A stretch of 64,000 nucleotides of DNA from Ulota crispa (taxonomy: Eukaryota; Streptophyta; Bryopsida; Orthotrichales; Orthotrichaceae), in assembly GCA_963920765.1 (NCBI GenBank), contig OY987247.1:6420471-6484470 (forward strand), in the 5' to 3' direction. The stretch's first letter is position 1, and every line of letters begins with the position of its first letter. The notes below the pieces were generated by a model that saw nothing but the letters and a program-made list of their open reading frames with translations, ran no database searches and was not told the origin of the DNA. Shown here piece after piece: positions 1 through 64,000 of the stretch. The translations under genes and the position numbers were made by a program.

Positions 1-1882
1 GTTTCATGCTTATGGGTGTTGCTACCTTATTGCACATATTTTCAACATTTGGCACCAGAAGACTAGAAAAAGTCTTGAAGATCATGAAGTTAAACTAGAT
101 CTACCTAGACTAGAAACATTGCAACCAAAAACACAGTGACAAGCTAATATCAGGATCATTTAGATCCTTGATCAAATCAGTCAAGAGAGACAAGTAGAAA
201 ACTCAAATATAAAAAAAAAATCTATATTGCCTAACCAAGGCAAAGCTTTGATACCAAAGGATAAAAAATAATGAGAAAAGCCAAGATAAAATGAAAACCC
301 AATCTGGGCCTTTGGTGCCAAATCGGCAGCCAGCAGCAGGAGTGCATGAATAAAAACAACAAGAGTTTAAAGGCCTTTGGTGCCAAAGGGCAAAGGCTAA
401 ATTTAGCTCCAAATTTGCTAAAGGATGATTGCTAAGCTTTCAAATGCACTTATGATTAAACCAGGCTAAAGATTCTCTCTTTAAGGGGATATTAATATCA
501 TTTTGTATGGTCTAAGTATTCGACACAACTCCGATATTTTCTTATATCAAGGGCCTCCAAGTTCCCCAAGTTCCCCAACTCCTCCCACCCTTGCCTCCTG
601 CTTCTCACTGTTTTAACGACTTTAGATTTTCTTTTCTTTTCCATTTATTTGTTTGTTTATTTTGAAAACCTTACTTTGATGCCAAAGGCTCAGTTTAAAA
701 TGGATGATCATTAAAATAATCTTTTTTTACGTCTTTGCCAATAAAAAAATGCTTGCGCAACCTACCATTTGATAACTTCAAGCTAGGTCTTCTTGCATTT
801 GGCGCCGAATGTCAAACAAAAGCTGCCTTAATGTGCTGCACATGTTGGCAGCCAAAGCAAGCCGCCGTCACTTTATCCAACAATCATCAATTCTTGTTTT
901 TGTTTCTGTAGTTAAGAGTACATGAGAACTTTGATCTTTGTCTTGGAAGGAGTCAAATTTTGATAGGCTCATGTTCCCTTTGGTGCCGAAGGTCAAGCAC
1001 TTGGTGTCGCAACCTCCGCCATTTGGCTGGTTGCAAACAAGAGCGCCTAGGCCACATGCAATAGTTTCTCGGCCGCGATTTGATTACCTTCCAACAATTG
1101 GTTGCCTTAATGTTACTTTAGATTTCTAGAGCATTTTGCTCGTGCGACCAACCTTTCACTACTAATTGCAATCACTGTTATAACTCTCGGTGCCGACATG
1201 AGGCTTTTGGGTCCCTTAGCCATTGCTTGATTTTGTTTTTCTTACATTCCCTTCTAAAGAAGCTGGGATTTTTTGTTATTATGATACCTTTTTGTTTGAT
1301 TCATGTATGTATTACCGCTGGGGCTCTTATGTTATTTTTTATCTTTGGTGGTTTTTGTTTTGTTGCAGCCGCAAGATGCTGCAACAGAGCTATTTTCAAT
1401 AGTTATTTTGGAGGACAACATTTGACATTGATTTCAATGTCCTAGAGAAGCCTCCCAATGTGGCTAAGTACATTGAAGCCTAGCGGATTAATATATGGGA
1501 GTTTGGCTTTCTTTCCCATTTCATAGGGATTACAGCTTATGTGAAGTCTTCTCTTTTTGAGAAGCAGATCAATACTAACATCTCAGTCAAACAAGTTGTG
1601 TTCAGATATTGTTCATCACCTTGTTTTGTTTCTTAGCCCTAAATTGTTGTCTTCCATTGCTTGATAATTATTGCTAATTCCATCGTTTTATTGTTTGTAC
1701 ATGTAGACATTTCAAATATGAGCTTATCATTTCATGTTCTACATTTGCCTAATGAATATCCTAAAGTTTGCTCTAATAAGGATGTGCAGCGCAATATGAA
1801 AGGGCCTTTGACCAAACAATCAAACATTGTGCTTCAGCTCACATTGTAGTTGGTCACATCCATCAAGTTACTTAGGTTCCGC
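1..1882. other. Intergenic flank with recurring GGTGCC palindromes
   Basis: No intact gene is seen. An imperfect palindrome related to CCTTTGGTGCCAAAGG recurs at about 46-60, 245-260, 309-322, 374-389 (perfect 16-mer), 674-688, 796-811, 976-992 and 1186-1200. The rest is AT-rich. The last bases (CCGC, 1879-1882) form the left target duplication of the LTR element that follows. Confidence 0.5.
1395..1625 (+). pseudogene. Unrecognised broken coding-like fragment
   Basis: One plus-strand frame reads like protein for about 70 codons (for example FNVLEKPPNVAKYIEA and FGFLSHFIGITAYVKSSLFE), with no repeats and a mixed amino-acid composition. It has no clear start, splice sites or recognisable domain and is broken. 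I do not recognise the family; a relic of a mobile element or of a host gene are both possible. Low confidence that it ever was one gene. Confidence 0.25.
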
Positions 1883-4045
1883 TGTCCTGATGGACTTCCC
1901 TCCATCATATAAATAACTGTTATTTCTTTATGTTTGTGTTGATTTCAATAAATCAACAGTTGAGGCAAAAGGGGTGGTCGTGGTGAGGACCACGGTTTGG
2001 TGACAGCGCAGCGGCCATAGATTCCAATGCGCTGCGCCGTCTTGTCACATGCACAGCTCAGGGGGGTAGGTAGCGGGTTGGCTGGGCCAATTTCCTGCCT
2101 CACTAGCTGCCAAGCCGTGAGCCGCCATCACCGCTCGACGAGTTCGATGGGATTCGAACCCGGACCGGCGGGCGGCCAGAAACGACCGCTTTTCCAGCCA
2201 ACCAAGTCCACGACTTGGCAACTGAAGACAAGCGTTTGACGCTATTATATGCTCGCAAGAGCACGTGGCCATTTTATGATGGTGTTTATTTTGTAATTTA
2301 ATCATTTTCATATGTTTATCTAGAGATTTTGGAAGGCTCATATATTTTGCCTTTGTTTGAATAAAAATACTAAGGATTTAGAAGTCAATGGGAAAGGTGT
2401 GAAAGGAAAAGGGTTTTGGCATCTATGGTGGGGTTAGGATAAGGAGGAGCATGGGCTGATGTGCCCCACCTCCCTACCTTAGATAGGGTCGAAATTGTGG
2501 AGGAAAGATCCCTTAGTTGTTGGAAGTTAGTGTATGAGTGTTGGTGAGAAGAAGGGAGAAAAATCCCGAAACTTTGATGGGAGATTTTTTTCTGTGTATA
2601 CGTGATTTTGAATTGAAATTTGAGGAGGTTGTTTCTTGTGTGATTACCTTTCCAAAATGAGTTTGCAAGTTTGATTTGGAGTTGTGATGCAAAAGTTATG
2701 AGTGTTTGAATTTTGGAGTCAAAAAGCCAAACTATGAAGAAAGGCTGAGACTTCGACAAGCGATAACTTATGATCTGTATATCATTTTGCAACAAGATTT
2801 AGAGAGAGTGTTTATCTTAGTATTGGCTTTCTAAAAAGTCTTTAAACTTGAAGTTTGAAGCTTGGACGAGAAAGTTATGGAAGTGTGAAGGTTTGGAGGT
2901 GGCTGTCCTTTTGTTAGGAGAAAGCCGAGACTTTGAAGAGCTACAACTTTTGGACAGTATGAGATTTTCTTCTCAAAATTTTAGGAGTGATAGTTTGTTG
3001 TCATAGCTTTTCAAATTGTCTTTAATCATTTCATTTGGAGTTTTATTGAAGAAGTTATAGTGGATAGAAGTTGCGGGTTTGGGTGCTCTCTAAAAAATTG
3101 AGACCCACACTTTGATTGACTAGAGCTTTCGGACAAAGTTTTGTTTTGAAGTGCAAATTTTATGGATTGACGCCAGTGATATCATCTTTCTAATTTGATA
3201 TTACGTTTCTATGGGTGATGTATAGAACAAAAGTTATAGAGGTTTTTTAGAGGCAGTGTTTAGTTTGTAAAGAGGAAGAAGAGCCTCTACTTTGAACTCG
3301 CATAACTTTTGGACAGTATCTTAGATTGAGTTGAAATTTGGAGGGATGTTAGAAGGTTAGGAGAGCTTTTCAAATTGCTATTACACTTAGCATTTGAATC
3401 TTTGAGCCATCTGTGGCATTAGATAGAAGGTTACTGCCTTTTCTAGGACTTGTTATTTGTGATTTTCCCCATTGTTTTTATTAAAACGTGAAGACTTGAA
3501 GACTTGAAGACATGAAGACTTGAAGATCTGAAGATATGAAGACTTCAAGAGGAATGTTTTGGGTTTATTTTTTTTTGTATGTGTGGGATGTGGCTTTGTT
3601 ATTCCTAGCCGGTTTTGGAGGCTCGTTTGTCAATTCATTTCCATTCTGTTTTGTAAACCTTGTTGCGGGCAGTTTGGGTTAAACCAAACTTAACCCCATT
3701 TATTGTCGTGGTGACGAAGTGGGATTGATCACCCACATGGTCGAGACTTGCTCTGTTCTCACGATCTGGAGTTTTGGCCAGCACATCGTGAATTTGATTT
3801 TAGGATCCCGTCATACGGACGTCAGCTCGTGTCTGCTGTCCCGATCTACCCGTCCCGTATCCAGTGGGCTCTTATCCCTACCTTGACCCTTATACCCTTA
3901 GAGCCAGCCACAGGATAGGCCAACGGAAGACTAAAGACTGAAGATTTGAAGAGAAGATCAAGATTGACAACGTTTTCAGTCGGCAACGCACGATCGCAGC
4001 AAGACACCCTGCGTGTTCCCAAGGCGCGCCCCTCTCAACCCGACA
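1883..4045 (+). repeat. 5' LTR of the Ty3/gypsy element
   Basis: Starts TGTCCTGATGG and ends CAACCCGACA (TG...CA). It contains an antisense tRNA-like B-box (GGATTCGAACCC reading with the complement GGTTCGAATCC, around 2150-2165) and a short array of GAAGACTT-type 9-mers at about 3488-3546. The many stops in all frames and its near-identity to 10297-12459 show that the small open frames inside it are not genes. Confidence 0.95.
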
Positions 4046-4066
4046 TTTGGTGCTTCCACTGAGAGA
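4046..4066 (+). other. Primer-binding-site-like segment
   Basis: Immediately after the LTR end comes TTTGGTGCTTCCACTGAGAG, the place and general form (TGGNGC...) of a tRNA primer-binding site in plant Ty3/gypsy elements. The tRNA species was not determined. Confidence 0.5.
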
Positions 4067-4095
4067 GCTTTGGGGCGATTATTGCGTTTGTTGAT

Positions 4096-6684
4096 ATGAG
4101 AGACAGTAACGAGGCTTTCGGCGCCAATATCGGTGGTGCCGGCGGAGCTGATTTGCCTCGAGAGGTTCCAAGCGCCACTACCAGAGGTGTTGGTGGACCT
4201 CAGATGCCAATGGAGGATCTCCTAGGAGCATTGGCCATATTCATGGAGCAACATCGAGCCAACCAGGGTGGTCAAGTAGCCACCGAGGCGTTGAAAGCTG
4301 TTGTTGTGAAGACTGGTAGGTTTGACGGCAAGAACATAACCAAGTTTTTGCGAGCCTATGTTTGCGAGATGGAGGTACATCAAGTTGATGAAAATCGAAT
4401 GATGGCTACCTTCGACATGGCAGTTGTGCCTGACATTCGTAACCGTGTGCGAGAAATCCGCGAAGGAGTTCACACTTGGATTGCCTTTGCTGAGCGTCTA
4501 CGTGACGAGTATTTTGACGAGGACACGGAAAGGATGACTAGAAGATCTTTTCTAGAATGGGTGGAGCAGCGGCCAGGAGACAACATGGGTGCTCATGAGC
4601 TGCTGAAGGCTTTTGAGAAGAAGTTTTCTCAGTTACCCATGATTGAGAGACGCCTCCTCAACACCAGGAAGGCAGAGCTTTTCCTTCAAGCAGCTGATGC
4701 TGCATTAGAGGATAGACTTCTTCTACTTCTTGGAGATCGTACCACAGAAGGTGGTTTTACCACCGATTGGGGAAGGGTGGAAGAGACCGTGACCTTGTTG
4801 GCCAAACAACAACGTGTGAGGTCAAGAGGATTTGGAGCAGGAGTAGACACTAATCCAATTTCAGCTCCAAAAAATCCCAAAATATCTTTTGCACCATCAT
4901 CATCAACAACTCCAGGGTCTATCTTGAAGACCACCAAAACCAACGAAGGTAATGCTCTTGAAGAACTCATTAAGAGTTTTAAAGAGCTGAAGGTGGAGTT
5001 TATTGAGTTGAGGAAGTCTCAGGCATCTGGCTCTTCTTCATCGTCGCAGCCATCTGATGGAGGGAGGACACTCCCTTGGAGATGTATATGGTGTGACAAG
5101 AGCGAACAAGATGGCAAGCATCGCCTTCGAGACTGTACAGAGTGCGACGAAGCCTTGAAAGATGGCATCGTTGAATTCATTGACGGCAAACTTCATGATT
5201 CATCCACAAAGACACCGTTGAAGACCAACTTTGGCAGAGGAGGGATGAAGAAACTTATGGAGGGAAAGATGGGACGATCTAGTTCCATACATGTACGTGA
5301 AGCTGATTCATACCACATTGAAGTGGAGCAGCACTCAATTGGAGCTTCACCCATTCAGAGAGCCACACTAATGAAACGAGGAGCCCAAGCCATCAGAAAT
5401 GTAACTGGATGGGAAGATCCGGTTGATGCAAGCAGCATCAAAGCATTTTTGGAGAGAGATCAAGCCAATGTTGATCACTATGAGGCCTCAGTTGAAGAGA
5501 AGCGTGGGAGAGTTGAAGCCGAAGATGGTGAAGAGCCTTCATCAAAGAAGAGGGCTCAAGCGCAGAAAGATTCTGCAAATGAGTCGAGGCGCAGAGTACA
5601 AACGCGCTCGAAGACACAAAGTCCAAACTTTGTGCACCCTGAGGATGATTTGCTTCCTGATAAAGACTGGGGGCAGTCTAGCGGTAGCGGAAGAGGTTGT
5701 GAAAAAGAAGAATCTGGCAAACCAAAGGGGAAGAGCCCTGCTTATAAGCTCCAGTCCGATATTGAGACTTCCATTGATATGAAGGGAGTATTTGAGGAGA
5801 GGATCTTGGATGCCAAGATCGAGTTCACATTGAGGGAAGCACTTGGCATAGCCAAGAAAGACTTCCATGAGCTGATCATCGACATCATCAAGCGAAAGAG
5901 ACAGATGACAGCAGAGACTGTGATGGTGAGTGCTTTGGACACTCACATGACCATTGATGAAGAGATTGAGATTGGCGAAGTTTTTGCCATGATGGGAGAC
6001 CATGAGGCTCACTGCAGTGAAATTACACTCACGGAGGTGGCAAGAAAAGAGCCAGAGATGGTGCACCGCTCAAATGGAAAGGCTAATGAGGCAAAAATTC
6101 AGACATCTGATGATGGAATATCAAAGATTGAAGCTAAGATTTTTGAGTTCAGTTGTGATCATTCTATTGATGGACCTCATGATGTTGAGACTGAGTTTCA
6201 GCAACCGTATTGGGCTAGAGCCACCACTGAGACGAGAGTGAAGCTTGGTGGAATGGATGAGTCTGTTTTGGCCCTTGTAGATCATGGTTCAGAGATCAAT
6301 ATTATATTTTGCAAGACCTATGAGAAGGGCAAATGGCCAATTGACACAGACCATGGCTGGGTGATGAGAGCAGCTAACAATGGGCGCAGTTCATTGTATG
6401 GAGCTTGCCCTTCAGTGCCAGCAAAGATTGGAGATGTGGAGGTTGAGCAGAATTTCTTTGTTCAAAATACTGGAGCATATCCAGTGCTTCTGGGCCAACC
6501 TTTTATCACTGCTTCACGCATGGAGACCAAAGTATTGGATGATGGATCTCACTATGCTCGAATTCGAAGTATAGATGGAAAGAAGTCAGTGCAGTTCTTA
6601 ACTGTGAGAGCTGACAACGAGAGGCACCGAATGCAACTCAGAGAAGTATCTTTGCCGACTTCTCTGAACTTTCCGGATTTCTAG
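4096..6684 (+). CDS. Gag-protease frame of the Ty3/gypsy element
   Basis: An 862-residue frame. The N-terminal half has the character of a retrotransposon capsid region (helical, charged, followed by a serine-rich linker) and a Cys/His-containing segment near residues 330-345. The middle is highly charged and lysine/glutamate-rich. The C-terminal ~150 residues resemble a retropepsin fold, with an aspartate-glycine motif in a hydrophobic strand (LALVDHGSEINII) and a later VLLGQPF strand that is typical of plant Ty3 proteases. It lies directly ahead of the pol frame. Confidence 0.85.
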   Translation: MRDSNEAFGANIGGAGGADLPREVPSATTRGVGGPQMPMEDLLGALAIFMEQHRANQGGQVATEALKAVVVKTGRFDGKNITKFLRAYVCEMEVHQVDENRMMATFDMAVVPDIRNRVREIREGVHTWIAFAERLRDEYFDEDTERMTRRSFLEWVEQRPGDNMGAHELLKAFEKKFSQLPMIERRLLNTRKAELFLQAADAALEDRLLLLLGDRTTEGGFTTDWGRVEETVTLLAKQQRVRSRGFGAGVDTNPISAPKNPKISFAPSSSTTPGSILKTTKTNEGNALEELIKSFKELKVEFIELRKSQASGSSSSSQPSDGGRTLPWRCIWCDKSEQDGKHRLRDCTECDEALKDGIVEFIDGKLHDSSTKTPLKTNFGRGGMKKLMEGKMGRSSSIHVREADSYHIEVEQHSIGASPIQRATLMKRGAQAIRNVTGWEDPVDASSIKAFLERDQANVDHYEASVEEKRGRVEAEDGEEPSSKKRAQAQKDSANESRRRVQTRSKTQSPNFVHPEDDLLPDKDWGQSSGSGRGCEKEESGKPKGKSPAYKLQSDIETSIDMKGVFEERILDAKIEFTLREALGIAKKDFHELIIDIIKRKRQMTAETVMVSALDTHMTIDEEIEIGEVFAMMGDHEAHCSEITLTEVARKEPEMVHRSNGKANEAKIQTSDDGISKIEAKIFEFSCDHSIDGPHDVETEFQQPYWARATTETRVKLGGMDESVLALVDHGSEINIIFCKTYEKGKWPIDTDHGWVMRAANNGRSSLYGACPSVPAKIGDVEVEQNFFVQNTGAYPVLLGQPFITASRMETKVLDDGSHYARIRSIDGKKSVQFLTVRADNERHRMQLREVSLPTSLNFPDF

Positions 6685-6698
6685 AGGGCACACGTGGG

Positions 6699-9600
6699 AT
6701 GTGGGGAACCACGGGTGCCAAGGATATCAATACTAGAAAATTCCCCAATATACATACTGCTTTCAAGTGTGGATTTTTGAGCGTGACAAAGTGTGGATTT
6801 GCGAGTTTCATGGATGCCAAAAATTTGGACCATGTACATAGAAGATTTATCAAAAAGAAGGAGAAAAACCTAAAAAAAATGAAGGTTCTTGAAGAAGATG
6901 AGAGCATTACTGGTGTGTATGAAGAAAGTGGCATGCCAGATGATATCTTGCATACTCTGCAAGATTTGAAGACAAATGAGGATGCAGAGCCGACTACTCA
7001 TTGTCTTATTGATGTCCATACAACTGCAATGCATCATGAGATTTACACAGCAATGGCAAAGCTGTGTTCTTCTAATATCGATGAATATAGACCTGAAACT
7101 GCAGTACATACCAAGTACAAGACTGTGAACAAGAAGGTGAAGCCAGTGGCTACTCAGCTACCATTTGACACTGATGATCACATCAAACAAGCTGAAAAAG
7201 AGCCAAGTTTGAGAGAGTCAAGGAGAATTGGACACAAATTCACCAAAGAGACTCTAGCTAACCTCAAGATTGGAGGAGATGGTTTCCTGACTGAGCCAGA
7301 GAAAAAGAAATTTCAAGACATGCTTTTGATGCATGGAAAGGCTTTTGCTTCTTCTTCAGATGAGATTGGATGTGTGCAGCCAAGTGTTGTAGCACCAATG
7401 GTCATATTCACAGTACCACATATACCATGGGATTTGAAGCCTATTCCAGTGCCTAGAGCTCTACTGCCAAAATTAGTGGAGTTGCTCAAAGAAAAGACGC
7501 GCATGGGCATACTAGAGCCTTCAATGGCTCCATATTCAAACCGTTGGTTTACTGTGCCAAAGAAGTCAGGAGCATTGAGGTTCATCCAAGATATGCAGCC
7601 TGCAAACAAAGTTACAATCAGAAACAAAGGATCAGGCCCTGTTGTTGACGAAGTGGCGGAGGCATTTGCTGGACATGCAATCTATTCCATTGGAGATCTA
7701 TACTCTGGTTATGATCAATTCCAACTTGCTGCTCAAAGCAGGGATTTGACGACCATGAAGACTCCTCTTGGATTGGTGCGTATGTGCACATTGCCTCAAG
7801 GCGCTACTAATTCAGTGGCACATATGCAAAGCGCTATGAATCAAATTCTAAGAGACTTTGTGCCAGAGAAAACCATACCTTTTGTGGATGATATCCCAAT
7901 AAAAGGATGCGAGGAGAATCAAAGAGACTTGACAGTTCAGAGTGATGGTTGCCGAGCCTTTGTAAGCAACCATATCCATGACGTGGCTCAAATCTTGGGC
8001 AGACTTGAGGAGGTGAATTTGACTCTATCCATTGATAAGTCAAAGTTTGGGGTGAATGAAATTCTGGTGGTTGGGCACTTATGTGGCTCTTATGGAAGAA
8101 AACCTAATCCTGAAAAGGTTGATGCTATTGGAAGAATGAAAGCCTGTAGCAATATCACCGAAGTAAGGAGATTTCTTGGAGCTTGTGTCTTCTACCACAT
8201 ATGGATTCCCCATTTTGCTCATATATCAGAGCCTCTCTACAAATTATTGCGTAAGAGGACCAAATTCATTTGGGAAAATGAGCAAAACTTGGCTATGGAA
8301 GAGTTGAAGAGGATTTTAGAGTCGCCACCAGTTCTCAAGCAAGTAAACTATGATTGCAAGAGGCCGGTGATCGTGACTGTTGACACAAGTCCAATTGCCA
8401 TAGGTTGGGCTATTGGACAAAATGATGAGGAAGGCAAAAGATTTGCTATTCGATTTGGAGCAAGGATTTTGACAGAGCGTCAGAGAGCATATCCACAAGT
8501 GAAAAGAGAACTATGGGGTGCTCTTACAGCTCTGAAGGCGGACAGAAACTACCTTATTGGAGCAGAGGTGGTACTGGAGACTGATTGCTTACCTTTGCTG
8601 GGGATGATAGCAAATTGTTCTTCACCAGACATTGCAATGCTTCGATGGATCGCCTACATCAAATCTATGAATCCGGTTCTAGTACACATTGAAGGCAAAA
8701 AAAATTCTGTTGCCGATATGTTGTCTAGAGCAAGGTATTCTAATGAAGATGAGATGATGGGCTACGAAGATGTCGAAGATTTATTGCATGGAGGCTATGT
8801 GGTGACGATAGATGCTGAGAGCTCATCGATCGATGCTTTGCCATTCAAAGCTGAGCTTTATGAAGAAAAATTGAGAGACATTGGGCTATATTTAAGCACA
8901 ATGAAGCTGCAAGAAGGATGGACAGACAAAACATTCAAAGACATCAGGCATCAATCCTATAGATATCTTTTGAGAGAAGGATTTCTATGGAAGAGGGGAA
9001 AAAGAGCTGATGAAGTACCATTGAGAGTGGTGGGGGACTCTAAGACCAAAGTTGAAGTTCTCAAGGAGTTCCATGATACTCTTTGGGCAGGTCACAGAGG
9101 TGTATGGGCCACTTATACAAAAATCAAGGAGAGGTACTGGTGGAAAGGACTTTACAAAGACATTGAAGAGTTTGTAGTTTCTTGTGTGGTGTGCCAACTG
9201 CAATCCAAGGTGCGCCACATAGATGAATTACATCCTACTTACCCTCTAGCGATCCATTTTCAGTGGATGATAGATTTGGTAGCCATGCCAAATGCTATGT
9301 GGGGAATGAAGTACCTTGTTTTGGCACGAGAGGAGCTCTCAAACTTCGTTGAGGGCAGAGCCTTGAGGACTAAGGCTACCGAAAATGTATGCCGATTTAT
9401 ACTCGAAGACATCTTCAGTCGTTATGGCAGCATTGGCCGAATGAGAGCTGACAGAGGAGAACTAAATGCCACTGAGGCCAAAGAGTTCTTCAAACGTTAT
9501 GGTGTGCAGTTGAAGCTGACGACAGCTTACAACCCTGAGGCTAATGGCAAAATTGAGAGAGGGCATCCTCCGATCATTCATGCTTTGGTTAAAGCTTGTA

Positions 9601-10286
9601 AAGGCAAACCAAATATGTGGCCAAAGCTATTACCATTTGCTTTGTGGGCTGACAGAACTACGCACAGTACAGTTACTGGTTACATGCCTGTTGAACTTGT
9701 GTATGGGCAGAAACCTATTATGCCGGCGGAAGAGGATATTCCCACATGGGTGTTTCTTTCATGGGAGGACGGTATAAGCAGAGAAAGATTGTTGGAACTT
9801 CGGATTCAGCAGCTTGGAAGGTTGTCAAGTGACCTTGATATTGCATTGGAGAAGATGAAGACAGCGAGGCTCAGCAATAAAGAGCGATTTGACAAAACAC
9901 ACAGATTAAGAACCAAGCAGATCAGAGAGGGTGATTGGGTCCTTGTATTTGACAGTACATTGGAGCATCAGCATAGTACAGTGCGCAAATTTGCTAAGAG
10001 ATGGTTTGGACCCTATATTGTGATGAAAGTGCACACCAACGGCACTTATTCACTTAGGGAATTGGATGGGACTTCTCTGCGCGTGCCTGTTGCTGGTAAA
10101 CGAATCAAAGCTTTTCGAAGGAGTGGAAAATTTCATCATGAAGACCTTGAGGAGATTTTTAACCCTCAAGAGATGGAAAGCCACGAAAGAGCTGAAGATA
10201 AAGATGAAGATTCAGAAGATGCAGAAGACAACCAAGATATTCATGACGAGCAAACTTGGCACATACCGGAGGATGTGCAGGTTTAG
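6699..10286 (+). CDS. Pol frame of the Ty3/gypsy element (RT, RNase H, integrase)
   Basis: A 1195-residue frame. Reverse transcriptase is recognised by YSGYDQFQLA, by LPQGATNS and by the FVDD box, followed by the RRFLGAC/PLYKLL thumb region. RNase H follows (VTVDTSPIAIGWAI ... ELWGALTAL ... ADMLSRARY). Integrase shows an HHCC-type zinc region (WAGHRGVWATYTKIKERYWW with a CVVCQ pair), a DDE-type core and a GPY/F-like tail (WFGPYIVMKVHTNGTYSL). The acidic C-terminus has no chromodomain that I can recognise. The domain order assigns it to Ty3/gypsy rather than Ty1/copia. Confidence 0.95.
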   Translation: MWGTTGAKDINTRKFPNIHTAFKCGFLSVTKCGFASFMDAKNLDHVHRRFIKKKEKNLKKMKVLEEDESITGVYEESGMPDDILHTLQDLKTNEDAEPTTHCLIDVHTTAMHHEIYTAMAKLCSSNIDEYRPETAVHTKYKTVNKKVKPVATQLPFDTDDHIKQAEKEPSLRESRRIGHKFTKETLANLKIGGDGFLTEPEKKKFQDMLLMHGKAFASSSDEIGCVQPSVVAPMVIFTVPHIPWDLKPIPVPRALLPKLVELLKEKTRMGILEPSMAPYSNRWFTVPKKSGALRFIQDMQPANKVTIRNKGSGPVVDEVAEAFAGHAIYSIGDLYSGYDQFQLAAQSRDLTTMKTPLGLVRMCTLPQGATNSVAHMQSAMNQILRDFVPEKTIPFVDDIPIKGCEENQRDLTVQSDGCRAFVSNHIHDVAQILGRLEEVNLTLSIDKSKFGVNEILVVGHLCGSYGRKPNPEKVDAIGRMKACSNITEVRRFLGACVFYHIWIPHFAHISEPLYKLLRKRTKFIWENEQNLAMEELKRILESPPVLKQVNYDCKRPVIVTVDTSPIAIGWAIGQNDEEGKRFAIRFGARILTERQRAYPQVKRELWGALTALKADRNYLIGAEVVLETDCLPLLGMIANCSSPDIAMLRWIAYIKSMNPVLVHIEGKKNSVADMLSRARYSNEDEMMGYEDVEDLLHGGYVVTIDAESSSIDALPFKAELYEEKLRDIGLYLSTMKLQEGWTDKTFKDIRHQSYRYLLREGFLWKRGKRADEVPLRVVGDSKTKVEVLKEFHDTLWAGHRGVWATYTKIKERYWWKGLYKDIEEFVVSCVVCQLQSKVRHIDELHPTYPLAIHFQWMIDLVAMPNAMWGMKYLVLAREELSNFVEGRALRTKATENVCRFILEDIFSRYGSIGRMRADRGELNATEAKEFFKRYGVQLKLTTAYNPEANGKIERGHPPIIHALVKACKGKPNMWPKLLPFALWADRTTHSTVTGYMPVELVYGQKPIMPAEEDIPTWVFLSWEDGISRERLLELRIQQLGRLSSDLDIALEKMKTARLSNKERFDKTHRLRTKQIREGDWVLVFDSTLEHQHSTVRKFAKRWFGPYIVMKVHTNGTYSLRELDGTSLRVPVAGKRIKAFRRSGKFHHEDLEEIFNPQEMESHERAEDKDEDSEDAEDNQDIHDEQTWHIPEDVQV

Positions 10287-10296
10287 AGAGGGTGCA

Positions 10297-12459
10297 TGTC
10301 CTGATGGACTTCCCTCCATCATGTAAATAGCTGTTATTTCTTTATGTTTGTGTTGATTTCAATAAATCAACAGTTGAGGCAAAAGGGGTGGTCGTGGTGA
10401 GGATCACGGTTTGGTGACAGCGCAGCGGCCATAGATTCCAATGCGCTGCGCCGTCTTGTCACATGCACAGCTCAGGGGGGTAGGTAGCGGGTTGGCTGGG
10501 CCAATTTCCTGCCTCACTAGCTGCCAAGCCGTGAGCCGCCATCACCGCTCGACGAGTTCGATGGGATTCGAACCTGGACCGGCGGGCGGCCAGAAACGAC
10601 CGCTTTTCCAGCCAACCAAGTCCACGACTTGGCAACTGAAGACAAGCGTTTGACGCTATTATATGCTCGCAAGAGCACGTGGCCATTTTATGATGGTGTT
10701 TATTTTGTAATTTAATCATTTTCATATGTTTATCTAGAGATTTTGGAAGGCTCATATATTTTGCCTTTGTTTGAATAAAAATACTAAGGATTTAGAAGTC
10801 AATGGGAAAGGTGTGAAAGGAAAAGGGTTTTGGCATCTATGGTGGGGTTAGGATAAGGAGGAGCATGGGCTGATGTGCCCCACCTCCCTACCTTAGATAG
10901 GGTCGAAATTGTGGAGGAAAGATCCCTTAGTTGTTGGAAGTTAGTGTATGAGTGTTGGTGAGAAGAAGGGAGAAAAATCCCGAAACTTTGATGGGAGATT
11001 TTTTTCTGTGTATACGTGATTTTGAATTGAAATTTGAGGAGGTTGTTTCTTGTGTGATTACCTTTCCAAAATGAGTTTGCAAGTTTGATTTGGAGTTGTG
11101 ATGCAAAAGTTATGAGTGTTTGAATTTTGGAGTCAAAAAGCCAAACTATGAAGAAAGGCTGAGACTTCGACAAGCGATAACTTATGATCTGTATATCATT
11201 TTGCAACAAGATTTAGAGAGAGTGTTTATCTTAGTATTGGCTTTCTAAAAAGTCTTTAAACTTGAAGTTTGAAGCTTGGACGAGAAAGTTATGGAAGTGT
11301 GAAGGTTTGGAGGTGGCTGTCCTTTTGTTAGGAGAAAGCCGAGACTTTGAAGAGCTACAACTTTTGGACAGTATGAGATTTTCTTCTCAAAATTTTAGGA
11401 GTGATAGTTTGTTGTCATAGCTTTTCAAATTGTCTTTAATCATTTCATTTGGAGTTTTATTGAAGAAGTTATAGTGGATAGAAGTTGCGGGTTTGGGTGC
11501 TCTCTAAAAAATTGAGACCCACACTTTGATTGACTAGAGCTTTCGGACAAAGTTTTGTTTTGAAGTGCAAATTTTATGGATTGACGCCAGTGATATCATC
11601 TTTCTAATTTGATATTACGTTTCTATGGGTGATGTATAGAACAAAAGTTATAGAGGTTTTTTAGAGGCAGTGTTTAGTTTGTAAAGAGGAAGAAGAGCCT
11701 CTACTTTGAACTCGCATAACTTTTGGACAGTATCTTAGATTGAGTTGAAATTTGGAGGGATGTTAGAAGGTTAGGAGAGCTTTTCAAATTGCTATTACAC
11801 TTAGCATTTGAATCTTTGAGCCATCTGTGGCATTAGATAGAAGGTTACTGCCTTTTCTAGGACTTGTTATTTGTGATTTTCCCCATTGTTTTTATTAAAA
11901 CGTGAAGACTTGAAGACTTGAAGACATGAAGACTTGAAGATCTGAAGATATGAAGACTTCAAGAGGAATGTTTTGGGTTTATTTTTTTTTGTATGTGTGG
12001 GATGTGGCTTTGTTATTCCTAGCCGGTTTTGGAGGCTCGTTTGTCAATTCATTTCCATTCTGTTTTGTAAACCTTGTTGCGGGCAGTTTGGGTTAAACCA
12101 AACTTAACCCCATTTATTGTCGTGGTGACGAAGTGGGATTGATCACCCACATGGTCGAGACTTGCTCTGTTCTCACGATCTGGAGTTTTGGCCAGCACAT
12201 CGTGAATTTGATTTTAGGATCCCGTCATACGGACGGCAGCTCGTGTCTGCTGTCCCGATCTACCCGTCCCGTATCCAGTGGGCTCTTATCCCTACCTTGA
12301 CCCTTATACCCTTAGAGCCAGCCACAGGATAGGCCAACGGAAGACTAAAGACTGAAGATTTGAAGAGAAGATCAAGATTGACAACGTTTTCAGTCGGCAA
12401 CGCACGATCGCAGCAAGACACCCTGCGTGTTCCCAAGGCGCGCCTCTCTCAACCCGACA
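10297..12459 (+). repeat. 3' LTR of the Ty3/gypsy element
   Basis: Same length and almost the same sequence as 1883-4045, with about six differences seen in 2163 positions. It is preceded by a purine-rich stretch (AGAGAGGGTGCA) in the position of a polypurine tract and followed by the CCGC target duplication. Confidence 0.95.
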
Positions 12460-12463
12460 CCGC

Positions 12464-13836
12464 ATCCAGGATTTGGATGTATTATATCAATTGATTCCAA
12501 ATCCAAGTCTAAGACTCAGAATTATATACTCACAATTGGTTCCTTTCCTCATTGCTCTTGTCCTTACTTCACAAAGATGCTCCCAAAGGCATTTGGAAGG
12601 CATGGGTAGTTGCAACTGCAAGCACTAGTACTTTGCATTCTTGTTTATTTGCAAACTAGATCCGGATGTAGACCTCTTCATCCATGCTCCATCATTCAAT
12701 TTTTTTGAAGTCAAGCGTGTGTTGCTAAGCCCAGGACTTTTTCAGTGATAGCAACCGTAAGCTTTAGCAGACCTCATCAAATTTTGTGAAGTTTTCATGA
12801 ACTTATTGTTGTAGTTTTAACTACAAAAATCTTTCTTGCATTCAGACCAATTTTGATACTATGGTTTTGAATATGTTATTCTTTTGTTGTATTCCAATTC
12901 ACAGTTGAGTAACCTTGAAATTTTTCTATGTACCCTAATTTGTCTTCCTTCTCTACATTAGTGTCTGATCCATTTTATTTCTGAACATCAAATTACATCC
13001 AGCATTACAACATTCATTCTTTGGAGTACTACAAGTTTCATCATCTCAATTATATAAATATGTAGACTTGTTGACAAATCAATTCATTTGTTCATGCATT
13101 TGATATTGGTTTTTATTTTGTAAACAAGCATTATTGCATCGTCATTATGTATCACTTGTTCTACATTTTGAAGCTTGTTTACAATTGTGTCTTTCAAATT
13201 GGTTGACATTCAATTTTGCCTACTAAGACTTTTATTTTTCCAATTTCAATTTCTATGTTCCTTGCATGCAATGGACTCTCCAAACGCCCCACTCATTAAT
13301 CCTTATCATCAATTGTAGGTAGTACAATGAATGAAACTCCGTCCACTTTGAAGAATATTTTGCATTCCATCCATGGTCATAGGCCCTGTACTTACATGGT
13401 CTTAGGGTAATCAAATTTTAGACTTCAAATTTCAAAATTTTAATAATTTCTTTCTTAAAGTTCTTGGTTTTGTTTGAAAACATTCAATGATTTTCAGCAG
13501 AAATTATCTCACTACTCACGAAATCTAGGCTCACAACTCATGGCTCACGAAGCTACGCTCACAAAATAGCGCCTCCTCGTCAGCGCATACAACATTACTT
13601 CTTTTGCATTCATGGCCATTTTTTGTGTATTGATTATTGTATTTTTAGCCACCCCTAAGTTGCTTTTTTGAGTCTCGTTTCCAATTGCTAGCCTAGTTTC
13701 TTCTGATTCTAGGCCCAATGAATGTGCCTTACTATTTCCCACAGCCATTTCCTTTTGTGCACACCCAAACTCATAAAAAAATTCCATACAACATTCAAAA
13801 AGTACCAAAATTGACCACAAACAAGTCGACTGGTCC
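12464..13836. other. AT-rich intergenic stretch, no gene seen
   Basis: Short open frames only, with no recognisable protein or RNA gene and no obvious terminal repeats. It ends at the TTAA (13837-13840) that flanks the next element. Confidence 0.6.
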
Positions 13837-13840
13837 TTAA

Positions 13841-15396
13841 CCCCTCATTGCCTAAGGGGATGTTTTGTGTCCTCTAGCTGGCCATCACTCCAACTTGAAG
13901 TGCTATAACTTTTGCGTTGATTGTCCAAATTTAATAAAATTTGTTGATAAAGTTGAGCATACTAATCAAGTTTCTATGATAAAATTTCCAAATCAGTATA
14001 AGACATATTGAGTTTGTGAGAACCATTCAAAGTTCACAGGGTCCTTGGGGAGATCACTTAGTGTATCTGTAACTAACCATGTGAGTTAAGTGGTTTTTTG
14101 TTCCCCTATTTATTTTTAAATGAACTATGATTTCAACTAACAATTTCAAGCATTGTTTAATCAGGACTATAGGATTCTATTGCCAAAATCTTCAAACCAA
14201 ATAATGTATTGAATGATTTCTAGAGAAGGTTGAAAAATGAACTAAAATGGCATGATTTTCAACTCAAATATTTATAAAGAACACATTTAGATGACCATTG
14301 CATCAATATTCAAGAGATATAAAATTTCAATAGAATTTCATTTTTTAGATTTTTTTGTGTATTTAAAAAAAAAAATCTTATATAAGATAGAGGTGTGAAA
14401 GTTGTTTTTAGCTCTACAGTGAATCATATTTTTTCAAAAATTTGTAACTAATTATTGGTAACAAATAAAAATATCAATAATTCATAACATAAACTTTTGA
14501 AGTAGGAGAATCTACTCATATTTTTTCTTTTCCTTTTATATAAGTTTTAGGACATAAGATAGGGGTTCAAAATCTTAACGCGTGTAGTTTTTAAAAGACC
14601 CTCTTAGTGATCTCCCCAAGACAAGGTCAATTTGATTTCACCACAATGCATTGTGCTAGCTGCAACTTTGGGGTCTTGTATCATTTTCATTAAATGTTTG
14701 TTTTCAATGAAATTTGTTGGGTTTTTTACCCCCTTAAAGTCTAGAAACTATACTAAATTTTTCATGTCAATCCAAAAATTTTGGAATGTTTGGGCACCTC
14801 TCACATTTCAAAATCCACACATTTTTTATTTACAATGAACTTTGGTGGTTTATAACTTCTTCATAGAAACTTTGTTTTCAATATTTGTTATTGGGAAAGT
14901 TGCGCATACCAGTCCAATTACTATGGTTAAAATTTCATATCAATCCAAAAAGTTATGAGTGAATGAAAAGCATTTTAGTAGAGGGAGGTTTTGCCATAGA
15001 TGTGATTTTTTGCTACTTTTTCACTGATTTTTGACATTTCAAAATAATTTTGCAAACAAATAAGTATATTGATTGATATTTTCTTTCACCAATGTGTTTG
15101 TATATTAGTTTGAATCACATTACATTTTAATTATTTTTCATTTGAGTACGTTTAGATATAAAATTTCAACTCCAAATGTGTTTTTAAGAAAATTTCAACA
15201 TCTTTTTGCAACACTAAAACATTACAATCTTTCAATCTATGTGGTCAAATGACCGCAAATTTGATCCACATCATCTACAACATGCACACTACAAGATTAT
15301 ACGGTTGAGATTTTCATACTCTATTGGCATTCAAAATTACAAAACTTCAAAAACAAGGATGCCTTTAGGCCCTTTTGGACCTTAGACAATGAGGAG
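13841..15396. mobile_element. TTAA-flanked piggyBac-like non-autonomous element (copy F)
   Basis: Left end CCCCTCATTGCCTAAGG follows TTAA (13837-13840). The right end, read in reverse complement, is CTCCTCATTGTCTAAGG and is followed by TTAA (15397-15400). Near-identical inverted ends and a symmetrical TTAA duplication are the piggyBac signature. The interior is AT-rich, has no transposase frame, and holds the 577-bp hAT-like insert at 14044-14620. Confidence 0.65.
14044..14620. mobile_element. hAT-like MITE nested in a TTAA element
   Basis: Inverted ends CTTGGGGAGATCACTTAG and, on the other strand, CTTGGGGAGATCACTAAG. Flanking octamers ACAGGGTC (14036-14043) and ACAAGGTC (14621-14628) match at 7 of 8 positions, as expected for an 8-bp hAT-type duplication. 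It has no coding capacity. Confidence 0.65.
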
Positions 15397-15400
15397 TTAA

Positions 15401-16521
15401 AAGGTTAAAGGCAAGGTGACCTTAGAATTGAATTCTATATCATTTGTTCACTGACCTTAGAATTAACTTCTACACCATTTGTTCACTCTTTGCTAGTTTG
15501 GTTGAATGACTCATACTAAGTACAACTCTAATTTTGCACTTGCATGACCAGAAGCACTATGCATCGAAATTGTTTTGCATAAACAAACACAAAATTTGGC
15601 TAGTGTTTGAAAAATCCTCCAATTTTTGTTTTTTCTACATATAACAATGACTTCTCGTGCCACCTATCATCTCATGAAACAAATCTTTGAAACTATCAAT
15701 TTTATCTCTTCAACCACAACCACACGTAAGCCAGTACTTGATCGTAAATCCAAGTGTGTCAATATCAGATTCAATCCGCCCCCACGTAAAAGACCTTTTG
15801 AATTATCAAATTTGTTATCGAACAATGTTTTATTTGCAAAATTAGTCAAATAATTGGTCATCTCAAATATCAATAAATTGGATTGATTGTTTTTAGCAAA
15901 TCAAAATATAATTCTTACTGAATCAAATAACTAAACATATATTTATTCATGTACTCAAATTCATATAATATTTGTGAAGATCCTAAGCTCTTAATTGTTG
16001 ATATATATATAAATATAAACAATGATTAGGCAATATATGCTTTTATAATTGATGTTTTCCCAATACCCAAGAATCTAATCATTTCAATTTGAAATATATG
16101 AACTTAGTCCATTATAAGAATATGTATTCCCAAAAATCAATCGGGTCTTCGCTTTGCAACTGTTATCGATTTTGGTTTTTTTTTCTAAAAGAATTATAGA
16201 AATTAAAGTTTTTCATTTGAAAATAGACCGGGTTTTGGATGTCAAAAATTTGTACTAAGAAAATTTCAATTTCAAAAGCTGTACTTTTGATATATAATAG
16301 GCTTTGCAAAATTTGAAAGTTTTCAAGTTTCTTGTTTCAATCGGTGTTAAAAAAAAAGAGCTTGACATCATTTTTGTATAACTCGTTTCCATTGTCAATA
16401 TGGTTTTCTTTTGTCATATACGAACTTCATAAAGTGGTTTCTAAACAACATGTTTTATCCATGATATTGAGTGTTAATGTTGTTTCTATATAAAATCTAG
16501 ATTTAATTTTAGCTTTAAAAT
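15401..16521. other. AT-rich intergenic stretch, no gene seen
   Basis: Low-complexity A/T runs and a few short open frames (for example about 15626-15853) without recognisable similarity or splice context. No RNA gene or terminal repeat was found. Confidence 0.6.
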
Positions 16522-16678
16522 CACTAGAAAAAATCTTGCAGTAAATGACTAGTTCACAACGATTGCAAATGTCCTAGATAGCTGTAATTGAGTCATTGTA
16601 TAATTTTTCATTGTGTAGTTGTTTAGGATATTTGCGGTTGTTGTGAACCAGTCATTTAAGATAGTTTTTTCTTCTAGT
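16522..16678. mobile_element. CACTA-like MITE
   Basis: Left end CACTAGAAAAAATCTTGC. The right end in reverse complement (ACTAGAAGAAAAAACTATC) lacks the very last base. Inside the ends both arms share TAAATGACTRGTTCACAAC. AAT flanks both sides, a 3-bp duplication as used by CACTA (CMC/EnSpm) elements. The size is close to the CACTA-like MITE at 28904-29057. Confidence 0.55.
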
Positions 16679-17019
16679 AATTGTACAATTGTAATAAAAC
16701 AATTCTAAATTTCTGAAATTTCACAATCATCAAAAAGCTCATGATATTTTCAAAATTATTTTTCTTGTGTTTTATGGTCACAATGAGCATATCAAGGCCA
16801 CTTGGTGTATTCAAACAAAGAAATTCATTAACCACAATAAGCTAAAAAAAATACCCTTACAATGTTTAAAAATTGGAATTTTCCTGCTGTATTTATAAGT
16901 TTTTCAATGTATAAAATTAAATTTAAAACTTGGTTTGTATTATCTCTTGAAAACGTGTTGTAATTGCAATGTTAAAATATTATGGAGCAATTTACATCTC
17001 TCAAATTTTCTGAAATATT

Positions 17020-17036
17020 AGAAATCCTCTTTGAAA
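17020..17036. repeat. 17-bp target-site duplication, 3' side of the LINE
   Basis: AGAAATCCTCTTTGAAA is repeated exactly at 24900-24916 and fixes both ends of the minus-strand LINE. Confidence 0.95.
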
Positions 17037-17362
17037 ATGCCCCTTGCGGGGAAAAAATTGGTTTGTCCAGAGACGTCGTGTTCATATAATTAAAGTGAAA
17101 TCGAATACATGAAATACTCTTAGTTGGGAAGAGCGCCAGGAACCCTGGAGGGATCGGCTGTTTCTACTGGGAGTCAAGAGTCAATGTAGATAAGGCTCAA
17201 GAGCTGCTTTTACTATTGTAAAGCACTCGTTGCCTAGAGAAGAGGGGCTGCGCTAAGAAGGGTCAGCAATGGAAAGCCGGAGCTTCGAGAAGCCGGTAAG
17301 GTGGTGGCCTCCTTGACACGTGTTGCAGCTGCAGCCTGGCTTTGCTTAGACCTAGTAAGGGC

Positions 17363-18715
17363 CTAATTGACAAAGCAAGGTGGAGGATTGTAGAACCATG
17401 TGACTGAATGCCCTTCATCAATACAGAAACAAGGAGGGCTAGTAATCCATTGGGTGTAGAAGGCAATTTCAATCTTTTGGAGTGTGTCCTCATCTTTAGG
17501 GAATTGATGGATGTAGCGCCATGTTGCAAGGCTTGCATGCAAGGTGCTCAGCCATGCTCTTTGCATAACGAGGATGATTGAGGCAGGTTCATTGTTGAAA
17601 CACTGATGGCAACCTTCTATCCAGATGAACCAAATGAGGTGGCAGCGTAGATTATCCCAGGGGTGCTTGTCGTATACATACTTGAGCTTTGTAGCACCTG
17701 TGATAGGCACCCTGAACCACCCGAAGAGTGCTTGCTCCCATGATTCGTAACGAGAGCCCTTGTGTTGGATTGTTGCATGATGATAGCGTCTCCAGAACTC
17801 TTTAGCACACCCGCACCTCCAAAATAGGTGACTGTACATCTCCTCTTGTCTAAACCTGCATAATTCACATGGTGGCGCTTCAAGCATCCCTATGTGTTTG
17901 AGCCATGCTCTTGTAACAACACCGCAATTGATGAGGGACTAGAGGAAGGTTGCTAACTTGCGGGGATGGGATTGGTGCCATAAGAACTTGTAATATTGCT
18001 TATGGTTTGCTGGGTTGTTCCCTCCTACCTTAAAGATGTCGTTTGCTTGGATGTGTGCTTTGCGTGCAGGAGTCCTATTTTTGTAACCACGTTTTACAAT
18101 ATATTCATAGAAAGGCGGTGGCTTGTGAGATGGGATTTTTCCCCAAATCCAGTCTCCCAAGTCACATGGGAGGTCAATGAGGAATCTGGATCCAACTAGG
18201 TGGACTCTGGATCTAGGCGAAATTCCGAGATTGAGTTGGGAGAAACATTGGCTCTATGAGTTCCATGTTGCAACCTTTACAGGCATGTAGCAATGCCCCT
18301 GCAATCTATAGTTGCTCTGATCTCTGAGGAGTAGCCTAGAGGCCGCTTGCAAGATAAAACAAGCTGCTATGATTGTCTGGTTGGTAGTATTGATGGTCAG
18401 AATGAAGAAAATATGTCGGAGTTCTTGGCCGATGTCTTCCCCGACCCATTCGCCTTCCGTCAGCTTGTATGGGATTTGTGGATCCCACATGATCAATGAG
18501 ATTACCTTGACCCTATTTTCTACGTAGCTTTCCTTGTCTCTCAGTCTAGGGAAGTGAGTTGCCAGCTCTACTGCCAATTGCCAATCATCTCGTTTAAAGT
18601 TCCATAGGTCACTAACCCTTAGTAGGCCACCTTGTGCCCATTGTTGTAAACTAGCTTGCTCCCCAAAGCCAGCTGGTTGGCCATGTCCGTCATGTATGCT
18701 GGGGTTGCCGAACAA
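17363..18715 (-). pseudogene. LINE ORF2 C-terminal connector and zf-RVT region, broken
   Basis: It ends in CELCRFRQEEMYSHLFWRC followed by a tryptophan-rich segment (FIWIEGCHQCFNNEP), the usual zf-RVT ending of plant L1 ORF2 proteins. The upstream connector (18254-18715) is in a different frame. The stop near 17363 leaves about 325 bp of 3' sequence before the target duplication. Confidence 0.75.
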
Positions 18716-19087
18716 GGGTTGCTGGAGGATGCCGAAGGCATTCTTTGGTTCCTATTGTTGTAATGCCGACCTGATAGAGATGAATGCCTGAATTGCTGAG
18801 TTCATGAGTTTAGAATTTTTGCCTTTGGAGATGGATTGGTTGTAGAATAGCCAATTAGTGCTTGCTTGCCAATCGGATTTCCCTACCGATTTGCTTTCTC
18901 CAATCTTGTGGTGTACAATGATCTTCCAAGCTTCATTTCCGGGGCTTAAGCCGCAAATCACCAGTTTAGTCAGAAGTGCCTTTATTTGGATGAAGGGCTC
19001 AAAGAGCTTTATTCCATCGTCAGTGAGAGTTTGTATGCAAGTGTCCTAGCACACTTTTGCCTTGCAATTGTTGGTCTCTCTCTTGGA

Positions 19088-20300
19088 CTAGATGAAGTTG
19101 CGTAACAAACCTCTAATAAAATTGCAATGATTTTTATCTAACCTGCAGCTAGCTGCAGTGTACCAGTATATGGCCATTAGCACTTGGTTGCAGGCTAGGA
19201 TTTGCCCTGCAAGGAATAGGTGCTGAGCAACAAAATGGTATAGCTTGGTTTCGAGGGTTCGGAGGAGGGCTTGGCAGTTCGCATTAGGGCTGATCTTGAA
19301 TCCTACTTTCAGCCCTAAATATTTGGCTGATTCTCTGTGTGGTACCCAATTGAAGCCAAAATCATCTCCCCACTGCACATTTTGTAGTTTTGGTGACGCC
19401 CAAATTGTTTGCTTCTTCTTCCAATTGACTCTTGAGCTAGATGCCATACAGTAGGTGTTCAGCACACCTTTTGCTTTCTTTTCAGATTGTTTTCTGTGCC
19501 ATGTAAGAAGAGAGCTATATCGTCCGCGTAAGAGGAGTCGGTGAGTGAGCTTCCTCCAAGCAGGTGAAACCCTTGGATAGCATATGTTAGATCCTATAGC
19601 ATATAACCTAATGAGTCCATCACAAGGATGAAGAGGAAGGGGCTACCGAGCAGTCTTGGCGAACTGATATGATAAGTGGGAAGGAGCGGCCAGTTTTCCC
19701 ATTGATGATGATTGCAGAAGATGCGTGCGTGTATAGGGCCATCACATACATTAGGAAGTCAGCTCCAAACCCTAGTTTGGATAGGATTGGCTGCATGAAA
19801 GTCCAACTAATGTGGTCAAAGGCCTTTTCAAAATCCAATAGTAGGAGTGCTAGATCTTGTTGGCTCTGTTCTACTTACACAAGGGATTCTTGTGCAAGAA
19901 CAATATTGTCTAGGATGCATTGGCCCTGGATGTACCCGGTCTGGTTAGGGCATATGATTCTTGGTAATAAGGGTTTCAGCCTATTTGCAAGAATCTTTGC
20001 AATAACCTTGTAGAAGGAGCCAGGCAAAGATATGGGTTTGTAGTTGGAAAGAAGAGTTAGGTCACCGTCCTTTGGAACTAATGTGATAATTCCTTGGCTG
20101 AAGTTAGAGGTGAGCTCTCCGGACTGGAGGGCTTTGTTGATAGCCAATAGTAGTTCCTTGTGGATGTGCTCCAAGCAGTCTTTAATGAACTCGTTGGGTA
20201 TACCATCTAGTCCCGGGGCTTTTTCGATGGCGAGGTTGAGTACCACCTCTCGTAGTTCAAAGAGGCCTACTTCCTGTGCTAAGTCCTTGTTCATTTGCTA
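19088..20300 (-). pseudogene. LINE ORF2 reverse transcriptase, broken
   Basis: Translated pieces show the non-LTR RT blocks in order: KAPGLDGIPNEFIKDC, then ILANRLKPLLPRIICPNQTG, then MDFEKAFDHISWTF, a RQDC box where RQGC is usual, SSYADDIALFL at about 19510-19545, and the SAKYLGLKVGF thumb segment. The fragments are separated by stops or frame changes. Confidence 0.9.
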
Positions 20301-20889
20301 TGTGACCATGAGAGGTACTTTGGAGCAAACTTCGGTGAGTGCATCTGCCGTATTTGCATTCCCCTTGTCTTGGCTGTAGAGGGCTTAGAAAAAATTGGTT
20401 GCCTCAGCTAGTTTTATAGATTGGTCGGAGATAGGAGTATTATTGACCATGAGGAGAGGAATGTGGGTTTGCTGCGGTTGAGCTTTATGGTACCAGAAAA
20501 AACTCTTTGTACACTGGTCTTTTTGGCAGGTCCAGAGTGCTGACATTTCATGGTGATGTTTCTCTAATTCTTGCATTATTTGTTTTTCCAGCTTTATTTG
20601 CCGTCTAGTGGCTTTTGAAATTACTGTTTCATCTCCTGGGTGGTGGGTGAGGTACAGTTCTGTAGCTTGGATTTTGGCCAGGAGCTCTTGTTCTCTTTGG
20701 AAGTAGTTGTTCCAGTTTTTGCTTGGAGATCCTGATTGCCATGGAATTCACCCTAGCCAAGGCTCCTTCTATCCATATTAGCCAAGATTGACCCTCAAGG
20801 TTTGGCTCGGAACTCCAAGAGTTTTCAAGCTGAAGCTTGTGCTGAAGATTTTTAAGAATACTAGGATTGAATCGGCCCTTTCTTGTTTT

Positions 20890-21985
20890 GGTTCTATCAA
20901 GGGAAGGGTGTCTAGTGAGCAAGACCGAGCAATGGTTGGAAAGGCTCCTAATGTGTGGAAAAATGAGGTGTGTACTGCCACTTTCCTCTATGAGGAAACT
21001 CGTGTAAAACCTGTCTAACCTTGCTTTTTTGTTAGCTTGTCGCCTTGTCCTGCTCTTGCATTGTCCCACGTGTGTTGCTTGGAGTTTTGGTTCTTGATGG
21101 TGTCACATTGTGCTGCATCCTGTAAGCCGTATGTGTACAGTAGTTGTGCCCACTTTGTTTTCTCGCTCCAATTCATCCCAAGCCTAGTCTCTTGGCTTCC
21201 TTATCTATCTTCTCTGCATTCTACCATGTTGAAATCTCCACTTAATATGAAGGAATCTGTCTCGATGTTTGTCTACCTTATCTGTCTCCAAAGCAGTTGT
21301 CTACCCAAGCTATCTGAGTGGGCCTAGATATTAATAACTATTAGAGTTGTATTGTCATCACATTGAAAAATGATGTATTGTGCTTTGCCTTGTGAGATGA
21401 TCTTGTTCTTGATGACCTTTGGAGCCAGATTGGACGATACTAGCATTGATGTTCCTCCTCTGCATCAAACTCCGTTATCAGCAATAACCCCTAGGCTCTA
21501 GAATTTGAGACCTCCTCTGAATGGCAAACTACTAGTGTTTATGCAGGCCTCTTGGAGAAACCAGTGTTCTTGGACTAGGATCAGGTGGGAAGGAGTCTCT
21601 AACCTCTCAAAAACCATACGGATGTGTGTTTGTTTTTTGATCCCTATGCTCCCTGTCAATACCTCTTGTATTGAGGGTGGCAATTGCTAGTTGGCTCTGC
21701 ATGATAGAGAAGTTTTTTTCTAGGCTTGGAAGCTCCCAGATGGATGAGAGATTTTGTGTTTTGGGCTGCCAATTAGATGTGTCATACTCATTAATGTCTG
21801 AGCTAAGCCAGTTTTCCATGAGTATGTTGGCCATGACACGTCCTTTGGAAGTTGAGAGTTTTCCGATAGCAGTGCTTGGGATCCATGAGTACTTGCAAGT
21901 TTTTATGACTTGAGTTTTAGGGGGACCTTGATAGCTGCGAGTATTGTCAATTCTTGGTGCTTTGGAAGCCCATCCCATTGGCTTG
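20890..21985 (-). pseudogene. LINE ORF2 endonuclease domain, broken
   Basis: The minus strand reads LAIATLNTRGID (start of an APE-type endonuclease), then LILVQEHWF, and, near 21200-21240, SFILSGDFNMVE. These are the N-terminal, QE and GDFN boxes of plant LINE endonucleases in the right order. They lie in more than one frame with several stops between them. Confidence 0.8.
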
Positions 21986-22594
21986 ACCACATGATGCTTT
22001 CCCAAGTCTTGTTCTTGTGCAGTTTGTGAGATAAGTTGGCAGCAAGATAGTTCTTGATTTGTTGTAGTAGAATTTCAGTGAAGGCTTGTGTGGTTGGACT
22101 TGGGTTCCCTTCCTTGAATTCCGTTGACATTGGCTCTATGAAACCATTTCAAAAGAACCTTGTTTGAGGAGGATGAAGTTTTCATTTGCTGTGCCTTTGT
22201 ATATCACATGCCAGATGCTAAGTTCTCGTCTACCTGTGATTAGGATATTTTCTTTCTTGGTGTGGAAGAGGTTTCTCAGAGCTTCTACCGAGAGATTTTT
22301 TCAGATAGCTTGATAGGTACTTGAGGCCTGACATTTGTTTCTAGCTCCTCTGGCCTTGTGTTTACCAATGTTTGCCAAAATCTATGCTGTATTAGGGCCG
22401 CGATTACTATTTCTGCAGTCTCTTTGTTGTTTGGACAGGCTCCATCTTCTTTTGCAGGTGATATGTGTTGCTCAAGGTTGGGAGCAGCCAGGGATAAAGG
22501 CAACTGTGTGTGGTAGGTGTTGGCTTGGGTTCTGGTGTAGATGTGTCTTTTGGTGATCCTCTTAATTTGAGTGGTCCCTGGATTAACTCTGTTG

Positions 22595-24273
22595 TTGTTG
22601 TGGGTAGCAGAGGCATAGGACTTTCGAAGGGTGCGGCTTGTGTTTCCATGTGCGCTTTTGTTCCTTCTTTTCCGGGTGAGTGTTCGGGAGGGGATCTAGA
22701 CAGGAGTGACATCTGGTGTGGGGAGTAAGGCTCTGCACTAGGCAAGAGGGGTTTGGATGATGGAGTAAGCTAGGTTGTTGGCGCGCCCGTAGGTGTTGGA
22801 GGATTTGGCACGACTGTGGGTTGGAGGGGCTCTGGAAGTAGATTGGGTATAGATATTGGCTCACTCATGGGTTGCAGGGATGTGTGGGGTGCTGTCTCAT
22901 CGACATCTTTAGGTTGAAGGCAAGCATAGGTGTTTTCATGGATTATCTCCTCAGGTGGTTGGTTATGGGATGAGGATGTGACCTTGTCTATCAGATTGCC
23001 ATGTTTCCTAGAAGATCTATTGTTTGAGTTTTGTTTCCGCCTCCTTCTACGTTTCCGTGTAACCTTGGGGAAGGGTATGTCTTTTGTTTTTTCCTTTTCT
23101 ACAATGGGTTCTCTAGTTGTGTTGAGTGATTTGTATTGCTCTAATCCGCAATCCTTACTAAGGTGGCCTAAGTTTTTTCTTCTATTGCATTGACCAGGTA
23201 AACTAGAATAAAGAACTTTCAAACGCAGGAGCTCACCTGCCTTTGCTGCTAGACATATCAATGGTAGCACTAAGGTAGCTAGTAGATCGTCAATCCTCTT
23301 CACGATGACATTGACAATTGGTCCAGATGGTCTCTTCACAAAGGAGTGCTTGTTCTTGACTGCCACAACCTCTCCAATTCTTGATCCAAATAACCTGTAA
23401 TACTTCTCTTCCTGAAATGCAAGCGCAAGGTCAGGGAATTGGAGGCTTACCAAAAATCCCATGTTGTAATTGGTACTTGTTGTGTGGGCCTTGAATTTGC
23501 TTTGCCATCAGTAGAAACGTATTGCTCGTCCCTCCCACGCCAGGTTCACCTTTTCCATGCACCTTGAGGCTCCATCCGCATCTGAAAAACTCAATCTAAA
23601 ATAATTCCTTTGCAAGTGTTTGCAGTGTGATGAAGTTATCTTATAAGTGTGTTCTAAGAAATTCTTTTAAGTTTGCGTACCCTGGGAAGGATCCTAGCAG
23701 TCGACCAAGGCTTGTGCGCCGTGAGCAATCTTATTGCTTGATTCTTAGCTCCTTAATTTCTTGTTCTGTGAATTCTATCATCAACTCTCCTTCTGGCTAG
23801 AATTGACCTTCAGTCTGATTGAACGAGGTTCCTGTGATTTTCGGTAGCCTTGTCGAGGATGTTGCAACCTCTAGGTATGTTCTAATAGCTTCTGACTTTG
23901 ATGCTGGGGCTTCAGCTTGCGGTGCATCCTAGTTTGCTGATAGGGTTGCCAATGTTGCTGAATTGTGGGTGCATGTCTTGGGCGTCTGATGCTCCTTTGC
24001 GCCATTGCTCTAGCATAGGCTACATAGCTCATGTAGATTTATGGAGGGGTTTTCATCTGTACCTCTTCCAGGTGGTTGTGGCGGTGTTTCTTTAGCGGCT
24101 TCCGAGGTTGGAGTGAGCTTCAATTTGTCACCTTCAGTTGCTGTGTCCCCTTCAAGTTGTGGCGGTATCAATTCAGCTGCTTCCGGGTCTGGACTTAAGC
24201 CTCCAGCTTCAGTTGGCGTGTGACCGGCTAATGGTGGCTCTGGCTCCATTACTGTGGTTCCGGATGATGTCAT
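22595..24273 (-). pseudogene. LINE ORF1 remnant with a CCHC-like knuckle
   Basis: Begins near 24273 with a proline/threonine/glutamate-rich leader (MTSSGTTVMEPEPPLAGHTP). A second open stretch (23462-22770) reads like the DUF4283/RRM-type ORF1 of plant L1 elements (EEKYYRLFGSRIGEVVAVKN). It then shows CNRRKNLGHLSKDC, a zinc knuckle in which the second cysteine is replaced by arginine, followed by a basic RKRRRRRKQN tract and a low-complexity proline-rich tail. The pieces lie in different frames, so it is not expressed as one protein. Confidence 0.65.
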
Positions 24274-24899
24274 GGCACTCTTCTTCTCTCTTTGTGGTAA
24301 TATTACCTGTTTTATCTAGTTTTGCTAGATTAGTATCTACTTTACTTAGAAGAGATGGTGCTATGTGGAAAAACCCTAAACCTATTTAGGTCATTCTGTA
24401 ATTTGGGAATTGCTTTCAAATGTCAATGTTTGACTATTTGTTGCTCCTTTGGTTGTTGTCTTGGCTGTAGGAAGGGATCTTCCTGCAGCTGAACTCATTA
24501 TTTGGGTGTGTAAGAAATCTTTCAATCCTTTACTATACCAAACGTGCTGAAAGTCTAATCCTAAAGTCTTCCAAAGGGCACAGGCTTTACGTCATCCTCT
24601 AATTGTACGCATTGAGTGTGAGCATGCCTGATTACTCTTCTGACGCTATTGAAGTATTGTGCTAAGTCTTGATTAGAACCTTACACACAAATATGGCAAA
24701 ACTACGGCACCGGAGAGTTCTACATGACCGGAACTAACTCTTATTTGTAATTAGACTAACAAAAATCCCGTTTGCATGGCTAATGCTGACTAAAGCTTAC
24801 GGTATGAGAAGAATTGGAGGGAAGAAAAGCAATGAAGCCATGGCACAGCACTCCGGCGAGTAGAGCGGCTGCTGCGGCAAGCCTGTTGACGTCATTTCA

Positions 24900-24916
24900 A
24901 GAAATCCTCTTTGAAA
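24900..24916. repeat. 17-bp target-site duplication, 5' side of the LINE
   Basis: Exact repeat of 17020-17036. Confidence 0.95.
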
Positions 24917-25630
24917 CTTCATAAAAATACCATTGCAGCACAAATCAATGTAGTCATAATTATGTGATCAAAACATAAACACGCATTTTGGTTTGAGCTG
25001 ATTTTTAAAGCAAGCATATTCCTCTTTCTAACAATGTTATTTATTAGTTCAAAATAGATCACACAATAGAAATCAAATCCTAAATACAAAATCTTTGTTG
25101 TTGATTTGAAGCCACAAGTTTTCATGTATGATTGATTCACATAAATTAGAACAATTCTATACTAGGTAAAAATCTTTACACTGCGCAAATAATGAATGCT
25201 AATAAATTCCATGGAAAACATTTAGCAAAAGCATAGCGTTTAGAAATTGGTAACTCATCTATACAAAGTAACATTAAAAATGTACTCATGACAAATCATT
25301 AGCTTTTACTATATCTATGTTTAACAAAAACAAATGAAAGACTAAAGAATTACACTTAAATCAAACAAAATGGTTAAGTAGAATAGGAATCTCAAGAATA
25401 TTGCAAAGATCTCTTTACACAAAAGTAACAAAATGGTAAAGTTTGCATTTTATGGATAAAAACTCAAGATTTATCAATTTCTTTTTTCTCAAGATTGACG
25501 GTGACAACGGCACAATATATTAAATTAAAAACAAGCAACATCTACAATATAAAAGGTTGTGTGTTTGTATAGCACTTTGGTTTGAAAAGTAACTTTTTTT
25601 TTTTTTAATATCTTTTAACAGTAGTTTTCT
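24917..25630. other. AT-rich intergenic stretch, no gene seen
   Basis: Homopolymer-rich, short open frames only. No recognisable feature before the tandem repeats that follow. Confidence 0.6.
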
Positions 25631-25635
25631 TTTCA

Positions 25636-26640
25636 ACCTACTCAACTATTCTCAAGGTAGCTTCTCTCCATGCAAAGCTTGCCTTTTGTAACAAAATGGT
25701 AAACTTTGTATTTTCATGGAAACTTTCAACTTTTCAAGCTCTACAAACTTATTCATTTTCCAAGATAGACGGTGACAGCTTCACCTAGAATAATAAATTA
25801 AAAACAAGCAAATAAGGTACAAGAAGTTACAAGAAGCAATTTCCATATAACACTTTTTTTCTTCTTTCATTTCATATAGTTTTTAAAGAAGTGATTTGCT
25901 TTCTAAGTAAGATACGTACTCAAACTTGCTCAAGATAGCTTCTTCCAACCACCTCCACTTCCCAAACCACAACCCAACCTCCAAAAAAAACTTTTTCATG
26001 AATAACACATGTGATCCCCACAAACAACATTAGGTTTGCCACAAGCACCCACACAATACTTCCTTGGAATCTATCTATCTTGAATCACACTTACAAGAGG
26101 CAATGTCCCTATAGCACTCTCACTTGAATAACATCTCCTTTCATTTTTATTCATTTTACAATAATTATTTTTATCAAGTAAAATACACTTCCTCAAAATA
26201 ACTTCTCCCAACGCATACCCTCCTCCTCCACCCCCCAAACCACAATCCAAACCAAAAAAAAAAAAAAAAAAAAAAAAAACCATTTTCATCAATAATACAT
26301 GTGATCCCCACAAACAACATTGGGTTCCCTCCAAGCAACCACAAGGCACTTCCCTAGAATGTCTATCTTGAAGCACACTACAAGAGGCAAATGAATGTCC
26401 TTGCAACAGTTTGGATAATGTTATTCTTTTATCATTTTCATTTCATTATAAACAATTTATCATTTCAAAACAAAGTACATACTCAAACTTCCTCAAGGTA
26501 ACTTCTCCTAATGCAAACCTTCTTCTTCCTTAAGCACAACCCAACCCAAAAAAAAAAAAACCCTTTTCATCAATAACACATATGATCCCCACAAACAACA
26601 TTGGGTTTCCCACGAGCAACCACAGGGCACTTCCCGGGAA
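25636..26640. repeat. Degenerate ~285-bp tandem repeats copying the 3' end of the SAXO gene
   Basis: The landmark TGATCCCCACAAACAACATT recurs at about 26011, 26301 and 26584, about 285 bp apart. A second landmark near CTCAAGGTAACTTCTC recurs at about 25636, 25918, 26190 and 26485. The rightmost unit is the real end of the SAXO-like coding sequence. The units to its left are decayed duplicates of roughly the last 28 codons plus the 3' flank. Confidence 0.75.
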
Positions 26641-29449
26641 TCTGTCGATCTTGGAAGTCAGCTTGATAAGTAGTGGGCCCTTGGATCTTCCCAGTAGGCT
26701 GGGGATTATCAGCCTTCTTATGCACATACTTAGCAGGCATTTTCCATTCTCTAAAATCATCATGATAAGTAGAATCAGAATCAAACTTTGCCCCATGACT
26801 CCCCAAGTTATCCCCATGCTTGATAATCTTTTGTGGATGCACTCTCCCGGGGTCTCTAAACTCCACATTATATAATGACTGCCCAGAGAATTTGCCACCT
26901 CCGTCGTGTTTCTGGTGGGGAATGCGAGTCCTGGCTTCCATGTGCTTGGACTTGTCCCAGTAGTCCACGTTATATGTGGTCTCCTTTTGAGAGGGACCTG
27001 TGTTGGAATACTCGAACTTAAGTTACACAAGATACAATGCATATTGAATAAACTGGTAGTATTAACAATAGGGAGAATTTCATGAATACCTCTGAAGTTT
27101 GCAATGCAATATTTTCATAAAGGGAATGATCAAGGAGACATCCCAGTTGCTATGAGGACATCCCAATAGCCCAACCTATTAAATTTGAGATTATTATTAT
27201 GTTGAAATATGAAATAAAATCAAAACCATATTTTAACGCAAATTTGCGTCTACAAGCGCTGTAAACATACAACAAATATGTCTCATTTGTGACATGGTCA
27301 AGAATTAAACTAGTCGCTCCCTTCATTTATAAGTTTATATCTTGACCATGTCACAAGGAGACATATATGTTATAAGGTCACAACACTTGTAGACGCAAAT
27401 GTGCACTAAAATATTGTTTTGATTTTATTTCATATTTCAACATAATAATAATCTCAAATTTGATAATTTGGGCTATAGGAGTGTCCACGTAGCAACTAGT
27501 GGTGTCCCCCTAATCATTCCCTTCATAGATACCCTTCTTTTTTCAAAAATATTACAAATACCCTTGGACCAAAAAAAATTAGGGATTTTTTTTTGTTGTT
27601 GTGTATGTCATCCCTTCTTCCTTTGTATGCACGCATAACAAGAAAAGAAGTATTGTGCACACAAAGGGAGAAGGAAATGACATGCATAATAAAACAACCT
27701 AATTTTTTGATCCAAGGGTATTTGTGTGATTTCTAAAAAAGCAAGGGTACCTATGAACATATTGCAAACTTAAGGGGTACCATGAATTTTTCCCTTAACA
27801 ATATGAGCAATTGCCTTGTGTACACAGCTGATTATAGTCCTAGGAATGAATGAAGAATACTATCTAACAGACTATAGATGATAATCATTGAGCTGGTGAA
27901 CAAAATGATTCTATTTAACCCTTGAGCGCCCAAGCAACAATATGTTGTCGCTCAAAAAGCTAGGTCAACTCAATTTTGACTATTATAATCTCATTGCATG
28001 TTTGGTGAAACAACTTCCAATTAAGCCCAGCATAATGGAGACTCTTTCCACTAATAATTCATATGGTCAAATCTTGTGGATCATATTTTTCAGTTCACAA
28101 GGGCACTTTGATTGCACACAAGTCAAGCTTCTTTTGTTTCAGCTCTGGGCGCTCAAGGTTTAACAAACCTGTTTGGTCGTATTTCACTGGGGGTCGGAAC
28201 AAGGGAGCTGGTCCCCACGGGTGTTTCACAAAGTCATCACTGTAGGTCGTGTTGGACGCAATCTTTAGTCTCGCGTTCTCGTTGGCGGGTAGCTTGCGCA
28301 CAAATTTCTTTGGCATGGGCCATTCGGGGTACTTGGCGCAGTACTCCGAGACTGTTTTGTCTCCAAACTTGGTGTGGACTGATGTGTGCTTTTGTGGGCA
28401 CTTGTGGAAGCCGCATGTGCATACCTTGCATATGCATTGCCTGCCTTCCTGTGAAATTGTCAATGTCACATATGGTCAATGTAATATAAGCTTGCTTACA
28501 AGGGAATAGGTTGCAAAACTTGTTGGTAGATAGCTTTTTGTCAATGTAGTGATGATGCTTGGATAAGGTTAATGCTTTTTACAAGGAAAAAAGTGTGGAA
28601 CATATTCAAGCATTGTTTGTAAACAAGCATTCCATGCAATTGGCCTAGAACATAAAAAAAGAGGGACCTCTATATTATCCAAATGTCTCTCTTACAAAGG
28701 TTGACCTTTATTCAAGCATTTACAAGGGAATAGATTGCAAAACTTGTTGGTAGATGGCTTATTTTTGTTGAGGATTTGCTTATAGAAGAGAAGAGGAGGT
28801 GTGGGAATATGGTGAAGTAGGGGTTATATCAACCAAAAAAGTAATTTTAATGATGCAATTTTCATGACAAAAAAAGAACTAGGTAGGGAAAAGGGACATG
28901 AAGCATTACAAGAAAAATTGGGTCCACAGTGATTGAAAAAGTGTTCACAATGACTAGAAAAGTGTTCACAATGACAAAAAACGTGTCCTTGATGATCATT
29001 TTTAGTTTTTGTGAAGTCATGTTTTTAGTCACTGTGGACATAATGGTTCTTGTAGTGAAGTTAGACAAGAAAATTGATTGTAAAACTTGCAAATTTGAAA
29101 ATCCCATTTTGTAGAATCTTATAATCTTGCAGTAAAGAGAGAAGAAGAGTTGGAGGGTGTTTCCTTGACTCTGATTAAATTGACTAGTTGCATAATTTAG
29201 TTGACATAATTTCCATGATAAACAAAAATGGGTGTGGGAAAGACTGGGATTTTTTTGGTAAGTTAGATATTTTTTTATGAGATATTTGAAAGGCTTGTTT
29301 GTTGTAAATTCAATTAATTGTAATGTGCTTAAAACTTGTACTGCCAAAGCATCAATTAGTATGATAGTTACAATGAATTTACTTACCCCTGATCTAGGAT
29401 CACATGCTGGACTAACTGGGCGCTCAGGTTCTCCTTTCACGTTAACCAT
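26570..29449 (-). CDS. SAXO/FAM154-like stabiliser of axonemal microtubules
   Basis: Exons at 29387-29449, 28169-28448 and 26570-26997 join in frame with GT-AG borders (donors GTAAGT and GTTTGT; acceptors TTCACAG and ACACAG) to give 256 residues. Residues 26-42 are a Cys/His cluster (CICKVCTCGFHKCPQKH), matching the N-terminal signature of SAXO proteins. The rest is a series of Mn-like modules with aromatic cores: TTYSDDF (88-94), TTYNVDY (121-127), SLYNVEF (155-161), STYHDDF (190-196) and TTYQADF (223-229). The SAXO family coats and stabilises microtubules of cilia and flagella, so the likely site is the sperm axoneme (family knowledge plus inference). The start was chosen at the only ATG that leads into the first donor. 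Both introns carry MITEs, and the 3' end is tandemly duplicated. Confidence 0.85.
27071..27794. mobile_element. Mutator-like MITE (copy a) in SAXO intron 2, split by a foldback element
   Basis: Ends GGGAGAATTTCATGAATACC and, inverted, GGGAAAAATTCATGGTACCC. The 9-bp flank TTAACAATA is exactly duplicated (27062-27070 and 27795-27803). The arms share the family sequence (CCCTTGGACC, GACATGCA) with copies at 41631, 54116 and 61722. A 404-bp palindromic element interrupts the left arm. No transposase. Confidence 0.85.
27120..27523. mobile_element. Foldback (long-palindrome) element nested in a MITE
   Basis: Ends AAGGGAATGAT and ATCATTCCCTT. Almost the whole element is an imperfect palindrome, with about 185-bp arms meeting near 27310-27340 (both arms hold GTAGACGCAAAT or its complement and CTTGACCATGTCACAA or its complement). 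CATA is duplicated at 27116-27119 and 27524-27527; removing the insert restores the host MITE sequence TTTCATAGATACC. Confidence 0.8.
27919..28159. mobile_element. TTAA-flanked piggyBac-like element (copy B), 8 nt inside SAXO intron 2
   Basis: Left TTAA (27915-27918) then CCCTTGAGCGCCCAAGC. The right end in reverse complement is ACCTTGAGCGCCCAGAG, followed by TTAA (28160-28163). It is 241 bp with no coding capacity. Its right edge lies 8-9 nt from the exon 2 splice donor (exon ends at 28169). Confidence 0.75.
28904..29057. mobile_element. CACTA-like MITE in SAXO intron 1
   Basis: Left end CATTACAAGAAAAATTGGG; right end in reverse complement CACTACAAGAACCATTATG. Both continue with GTCCACAGTGA. 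The 3-bp duplication AAG flanks it (28901-28903, 29058-29060). It contains two short GTGTTCACAATGAC repeats. It is 154 bp and non-coding. Confidence 0.75.
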
Positions 29450-31760
29450 TTTTCTCAAAGTAAATGCTAATACATCAGCTCCGCATAAACTTGTAGTAAG
29501 AGACTACTCATTAGTGTCAAATTAGACTAGTAGACTCTCCTGACTATAATCAAAAGCTCGTATGGAATTATCATTTGTGACTTGAAAATTTAAAGACTTA
29601 GATGAATTAGGATTCACCACAACAACTTTGAGCTAGCTCATTAATGGCAATGTGGTTTACAAAAAAAACTATAGAATGATTGAACATATTGATTAGATTT
29701 CCAATAGAATCTACAGACATGTGTTGAGATAATGTTATGATGCTATTTTTTTGTAATACAATCAACCTTCTCTAAACATTATGAGAGAAAAATGGATTTC
29801 TAAATGTACTCTAATATGTATTATTTCACAGCTTGATGCACAAAATGATTTGATCAAATGCATGTACAATGTATCAAATCACTAGATTGTACAATAAGTA
29901 TGTAGCTATAGAGTGTGTCGATAGAGAAGTTTGAATGCCATGTAATTTGTGCTCTATATTGAAAATAGTTCTTAAAAAATCAACAATTACAAATTTGTAT
30001 GTCAACAATCCATCTAAAAAGAGCATGAGACTAAGTTTTGTTCCATTGTAAACAAAGAACAAAAGTAACATTGTTGTAATTTTAAACTATGAGGTTTGAT
30101 GATTGTATGTGGAGCAACTTACAATGTCTTTTTATTGATGTGCACAAAAATACAGTGAGGTTTGACAATGGGTTTAACCAAGTATTTAGGTAGGGAGGTG
30201 AAGAGTTCTATGAGGTATAAAGGCACTTTTGAGCAACGGTTAATGTTGAGAGGTTGCATGCCTTTACTTTGAACCATGCAAACCTCTTCATTCAATCATT
30301 AGACTCACGTTCCTTTATGTTTTCTTTGATAAAAAAACAATGGATGGAGAACTTTAGCTTTTCATGATGGCCTGAGTTAGTAAAAGAAAATTTTCATTTA
30401 TCAAGTAAATTTTCAGCTTTAATTGTATTTATTTAATCCAATTTTTTCCAAATTTGAGCAAAACTCCTTTACAATTAATATGCCTGCCCTCATCTAACAA
30501 GGGGATTTTTTTTGGTGACACATTAATTGAAAAGTTAATCTAATGACATATGATTAGAGTATATATTTTTACACATATTTGGCAACCTATCACCACCATA
30601 TTCATTAAATTGGGAATTTGTGAACATTTTGGGCATTAACTAGGTTTAAGTTCACCAACTTAAACTGAGTTCTAGGGTTAAGGTGAAGTACAACTTGGGA
30701 ATTTGAATTTCCCAATTTAATGAATATGGCATTTACTTGGGAACCGCATACAATTGCTATAGAATTTCTTCAAACGCTAATGCAATTCTGTGCACATGGT
30801 AGATTTAGGTGAACTTTATTTAAACAATCACAAGATTTATATTAGTTTCAACTAGTCTTGATTACACACTAGTTTCAACAAGAGCTTCAACTAGATTACA
30901 TACTAGTTTTAACCAATGATACCCAATTTTTTTATTGTAATAATTCAAAATTGTTTTTTTTGTACAGTGGTATATGTAGCTGAAAGCATGTAGAATTGTG
31001 AAATTTAAATACAATGGCAAAATATTTTGTTGTTCACAATTTGAAACAAAGTCAATTAAATTCAAATGGATAACAAAATACCGTTTTGAATTTATTACAT
31101 GGCTTGAAATTTTAACCATAAGGGAGCTACATAAAATGTGATGTATTATATCTTGCTTTAAAAATTGTAAAAAAATTCTTGTACTTTTGTGATAAATTAA
31201 ATTCTCAAGTTAGACCACTAGATTTAAGTAGTTTTTTTCTAGGAAAAACGTGTCTATTTGAAAGATTGAGAACACGTGGAATTTTTTTCAAACCTCCAAC
31301 AAAAGAACTTGGACAAAAGAACATTACAAATATAAATTTTCAAATGGAAAAATAATATGATTTTCTACCACAAAGCAAAAGTTAATTTTAAATTACACTA
31401 TTCTAAAAAATAAGCATATTTGTTATCAACTACATAAATCTAAACAAAAAAATTGTTAAAAAATATCAATTTAGGTTGTTGGACTTCACTATTTTTCTTT
31501 CAAACTTGACCTATACAATTTGAACTCAAAGGCCAATCCTTCAAATTCTTACTCCTAAATTGAGTTTTCAAATATAAGTTCACATCACGTTATATCATTT
31601 TTTACCAATGTTAAAAGTTCTTTATACCAAAATCTACAATACAAAGCGTTATACTATTTGAAAACATTTAATGAAAAGAACATAATGCTAGTAACATGCA
31701 TTTGCAAACAAATACAATAAATCAGAATAACAGGAAAGATTGGCTATACATTGGTGAGAG
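29450..31760. other. AT-rich intergenic region upstream of SAXO
   Basis: No gene recognised. The proximal part must hold the SAXO promoter, but no clear TATA or other element stands out. An inverted repeat with 20-plus-bp arms (ATTCATTAAATTGGGAATTT and its complement) lies at about 30596-30730 with about 85 bp between the arms, a possible small MITE. Confidence 0.5.
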
Positions 31761-31858
31761 AATTTTGCATCACATGGTTCTATTAAACCAAAAGTGACCC
31801 TTTAGAAATATGTGATTCAATTCAATTCCTTCTTCCAATTCACCAAGTACTGAGTTTG

Positions 31859-32232
31859 TTAAAGAGTTTTCAATTTGATACAAATCTTTATGATGGATGA
31901 GAGCATCTTTTACAAATGATAGAACATGATTGTGAATAAAGTTTCTAATGAAGGGTTTTGAATCTATTTGAAGATGATTGAAAGGTACACTTGTTGGACA
32001 CCTACATTTTAACTTCAAAAATTCACAAGAGTTTCTAAAATTCTCCAAATGACACAATTATTATTATTTTTTAAACATATAAGTTCTAATTCTATTAAAA
32101 AATAGTTTATGATTACAAATTTTAGTTTAATCCTTCAAAGTTTTGCTCACCACTTTGTGAATGAATTTTGTACATTGTCATCCACATAGGTTTATCATGT
32201 GTAGGATGCATTTTCTTGCTAGAAACTCTGGG
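31859..32232 (+). repeat. Dispersed repeat, copy 1 (with empty TTAA site)
   Basis: About 370 bp, similar in direct orientation to 34892-35270 (shared blocks include AAAGGTACACTTGTTGGACA and CACTTTGTGAATGAATTTTG). The left edge contains an uninterrupted TTAA (31859-31862) where copy 2 carries a transposon end. Identity unknown. Confidence 0.7.
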
Positions 32233-32239
32233 CGTTGTT

Positions 32240-33950
32240 GTCACCTTCTCTAGTGATTGTTGTAGCTGAGATCTTCCCAGTAGTGAAGCAAATCCAGCGG
32301 CTAGGTTAGCTCATCATCGTCTTCTTAGCTTTGTTCAGTATTTGTATTATTAAAGTCCTTGTTGCAGTTGCTATGCCGTCCTGCAAGTTTAGAGTCTTGG
32401 TTGATAAAAAAATCTTTGTCTTCTTCACCAATGGGCATCTTTTTAGCTTTTGAGCCCAAGTACAGTACTCTAGCTCTTGAATGCAAAAGTAAGATTTAGA
32501 ATGAGTGTCTGCTTGAAATATATTTTCTTTGGTCTATATAGTTGCTCCAGTCTCAGCCCTTCTTTCTAGATTTCTACTTCTTGATTGCAGGGTTTGCAGA
32601 ATTGTGTTACCACTTTGTTCCTAGACCCAACTAGCACTGCAAATGTGACTTTTGGAGTCCTTGTCTTCATCGTTGTTGATCATACTAAGCTGCACAAATA
32701 ACATTTGCCGTTGCATGTGGAGGTTCAAGAGCAAGCTCTGGAGCAGCATGCAGGCGCGTACTCTTGCGAGAGGGAACATTATTTGTGGTGAGCTGGCATT
32801 GCAAAGGAGGTATGTCTCACGAAACATTTCATTCATTTTAGCTTTGGGTTTTCATCATTGCTACTACCAGCAAACTCTCGTAAATTTTTCTATAGGAGAT
32901 TGCATATGAATTCCTTGTGTATAAATAGGAAATGTGAGATAGGGAAAATCACAGAAGAAATGAATAGAAATGTCTAACAATTCATAGGGAATATGTGAAG
33001 AATTCCTAAAATGACACAAGTAAACTTACAAAAGTTTGCTGTTATAATGTATCTACTACTAGCAGAGGAAGACATAATACATACCCATATTCCCTTAGCA
33101 ACTTGTGGATGTCTTGGCATGATGATTGTCCTCCACTTAATTTGAGGCCTAAAAATTGATGTCACCCTCTATTTCAACAATAGATTCAACTTGTGCTTAG
33201 CAAACAACGCAAATGCAAAGTCAGTGTTTCTTTTCAATGCAGATTCATATGTTTTGTTCTTCATGAAAAACACTCACTTGGGGAGTGGAAAGTGCTATGT
33301 GGGGACCTCCTAAAGCCCTTACCATTGACTCACTCCAAGCTAGCTTCTAAGAACTTTTTCCACCTTGAGTGACATGTCTTCAAATAAATGTAGAAAATAT
33401 CTGCGCCAACAAGCAAATTTTCTTATTCTAGACTACAATTGAACCAATGAAAAAAATGGACATACATTCTAAAACTACTTTTGGATCATGTCCATAGTCT
33501 TCTTGTTGATCTTGAACACCTTCTCCAACTGTTTGTCCTTGATGTCAAGCATGAAGTAAATCGCCGCAACTTGCTGCACGCCGAGGTTCTGGTTGCTCAA
33601 CACTGCAAATGCTAGCTAAAATTGGCTTTTGTCCACAATGACCTGGAAGTTCACCAACCCCTTAGGGAACAAGACTAGCTTGCCCACCTTCAACACAAAG
33701 GGAAATAGTGTGATGCTAGTTGTGCTTGCAAACCTCATGTACATCTTGATCTTGGCCAGCAGCAGGATCTCCGTGGCCCAAGGTGTGTTTTGGGAGAGTT
33801 CTTCAAATTCTCTACACTATGAGATTTTGCTCCGCAACCCTTGCTGTGACTGGCAGGTTCAAGCTAATTGCAATCCACACTTCCATAACCTTCAGAGCAT
33901 CCGTCTTTTTTGCTTGTGTATTGCTTGCACATGTTTGTCCAAGAAAATGT
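32240..33950 (-). pseudogene. Decayed multi-exon coding region, family not recognised
   Basis: On the minus strand 33480-33790 reads like protein: EFEELSQNTPWATEILLLAK, then LFPFVLKVGKLVLFPKGLVN, then, after an in-frame stop, LAFAVLSNQNLGVQQVAAIY. Just upstream (about 33830-33900) DALKVMEVWIAISLNLPVTA continues in another frame, so there is at least one frame change. A possible small exon at 33087-33150 (QIKWRTIIMPRHPQVAKG) has a TTTTTAG acceptor and a GTATGT donor. No start, end or known domain could be assigned. It is probably a broken host gene, though a captured gene fragment is possible. Confidence 0.45.
32873..33047 (+). repeat. 170-bp segment shared with expansin intron 1
   Basis: Closely similar, same orientation, to about 59945-60110 (shared runs include GTGAAGAATTCCT and ATAGAAATGT). 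It lies beside a donor-like GTATGT just as it does in the expansin gene. Either a dispersed repeat or a relic of intron duplication. Confidence 0.6.
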
Positions 33951-34649
33951 GTTGTAGACTTCTAGCCTTCAAAAAGTGCTCAAGAAAGTGTTGTGTTGAA
34001 TTTAAGAATTCAATGGCTCAATTTATTATGGATATTAAAAAAAAATTGTTAGCTATCATATGCATTTTTGTGACGATTCTCATAGTATGTTTATGAATGA
34101 TGATATTTCAAGGCTATTGACTGCTTTTCACATCAATATAGGACTAGATTGAATTTTATGAATTTGAAAAGAAATCAAGGATGGATACCTAAAGTAGTGC
34201 AATTTAGATTTTCTAATCATGCAATGTTTTACAAAGTTGATACAAATGATAGTATTTCACAAATAATACAAAATTTCCACTTTGCATTCAACGGATCCAT
34301 GCTTATCTTATTGATTTATGAGTCCTTAGTCCTCAATGGCTTTAAAAAAATTTAGCTCATTTTTTTTGGTTTGCTATGATCACAATTAGGAATATTTTGG
34401 TAGTTATTAGGTTTGTGTGTAGTGGAAAAAGTCTCTTCTAGGGCAAATTGCCATCCTTGATGTTAAAAAGTACTAAAAGCAAATCAAGCAATTTTTATAC
34501 CACATGTCAAGAATAACCCCTGAAAAGTACAGCAAGTACGTAGAGCATTCAATTGCCATGTGGCATGTCAAGAGCAACCACTATGACACCTAGCCCATAG
34601 TTGTTGCAGGCGTGCCCTCTCACTTGCCGAGGCATTGACGGGCTAACTT

Positions 34650-34891
34650 CAAAAAAATTAGTTGTATTGTAAATATCCTTGTCCATGCTGCCCCTTGAGC
34701 ATAAAAATCAACATATCAGGCCATATCTTCTCATTCATACTTCTAAATGTCATGAAATTTAGTGCATATGAAAGACATTCCTTGTCCACACCTTCTATTA
34801 AAATTTTAGCCCAAAGTATGAAAATCTCAAGTCACATGTACCAGCCCAAAATTGCTATGTTTTCAAAAAACATTGCTTGTTCCTTTAGGGG
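34650..34891. mobile_element. One end of a TTAA-type piggyBac-like element (copy G), left end not found
   Basis: The right end in reverse complement reads CCCCTAAAGGAACAAGC and is followed by TTAA (34892-34895). Interior similarity to the elements at 63754 onward and 62468-63396 (CATAGCAATTTTGG and further blocks) shows the same family for at least 200 bp. The other terminus was not located, so it is probably truncated. Confidence 0.6.
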
Positions 34892-35270
34892 TTAAAGAGT
34901 ATCCAACTTGATTTAAAACCGTCATGATGGATGAGTGCATCTTTCACACATGATACAACGTGACTATGAATAAAGCTTCTAATGAATGGTTTTGGACCTA
35001 TTCAAAGATGACTGAAAGGTACACTTGTTGGACACCTACATGTTGACTTCAAGAATTCATAGGAGTTTTCAAAATTCTCCAAAAGATGCAATTATTGTTT
35101 TTTCTAAAATACATAAGTTCTAATTCTATTAAAAAAAAACAATTTCTAGTTACAACTTTTAGTTCAATCCTTCAAAGCTTGGCTTACCACTTTGTGAATG
35201 AATTTTGTACATTGTCATCCACGTTGGCTTTATTATATGTGGGATGCATTTTTTTGCTAGAAACTCTCCA
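34892..35270 (+). repeat. Dispersed repeat, copy 2
   Basis: Direct-orientation relative of 31859-32232. Similarity starts exactly at the TTAA adjoining transposon copy G, so that element was inserted into this repeat. Confidence 0.7.
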
Positions 35271-36001
35271 TTGGTGAATAATGTTTTTGAGCACCACCAA
35301 CATTCCTAGGATCAAGGGCTGGGTAATGCTAAATGGTGAGCAAGGATTCATGAGCAATGAGCCGTGAGCGTAATTTTTTGGCAAAATATTACATTTCACT
35401 TAAAAATGTGTATATAGGACCTTATAATTGCACATTATAAACATTCATCTCTTGTAAAATTGTTGTTTTTTAGTTTTTCCATTAATTTTAAACTCAAAAT
35501 TGATTCATACTCACAAAATCTTGGCTCATTGCTCATAGACTCACTGTTCTACGTTGACAAAATAATTTACCTCACTCCAAATACAAGAATAATACACCAT
35601 ATTGTACTTGTCGCAAAGGGCTGCCTCGTCTTTTAGGGGCTAAACAACAACGGAAGCAATAATCACCACTACAACATTGGCATTATAAGGAACTCGGAGA
35701 ACTCGAAGAACGAAAGGGAACGCAAGGGAACATCGTCGTCCTCCTCTCATGAAAACACACCCGTCAAATATATTAGGGTTTGCCTTTCAGTGTCGCTGGT
35801 CGATCATTCATCGCCGGAGCGTCGGTATCGAAGAGAGTATCTATCTGCCTGCATGTTTGCCAACAAAATCCATATCCGCCTAATTCCCGACGCAGCCACG
35901 CGTTCCGCGACCGATCGAACAAACTACCGTTTCCTTCGGTGATTGTTTTCATTTTTTTTTTTCCGTGAATCGTTTGCCATCGTAGTCGTCCTGCATCGGA
36001 A
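35271..36001 (+). promoter_or_regulatory. Upstream region of the RBM42-like gene with a telo-box
   Basis: About 230 bp before the start codon is TTAGGGTTT (35773-35781), the telo-box common in promoters and leaders of plant housekeeping and RNA-processing genes. A pyrimidine-rich stretch (35941-35963) lies closer to the ATG. The transcription start is not evident. No gene is seen in 35271-35640. Confidence 0.45.
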
Positions 36002-39000
36002 ATGACGAATCTCATGAGCGAGCTCGAGCGATTCGAGCAGGAGATGAAGGAACTTGGATCCGACACTATCACGACAGCTGCAGCAGCACAAGTGCTGCCA
36101 CCTCCACCACCTCCTCCTCCCCATGCGGTACCCGCACGAACTGGCCATTTACCTCCGCCGCCACCGCCGCCGCCTCCATCCTCTGTAAGTGTCTCACACA
36201 CAATCCACAACTCGCAACAGAAACTCCAAACTCGCCTTGCGACAGAAATTCTGAACTCTCCTCTTAAAGTAATAAGGCTTTCGTGCTTTTCCTTGTTTCA
36301 TTTTTTCACGATAGGCATCATTTCATAGAATGTTTATGAGCATGAAAAGGTTGCGAAAAGCGTAGGAATCAACGAATGTCTTATTAAACTGCGTTAGTAG
36401 TTAGTCTCTTGCGTTGATAGCCAGCAGAGCAAAATTGTATGTCTTAAACAGTCGATTTCTAGGTCTTTTATATCTTTTCCTTGTTTCATTTTTTCTTTCC
36501 AAGAGGTACGTTGTTTTAGTATTGAGTGTTATGGACTTCAAAGGTTTTGGAAATGTTATTCAAGTGGCGGAAATCAAGCAATAATCGTCATGAAGCATTT
36601 TTGGATTTCGTTGTTTTTTTACTGTTTCGTTTTCCAGTATAGATACATTATTATTTTCACTCTTGCAACATGGCACGTTTTGGAAACCCTAATGTGGAGT
36701 GTTACGTAATTAATTACCCAGTGCAGGAACCATATGTAAGTCGTATATTGGAGTGTTACATTAGAGACTTGTAACAGTATTTTCTTAAAGGGAATTGATA
36801 TATGTGTACCATATCCTTTTTGACTATTCTACCACACTTACTATATATGGTCAATATTTATGATATTATAGTAGGTGTTGACCACGGATAAAACAACTGA
36901 ATTGAAGGTAAAATTTGGACATATAAGTTGTAACTTCAGTTTTGTTTTTCCAACTCTAGATCTTACTCGTAGTATCAATGAAAGATTTACGTTATGCTAA
37001 GTTAGACATTTTAATCAATACTATGAACAAGATCTAGAGTTGAAAAACAAAGCTGAAGTTACAACCTATATGTCAAGTTGTATCTTCAATTTAGTGATGT
37101 GTAGTCTGTGGTCCACACCTACTATAATATCATAAATGTTGACCATGTATAGTAGGTGTGGTAGAATACTCCAAAGGTTGTGGTACATATATCAATTCCC
37201 TTTCCTAAATCAGTATGGAGTATAAAGAGTTCTGGAATGTGAAGCCAAATTGTTGAAATCTGCCATATTCTTACATCATTGTTTGATGCTTTGTAGACTT
37301 CTGTATGGAACAGTATGTAAGTCGTATATCGGAGTATTACATTAGAGACTTGTAACAGTATTTTTCTAAAGCATTATGGAGTATAAAGAATTGAGGAATG
37401 TGAAGCCAAATTGTTGAAATCTACCATATTCTTACATCGTTGCTTGATGCTTTGTAGACTTCTGTATTGACGGCCCCGGGCACCACACCAGCGGCCTTTC
37501 CAGTGCCTCCACCGCCTCCACCCCGTCTCGGTACGCCTACACTACCTCCTCCACCCCCGGCCTCTGGGTCGCAGTATTCATACCCGACCACAAGTGCATA
37601 TGCTCGACCCCCCGCACCTCCTCCTCCTCCAGCATCAAGTTCTTACAATTTTCCGGTGCCTTTCCATCTCCAGCAGCAACAGTATCAAGCACCCGCGCAG
37701 CAGTATAATTCGGTTTCGCAGAGTACTTATCAAGCACAACCTCAGACTCACAGTCAACCAGCTGTTCCTTCAGCTCAATATCAGTATACGCCGTTATATC
37801 AACAACCTGCTACGCCTGCTGCTGCTCCTCTGCCTCAGCAACAACAGGTCAGTTCTCCGCTGTTCTTCTCTTGGATTTCTGAAATAAATCTTACAGTACT
37901 TGTATATTCTGAATTCCCATTTTGTGTTTCACAAGGCATGCCCAAATTTCAACGGAGAGGCTAGTTTGTATTATGGAGCCGGAGGAGGTTACTCAGTGTG
38001 CTATAGGCTTCTTCTCCGAGAATTGGTGCTTTGATAACCCTTAGTCCCGGCTTCAGGATGTTATTTGAAGACCTCCATGAACTGCAAATCCCATGGAGCT
38101 TTGATTATATGAATTCACTAGGGTTCTCTATATACCAGAGTTAGTTTTGTTGCCTTTTTTATACCTTGTAAATTACCCCCGACTTGCATCGCGGATAATA
38201 TGTACTAATCTCTGTCATGTAGAGAGATTCTCCTTTTTTGAAGAGAAGCGGATCAAAAAGGTTGTATATTGGCAGCTTTACGGTCCAGCGGTCTGTTTTA
38301 GAGGGAGCATTGCTTATGCCCTGTCCGCTAGCCTATTCAATAGAATTGGGGACTAACGAATGAGGTTTTATGATTTCAGGCTCAACAACTTTTTCAAAGA
38401 GACGCACAAACAATTACACCGGAGGCTCTTGAAAGTGTGAAGGCCGCCTTGGCTAGTGGCGAGGGCGAACAAAAAGCGGAGACGAAGAAAAGAGCGGTTC
38501 CTCGAAAAGCTGCTGGGCTGACCTGGGAAGATTCTACTCTTTCGGAGTGGCCTGAAAGTATGTCCACAAATCTCTGACTAGTTGTTACTTTGGGGTGCTC
38601 TGTGTGAGGTGCATTTGTTGGTGCCCTGATTTCATGCCTGTTGCTTCTGTTATATTTTGCATAAAGTTCTTTTTTGGTCCAGTAGTTTTAGTTTTAGCTA
38701 GTGGGATTTATGGTTGGTGGAATACAGTCTACACGGGGTTAGCTTCGATTCTTGAAGAGCGTAAAGAACAGTTCATTAGCTACAGCAATGAAAGATATCT
38801 GTTTTTATAACTCAACTGTTGGTTGTGCAGATGATCATCGCCTTTTTTGTGGGGACTTAGGAAATGAAGTGAATGACGAGGTTTTAACGAAGGCCTTCAC
38901 TCGCTTTGACACTTTCAACATGGCTCGTGTAAGTACTTCTCATGCAGCTTCATTCCTGAGAAGAACGAAGTATTATTTATGTCAATAATCCCTAAAAATA

Positions 39001-40107
39001 GGAAGTCTACTTTTGGAAGCCAATTGTCAAAACCCAGTTACTTTCGAAACCATATCTCCATCATTCAAATATGTAGTTTATTATTTCTTCTTTCTATAGA
39101 TACGTTTTCTTACCTTCATTTAACCTTCGCAAATAACACATTTTTGAACTCCTCTAGTTTGAGCACTTATGGGCTAAGCCTCTGATTTTAGAGAGGCTTG
39201 GAGCTTATGCACTTTCTGATGCTGAGATGTTACGATCTTTTGCTTTATATAAGTATATTTTGTGGTGGGATGTAATTCAGTAATGACTGAGATTGTTCTA
39301 TGTAGGAAAAACAAATTTTGTTGCAACTGGAATAGTCTTCTAATTTCGTTTATGTTTTTGTAGGTTGTACGAGACAAACGCACAGGAAAGACTAAAGGTT
39401 TCGGCTTTGTCAGTTTTCAAAATCCTTCCGATCTAGCTTTAGCCTTGAAAGAAATGAATGGTACGTGATGTAACGTTCAGTAATTTCTTTGCCATCTGCG
39501 TGTATGTCGTCAAGTGCTCTAGAGGCTGTTAGACAAATTTTATGTATGTAGTAGATCACTTTGTTTTCCCGTGTTCCTAGTCCCTTTTACCCAGGATTGC
39601 AGAGTAAGGGTGTGTCATGATTGTTATTATAAACGTTGGTAAATAGCCTTCATCGTCTTCCTTTGATCACCACTGGTCGTTTTATCAATGTCTTATACAT
39701 TTCCAAACGAGTGTAGTTTTGCTGTTGTTTCGAAATGAGTGTATTTTCTACTGGCAGTTCATTGCTTAAAGGATCACTACTTCTGCAGGTAAATATGTTG
39801 GAAACAGGCCAATCAAGCTGCGAAAGAGCTCATGGAAAGACCGAACAGACGAAGAAGCATTAACAAATCCGAAGGTACGATCTGCAAGAGTTGCCTTTCG
39901 TTAGCAAGATTTGGGACATTGGTGTAGCGTGATATAGAATCTCTGAAAATAGAGTGCTGCCTTTGAACCTTTGGGAGCACATTAGATCATAAGTTTTCTG
40001 TACTTTGTTTTACTTCTTCTCTTCTTCTCATTGCTCTTCTGTTTGTTCTGGAATTTCAGCATAACAAGCGGCATAAGTCAAACAAGAAGAACATTTTGCA
40101 TAACTAG
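36002..40107 (+). CDS. RBM42-like RNA-binding protein with one RRM
   Basis: Exons 36002-36184, 37458-37847, 38380-38557, 38831-38928, 39364-39460, 39789-39874 and 40060-40107 join in frame to 359 residues. The N-terminus starts MTNLMSELERFEQEM and carries proline tracts; residues 62-191 are Pro/Gln/Tyr/Ala-rich and low-complexity. The conserved linker RKAAGLTWEDSTLSEWPEND precedes a C-terminal RRM with RNP2-like RLFCGDLG (254-261) and RNP1-like KGFGFVSF (294-301), and the protein ends in a basic KHNKRHKSNKKN tail. RBM42 homologues bind RNA and associate with the tri-snRNP and pre-mRNA splicing, hence a nuclear role (family knowledge). Intron 1 holds a MITE and a tandem copy of the exon 2 acceptor. 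Confidence 0.92.
36725..37470 (+). repeat. Tandem duplication of the exon 2 acceptor region
   Basis: The block running from TATGTAAGTCGTATAT through CTTGTAACAGTATTTT and GAAGCCAAATTGTTGAAATC to GATGCTTTGTAGACTTCTG occurs twice: 36733-37305 (interrupted by the MITE) and 37316-37468. The upstream copy keeps a complete acceptor (AG at 37295-37296) and the first bases of exon 2, followed at once by a donor-like GTATGTAAG. Confidence 0.8.
36790..37201. mobile_element. 8-bp-TSD MITE in RBM42 intron 1 (family B, copy 1)
   Basis: Inverted ends GGGAATTGATATATGT with arms sharing TCTACCACAC, GTTGTAACTTCA and AACTCTAGATCTT or their complements. Flanks TTCTTAAA (36782-36789) and TTCCTAAA (37202-37209). 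The neighbouring tandem copy shows the empty site TTTTTCTAAAGCATTATGG at about 37362. An 8-bp duplication points to hAT-like origin. Non-coding. Confidence 0.8.
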
Positions 40108-41430
40108 CGGGCTGCAATTGAACATGGCGCTGTCGCTCGGATGCTCCAACAAGGGTCCCTGGGACTCAGATCTGAACATGCGTAATGAAGGGTAAGCCTT
40201 GTATACAATGTGGATGACAATTGTTTAGAAACCATGATAGAAATTTACCTACACAAAAGTGGCTTATAACAGAAGGCACATAATGGTCAATCTGTGACAT
40301 TGCACTGCATACAATTGGCAAGTGGTTGTGATAATAATATTCTACAACTCACATGTTTTCTCCCGTAGGCTTGCTGTAATATCTCACTAATGGATCGGAT
40401 ATCCTTTAACTTTTAGAGAGAGGGATATAGATCAATGCTGCCACTGGCACCTCACTCGTGGGATCCTGAATTTTCACGGAGAGCAAAGGGAATCTGCCAG
40501 AACTGGTTAATGATGTTAAGGTGTTTACAAATGTGGTTAAATTTAGCAAAGTTTCGACCAGTTTTTTGTTACTGCTGCAAATAATGGGAGTATTATAGCG
40601 TCAAATTTGAAATTTTAGCACGTTTAGGAATATTTTTCAAGCCACTTGAGCTAATTCTGAAAATCACGGTTGGGATGACTGATGATGATGTTCAGGATTC
40701 TTTACGTGGAGATTGGATTGATTGGGAGTATGTTCACTTGCAGGTGAAGTTGCTACTATGTTGTATTACGAGCTGGAGGTTTGAAATTTAGTCGTGGATG
40801 TTCAGTTGCAGGATGTCACACTTGTTGTTTGTGGTATAAAATTACTATTTGGTAGTGTGACTTGATTAGGTGTACTTTACTGGAAACCAATTTTGAAATT
40901 CTTCTGCAGATAGCCCGCTTTCTGAAACGTCACTGGTGTCATGAGTTTTTTTTAGTGATGCTGGAATTGCAAAGGTTGTATGTTTGGTATATTGCTTTTG
41001 ATTTTTCCTCTTGAAGGGATGCTTTTTACAAGGTTATTACACCTTGAATTTTCCCAACTTGTTGCTCTAAAGGTATGCAATACAAGATTGAGAAGCCAAA
41101 ATAAGAAACCTTCTTTTTGGATGAATTTTTTAGAACAATTTCTGCATATTGGCAGATCGTTATGATGCAAAATGCAGGTCATTTCACAAATTTAGAAACA
41201 ACTCCAGTAGAACCCCTGTAAGCTAATATCATATAAACTAATATCCTTTGTAAACTAATTTATAACACAAATCTCAATTCAGACCATACATTAGTCATAA
41301 ACCAAAGCAATTAATCCAATAGTAGTAATGCTCCTTGGTGCTATCCTAGCACTACCCTTAAGGCCACTTCATTTACACTTCCACAAAATTAACTAATAAC
41401 TTAGACTAATCTAAACTAATCTAGTTCTAG
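40108..41430. other. Downstream flank of the RBM42-like gene, no gene seen
   Basis: Includes the 3' UTR of the RBM42-like gene; no clear polyadenylation signal could be singled out. No other gene, RNA or terminal repeat recognised. Confidence 0.5.
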
Positions 41431-41610
41431 AGATGTATTCAAAAAGCTGCATCAATATACTCCCAAACATGACATACAATTCCAATGAAGTTCAAATCTG
41501 GTTTTTTGTCCCTTGTATTCAGATTTGGGAGATCTTGCTTCACTCTTCAAAGCTTTGCACCACATATACACATGCGTGTTTCAAACTAGTTTCTTGTAAA
41601 TTTAAGAAGA
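41431..41610 (+). repeat. Direct repeat, copy 1 of 2
   Basis: About 180 bp similar to 43949-44135 in the same orientation (shared runs CACTCTTCAAAGCTTTGCAC and TTCCAATGAAGTTCAAA). Origin unknown. Confidence 0.75.
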
Positions 41611-41630
41611 TTATTAGATCTTTTTTTAAA

Positions 41631-41956
41631 GGGAAAATTTCATGGATACCCTTGAAGTTTGCAATATTTACATAGGTACCCATGCTTTTTCAGAAATTAC
41701 ACAAATATTGTTGGATCATAAATTATAGGCTTTTGTTTGGTTGTGCATGTCACTTCCCTTCTTCCTTGGTGTGCACGTTTTTTTTTTTTTTTTTTGTTTC
41801 ATTACATTCCCTTCTTTAACATTGGTTATGAAGGAAGTACAAGCACAACAATTAAATGCCTAAAAAATATGGTCAAAGGATGTTTGTGTAGTTTCTGAAA
41901 AAGCGGGGTATTTATGTAAATATTATAAACTTTAGGGGTATCCATAAAATTTACCC
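41631..41956. mobile_element. Mutator-like MITE, copy b
   Basis: Ends GGGAAAATTTCATGGATACC and, inverted, GGGTAAATTTTATGGATACC, with the family's internal motifs. The flanks no longer show a clear 9-bp duplication. A long T run lies near the centre of the left arm. Confidence 0.75.
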
Positions 41957-42310
41957 TTAAATGAATACATCATTTTGAGTAGCTCATTTTGATTGGGTAA
42001 GAGAGTGTTGTGCAACTTCCATTGACCCATATGTCCTTTTAGTAGAGGACCAACATGGGAGAGAGAGGTACATGTGTAAAGTGATTTATACTAAGTCCTT
42101 TCAATAGAGGTTAACCATTGGTACTACATGTTCTTAAATTAGTATTTAAATATCAATAAACATAATATATTGAATTAACTTAAAATAAAATGAAGTACTT
42201 TATTAGTACACCTTGCAAATTCACTTGTATCTTGAATTAGTGTTAGTTAGCATTTTTAGTGCAAGAAGTAGTAATAGAAGTAGTTGTGTAATATTTGGTC
42301 AACTTGTTAA

Positions 42311-42847
42311 CCCCTAAATGTCCAATCAACCATATTTTGGTCGTTGTCCTTTTTGCAGGTTACTCAAAATGTAAAAAAATATTTTTTGAAAAATAAAAAA
42401 TAATCTCATATAGGAAAGCAAGTCTACTTTCCAACCCAATTTGAATCATGTCAACCCAAGTTAAACTCCATCAAGGAGACCTTTTCAAAAACAAACATTT
42501 CAATATTTGCTAGTGTTACAAAATTTACTATTTTGGGAAACTAATGATGTTCTCTCTATCAAAAATATTGCATTTTTGAACTTTCAGACATAATGTCTAT
42601 TTTTAACCAATTATACCAAAATTTAACTCTATTAATAAAACTTGTGATTTTGATGAATATTAAATGATAAATGCTTCTAAATTCATTAAATAAGAATACA
42701 AAACATTTTTTGAATAATTGACTATATGGATAATTGCTAAACATCATAATTTTTGTTTTTTGTTTTTAAACAAACTTCATTGAAGTTACAAGAGTATTTT
42801 TTTTGAACGCATTTATGTTTTGCCCTTACCCCTTGGGCATTTAGGGG
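42311..42847. mobile_element. TTAA-flanked piggyBac-like element (copy E)
   Basis: TTAA (42307-42310) then CCCCTAAATGTCCAATC; right end in reverse complement CCCCTAAATGCCCAAGG, then TTAA (42848-42851). 537 bp, AT-rich, with no coding capacity recognised. Confidence 0.7.
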
Positions 42848-43338
42848 TTAATTACCAAAAATGTCCACGACACCTTGATGCCAAGACACAGTGCGATTTT
42901 GAATCTTGACCTCATGAGTTTCATAATCCCCCCCGTCGGTATGTACGTACCCTTTGGGGTCAAGAGATTAAACACATGCATAGTGTAAGTAAAGTACAGA
43001 AAAATAAATGTAAATTTTAAAGGTGTTGCTTCTTTCTCCAAGGTGGAAGTGAGCATCCAAGGCACGTGAGGCCCACTTTATGAATACCTTGCTCCCACCA
43101 ATGACACAAACAGGAAGCTACTTTCTCACTTTGAAATACTGATATCTAAATCTAAATAGCTCTTAAAATTATGCAACCAACTTGTACCAGCATTCAATTG
43201 GTTGTATTGCTGTGAAAATTCTATACATGTGTTTGACAACACTCAAGTAGCTCCAGCCCTTAGGGTTGGGTTTGGCAGCACCCTCTACCTGTCTACCGAG
43301 ACACTTGAGCTATCATAGCCAAAGCCCAATAAAATGTA

Positions 43339-43765
43339 TTCCCTCTGTCCCTCTAAAAACGACCAAATCAGACACATTTCTTGTACCACTAAAAAGCTCC
43401 CTTTTGCTGATTTCAAACACGGAGAAAATGTTTGCCATGTTCAAAGATCTCATGGGGGGCAAGTTAAGCAATTAGAGAGCATTTCCTCTCCTAGCAAGCT
43501 TGGCCTTGCCCATATGAGGTACCATTGTTGCTACTAATCTTTAAATCATAAATAATGAAGAGCTAGCACCATGCACAAATATGGCACATTTTGCATGGAA
43601 TTTGGGTGCCCAAACAGCAGCATCAAAACAATACTTGAGATTTTGCATACATTCGGTAGATGGTACATTGATTCTAGAATGCATGTGTCACTAGCACAAA
43701 GACTTAAAACAAAATTAATACTTTGCAAAGAAGCTTTTTGGACGTTTTTAGAGGGACAGAGGGAG
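43339..43765. mobile_element. Stowaway MITE (Tc1/mariner)
   Basis: Ends TTCCCTCTGTCCCTCTAAAA and, inverted, CTCCCTCTGTCCCTCTAAAA, flanked by TA (43337-43338, 43766-43767). This is the plant Stowaway consensus CTCCCTCYGTYCC. 427 bp; the short open frames inside are not genes. Confidence 0.85.
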
Positions 43766-43948
43766 TATTATCAGTCCGAGGTACAGGGACATTCAATAGC
43801 GGTGTGAGATCTTACAATTCTAGCTCCCCAATGCCACCTTCTTCTTCAAGCCGGCTCACACCACAAACATGGCTGGCTGCTCTTATACCACCATTACTCC
43901 TCTGTATGATGAAAATATGTCAGAAAACTGCAAAATTAAATGCTAAGA

Positions 43949-44135
43949 TGTATTCTGAAAGCTGCCTCGATCTACTCTCAAACAAGACGTACAGTTCCAA
44001 TGAAGTTCAAAGCTGGTTTTTTTATTCCCTCTTGTATTCAGCAGCTAAACTATCTGGAAGATCTTGATTCACTCTTCAAAGCTTTGCACCACATATATAC
44101 ATGCGTGTTTCAACCCAGTTTCTTGTACATTTAAC
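43949..44135 (+). repeat. Direct repeat, copy 2 of 2
   Basis: Relative of 41431-41610, 2.5 kb away. The segment 44136-44506 between it and the CCDC174-like stop codon is that gene's 3' flank, with no other gene. Confidence 0.75.
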
Positions 44136-44506
44136 AAAATTACTTGATCTGACTCGAGGTTTTTTTTTTTTAAAATCTGGGCATCCGTGAAACGAGGAAA
44201 CAAAAAGGGCTCCTCAACATTGTAAAGAATTATTCTCAATTTCAAATCCAGTTGTATGACTGGAAGTATATACCCTGAACTCTATGTTTAGGCACGATTA
44301 GAGTCAGTTATCCACGCACGGATGCACTACAGCAAGCCTCACAACCATTTCTGCAAAAGCCATTAGTCGATTGGAATTCATAAAGCCCATCTCCAGCCTA
44401 GGCTACTTTGCAAATATAGCTATACAATTTCTCTCGGAGAGTACCTCGTTCAGATGAAAGATCACAACGAGATGGTCGCGGTTCGCAAGCGGTCACAGTA
44501 GCGTAC

Positions 44507-47105
44507 TTAGCCTGTTGCCTGCTCCTTCGATTCACCAACTTCTTTCTGTGTACCTCCAGAAGCATTGAGTTTCTCAACCTGTTTCTTTAAATACGCTATT
44601 CGCAGTTTTTGTCTGTTCTTGTCAGCTATCATTTGCCGCCTCTGCTTCAAGTCCACTGCTTTTTCACGAGCTTCTATTGTTTCTTTGTTCACATCCCTGT
44701 ACATATTCAAAATGTCAGGATTATACATTGCACCAGCCATCAAACTTTATAATGAACTAAAGCTACAAGGACAAATCTAAGATAATGGAGCAATCCATAT
44801 AGGTGACCTTTTTCCATAAGTATGCCATCAATAGGTCATACATGAAGTAAATGTTACTGAAAATTATTTATTTAGAACCTAGTACATATGACAATGTATC
44901 AATAATTGAACAGTAGAAGCCAACACATAATTATACTCACTCATAACTAAAATTATAGAAACAAATGACCAGTAATACATATTTTCATGTCGTGAAACCC
45001 TCTCAAAAACAGAGACAATAGCCACGTTTAAAAAATCGCAATCAAACAAGAGAGACCACTCATAACAGCAAGAATCCAATAGAATGAATTCCCTGTTTTG
45101 CAATGCATGAAATGGACTCTAGCAAGGATAATTTCACGGAAAACCATGTACATTCAAAACTATATGCTATCATGAAGATGGAAAGAATTTTCAGAAGAGC
45201 CATTCATACTTGATGAGTTGTTTCTGCTCGATGCTGAAACCTGTAGATTTCCCCAATCCCCATCCCACACCTGATTGTGGCTTCGCCTCTGACGTACCCC
45301 TGTCAATCACAACTGGTACCTCTGCAGTTCCAAAATTCTCTCTCTCGTCGTGGTTGAAATACCCAAGCCTATCCCTCTCCATGTCCTCGGCTTCGTCACC
45401 TAAAGTCCCTTTGCGGAGAAAATCGACACAATACTTCTGATTCTCCTCTTGATCAGGTAACTCGCCCCTCACAAGTTTATCATAAAGCTCAGCTTTCTTC
45501 TCCAGAGCTGCGTAACTGTCAGCTCCAGCCTGCGTCGCCTTGAGATGGAGCTTGTCTCTGTACCAGAAAATATAAATGAAATATCAGTTTAAGAGAAGCT
45601 CACGAAACCTCCACCCCAATCAAAAACCCTAACACATAAACCGTATCAATCCAGAAAATGATCATAAAATTCCAGCGAAATCATTCCTGTCGAGTCATAC
45701 CAACTAACATAAAAACCTATGAACAACGTGCTTTTAAGAAGTTCATATCCATGATCTAATTTGTTCGGTAGTATTGAGATTGCAACGGGCCAATTGACGA
45801 CTGCTCTCTAGGGTTTTAAAAAGCTTTTTCCCCCAAGCTATCACTCGCATGATTTGACCCAAAAAGACACAAGAATATCTTTACAAACAATCTGCTGATG
45901 GCTCTCTCTGTAGCCTGCTTTCATATTCACCACGCACCTTTTAATTGTCAAGCTAGAGGACATCGTCTAGCTCATTAAAAGTAAACTTTAAGTACACCAA
46001 ATAGTGCATTTAGGTTGCCCCATGCTAATTTCTCGACATTTCACACTATTAAAATATCTACAATAACTTTTGTCAAGAACTACTGTGATAAACAATGGAA
46101 GAAGCAAGCAAAGGTTGGGCGCAACAACAAGCGCCAAAGCTAGGAAGCATGGAAGTTGGAACTTTAAACAAAATCAGAAATTATTGTAGCATGAAAAGAG
46201 TTGCATGCCCCTCTAAGTGGCCAAGGGTGAGTCATGAGGTAACTTTGCCAAGGTAAGGCAACCTAATTGTTAAGGCAACCTAAATGCACTATTTGGTGTA
46301 GCTATCTAAAACAAGATATTCCTCAAAACAATGGTGTCAAGAATTGAGCCACAGAATCTCAGCTTGAGTGCAACAATTGATTAGGTTATCTCTAGCTTCC
46401 AAGGCCTTTAATGCCCGGCCTTCCAGTTTACTAAAGCTCCAAATTATAAACCATCATTTCGTTCGTTTTTGCTAATGAGACGAGCAATCCTCCTTACAAA
46501 GGAATTACAATTTTGTTCTTTTCTAATACAATTCTCACTTTCCTAAAGAGTATAAAAATGAGATGGAAGCTCCAAAGCACAAACCATCACTTCGTTTGTT
46601 TTGCTAATGAGACAGGCAATCCTCCTTACAGAGGAATTACAATTTTATTCATTTCTGAAAAAATTATCACTTTCCTAAAGAGTATAAAAATGAGATGGAA
46701 GCTCCAAATTATAAACCATCACTTCGTTCGAGACGGGCAATCCTCTTACAAAGGAATTACAATTTTTTGTTCTTTTCTAAAACATTTATCACTTTCCTAA
46801 AAAGTATAGTATAAACATGAGATGAAAAATTCAACATACCTTGTCGCTCGGTCCTCCACACCCGAATTCTTCTTCAGAAATGCGTCGATCTTCTTCTTGG
46901 GCCTTAAAACAGTCGCATCGACGCCGAGCTCTTTCGCTCGCTCCACGTCCTTTTGCGTGCGGTACAGTTGCGCTCGAAGTTCCACGATGGACGACGGTCC
47001 TACTCCTGAGATCACTCGTTGCTTCTTCGGCATCACCGAGGACTCCGTGATCCATCCCAGCGAGTCCACACGCTCCCGCTTCTCCTTGTTGTTTCCGTCT
47101 TCCAT
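44507..47105 (-). CDS. CCDC174-like nuclear coiled-coil protein
   Basis: Exons 46840-47105, 45210-45557 and 44507-44696 join in frame (donors GTATGT and GTATGA; acceptors GTACAG) to 267 residues. The N-terminal half has the CCDC174-type signature: GPSSIVELRAQLYRTQKDVE (37-56), RPKKKIDAFLKKNSGVEDRA (68-87), then AALEKKAELYDKLVRGEL (105-122) and KYCVDFLRKG (130-139). The C-terminal third is a charged coiled coil (KETIEAREKAVDLKQRRQMI). Animal CCDC174 is nuclear and linked to RNA processing and the exon junction complex; the plant role is not defined. It is shorter than the animal protein, which has an extra C-terminal region. SYF2 was considered and does not fit. Confidence 0.8.
45993..46300. 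mobile_element. TA-flanked MITE with perfect inverted repeats in CCDC174 intron 1
   Basis: The outer 27 bp at each end (45993-46019 and 46274-46300, including TA) are perfect inverted repeats beginning TACACCAAATAGTGCATTTA. Reading TA as the duplication leaves 25-bp TIRs starting CACCAAATAG. The TA target suggests Tc1/mariner affinity. 308 bp, non-coding; perfect ends imply a recent insertion. Confidence 0.75.
46435..46805. repeat. Three ~125-bp tandem repeats in CCDC174 intron 1
   Basis: Units centred on GCAATCCTCCTTACAAAGG at about 46484, 46615 and 46737, each followed by CACTTTCCTAAAGAGTATA. The third ends within 40 bp of the exon 1 donor. Confidence 0.85.
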
Positions 47106-47416
47106 CGCTTTATGCTACGTACGAGAGAAAAAAACAATCCTGCGTTATGGAAAATGAAATTGTAGAAAAGAATTCCGCTCTCGCACGCAACGTCGTTTGC
47201 TCTAAAGGAAGAAATTGGTGCGTTGGAATAACAATTGTCGAAGTGAGGGGGTCGATAGAGCCAAACCCTAATTGAAATATGGGAGGAAAGCTGAGATGGA
47301 CGAACGAGTGGTAAAGACGAACGAGCTGGATGGACGAACGAGCGGAATTGAACGAACGAGCGGAATTGAACGAACGAGCGGGATGGATGCACGAGCTGAG
47401 TGGACGACTGAAGCAT
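47106..47416 (-). promoter_or_regulatory. Promoter-side region of the CCDC174-like gene: telo-box and 15-17-bp repeats
   Basis: AAACCCTAA (47263-47271) is a telo-box about 160 bp upstream of the start codon. Beyond it, at 47292-47407, is an array of short repeats built on GAACGAACGAGCGGAATT. The array ends at the TTAA transposon at 47421. Confidence 0.5.
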
Positions 47417-47420
47417 TTAA

Positions 47421-48122
47421 CCACTGAGCGCCCAGAGTTTTTTTGAGGGTATTCAGAGACCTATAACTTTGATCATATCTTGGATGATCCACAAAAAGTG
47501 ACCATTGAAAATAATGGAACGCCTACTTAGAAAAGGGCGTGTAAATTTTGTTCGATGGGAGATTATAACATTTGATCAAACAACACGTGATGGCAAAATC
47601 TCATTTTTTGGTAGGCAATTGCTATTTGTTGTTTTTTACAAAATTCTATAAGCCCTTGATTCATCTCAAATTATGTGGGTAGCAAGATTTGATGTGAATG
47701 CACACACTCACAAATCATCAAAGAATGTACTTTTTTGAATGCTAAGTTTGAAGGTTTCAAATTGCAATGGCACAGAAAACGATGTCCAACAAAGTTGATG
47801 AGAATTATCTTGAAAAGGGCCTAGGACATGATTGAACCCTTGCCAGTGAATTCCTTGTTATTACAAAATACATTGCAAGGAAGTTTGCAAGGGGCTTGTA
47901 AGATGCTCCTTGCCAACTCGCTGCTTATGGTGTTCCATTCAATCATGACTCCCTAGCTACTTGTACAACATTTGACTTGACTTGCCATTATTTCACTTGC
48001 AAGGACCACTTGATTATCGTGATAATTGTAGTTTAGTACAAAATCAAAAAAATAGATCCAATCCCCCCAAGGGCCTAGTGAAATCCTATTCAATAGGATC
48101 TTGCCTGTGGGGCGCTCAGGGG
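47421..48122. mobile_element. TTAA-flanked piggyBac-like element (copy A)
   Basis: TTAA (47417-47420) then CCACTGAGCGCCCAGAG; right end in reverse complement CCCCTGAGCGCCCCACAGG, then TTAA (48123-48126). 702 bp with no transposase frame. It lies about 315 bp upstream of the CCDC174-like start codon. Confidence 0.8.
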
Positions 48123-48126
48123 TTAA

Positions 48127-49089
48127 AGTCATTCATCGTTCACTTAAGGTAGGTAGTTAGGAACACCCATAAGCGTTAGTGTCCCCATAACCGTCACCTC
48201 TAAAATCTTGAAAAATTTGTAGAAGTAAATAGATGTAATTACAAGGATGTATATGTACATGGAATTGTGACTCTCAATGAAAATTGGACATGCCAATGAG
48301 AGCCATGATTGTAATCAAAGGCGTAGTAGGGTGTAAGGAATTTTTGTTATGCCAAGGTACAAATTAAAACAACTAAGATGGCCCCTTGAAAGGGGTTCTT
48401 AGGGTCCTTGTGGAGGGTTCATACTTTTTCTAATGGGTAAAGGTAATAATTTGCCCCCTAGCTAAGCTTTTCCGTTGGTCGTTGTTCAATTGCAACCTCC
48501 ATTGTGGTTGGGTCTCTAAATCCAAATCTAAGTTCAAGCTTTCAATTTTCAAATTTTTAATGATACATATTTGACATTTACCTCTTCCTTGCAAGGTTTT
48601 TTTAGTGGTGATATTTTGCCACCTCTAACAAACTTCAGCCAATGACTGCTTTTCCCTCAATATATTTTCCGATGTGAAGCTGACAGCAGAGTCCTTTGTG
48701 TCAATTAAAAAAAACTTTGCTCCCATGGTGTGCATATATTAAACCCTAGGTGTGCTCATATCAATTCCCATAAATAAACTTGCACAAAATGTTGGTCACC
48801 TTAGTTGCAAGACCTACTTTTGATATATGATGAGGCCCAAGGTTTGGGAAGAACCGGCGGCTAGTTCAAAGCTAGCCGGTTGAAATGAGAAAAAAGCCAT
48901 TTACAGTTTGTAGACATTGGCTGAAAAATTGGTTGAAAATTTGATTTTTTAATGTCTATAGTACAAAATAGAGAAAATAACCAAAAAAGTTCTTTGATAA
49001 ACAGACCCCAATGGGGTCTAGTTTTGGTATTTTTAATTGTTAGGCTTGTTTTTGAAATACGGTCAATTGTCAAGCCTATTTTTGATATT
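48127..49089. other. Intergenic stretch, no gene seen
   Basis: AT-rich with only short open frames; no terminal repeat or RNA gene was recognised. Confidence 0.6.
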
Positions 49090-49096
49090 TTCCCTT

Positions 49097-50619
49097 GGGA
49101 AATGATACATGTACCACCCCTTCTTGACTACTCTACCACACCCTATTATATATAGTCAATATTTAAAGTTTAAAAATAGGTGTGGACCACAAGAAAAGAC
49201 ATCACTAATTTGGAAATACAACTTGACATAGTAGTTGCAACTTTAATTTGGATTTTTTTAGCTTTAGATCATGCTCATAACACCAATTAAAAAATCTAAA
49301 TTAGGTTTAGTTTAATTCTTATTTTTTTAAATTGATACCATGAGCAAGATTAAGAGCTGAAAAGTGAAAAAAAAAATTGCATCTTCTATGTCAAGTTGTA
49401 TTTTCAAATTAGTGATGTTTTTCCCATCTCATGGTCCACACCTATTTTAATATTGTAAACTAGTACTGAGACCCGTCATTCCAACGGAGTGCATGAATGC
49501 AATTTTAAAAAATGAATGTGCACATAACCTATGTCTTTTCCCAACCTTTTCCTCTTCCTCCTCCTTCGCTAATTTCAAAATTTGAGAAACATAGAGGCAT
49601 AGAGAGCCTCAAATTTTTAATACTTTAAAATATCAAATTTGAAAAATTCAAATACATTTTGGCAATTTATTCCAATGACTTTTCACCATCCATATGCTTT
49701 TTCCTCTCCCTTTGTAGCATTTCACCCCCTCTATGGGTGCCTTTTCCTCTCCAATGAGACAATGACCAAGTAGTAATAAGTAAAAGGATTGTAGTAAAAA
49801 GATTGCTACGTAAATCATATTCTATTATATAGATAGACAAGTCTTGATCCCATTTTGCTACCGCAAAATGGTCTCAAGACTAGTCTATCATGGTGGTGTG
49901 GGATTTGAGTTGGGGGATTTTGGAAAAAAAAAGGAAAAAAATTTACTAAAGAAGGAGGTAGCCCCATTTAGCATAGCAAAGGTAAATGTGATGTTTCCAT
50001 TTAGCATAAGTACATGAGTTTGCAACCCCATTTAGAATTTTTTTGGAGAAATTCAACTTGAATTTTTTAGTAGAAATTTCATTTAAAAGAAAAGATTGGA
50101 ATTAAATCAATCTAAAGAACTAAAATTAAATAATTCTAATATAGATTTTTTAATAATTTGAGCAAATTACAATGTTCATTAGAAGTTACTTTAGTAAAAA
50201 GAAATATATGCCATTCATAAAAAGAGTACAAAGAAATTTGATATTTTCTAAAATTAAATTAAAAAATATCCAATGAGGCACGATTAAATTTGAACAATTA
50301 CAAACATGCCCTTTCATTTACCTCCTTATTGTTTCAATTTGGATTTCAAATCAATTTGTCTCTTCATCTCTCCTTCCCCACCTCTTGGAAAAAAGTCCAA
50401 TGGATTTGCCCTTTCACACCCAACACCCATGCCATTGTTTTTTCAATTTGCCCCTTGACCCTCAGCCAATCACGAACTATCAAACTGATACACAAACACA
50501 CACAAACAAACATAAAATACACTACCAAGAGTAGACATTTTTTTATAAAGAAGATATTGACCATATATAGTAGGGTGTGATAGAATAGTCAACAAGGGGT
50601 GGTACATGTATCAATTACC
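49097..50619. mobile_element. 8-bp-TSD-type MITE (family B, copy 2) holding a Helitron-like insert
   Basis: Outer ends GGGAAATGATACATGTACCA and, inverted, GGTAATTGATACATGTACCA; interior arms match 36790-37201. TTCCCTT is duplicated at 49090-49096 and 50620-50626 (7-8 bp). Without the 1095-bp insert at 49460-50554 the MITE would be 428 bp. The right edge is 340 bp upstream of the dehydrogenase start codon. Confidence 0.8.
49460..50554 (-). mobile_element. Helitron-like non-autonomous element
   Basis: Read on the minus strand it begins TC (TCTTCTTTATAAAAA) and ends CTAG, and sits exactly between A and T of the host MITE, as the uninterrupted copy 1 shows. A short hairpin (CCGT...ACGG) lies 9 nt before the terminal CTAG. 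A second, opposite-strand terminus of the same type lies inside at 49845-49883: a 9-bp hairpin CCATTTTGC/GCAAAATGG, then TCTCAAGA, then CTAG before T. No Rep/helicase coding is present. Confidence 0.65.
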
Positions 50620-50626
50620 TTCCCTT

Positions 50627-50959
50627 TCATCAAACAACGAGTGTCGGTGTCGGTGGGCAAGTCACCTCGTCCACCTTCGTCCACCTCCGTCCAACAGAAT
50701 CCAACCCGACGTCCCACCTTTTCAACCATCCATCGCATGAACGTTCGTCTCCACTTTCCGACCCCCCTCAGTTCCACCTGGCCCCACTACACAAATGTCC
50801 CACCAATCGCCACCCTCCACGTCACCAAAGTCCTCCCTCCATAGAAGCACATCTCGTCTCCGTTCTCCTTCAAAAACACTATCTCTACAGCTTCAGTGTG
50901 TTTTTCTTCCTCTCCATTTCATTTCGTTGTAAACATTTCTAGTGAAGAAGCTCGCAATC
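50627..50959 (+). promoter_or_regulatory. Upstream region of the short-chain dehydrogenase gene
   Basis: C/T-rich stretch with many CCACC runs between the MITE and the start codon. No clear TATA box is seen. The compact promoter directly abuts the transposon pair at 49097-50619. Confidence 0.35.
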
Positions 50960-53900
50960 ATGAGCCGCGCTCTACTCTTCGACGTGGCCGCCAAGTAATT
51001 CCGCTTCCTCTGCTCCTCCTTCACCTGAAATTTTCACCGCATTGATCACAAAAGAAATGCATATCGTATCAGTACATTCATTCTGCTTGTTAGCAAATCT
51101 TGGTCAAATATCATGTCCATCTCTGTTTCTCGACTTGTTTGAATCGAAATTGCAATGATCGCAAAGAAGCGCGTAGTTTATCACACATTCATTCGAAAAT
51201 GTTAGCTAATCGTGGTCAAATATTAAGTCCTTCTCTGTTTCTCGACTTGTTTGAGTTGCAATTGCATTGATAGCTAGGAAGTGCGTAGTTTAGAAGTACA
51301 TTCATTCTGTTTGTTAGCAAATCGTGGTCAAGTATCATGTTCTTCTCTGTTTCTCGACTTATTTGAATTGAAATTGCATTGATCGCAAAGAAGTGCGTAG
51401 TTATTCATTCGAAGATGTTAGCAAATCGTGGTCAAGTAAGTTATCATGTCCTTCTCTGTTTCCGACTTGTTTTAATTGTAATTGCATTGATCGCAAAGAA
51501 GTGCATTGTTTATCAATACACTCATTCGAAAATGTTAGAAATCGTGGTCAAATATTATATCCTTCCCTGTTTCTCGACTTGTTTGAGTTGCAATTGCATT
51601 GATCACAAACGAAGTCTATGTTTTATCAGTATATTCATTCTGTTTGTCAGCTAATCGTGGTCAAATATTATGTCCTGCTCTGTTTCTCGACTTGTTTGAA
51701 TTGCAAATGCATTGATCGCAAAGTGCGTAGTTTATCAATACATTCATTCTGTTTGTTAGCAAAATCGTGGTCAAGAATCATGTCCTGCTCTGTTTCCGAC
51801 TTGTTTGAATCGAAATTGCATTGATCGCGGTGTTTTGACGGAGCTTTGACGGCCGTGACGTTCTGGAATTTCTGTGTTTAATCAGGTGGTGGTCAAAAAG
51901 CACCGTAGCTGTAGTGACGGGAAGCAACAAGGGCTTAGGCGAAGTGATCGCCCTAACGCTCGCGAGAAACGGCGTCACGGTTGTGTCCACGGCGAGAGAC
52001 ACTGCCCGAGGGCTTGCTGCCGTCAATGGCGCTGTGAAGACGGAGCCGCAGCTCAAGGAGTTTCTTCATTTCCACCAGCTCGACGTCACTGCGGACCAAT
52101 CCGTGGCCGAGTTGGCATCTTACTTGCAAGAGACCTTTGGCGGTATTGATATCCTTGTATGTTTTCTTTCTCAACTCCATTGCTTCCAGTTTTTGCAACA
52201 TCTTTCCGTTTCCACCTTACTTGTTAAAAATTTGTTGTAGATGACTATTAAACATTTGATATTCTTGTAAGCTGTTCTCTGTCCGTTGTTTCCATTGTTT
52301 GCAGATTCTATCCACTTCCACATTGTTTGTTTAAAACTTATTGTAGAGGACTCCATTAAGCACACGCTCTCTTGAAATCAAATCTTTAATGTTGTAAGTT
52401 TTGTCTCTCCAGTGTTTCCATTTCATTGCAATGTCTTTCCATTTCCACGTGATTTGTTTCAATTTTTTGTACAGGACTCTATCATGTATACACTCTCTTG
52501 AAACCAAATCTTTTAATGACTTCTTATGCAATCGTTCAAGGTGGAAGGTTGTAGATCATAATTGAAAGGCTAAAGGATTGTTTTCATGCAAAGATCAGAA
52601 AGATCAGTGGCTGCAGCATTTTATCAAGCCATGCTTAAACCGAAACCGATCTTGCTTACTGAGTGCAAACCAAGGGCCGGTTTACACTATGTTCCAAATC
52701 CAGTGGAAATCTTTAATTTTGATTGGTTGAGAGCTGAAAATGAAGACTTTGCAATTCATAATACGTCTGTTCTAAGTTCCGTGTCCCGATTCACTTAGAA
52801 ACTGCCTTACATGACAAGACTTTTTTGAAAGTTTTGACGTCATAAGAAGGTAAAATAAGAAACAAAACTTCAACTCAAGTCCCATAAATTTTTCCTTATA
52901 AGTTTTTTATGACTTTCAGTAGTATTTCATTTTGTCGAACAAGCTAGAATCTTACGTTGAGTTGAAGTGGGACTTGTTTAGTTGCAACGTGCGACTTGGT
53001 GTGAAACCCCGTAACTCTACTGAAAGTGATAAGTTTCTAAGGTCAACATAAAAGATGCAATTAGCTCTCTTCTTGTCTACTTTACGTTTAAGTAGCTAAT
53101 TATTCTAATTACAGAGATAGGCTTCTTGGAGATCTTGTTCTTTTGATAGTCTTTGACATGAAAGTGATCAATGTTCCCAAATGAGGTTTTCACAATTAGC
53201 TCAAGTGGCTAAAACACCACTAAATTATGCTAAACTAATCAAGTTGTACATTCTCAGCCAACAGTTATGCGTTCTTATCTAAAGCGTGAGCAGTTTTCCA
53301 TGTAGCAATATTTGCATATAATGTTGCTAACCACGCATTCTGAAGAGATCCTCTCCACCCATGGGTGTGTCTCTAGATGAGTTGCCACAATGTTCGAACC
53401 AAACAAACATGTTTTTGTTGTAGCAATCAATAAATCTGGTATATTTTTTGCTAATTCTAGCAGTTGTGGGGATTGGCAGGTAAACAATGCGGCAGTGAGT
53501 TGGACGTCCGAGGCGGATAATTACAACGACGCATTGTCTACAATTGAAACTAATTACTTTGGCGTGAGAAGAGTTACTGAAAAGCTATTGCCGTTGTTGA
53601 GAGCTTCGCCTTTTGGAGCTCGTATTGTCATGGTCTCTTCCCAAGTTGGCCAAACGGAGGTACTTAATAACTTACAATTTATCTTTCCTCTCTCTCTCTC
53701 TGCTAATGAATTGAGAATTAGAGACTTAGCTAAACAGATCCACCCCTTACTTAGGCCCTAACTGCTGAAGGCTCACACAGGAGGATAAGAGAAATAAAAG
53801 CTAATGGAGGTGTAGATTGTTGCTCCACCATGTCTTTAACTCTTGACAAGCTCAATTTTTTTTAAGTATGTCATTTCATCACCTTGAAAGCTCCTCTTGT

Positions 53901-55096
53901 AGATTGAAAAAGATTAGTGGTGGATTCATAATGATGGATGGACTTGGAGTGATAAGTTGACGGTTGACTCTGTATTGACTTTGATAGACAAATGGCATTA
54001 GAATTTGAGTTGTAAAAAACAAGGGAGAAGTGATAAAAAAAAAACTTGAAAATATTTACAAATCATAACTAGAAGGGTATTAAAGTTCCCTTACAAAATA
54101 TGCAGTTATTTTTAAGGAAATTTTTATGGATATCCCTGAAGTTTGCCATATTTGTATAGATACCCTGATTTTTCAGAAATTGCACAAATACCCTTGGACC
54201 ATAATTTTAAGAGGTTTGTTTTGTTATGCGCGCTCCTTCTTTCGTGACCAATGTTAAAGCGAGAACTGCAATAGAACGGAAAAAAAACAATGTGCGCACA
54301 AGGGAGAAAGAAGTGGCATGCACAATAGAACAAACGCCTGCAAATTATGGTCCAAAGGTATATGTGCAATTTCTGAAAAATCAGGGATATCTATACAAGT
54401 ATGGCAAACTTAAGGGATATCCATAAAACTTACCCTACTTTTAAATCCAATGATGGAGTATGCAAGAAAGAATCCAAGGATAGAATCTATCTTCTTGTCC
54501 CCAACTCTACGCATGCCAATTCTGTTATCTTTTATCTTCCCTACATTCTACAAAAGTCACCAAGAAGCTGAAATTAGTCCCCAAACTCCGAAAGTTTCTG
54601 ATTTTATCTATTTATTTTTTTGCTGATGGAACAGAACTTCGAACACAACGAGTACCTCAAGGGGAAGATTGCAGAAGCGTTAAAGGAGCCATTGGAAACA
54701 ACTATCCCAGATGCTCTTGCAACCAAGTATTTGGAAGACGTGAAAGCGGGAAGAGCACTGGAGGAGAATTGGGGGAAGAACCTGTTCCAGTACCGAGAGT
54801 CAAAGCTCTTCCTCAACATCTACACACGCGTCTTAGCATCGCAGCTGCTCCAGAGCAGACCCGAGGGTCGGAAGATCTTCGTGAACGCCGTCTGCCCGGG
54901 AGCCATGAAGACCGATTTCCTCAACTCTTTCATAAACAAAGTGGGTGCTGCCAAAGCCGAGGAGATGTCGGCGTCGGTGCGGTGGACGTCGAAGGAGCAG
55001 GCTGGCGTCGCATGTGCGTCTCTGGCGCTCTTGCCTGTTGACAAGTGTTCTCAGGGCAAGTTTTTCGTTAAGGAACTCGAAGAAAGGGCTTGGTAA
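50960..55096 (+). CDS. Carbonyl-reductase-like short-chain dehydrogenase/reductase
   Basis: Exons 50960-50994, 51886-52156, 53480-53659 and 54635-55096 join in frame to 315 residues. The plant-type start KWWSKSTVAVVTGSNKGLG holds the NADP(H)-binding TGxxxGxG (residues 23-30). NNAAV follows at 104-108, the catalytic serine region is VSS (154-156), the catalytic Y/K pair is in YRESK (215-219), and PGAMKTDF is the usual PG motif. The ~50-residue insertion between VSS and YxxxK is characteristic of the carbonyl-reductase/menthol-dehydrogenase/salutaridine-reductase group. It should be a monomeric NADPH-dependent ketone or aldehyde reductase; the substrate cannot be inferred. All catalytic residues are present. 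Introns 1 and 2 carry tandem repeats and intron 3 a MITE. Confidence 0.93.
51090..51835 (+). repeat. About seven ~110-bp tandem repeats filling intron 1 of the dehydrogenase gene
   Basis: The landmark AATCGTGGTCAA (or a close variant) recurs at about 51094, 51205, 51322, 51423, 51540, 51652 and 51763, each followed by TCTGTTTCTCGACTTGTTTG and GCATTGATCGCAAAG. They occupy most of the 891-bp intron and stop about 50 bp before the acceptor. Confidence 0.9.
52130..52515 (+). repeat. Tandem repeats duplicating the exon 2 splice donor
   Basis: Roughly 120-bp units begin at the exon 2 end. GATATCCTTGTATG (used donor, GT at 52157) is echoed by GATATTCTTGTAAG (GT at 52267) and GTTGTAAGT (GT at 52394), each followed by a TTTCCATT...GCA and TCTTTCCATTTCCAC-like tail. 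The copies carry donor-like GTAAGC and GTAAGT. Confidence 0.65.
52516..53479 (+). other. Remainder of dehydrogenase intron 2
   Basis: No exon or element recognised. It ends with the acceptor GATTGGCAG before GTAAACAATGCG. Short open frames here lack support. Confidence 0.55.
54116..54435. mobile_element. Mutator-like MITE, copy c, in dehydrogenase intron 3
   Basis: Ends GGAAATTTTTATGGATATCC and, inverted, GGGTAAGTTTTATGGATATC. Flanking nonamers TATTTTTAA and TACTTTTAA match at 8 of 9. 320 bp with the same internal motifs as copies a, b and d. Confidence 0.85.
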
Positions 55097-55533
55097 AATA
55101 AATTAAGGTAAGGATGCTCACATTCCGCTCGCACATTTTGAACCGTACAAGTAGCCTATAGTGAAATGATGCAGTGGGTGGTTCTTATTAAATTGGTCTC
55201 TTACAGTCATTGTATGGAAGAAAAGGTGTTTATAATTGCAAGAGTCAATTATTCTTCTTACTTTTCCAAATCTCTTCACAATTTGCAAGTGAACGGTTCT
55301 TGGAAGGTTTAGGGCCATAAATAGGGACCTATGACACATTCACTTTGAAAATTCATAAGTAACTCAAAAATGCTTCAAAAAATATGTAACAACTTGTGTT
55401 ACATTCCGCATCTGTTTCTCTTTGTCTGAAAAATGAACTGAAAATCCTCCCATCCATGGAAAACCATGAAAAAGGTGGATGAGCCCTTAAATGGGCGGTT
55501 TTTTAGCCTTCTACCTTACGAACAAATATTCTG

Positions 55534-55605
55534 ACAAGTGTTCTCAGGGGAAGTTTTTCGTCAAGGAACTCGAAGAAAGGGCTTGGTAAAATAAGTTAGG
55601 AGCTA
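55534..55605 (+). pseudogene. Duplicated 3' coding end of the dehydrogenase gene
   Basis: Near-copy of 55036-55107: the last ~20 codons (DKCSQGKFFVKELEERAW), the stop and a few bases beyond. Two differences inside the coding part (GGC/GGG and GTT/GTC) are synonymous. It has no upstream exon and lies about 440 bp downstream of the true stop. The sequence 55108-55533 between the copies holds no other feature. Confidence 0.85.
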
Positions 55606-56019
55606 ACTTAACTTCCATGCTGCGTGGTAGGAATTGGCCACGGTGATCAGCGGAAAGGAAAATCAGATGAGTTAGATCTCCTTCCTGCAAGAAAATTGCT
55701 GGAACAGCATTTCTGATCTTGATTTTGTTGTTTTTAATAACACTGCATTATGTATATGGCTTTGTAATTCCTTTGTTGCTTTTGTGATATTTTTGATTTC
55801 AATGACATATGGAAGTTGATTCTTGGGTGAGTAGAATTTGTATTTCCATTTTGAAAACTTAGTTCTTTATTAAAATGTTCTTATTGTATATTGAGATTTG
55901 ATGTGAGTACAGTTGCTGTTGTTGAGATTGGAATTATAATTGCATTTTGAAGTTTAGCCTTTATGGAGTTTCTCAAGTAACATTTGGTGAATATAGAGGT
56001 GCTTCTTTTTGTCTAAATA
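55606..56019. other. Intergenic stretch downstream of the dehydrogenase, no gene seen
   Basis: AT-rich; no recognisable feature until the TTAA at 56020-56023. Confidence 0.6.
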
Positions 56020-56023
56020 TTAA

Positions 56024-56959
56024 CCCCTGAGCGCCCCACAGACCAGAATGTGGTTGCTCAAAATCAAATTTTATTAGAACAAGGTCCAAATCAAATGTAT
56101 ACTATCTTGGAAAGTGTACTTTTTGTAGGGTACGGTATTACTCTCATACCACAAAGAGGGTGATGGGGATTTCACCACTTGTACAAGTGCGGACAATGCG
56201 ATATTTGTTAATTTGGGAAAAATGGTACATTTTGGGACTTTCAAGAAGTGAGTCAAGAAGTTTCAAGTGATCACCTCAAACTGACACGTGCCCCCACTTG
56301 AGAGGAGGGATTTGCAAGGGAAAAAATCTTAGTGGCTCAAATTGAATTTGATACCTTTGAATCTGGTATTAAAGTAACTTTTTGGGTTTGAGAGGATAAC
56401 AAAGTGGGACCTTGGTTTTTCCCAAATTAATAAATATTATGCCAAAATGAAATTTTGTGCATTTTAGGGTTCGGGCACAAGGATAGAGGACATTGGTATG
56501 GTCGGTGCCATACCATTAGGGTTGTTTTAGCACGCATGCCTCAGATTGAAGAAGGGTTTTGCAATTGTACCACCTAGAGCTATGCCCTTGTGAAGGTCAA
56601 AGCCATAGATGTCACAATATCACCAAATTTGGTAACAAGCGAGACAATTGTATATCACACCCCTTGCCTAAATTTCATCAAAAGGAGCCTCCTTTGAAGC
56701 ATGATTTTTTGCGTCCATAGCCACAAATCCCCCCAAAAATGGCTAATTGCCACATAGTCAACTATACTTTGACTATTATAACCTCCAAAATGGTGAGATC
56801 AAAAATTTTGCAAATTTATGGTCGGGTGCATCAAGCACCCTTTTTGCTATTTTAACGGTGAATCCTCCTGATATAATTTCCCAACTCAGGGCAAACAATG
56901 TTTTCAAGCACTGTCCCTTTTAACCTCATTTTTTGGATTCCACTGCTGGCGTTCAAGGG
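56024..56959. mobile_element. TTAA-flanked piggyBac-like element (copy C)
   Basis: TTAA (56020-56023) then CCCCTGAGCGCCCCACAG; right end in reverse complement CCCTTGAACGCCAGCAG, then TTAA (56960-56963). 936 bp, no transposase frame recognised. Confidence 0.75.
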
Positions 56960-57049
56960 TTAAGAGTATGTTGGATGATCACATGTGAGTTTGTTGGAAG
57001 GCGTGTTGATCTCCAAACACAGAAATAGATATCAATGGATGAGAATCAC

Positions 57050-57470
57050 TTCTTCAACACTTCTTGAAGGGTGGATTTGGCAAAGCTTCTTTCACAAGAG
57101 AACACAAATTGGCCATTGCTTTTGCGCATGAGTGAACATCTTTCGAAATTGACCCTGAAAATAGATCCCATGCACTTCTTGCCATCAAGTACTTTTTGTT
57201 GTCAAATATCTTTCTCAGTTTAAACCCAAGCAATCTTTTTTTAATTGAAATCCAAATGATACAAGAACAAATGCAACAAATTGATGTCGACACTTCTTTC
57301 TTAGTCCAAATGGTTCAATACCACGCGCAACATGATAATGTGAACATGGAGCACGTTTCCTTTTCAATGCAATCCCACTTATGGTATAATTTGCCCAAAG
57401 TGGATGAAAATGTGCAAAAATCAACCGTAAACTGATCAACCAAGCCTTTTCAGGGTTCAGTATTTTCAAA
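57050..57470 (-). other. Unrecognised coding-like stretch between two TTAA elements
   Basis: On the minus strand two overlapping frames stay open for about 80 codons each, one reading KKYLMARSAWDLFSGSISKD and ending LPNPPFKKC before a stop at 57054. No known domain, start or splice sites recognised. Could be a decayed gene fragment or chance. Confidence 0.2.
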
Positions 57471-57529
57471 CATTAATGAATACTTAACTAATAGTATCAC
57501 TTTGACAAATGTTTGTGCCAATGGTTTAA

Positions 57530-57752
57530 CCCCTGAGGGGCCCTTGGGCTCTAGAGATACGGTACCAAATTCGGTCACAACAAATATTCAAAAGTTTGAA
57601 TCAGCTCAAAATTAAGCGTTGCAACCATACATATTGAAAGGTTGTATGATGGTGGATGCATTTTTTTTTTGGAAAGCCCTCAAAACAACTCAAATACGTC
57701 TATATATACGGCCTTACATACAGCCGCAAAGGGCTTTCGGGCCGTTCAAGGG
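57530..57752. mobile_element. TTAA-flanked piggyBac-like element (copy D)
   Basis: TTAA (57526-57529) then CCCCTGAGGGGCCCTTGGGC; right end in reverse complement CCCTTGAACGGCCCGAAAG, then TTAA (57753-57756). 223 bp, the shortest copy in the window. Confidence 0.75.
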
Positions 57753-57756
57753 TTAA

Positions 57757-58303
57757 CGTAAATCTAAAAGTGCATATGCAGTATTACATACTCCCATATA
57801 TCGTCTCACTCTATATGCAGCCATCATCTTCCCGAACTCAACGTACAGAAGATTATGGCTGAACTATAAGGATGTGTTTTCATAAATCCTGAAATCTCTA
57901 AAGTAGGCAATGAAACCAAACAGACGCTCAAGCAGTAAATAAATCAAAAGGGAGCTATATGGAATATACTATTGTCCTACGTCCGCTCGCAGTTGCAAAA
58001 TTTTCTTTCAGGGTAAACGGAACTTTGCAAAGAGTGTAGCTAAGAAGATAAAGATGCAGGAATAGTACAAAGATGAGAAAAATGGGGCCTTGTCACGACT
58101 AGTGTGCAAGCTTCAAAGAGATGCACACCACGGGCGGCTGCTTTTATAAGTGGACAGAGTGGTTGAGGGATGGTGTGGGTAGGCTAACTAACCTTTCTGA
58201 ACCTTTCTCATGATCCCTTGACGACTCTTTTTGGTCGTGTTAGTTAGTATAATCAAATGCTGAGGAAGTGGTAAAAATAAAATGTTACCAGTTCAAGTGT
58301 CGG
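57757..58303. other. 3' flank of the expansin gene, no other gene seen
   Basis: Contains the expansin 3' UTR on the minus strand. No additional gene or repeat recognised. Confidence 0.5.
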
Positions 58304-60342
58304 TTAAAACTGGAGCCCTGAAAAAGTTTGCCCGTATATCCAGAATTGTGGAGCGACGTTCATGCTCGTCACCGTGCGGCCGTCTTCGGACGTGACCATG
58401 AATGAGAGGCTCTGTCCATTCAGGTTGGTGTTGATTTGCCAGTTCTGGCCCCAGTTGCGCCACATTGGCTGCCAGTCGGGTGTTCTGGAGCCTTTGATCT
58501 TCACTGCTTGAATGTTGCCAGTGCCGCCGACGTTTGTGATCAGCACTAAGTTGAAGAACTTGTGTCCGTTGACGGTGAAGTGCATGCCCCCCGACCTATT
58601 GCACGAAACTCTGCGCATTGACACACTACTTTAAACCAGTTGAAGAGGATCCTTTGAAGATAGTTATGGGTAAAATTATGTTTGAGTTCACATGGAAGCA
58701 CAATAAGAATTAAGAGGGACTTGTGGAGATGGTAGAATAATCAATCAGACGGAAGAAACTGGAAAAGACATGGACAAATTTAAGTCATGTGACCGATATT
58801 AGAGGCTCAAGAAATGTGACTTGCAAGTGCTCAAAAAGGTTTGAAAACTATTGCTTAGCTGAGTTCTGAGGTAGACAGTGAAAACCTAGAGGTTTGAATT
58901 TAGGACAAGTAATGGCAAATAGGCTCAGTGATGCTCCAGCTTTTTAGTGGTGCAAACAAGATTGGCTCCAGTTTTGAGTCCAGAAAACTACAGCTATACG
59001 ATAGTCTCTCAAAAATGTGCCTTCACTATTAACGCCGGCCAATCTTGTGAAATTCCAAGTTAGAAATTGAGGATCCAAAAACCTCTTCTTGAATGAAGAC
59101 AAACTTCTTGTAGGGGTTAGTATCTTTGAAGATCGAGAAAGATCTTAGTTTTAAAGACTAATTAGAACTTCAAAGTAGGCTACAATGGCAAGTTTGATGT
59201 AATTATATTGTTTTGATAATACTAATGAAATGGTGGAGATTAAGTTGGACAAAAGCAGAGAGTGAGTGTGCGGGCGTACCTTCGGTACATGACAGGCACA
59301 ATGCCTGCGCGGAACCGGGCGATGCGAAGAAAGGCCGGCTGAGCCATGTCGAAGTGTTGCCTGGGCATGTTGCACCATCCTCCGTTGTTAGTGGGAATAT
59401 GCGCATTGGGAGGGCAAAAATTGGTGGCCGTGACAGTGATGGAGGGGCTGCCTGGGATGCATCCTGCCGCATTCGTACCGCACTTGACCTCAAAGCACGA
59501 CCCGCATGAGAAGCCGGAATTGTAAAGAGCTGTGCTCAAAGCTACAGTGTTGGTTCCGTATCCGTGGATGAACACGTTGCCGTAGCCGCAAGAACCACCT
59601 GCATTGAGTCAATGCCAGACAAACCGACGTCAGAAGTCTTGTTGAGTGCGTGTAATCCACAGAAAATGCAAAATAGCACAATTTGGTTCAAGGTAACTTG
59701 ATAGTAGAGCGTCGTTACGCGAATAAACAAGCCGAGCTATGGCGTGCATCGTAAAAACTTTATGCAAAAATCTGGTAATATATGCTGGCTTGTTCTCATA
59801 ACAAGATCCCTGTCTCAATACTTGGATCCTGTGAAATTACGCTCAATCAAGCACCTTTAGAGTGGATTCAAATACAAAACCTTATAGGCTTTACACCATC
59901 AACATACTCACATTTTAGTTTCAAACCCCCGCCTGTAACGTTACGTGAAACTCTTGCCAAAGGAATTCCATATGAATTAGTACACAGGGAAATGTGAGAC
60001 AGGGAAAAATCAGAGAAGAAATAGATAGAAATGTTTAACAACTCACAGGGAAAACGTGAAGAATTCCTGAAATGCGACATGGAAATTTACAAAATTTTGC
60101 TGTTAACTAGTCAGGACTATTCCAACGCCAGAGAGCAGACAACGACACTCAGTTAATGGTGAGAGGCAATGCCAAACAACTGCAACTGGCATGTACATAC
60201 CCATGGTTCCTGCAGCGTCACTGCCACCATAGAAAGTTGCCGAAGCACCAGTCCATCCGCTCCAGCCGCCTCCAACAACTCCTTGCACGAAGAAGACCGC
60301 CAAGAGCACACACAGGAGCTTAGTGTGGACAAAGCTGGCCAT
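58304..60342 (-). CDS. Alpha-expansin
   Basis: Exons 60201-60342, 59280-59598 and 58304-58610 join in frame to 255 residues. Residues 1-24 are a signal peptide ([20 protein letters not shown]), so it is secreted to the wall. The mature N-terminal double-psi barrel shows [20 protein letters not shown], the paired cysteines, and the HFD motif (129-131) in HFDMAQPAF. The C-terminal CBM63-type domain has [29 protein letters not shown] and the end QTFSGLQF. The alpha-type insertion and [14 protein letters not shown] support EXPA rather than EXPB. Expansins loosen cellulose-hemicellulose contacts at acid pH without hydrolysis. Length and residues look normal. The upstream side carries a 171-bp tandem repeat. 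Confidence 0.95.
59940..60110 (+). repeat. Segment of expansin intron 1 shared with 32.9-33.0 kb
   Basis: Similar in direct orientation to 32873-33047 over about 170 bp. It lies within intron 1 (59599-60200), about 90 bp inside the donor. Confidence 0.6.
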
Positions 60343-60559
60343 CGTATTATATCGTAGTAAGTTACACTCTATGTTAAGAGTAACATACATTCAAACGGAA
60401 CCACACAATGCCAAGATCGAAAACAGTCACCGTCTACTGATAAATTGGTCCTAGCCTCAAACGCTCAAAACGACGAACTCCACAGTAAGATATCATTAGG
60501 TCACTGAGCCTCGCACGCGTTACAGCGCATTCGTGAGCGAAACATGTCATGCAGCTCAT

Positions 60560-61190
60560 GTACGTCCTTAGCAAGTCCAAGTGCAAGCAACGAATAGCAA
60601 AGCACACTTAGCACAGTGCATACAGCTGATTGAACGCAAACCAATTGGTGCAAACGGAACCAAAATGCCAAACGGTTTTTTAAGCCGAATTACAAAAGCA
60701 CGCGTGAGTTCAGAGAGTCTCGAAGCTCATGTATGTTCTAAGCAAGTCCAAGTGCAAGCAACGAATAGCAAAGCACACTTAGCACAGTGCATACAGCTGA
60801 TTGAACGCAAACCAATTGGTGCAAACGGAACCAAAATGCCAAACGGTTTTTTAAGCCGAATTACAAAAGCACGCGTGAGTTCAGAGAGTCTCGAAGCTCA
60901 TGTATGTTCTAAGCAAGTCCAAGTGCAAGCAACGAATAGCAATGCGCGGAGCATGCAGCTAATTGAAGGCAAATAAATCGGTCCAAACGGAACCGAAACG
61001 GCTAACGATTCCTCGAGCCGAATTACAGAGCATTCGTGAGTAAAACAAAATCTCACAGCTCATGTATGTTCTCCACAAATTAAACCAAGTGCAAGCAAAG
61101 AATTGCAATGCGCGGTATATGCAGCTAATTGAAGGCAAACAAAGCGATCCAAACGTAACTTAAATAGCGAACGATTGCTCGAGTTGAATT
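60560..61190. repeat. 171-bp tandem repeats upstream of the expansin gene
   Basis: Two virtually identical 171-bp units (from about 60580 and 60751) are followed by two more divergent ones (about 60922 and 61085). The landmark is AAGTGCAAGCAACGAATAGC, then ACGCGTGAGTTCAGAGAG. Because 171 is a multiple of three, an open frame runs through the first units, but the composition and later decay argue against a protein. The region lies 220-850 bp upstream of the start codon. Confidence 0.9.
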
Positions 61191-61194
61191 CCGC

Positions 61195-61466
61195 TTTCAA
61201 ACTTCAGAGAATAGCAGAAGTGGCATGGATCACTTCCAGCTGCATTGCAAAAACTACCGCAATAGCCGGCTGTGCTCCATCGATATATCCTCGGAGCTAC
61301 TTGCTGAGATTTGGAGAGAATTGCGAGGAACTCGGGGAAAGGAGACTGAAACAACGTGAAGATTGTTAAGAGATCTGCGATGGAAGGGATTTGGTAGTGC
61401 GATTGGCAAAGGAGGCGATCGAGGAAGAAGAAGAGACGAGCCAGGGGAAGAGCTGGTGCTTTATAC
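61195..61466 (-). promoter_or_regulatory. Possible distal expansin promoter and 5' leader
   Basis: On the minus strand TATAAA (complement of 61460-61465) is followed by a C/T-rich leader-like stretch (TCTCTTCTTCTTCCTCGATC) of the kind seen in plant 5' UTRs. If real, a 5' UTR intron of roughly 1 kb containing the tandem repeats would have to be spliced out. This is inference only; a promoter close to 60342 is equally possible. Confidence 0.25.
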
Positions 61467-61721
61467 GTATTTGCCGAGTGCCAAGGGGAGAGAGAGACAG
61501 AGTACGGACTACGGAATTCCTCATGTATGTATTTCGTATTTATTACTGTATAGTATTTATGAGAGTCGACCAACGAACCGACGGTGGACTATTTTGTCGG
61601 CTTCAGTTGCCGTCGCCGTCAGTCGTCACCGTCGGGTTTTTGGGATCTCAACCAGATCCCAATTGGTGTTTGGGGCCGGCATTTAGTGTGTTGTCAGCCT
61701 GTTGAGATTCCAAAAAAGACC

Positions 61722-62063
61722 GGGTGAAATTTGAAATTAAAAAAAAAAAAAAAAAAAAAATTCATGGATACCTCTAAAGTTTGTCATATTTTCATAGATA
61801 CCTGTGCTTTTTCAAAAATTTCACTAATATCCTTGGATCAAATTTTCAGGTGTTTCTTTTGTTGTGCATGTCACTTCTCTTCTTCCTTTATACACTTGCA
61901 TAACAAGAAAAGAATAATGTACGCACAAAGGAAGAAGGGAAGTGGCATGCACAACAATACAAACGTCTAAAATTTTTGGTCCAAAGATATTTGTGAAATT
62001 TCTGAAAAAGTAGAGATATCTAAGAAAATATGGCAAACTTCAGGGGTATCCATGAAATTTCCC
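61722..62063. mobile_element. Mutator-like MITE, copy d
   Basis: Ends GGGTGAAATTT and, inverted, GGGAAATTTCATGGATACCC, with the family's internal motifs (CACTTCTCTTCTTCCTT and its complement). An A-run of more than 20 bases interrupts the left arm. Flanks AAAAAAGAC and AAAAAAGAA resemble a 9-bp duplication. Confidence 0.75.
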
Positions 62064-62467
62064 AAAAAAGAATTATCCAAGGATATTCCAAAAAAATAAC
62101 TAATTATAATATACTCAAGGTAGAAACATAGGAAGTAATTGAAAAACTAGTCGAAAAGTGAGAAATGCCAGATTTTAGCTCCCGAAGCTAAAGTTTCTTT
62201 TAATTCCAATTATTGTTTTTAAATGTGACTATAAAAAAATCCATTGTGATTCTATCTTGAAAAATAATTAAGTTTTTATGCGAAAATTCAATTTTGATAA
62301 ATTTTCCACTTTCTTTTTTAGGAGAATGGTGATTTGGATTTATTTGTTGAAAATTAATATTGTATTTTTTAAAATTTTCACTTAATCATGTTTGTTACAA
62401 AAAACGAGGTTTTTTTTCCTTTTCGAAACAGCATTGATTTAGGTTCATGGTATTTTTATTTTTTGAA
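62064..62467. other. AT-rich intergenic stretch, no gene seen
   Basis: Homopolymer-rich, no recognisable feature. Confidence 0.6.
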
Positions 62468-63396
62468 CCCCTAAGGTCCTAAGCTATTTTTTCACCAAAA
62501 ACGGCTCCAAAACTGCCATTTCTAGTACAAGTACCAACTTTTAGAAATAAAATAAAATTCTACCCATGTAGCCATACGATCCTATACTACACTAGTATCA
62601 AAAGATGTGAAAAAAAAAAATCAAAAATTTCCACTATGTAGATTGTAAGATATTTGAGTTTGAATTGACAAAAAGTCATTTTTTGTCCCTGCAAAAATCT
62701 AGGGAGCTGCACTTCACAAGGTCATATTTGTATGAAAAAAATTCCAAAATGGTTGTAACTCTTTGGATTTGTCCTTCAAAGCAAGTTGAGTACACACTTG
62801 AAATTTGTCAAATCATTTGGAATTGTACAACACATGGGAAAAAAATATTAAGTAAAAAGAAGTAGAGAATGATTCTAACCACTAAATTGTTAAGAACTTA
62901 ATTATGGAAATGTAAAATTCCAATCCCTATGGTGGTAATGTTGTAATAAACAATCTACATCCTTAGGTTTTGTCTTTTTTCCAAAATATTGAAAATTGAG
63001 TAAAATAAAGGACTTCAAAGTTTATTTTAGAGTAGAGATTCCATGACTGTCAAGAAACAAACTCTCCTCATAATTTTCATCTCATTGATTAAAATAGAAT
63101 GATTCAAAGCTTCCCATGTATACATAAATGGAAAGAACCAATTCCAAAAAAGCAAGATTCAAAAAATGTAATTTTTAAATAAGTTTTCTATCTATCTGAC
63201 GAGCAAAGAAAATAGCATATCATGTAATAACTTTTGAACCAAGTAGTCAAAAATTATGAAATTTGTTGGGCCTTAAAGCTACTCCTTGGACACATCATGT
63301 GTGAAAATTTCAGAGAAAAAAAATAAAAATTCCATTGATAGTGAGCTGTCCAAAATTGCTATGTTGCAAAAAAAAAGATGTTCAATACTTTAGGGG
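62468..63396. mobile_element. piggyBac-like element (copy H), one TTAA altered
   Basis: Left end CCCCTAAGGTCCTAAGC follows TGAA where TTAA is expected; right end in reverse complement CCCCTAAAGTATTGAAC, then TTAA (63397-63400). The right part is similar to copies G and I (ACATAGCAATTTTGG). Confidence 0.6.
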
Positions 63397-63400
63397 TTAA

Positions 63401-63753
63401 TTGTATTGAAATGGTAAATTGTAAAAAATTATAGTTTCTTGAATCAAGTCAATGTCAATAGATAAACATAGACTTTGAAGTGGACAAAACAAAAAAAAAT
63501 AGTTTAGGCGTTTTGGACGACAAAGGAGGAACCATCATTCTTGACCATTTCAATTTTATTATGTTCAATTGACTATTCATAATAAGATATGTGTTATTTG
63601 TTGTTGTGACGATTATTCAAAAGCGTTGTTTTAAGAAATAATGCAATGATTGGTGCTTATGTTGATGAATTTTGGTAATTCCAAACCACCTGTATCCATC
63701 CTCAGCACGGACTTCTTGACTATCCACCCTAAATTTTGGAGTTTGATCCTTAA
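63401..63753. other. Intergenic stretch between two TTAA elements, no gene seen
   Basis: AT-rich with no recognisable feature; ends at TTAA 63750-63753. Confidence 0.6.
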
Positions 63754-64000
63754 CCCGTAAAGGACCAGACCCCTTTTTAGAAACATAGCGATTTTGGGCA
63801 AGTACCTGTGATTGAAGTTTTTCATATTTTAGGTTGAAATTTTAACAGAATGTGGGGACGAGGTTTATCTTTCATACGCACTAAATTTCATGGCATTTGG
63901 AATTATGAGTAAAAAGTTATGGCCTAATATGTTTTTTTTTACATTTGGCGGGCAGGCTGGGCAGATTTTTAAAAATCATTTTTTTCAAAAACAAAGTTTT
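63754..64000. mobile_element. piggyBac-like element (copy I), continues past the window
   Basis: TTAA (63750-63753) then CCCGTAAAGGACCAGACC. The next ~220 bp resemble, in inverted orientation, the right part of copy G (34650-34891) and of copy H. The other end lies outside the window. Confidence 0.65.

Follow-up and report, generated by a model that had tools for sequence, protein, structure and literature searches.

A 64-kb window of plant-like DNA, the whole stretch analysed here, holds seven two-ended elements and two single ends in which C-rich termini stand directly against TTAA. We consider these probably to be old, non-autonomous, MITE-like DNA transposons (223–1556 bp) that were moved by piggyBac-type cut-and-paste, a membership that we read from their ends and target only. 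All nine positions given in a preliminary description of this DNA, seven for two-ended elements and two for single ends, proved correct and supply the 16 ends considered below (Table 1), and its observation of TTAA-flanked, CCC-ended elements is confirmed as real.

Table 1. Elements, single ends and related flanks in the 64-kb window. Ends are given as left / right, and identity as the number of TIR positions shared by the two ends.
Feature	Coordinates	Length (bp)	Strand	Ends	TIR identity	Flanks and remarks
Two-ended element	13841..15396	1556	.	CCCCTCATTGCCTA / CTCCTCATTGTCTA	12/14	TTAA both flanks
Two-ended element	27919..28159	241	.	CCCTTGAGCGCCCA / ACCTTGAGCGCCCA	13/14	TTAA both flanks
Two-ended element	42311..42847	537	.	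CCCCTAAATGTCCA / CCCCTAAATGCCCA	13/14	TTAA both flanks
Two-ended element	47421..48122	702	.	CCACTGAGCGCCCA / CCCCTGAGCGCCCC	12/14	TTAA both flanks
Two-ended element	56024..56959	936	.	CCCCTGAGCGCCCC / CCCTTGAACGCCAG	10/14	TTAA both flanks
Two-ended element	57530..57752	223	.	CCCCTGAGGGGCCC / CCCTTGAACGGCCC	11/14	TTAA both flanks
Two-ended element	62468..63396	929	.		10/14	Left TGAA, right TTAA
Single right end	34680..34891		.	reads CCCCTAAAGGAAC inward		34891 is the last base of the end, TTAA at 34892-34895; 34680 is merely the limit of likeness to 63754, not an element boundary
Single left end	63754..64000		.			TTAA precedes; element leaves the window; related to 34680-34891
Right flank of 34891 end	34892..35267		.			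Paralogous to 31859-32229
Flank paralogue without element	31859..32229		.			TTAA at 31859-31862

The element ends and their TTAA flanks exceed chance

TTAA adjoins 15 of the 16 ends, and the one flank reported as altered to TGAA is indeed present, to the left of 62468. The description of the ends as CCCYTRA or close variants also stands: 11/16 are exact, and the other five are variants (CCCCTCA at 13841 left, CTCCTCA at 15396 right, ACCTTGA at 28159 right, CCACTGA at 47421 left, and CCCGTAA at 63754 left). The first two bases are CC at 14/16 ends, CT at one, and AC at one; a CCC terminus occurs at 13/16 ends, CCCCT at 9/16, and the strict CC[C/T]T motif at 3/16. Within each of the seven two-ended elements the two TIRs share between 10 and 13 of their 14 positions, and 42311–42847 is the clearest copy of the set.

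The motifs are short and the pairs were initially picked by eye, as would suit an explanation in which a reader had selected chance coincidences of CCC and TTAA. The window contains 40 CCCYTRA words on its two strands, and TTAA, which starts at just 0.5% of window positions, stands before 10 of them compared to about 0.2 expected; the same words follow AATT, TATA, ATAT, TAAT, ATTA, AATA, or TTTA zero times or once each. The pattern TTAA CC[CA][CT]T[AG]A was observed at 11 ends, compared to a mean of 0.65 and a maximum of 3 in 100 dinucleotide shuffles. A strict pair rule found five pairs (shuffle mean 0.21, maximum 2), one of which is a cross-pair, so that the rule recovers only four of the seven elements. 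For the set, however, chance is contradicted both by the shuffles and by the AT-rich word control, and the subterminal sequence common to 34891R, 63754L, and 63396R, which are related beyond their first 13 bases (z 10.7 to 21.3 versus shuffles), argues against it as well. We find selection of chance coincidences scarcely credible as an explanation, although individual elements, for example 57530–57752, could still be products of chance.

Several old families follow one end rule

The elements had been described as a family, and they do share an end rule; comparison of 120 end pairs indicates several families rather than a single one. Apart from the three related ends named above, the right subterminal regions of 28159R and 56959R are alike, more weakly (z 5.9). 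The pair 42311L/63396R falls on the borderline (z 4.8), whereas z is ≤3.6 for the other 115 of the 120 end pairs. The right end of 47421–48122 and the left end of 56024 match at 22 of their first 24 bases. Two common asymmetric end types, first seen in alignments, were unsupported by the 120-pair null test. Since this test backs only 34891R/63754L/63396R and 28159R/56959R, we do not claim other relationships.

The sole copy pair measured, 34891R and 63754L, shows 78–79% identity. This suggests from the sequence that the insertions are old, and the elements may be relics; the earlier expectation that an active source should exist in the genome does not follow.

All four bases of the target appear constrained

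MITEs of PIF/Harbinger or Tc1/mariner, which generate TWA or TA duplications, might have come to lie within TTAA-like contexts: TA, TTA, and TAA are all contained in TTAA, and these superfamilies are sources of well-known plant MITEs (PMC10004981). Among the 40 CCCYTRA words, however, 14 are preceded by xTAx, 11 by xTAA, and 11 by TTAx, and TTAA makes up 10 within each group, so that the outer bases look fixed as well and all four look constrained. This argues against the 2-bp duplication of Tc1/mariner (TTAA in 10/14 xTAx sites) and against the 3-bp TWA duplication of PIF/Harbinger (TTAA in 10/11 xTAA and 10/11 TTAx sites), the latter of which also predicts asymmetric ends. We regard an origin from either superfamily as very unlikely.

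The right flank of the 34891 end has a paralogue in the window (31858–32229 versus 34891–35267, 84% alike over 377 aligned columns). Their alignment begins one base ahead of TTAA, with a single G that is the last element base in the copy at 34891; from TTAA onward, the copy at 31859 shares the 34891 right flank, with TTAA present and the element absent. For the left flank of the 31859 site, the rest of the window gave matches of ≤18 bp and hence no second copy, and the best match beside TTAA covers 17/24 bases. The left half of the comparison is thus missing, making 31859 half an empty site, and something other than insertion could account for the likeness of the 31859 and 34892 copies beginning at TTAA.

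Comparing the 204-bp flanks of 16/16 ends with the window, we found a paralogue that reaches the junction only for the 34891 right flank. The 27919 left flank overlaps a foldback repeat that falls short of the junction, and the 63396 right flank has a 22-bp match that begins beside TTAA, in a counterpart without TTAA there. Two candidates for the left end of the 34891 element were set aside. The first, at 33658, has 14/16 TIR-like bases by eye and a CCAA flank, and was rejected because it lies inside a segment (approximately 33.5–33.8 kb, minus strand) that reads as germin-like coding sequence, with a Cupin_1 match at approximately 33493–33786 minus (22.8 bits, cut-off 22). The second, at 34517, is flanked by ATAA and was also set aside, because the sequence to its left resembles the left flank of the empty site no better than shuffles do (score 27, shuffle mean 31).

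The five longer elements lack a detectable transposase domain

We scanned the five elements longer than 500 bp for Pfam domains in six frames, reading stops as X, and detected no transposase domain in any of them. Four (13841–15396, 42311–42847, 56024–56959, and 62468–63396) gave no Pfam match in six frames, and 47421–48122 gave only a sub-threshold match to DUF3980 (E 0.038). Scans of the three minus frames of 33200–34891 and the three plus frames of 63754–64000 returned only the cupin match and a sub-threshold TetR_C_9. The elements behave as non-autonomous.

Their surroundings include short-chain dehydrogenase exons at 51.8–55.1 kb, a DPBB/expansin-like exon at 59240–59608 minus, and a Ty3/gypsy-like element whose long terminal repeats share 99.7% identity. 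A SAXO1-2-like (sperm axoneme) exon at 28095–28475 minus reaches 24.9 bits (E 1.2e-5), just under the Pfam cut-off of 26.5. The gene content points to a probable land-plant host with motile sperm. The element at 27919–28159 appears to be located in an intron of this SAXO-like gene, and it lies just after a donor-like CAG|GTTTGT on the minus strand.

Comparison with piggyBac and other TTAA-targeting transposons

Published piggyBac elements have TIRs of 12–19 bp that carry CC[C/T]T at the ends, and they duplicate TTAA (PMC2872659). CCCT is given as the most prevalent end in beetle piggyBac elements (PMC12732532), and CACTA, CCCTC, CCCTT, and CCCAT are given for small animal genomes (PMC10813416). 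The present set agrees with piggyBac in its TTAA target, in its CCC ends, and in inverted repeats of about 12–19 bp. CCCCT, the most frequent beginning here, is not among the commonest piggyBac ends described in these sources (PMC2872659, PMC12732532, PMC10813416); it is seen in coral CMITE III, which is classed as piggyBac by PMC2872659. Of three left ends that were folded, two repeat a portion of the TIR in inverted orientation a few bases inside (z −4.6 and −3.9), one of them being the left end of 27919–28159; 42311L contained no palindrome (z −0.8). These inverted copies resemble the subterminal repeats of piggyBac from the moth T. ni (PMC10140906).

The AmiPB and CMITE elements of Acropora are similar to the present elements in having TTAA duplications and C-rich TIRs of about 13–14 bp, many small transposase-less copies, and several TIR families per genome (PMC2872659). 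They differ in host, which is coral rather than plant-like, and in form, with CMITEs of about 100 bp having a conserved core compared to 223–1556 bp and diverse interiors here; the coral MITEs are also accompanied by piggyBac-like elements with transposase ORFs and by an empty allele (PMC2872659). AmiPB2 CCCTTTAACGCCC (PMC2872659) is close to CCCTTGAACGCCA of the present window. In a comparison with nine left coral TIRs (AmiPB1–5 and CMITE II, III, V, and VI, with CMITE I, CMITE IV, and all right ends left out), 27919L, 56959R, and 57752R each matched AmiPB2 at 11/13 positions and 42311L matched CMITE III at 11/13, a level reached by 0.7–2.7% of shuffles with the first five bases fixed, uncorrected for 16 tests. 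The coral likeness is unremarkable for 13841L, 62468L, 63396R, 34891R, and 63754L (shuffle fractions 0.13–0.44).

Sola3 elements duplicate TTAA, and Wuneng and Microuli are elements of rice origin. The present set has TTAA duplications in common with Wuneng and Microuli (PMC2872659). The present elements might be non-autonomous members of another TTAA-targeting superfamily, either Kolobok or Sola3. Kolobok too duplicates TTAA and is reported in chlorophytes and rhodophytes (PMC9587614), and the Kolobok T2-MITEs of Xenopus likewise show TTAA duplications and non-autonomous copies (PMC6004289). However, Kolobok termini are given as 5'-RR (PMC9587614), and as AG in the Xenopus table (PMC6004289), whereas the present ends are mostly CC in place of the RR..YY expected beside TTAA, which argues against Kolobok. 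We consider membership of one of these other superfamilies unlikely.

The rule applied in the preliminary description, in which TTAA duplication plus CCC termini denotes piggyBac, is partly supported overall: the TTAA target and the C-rich ends agree with it, and the tested rivals fit worse. With piggyBac-type movement, a transposase supplied in trans would recognise the CCCYTRA-type ends, the enzyme would excise the elements at their C-rich ends, and insertion would take place into TTAA, which would be duplicated on both sides, with several families subject to one common end rule. We infer that this transposase belongs to the piggyBac superfamily and that it is encoded in the same plant genome.

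piggyBac in land plants

Animals are the hosts in which piggyBac transposons are most familiar. The earlier suggestion that piggyBac elements are rare or unreported in land plants holds insofar as they are seldom described; they are not unreported, as a fern table and two plant reviews attest. A 2022 land-plant review treats six TIR superfamilies, with piggyBac absent from its main text (PMC9033089). PiggyBac is named among seven superfamilies in a 2023 review of angiosperm MITEs (PMC10004981) and listed in a 2024 plant review (PMC10794571). The genome table of Ceratopteris richardii, a seed-free land plant, gives the PiggyBac label to 1,230 elements (122,417 bp), evidence that consists of a repeat-annotation count only (PMC6890710), and a feather-grass table contains one PiggyBac match of 75 bp (PMC8319324). 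More generally, a 2025 beetle paper describes plant piggyBac as occasional, for example in red algae (PMC12732532), and a 2023 bee paper simply gives plants, fungi, and animals as groups with known piggyBac elements (PMC10140906). A paper on the moss Niphotrichum was discarded as a piggyBac record, the term there being 'piggybacking' and not the transposon. Given the earlier plant records, the present set likely adds one more example, with clear structure, to a kind of which few descriptions exist, and does not constitute a new kind.

We see about equal grounds for and against the broader proposition that piggyBac has, or for a long time had, a lineage of its own in a land plant with swimming sperm, where several end-types were amplified independently. 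Seed-free plants would then count piggyBac among their native TIR superfamilies, one that at least one current land-plant classification omits. If long copies encoding a piggyBac transposase exist in the genome, seed-free land plants would gain piggyBac on structural evidence, not on a software label. One would then have to ask whether these elements descended vertically or were acquired from animals, fungi, or algae, and a tool for seamless excision that is adapted to plants could result.

Other repeats and gene-like segments

The Ty3/gypsy-like element is a recent insertion; its two LTRs share 99.7% identity, it contains reverse transcriptase, RNase H and integrase zinc-binding domains, and its upstream ORF matches DUF4100. 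Within the decayed LINE-like stretch, the reverse transcriptase match is confined to 19875-20297.

Four copies of a foldback family, each of about 275-333 bp, are found in the window, some with AAGGG close to their ends, and this family is separate from the TTAA-flanked, CCC-ended elements. Position 33658, a terminal-repeat-like match considered as the left end of the element whose last base is 34891, was rejected as a transposon end, being mimicry by the cupin segment. The stretch 25425-26653, near an exon with a SAXO1-2-like match, holds segments of some 260-290 bp that are duplicated in tandem; these may be further copies of exons belonging to that gene.

Coordinates of repeats and gene-like segments in the window
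Feature	Positions	Strand	Remarks
LTR pair, Ty3/gypsy-like element	1883-4045, 10297-12459		2163 bp
LINE-like stretch, decayed	17363-23507	minus	limits guessed from adjacent ORFs
Cupin segment	33493-33786	minus	read as germin-like
Foldback (palindromic) repeat family	27522-27796, 41629-41961, 54111-54437, 61757-62063		
Further palindromes	27117-27526, 36787-37203		
Tandem repeat	51039-51828		112-bp unit, ~7 copies
Tandem repeat	60553-61190		171-bp unit, ~3.5 copies
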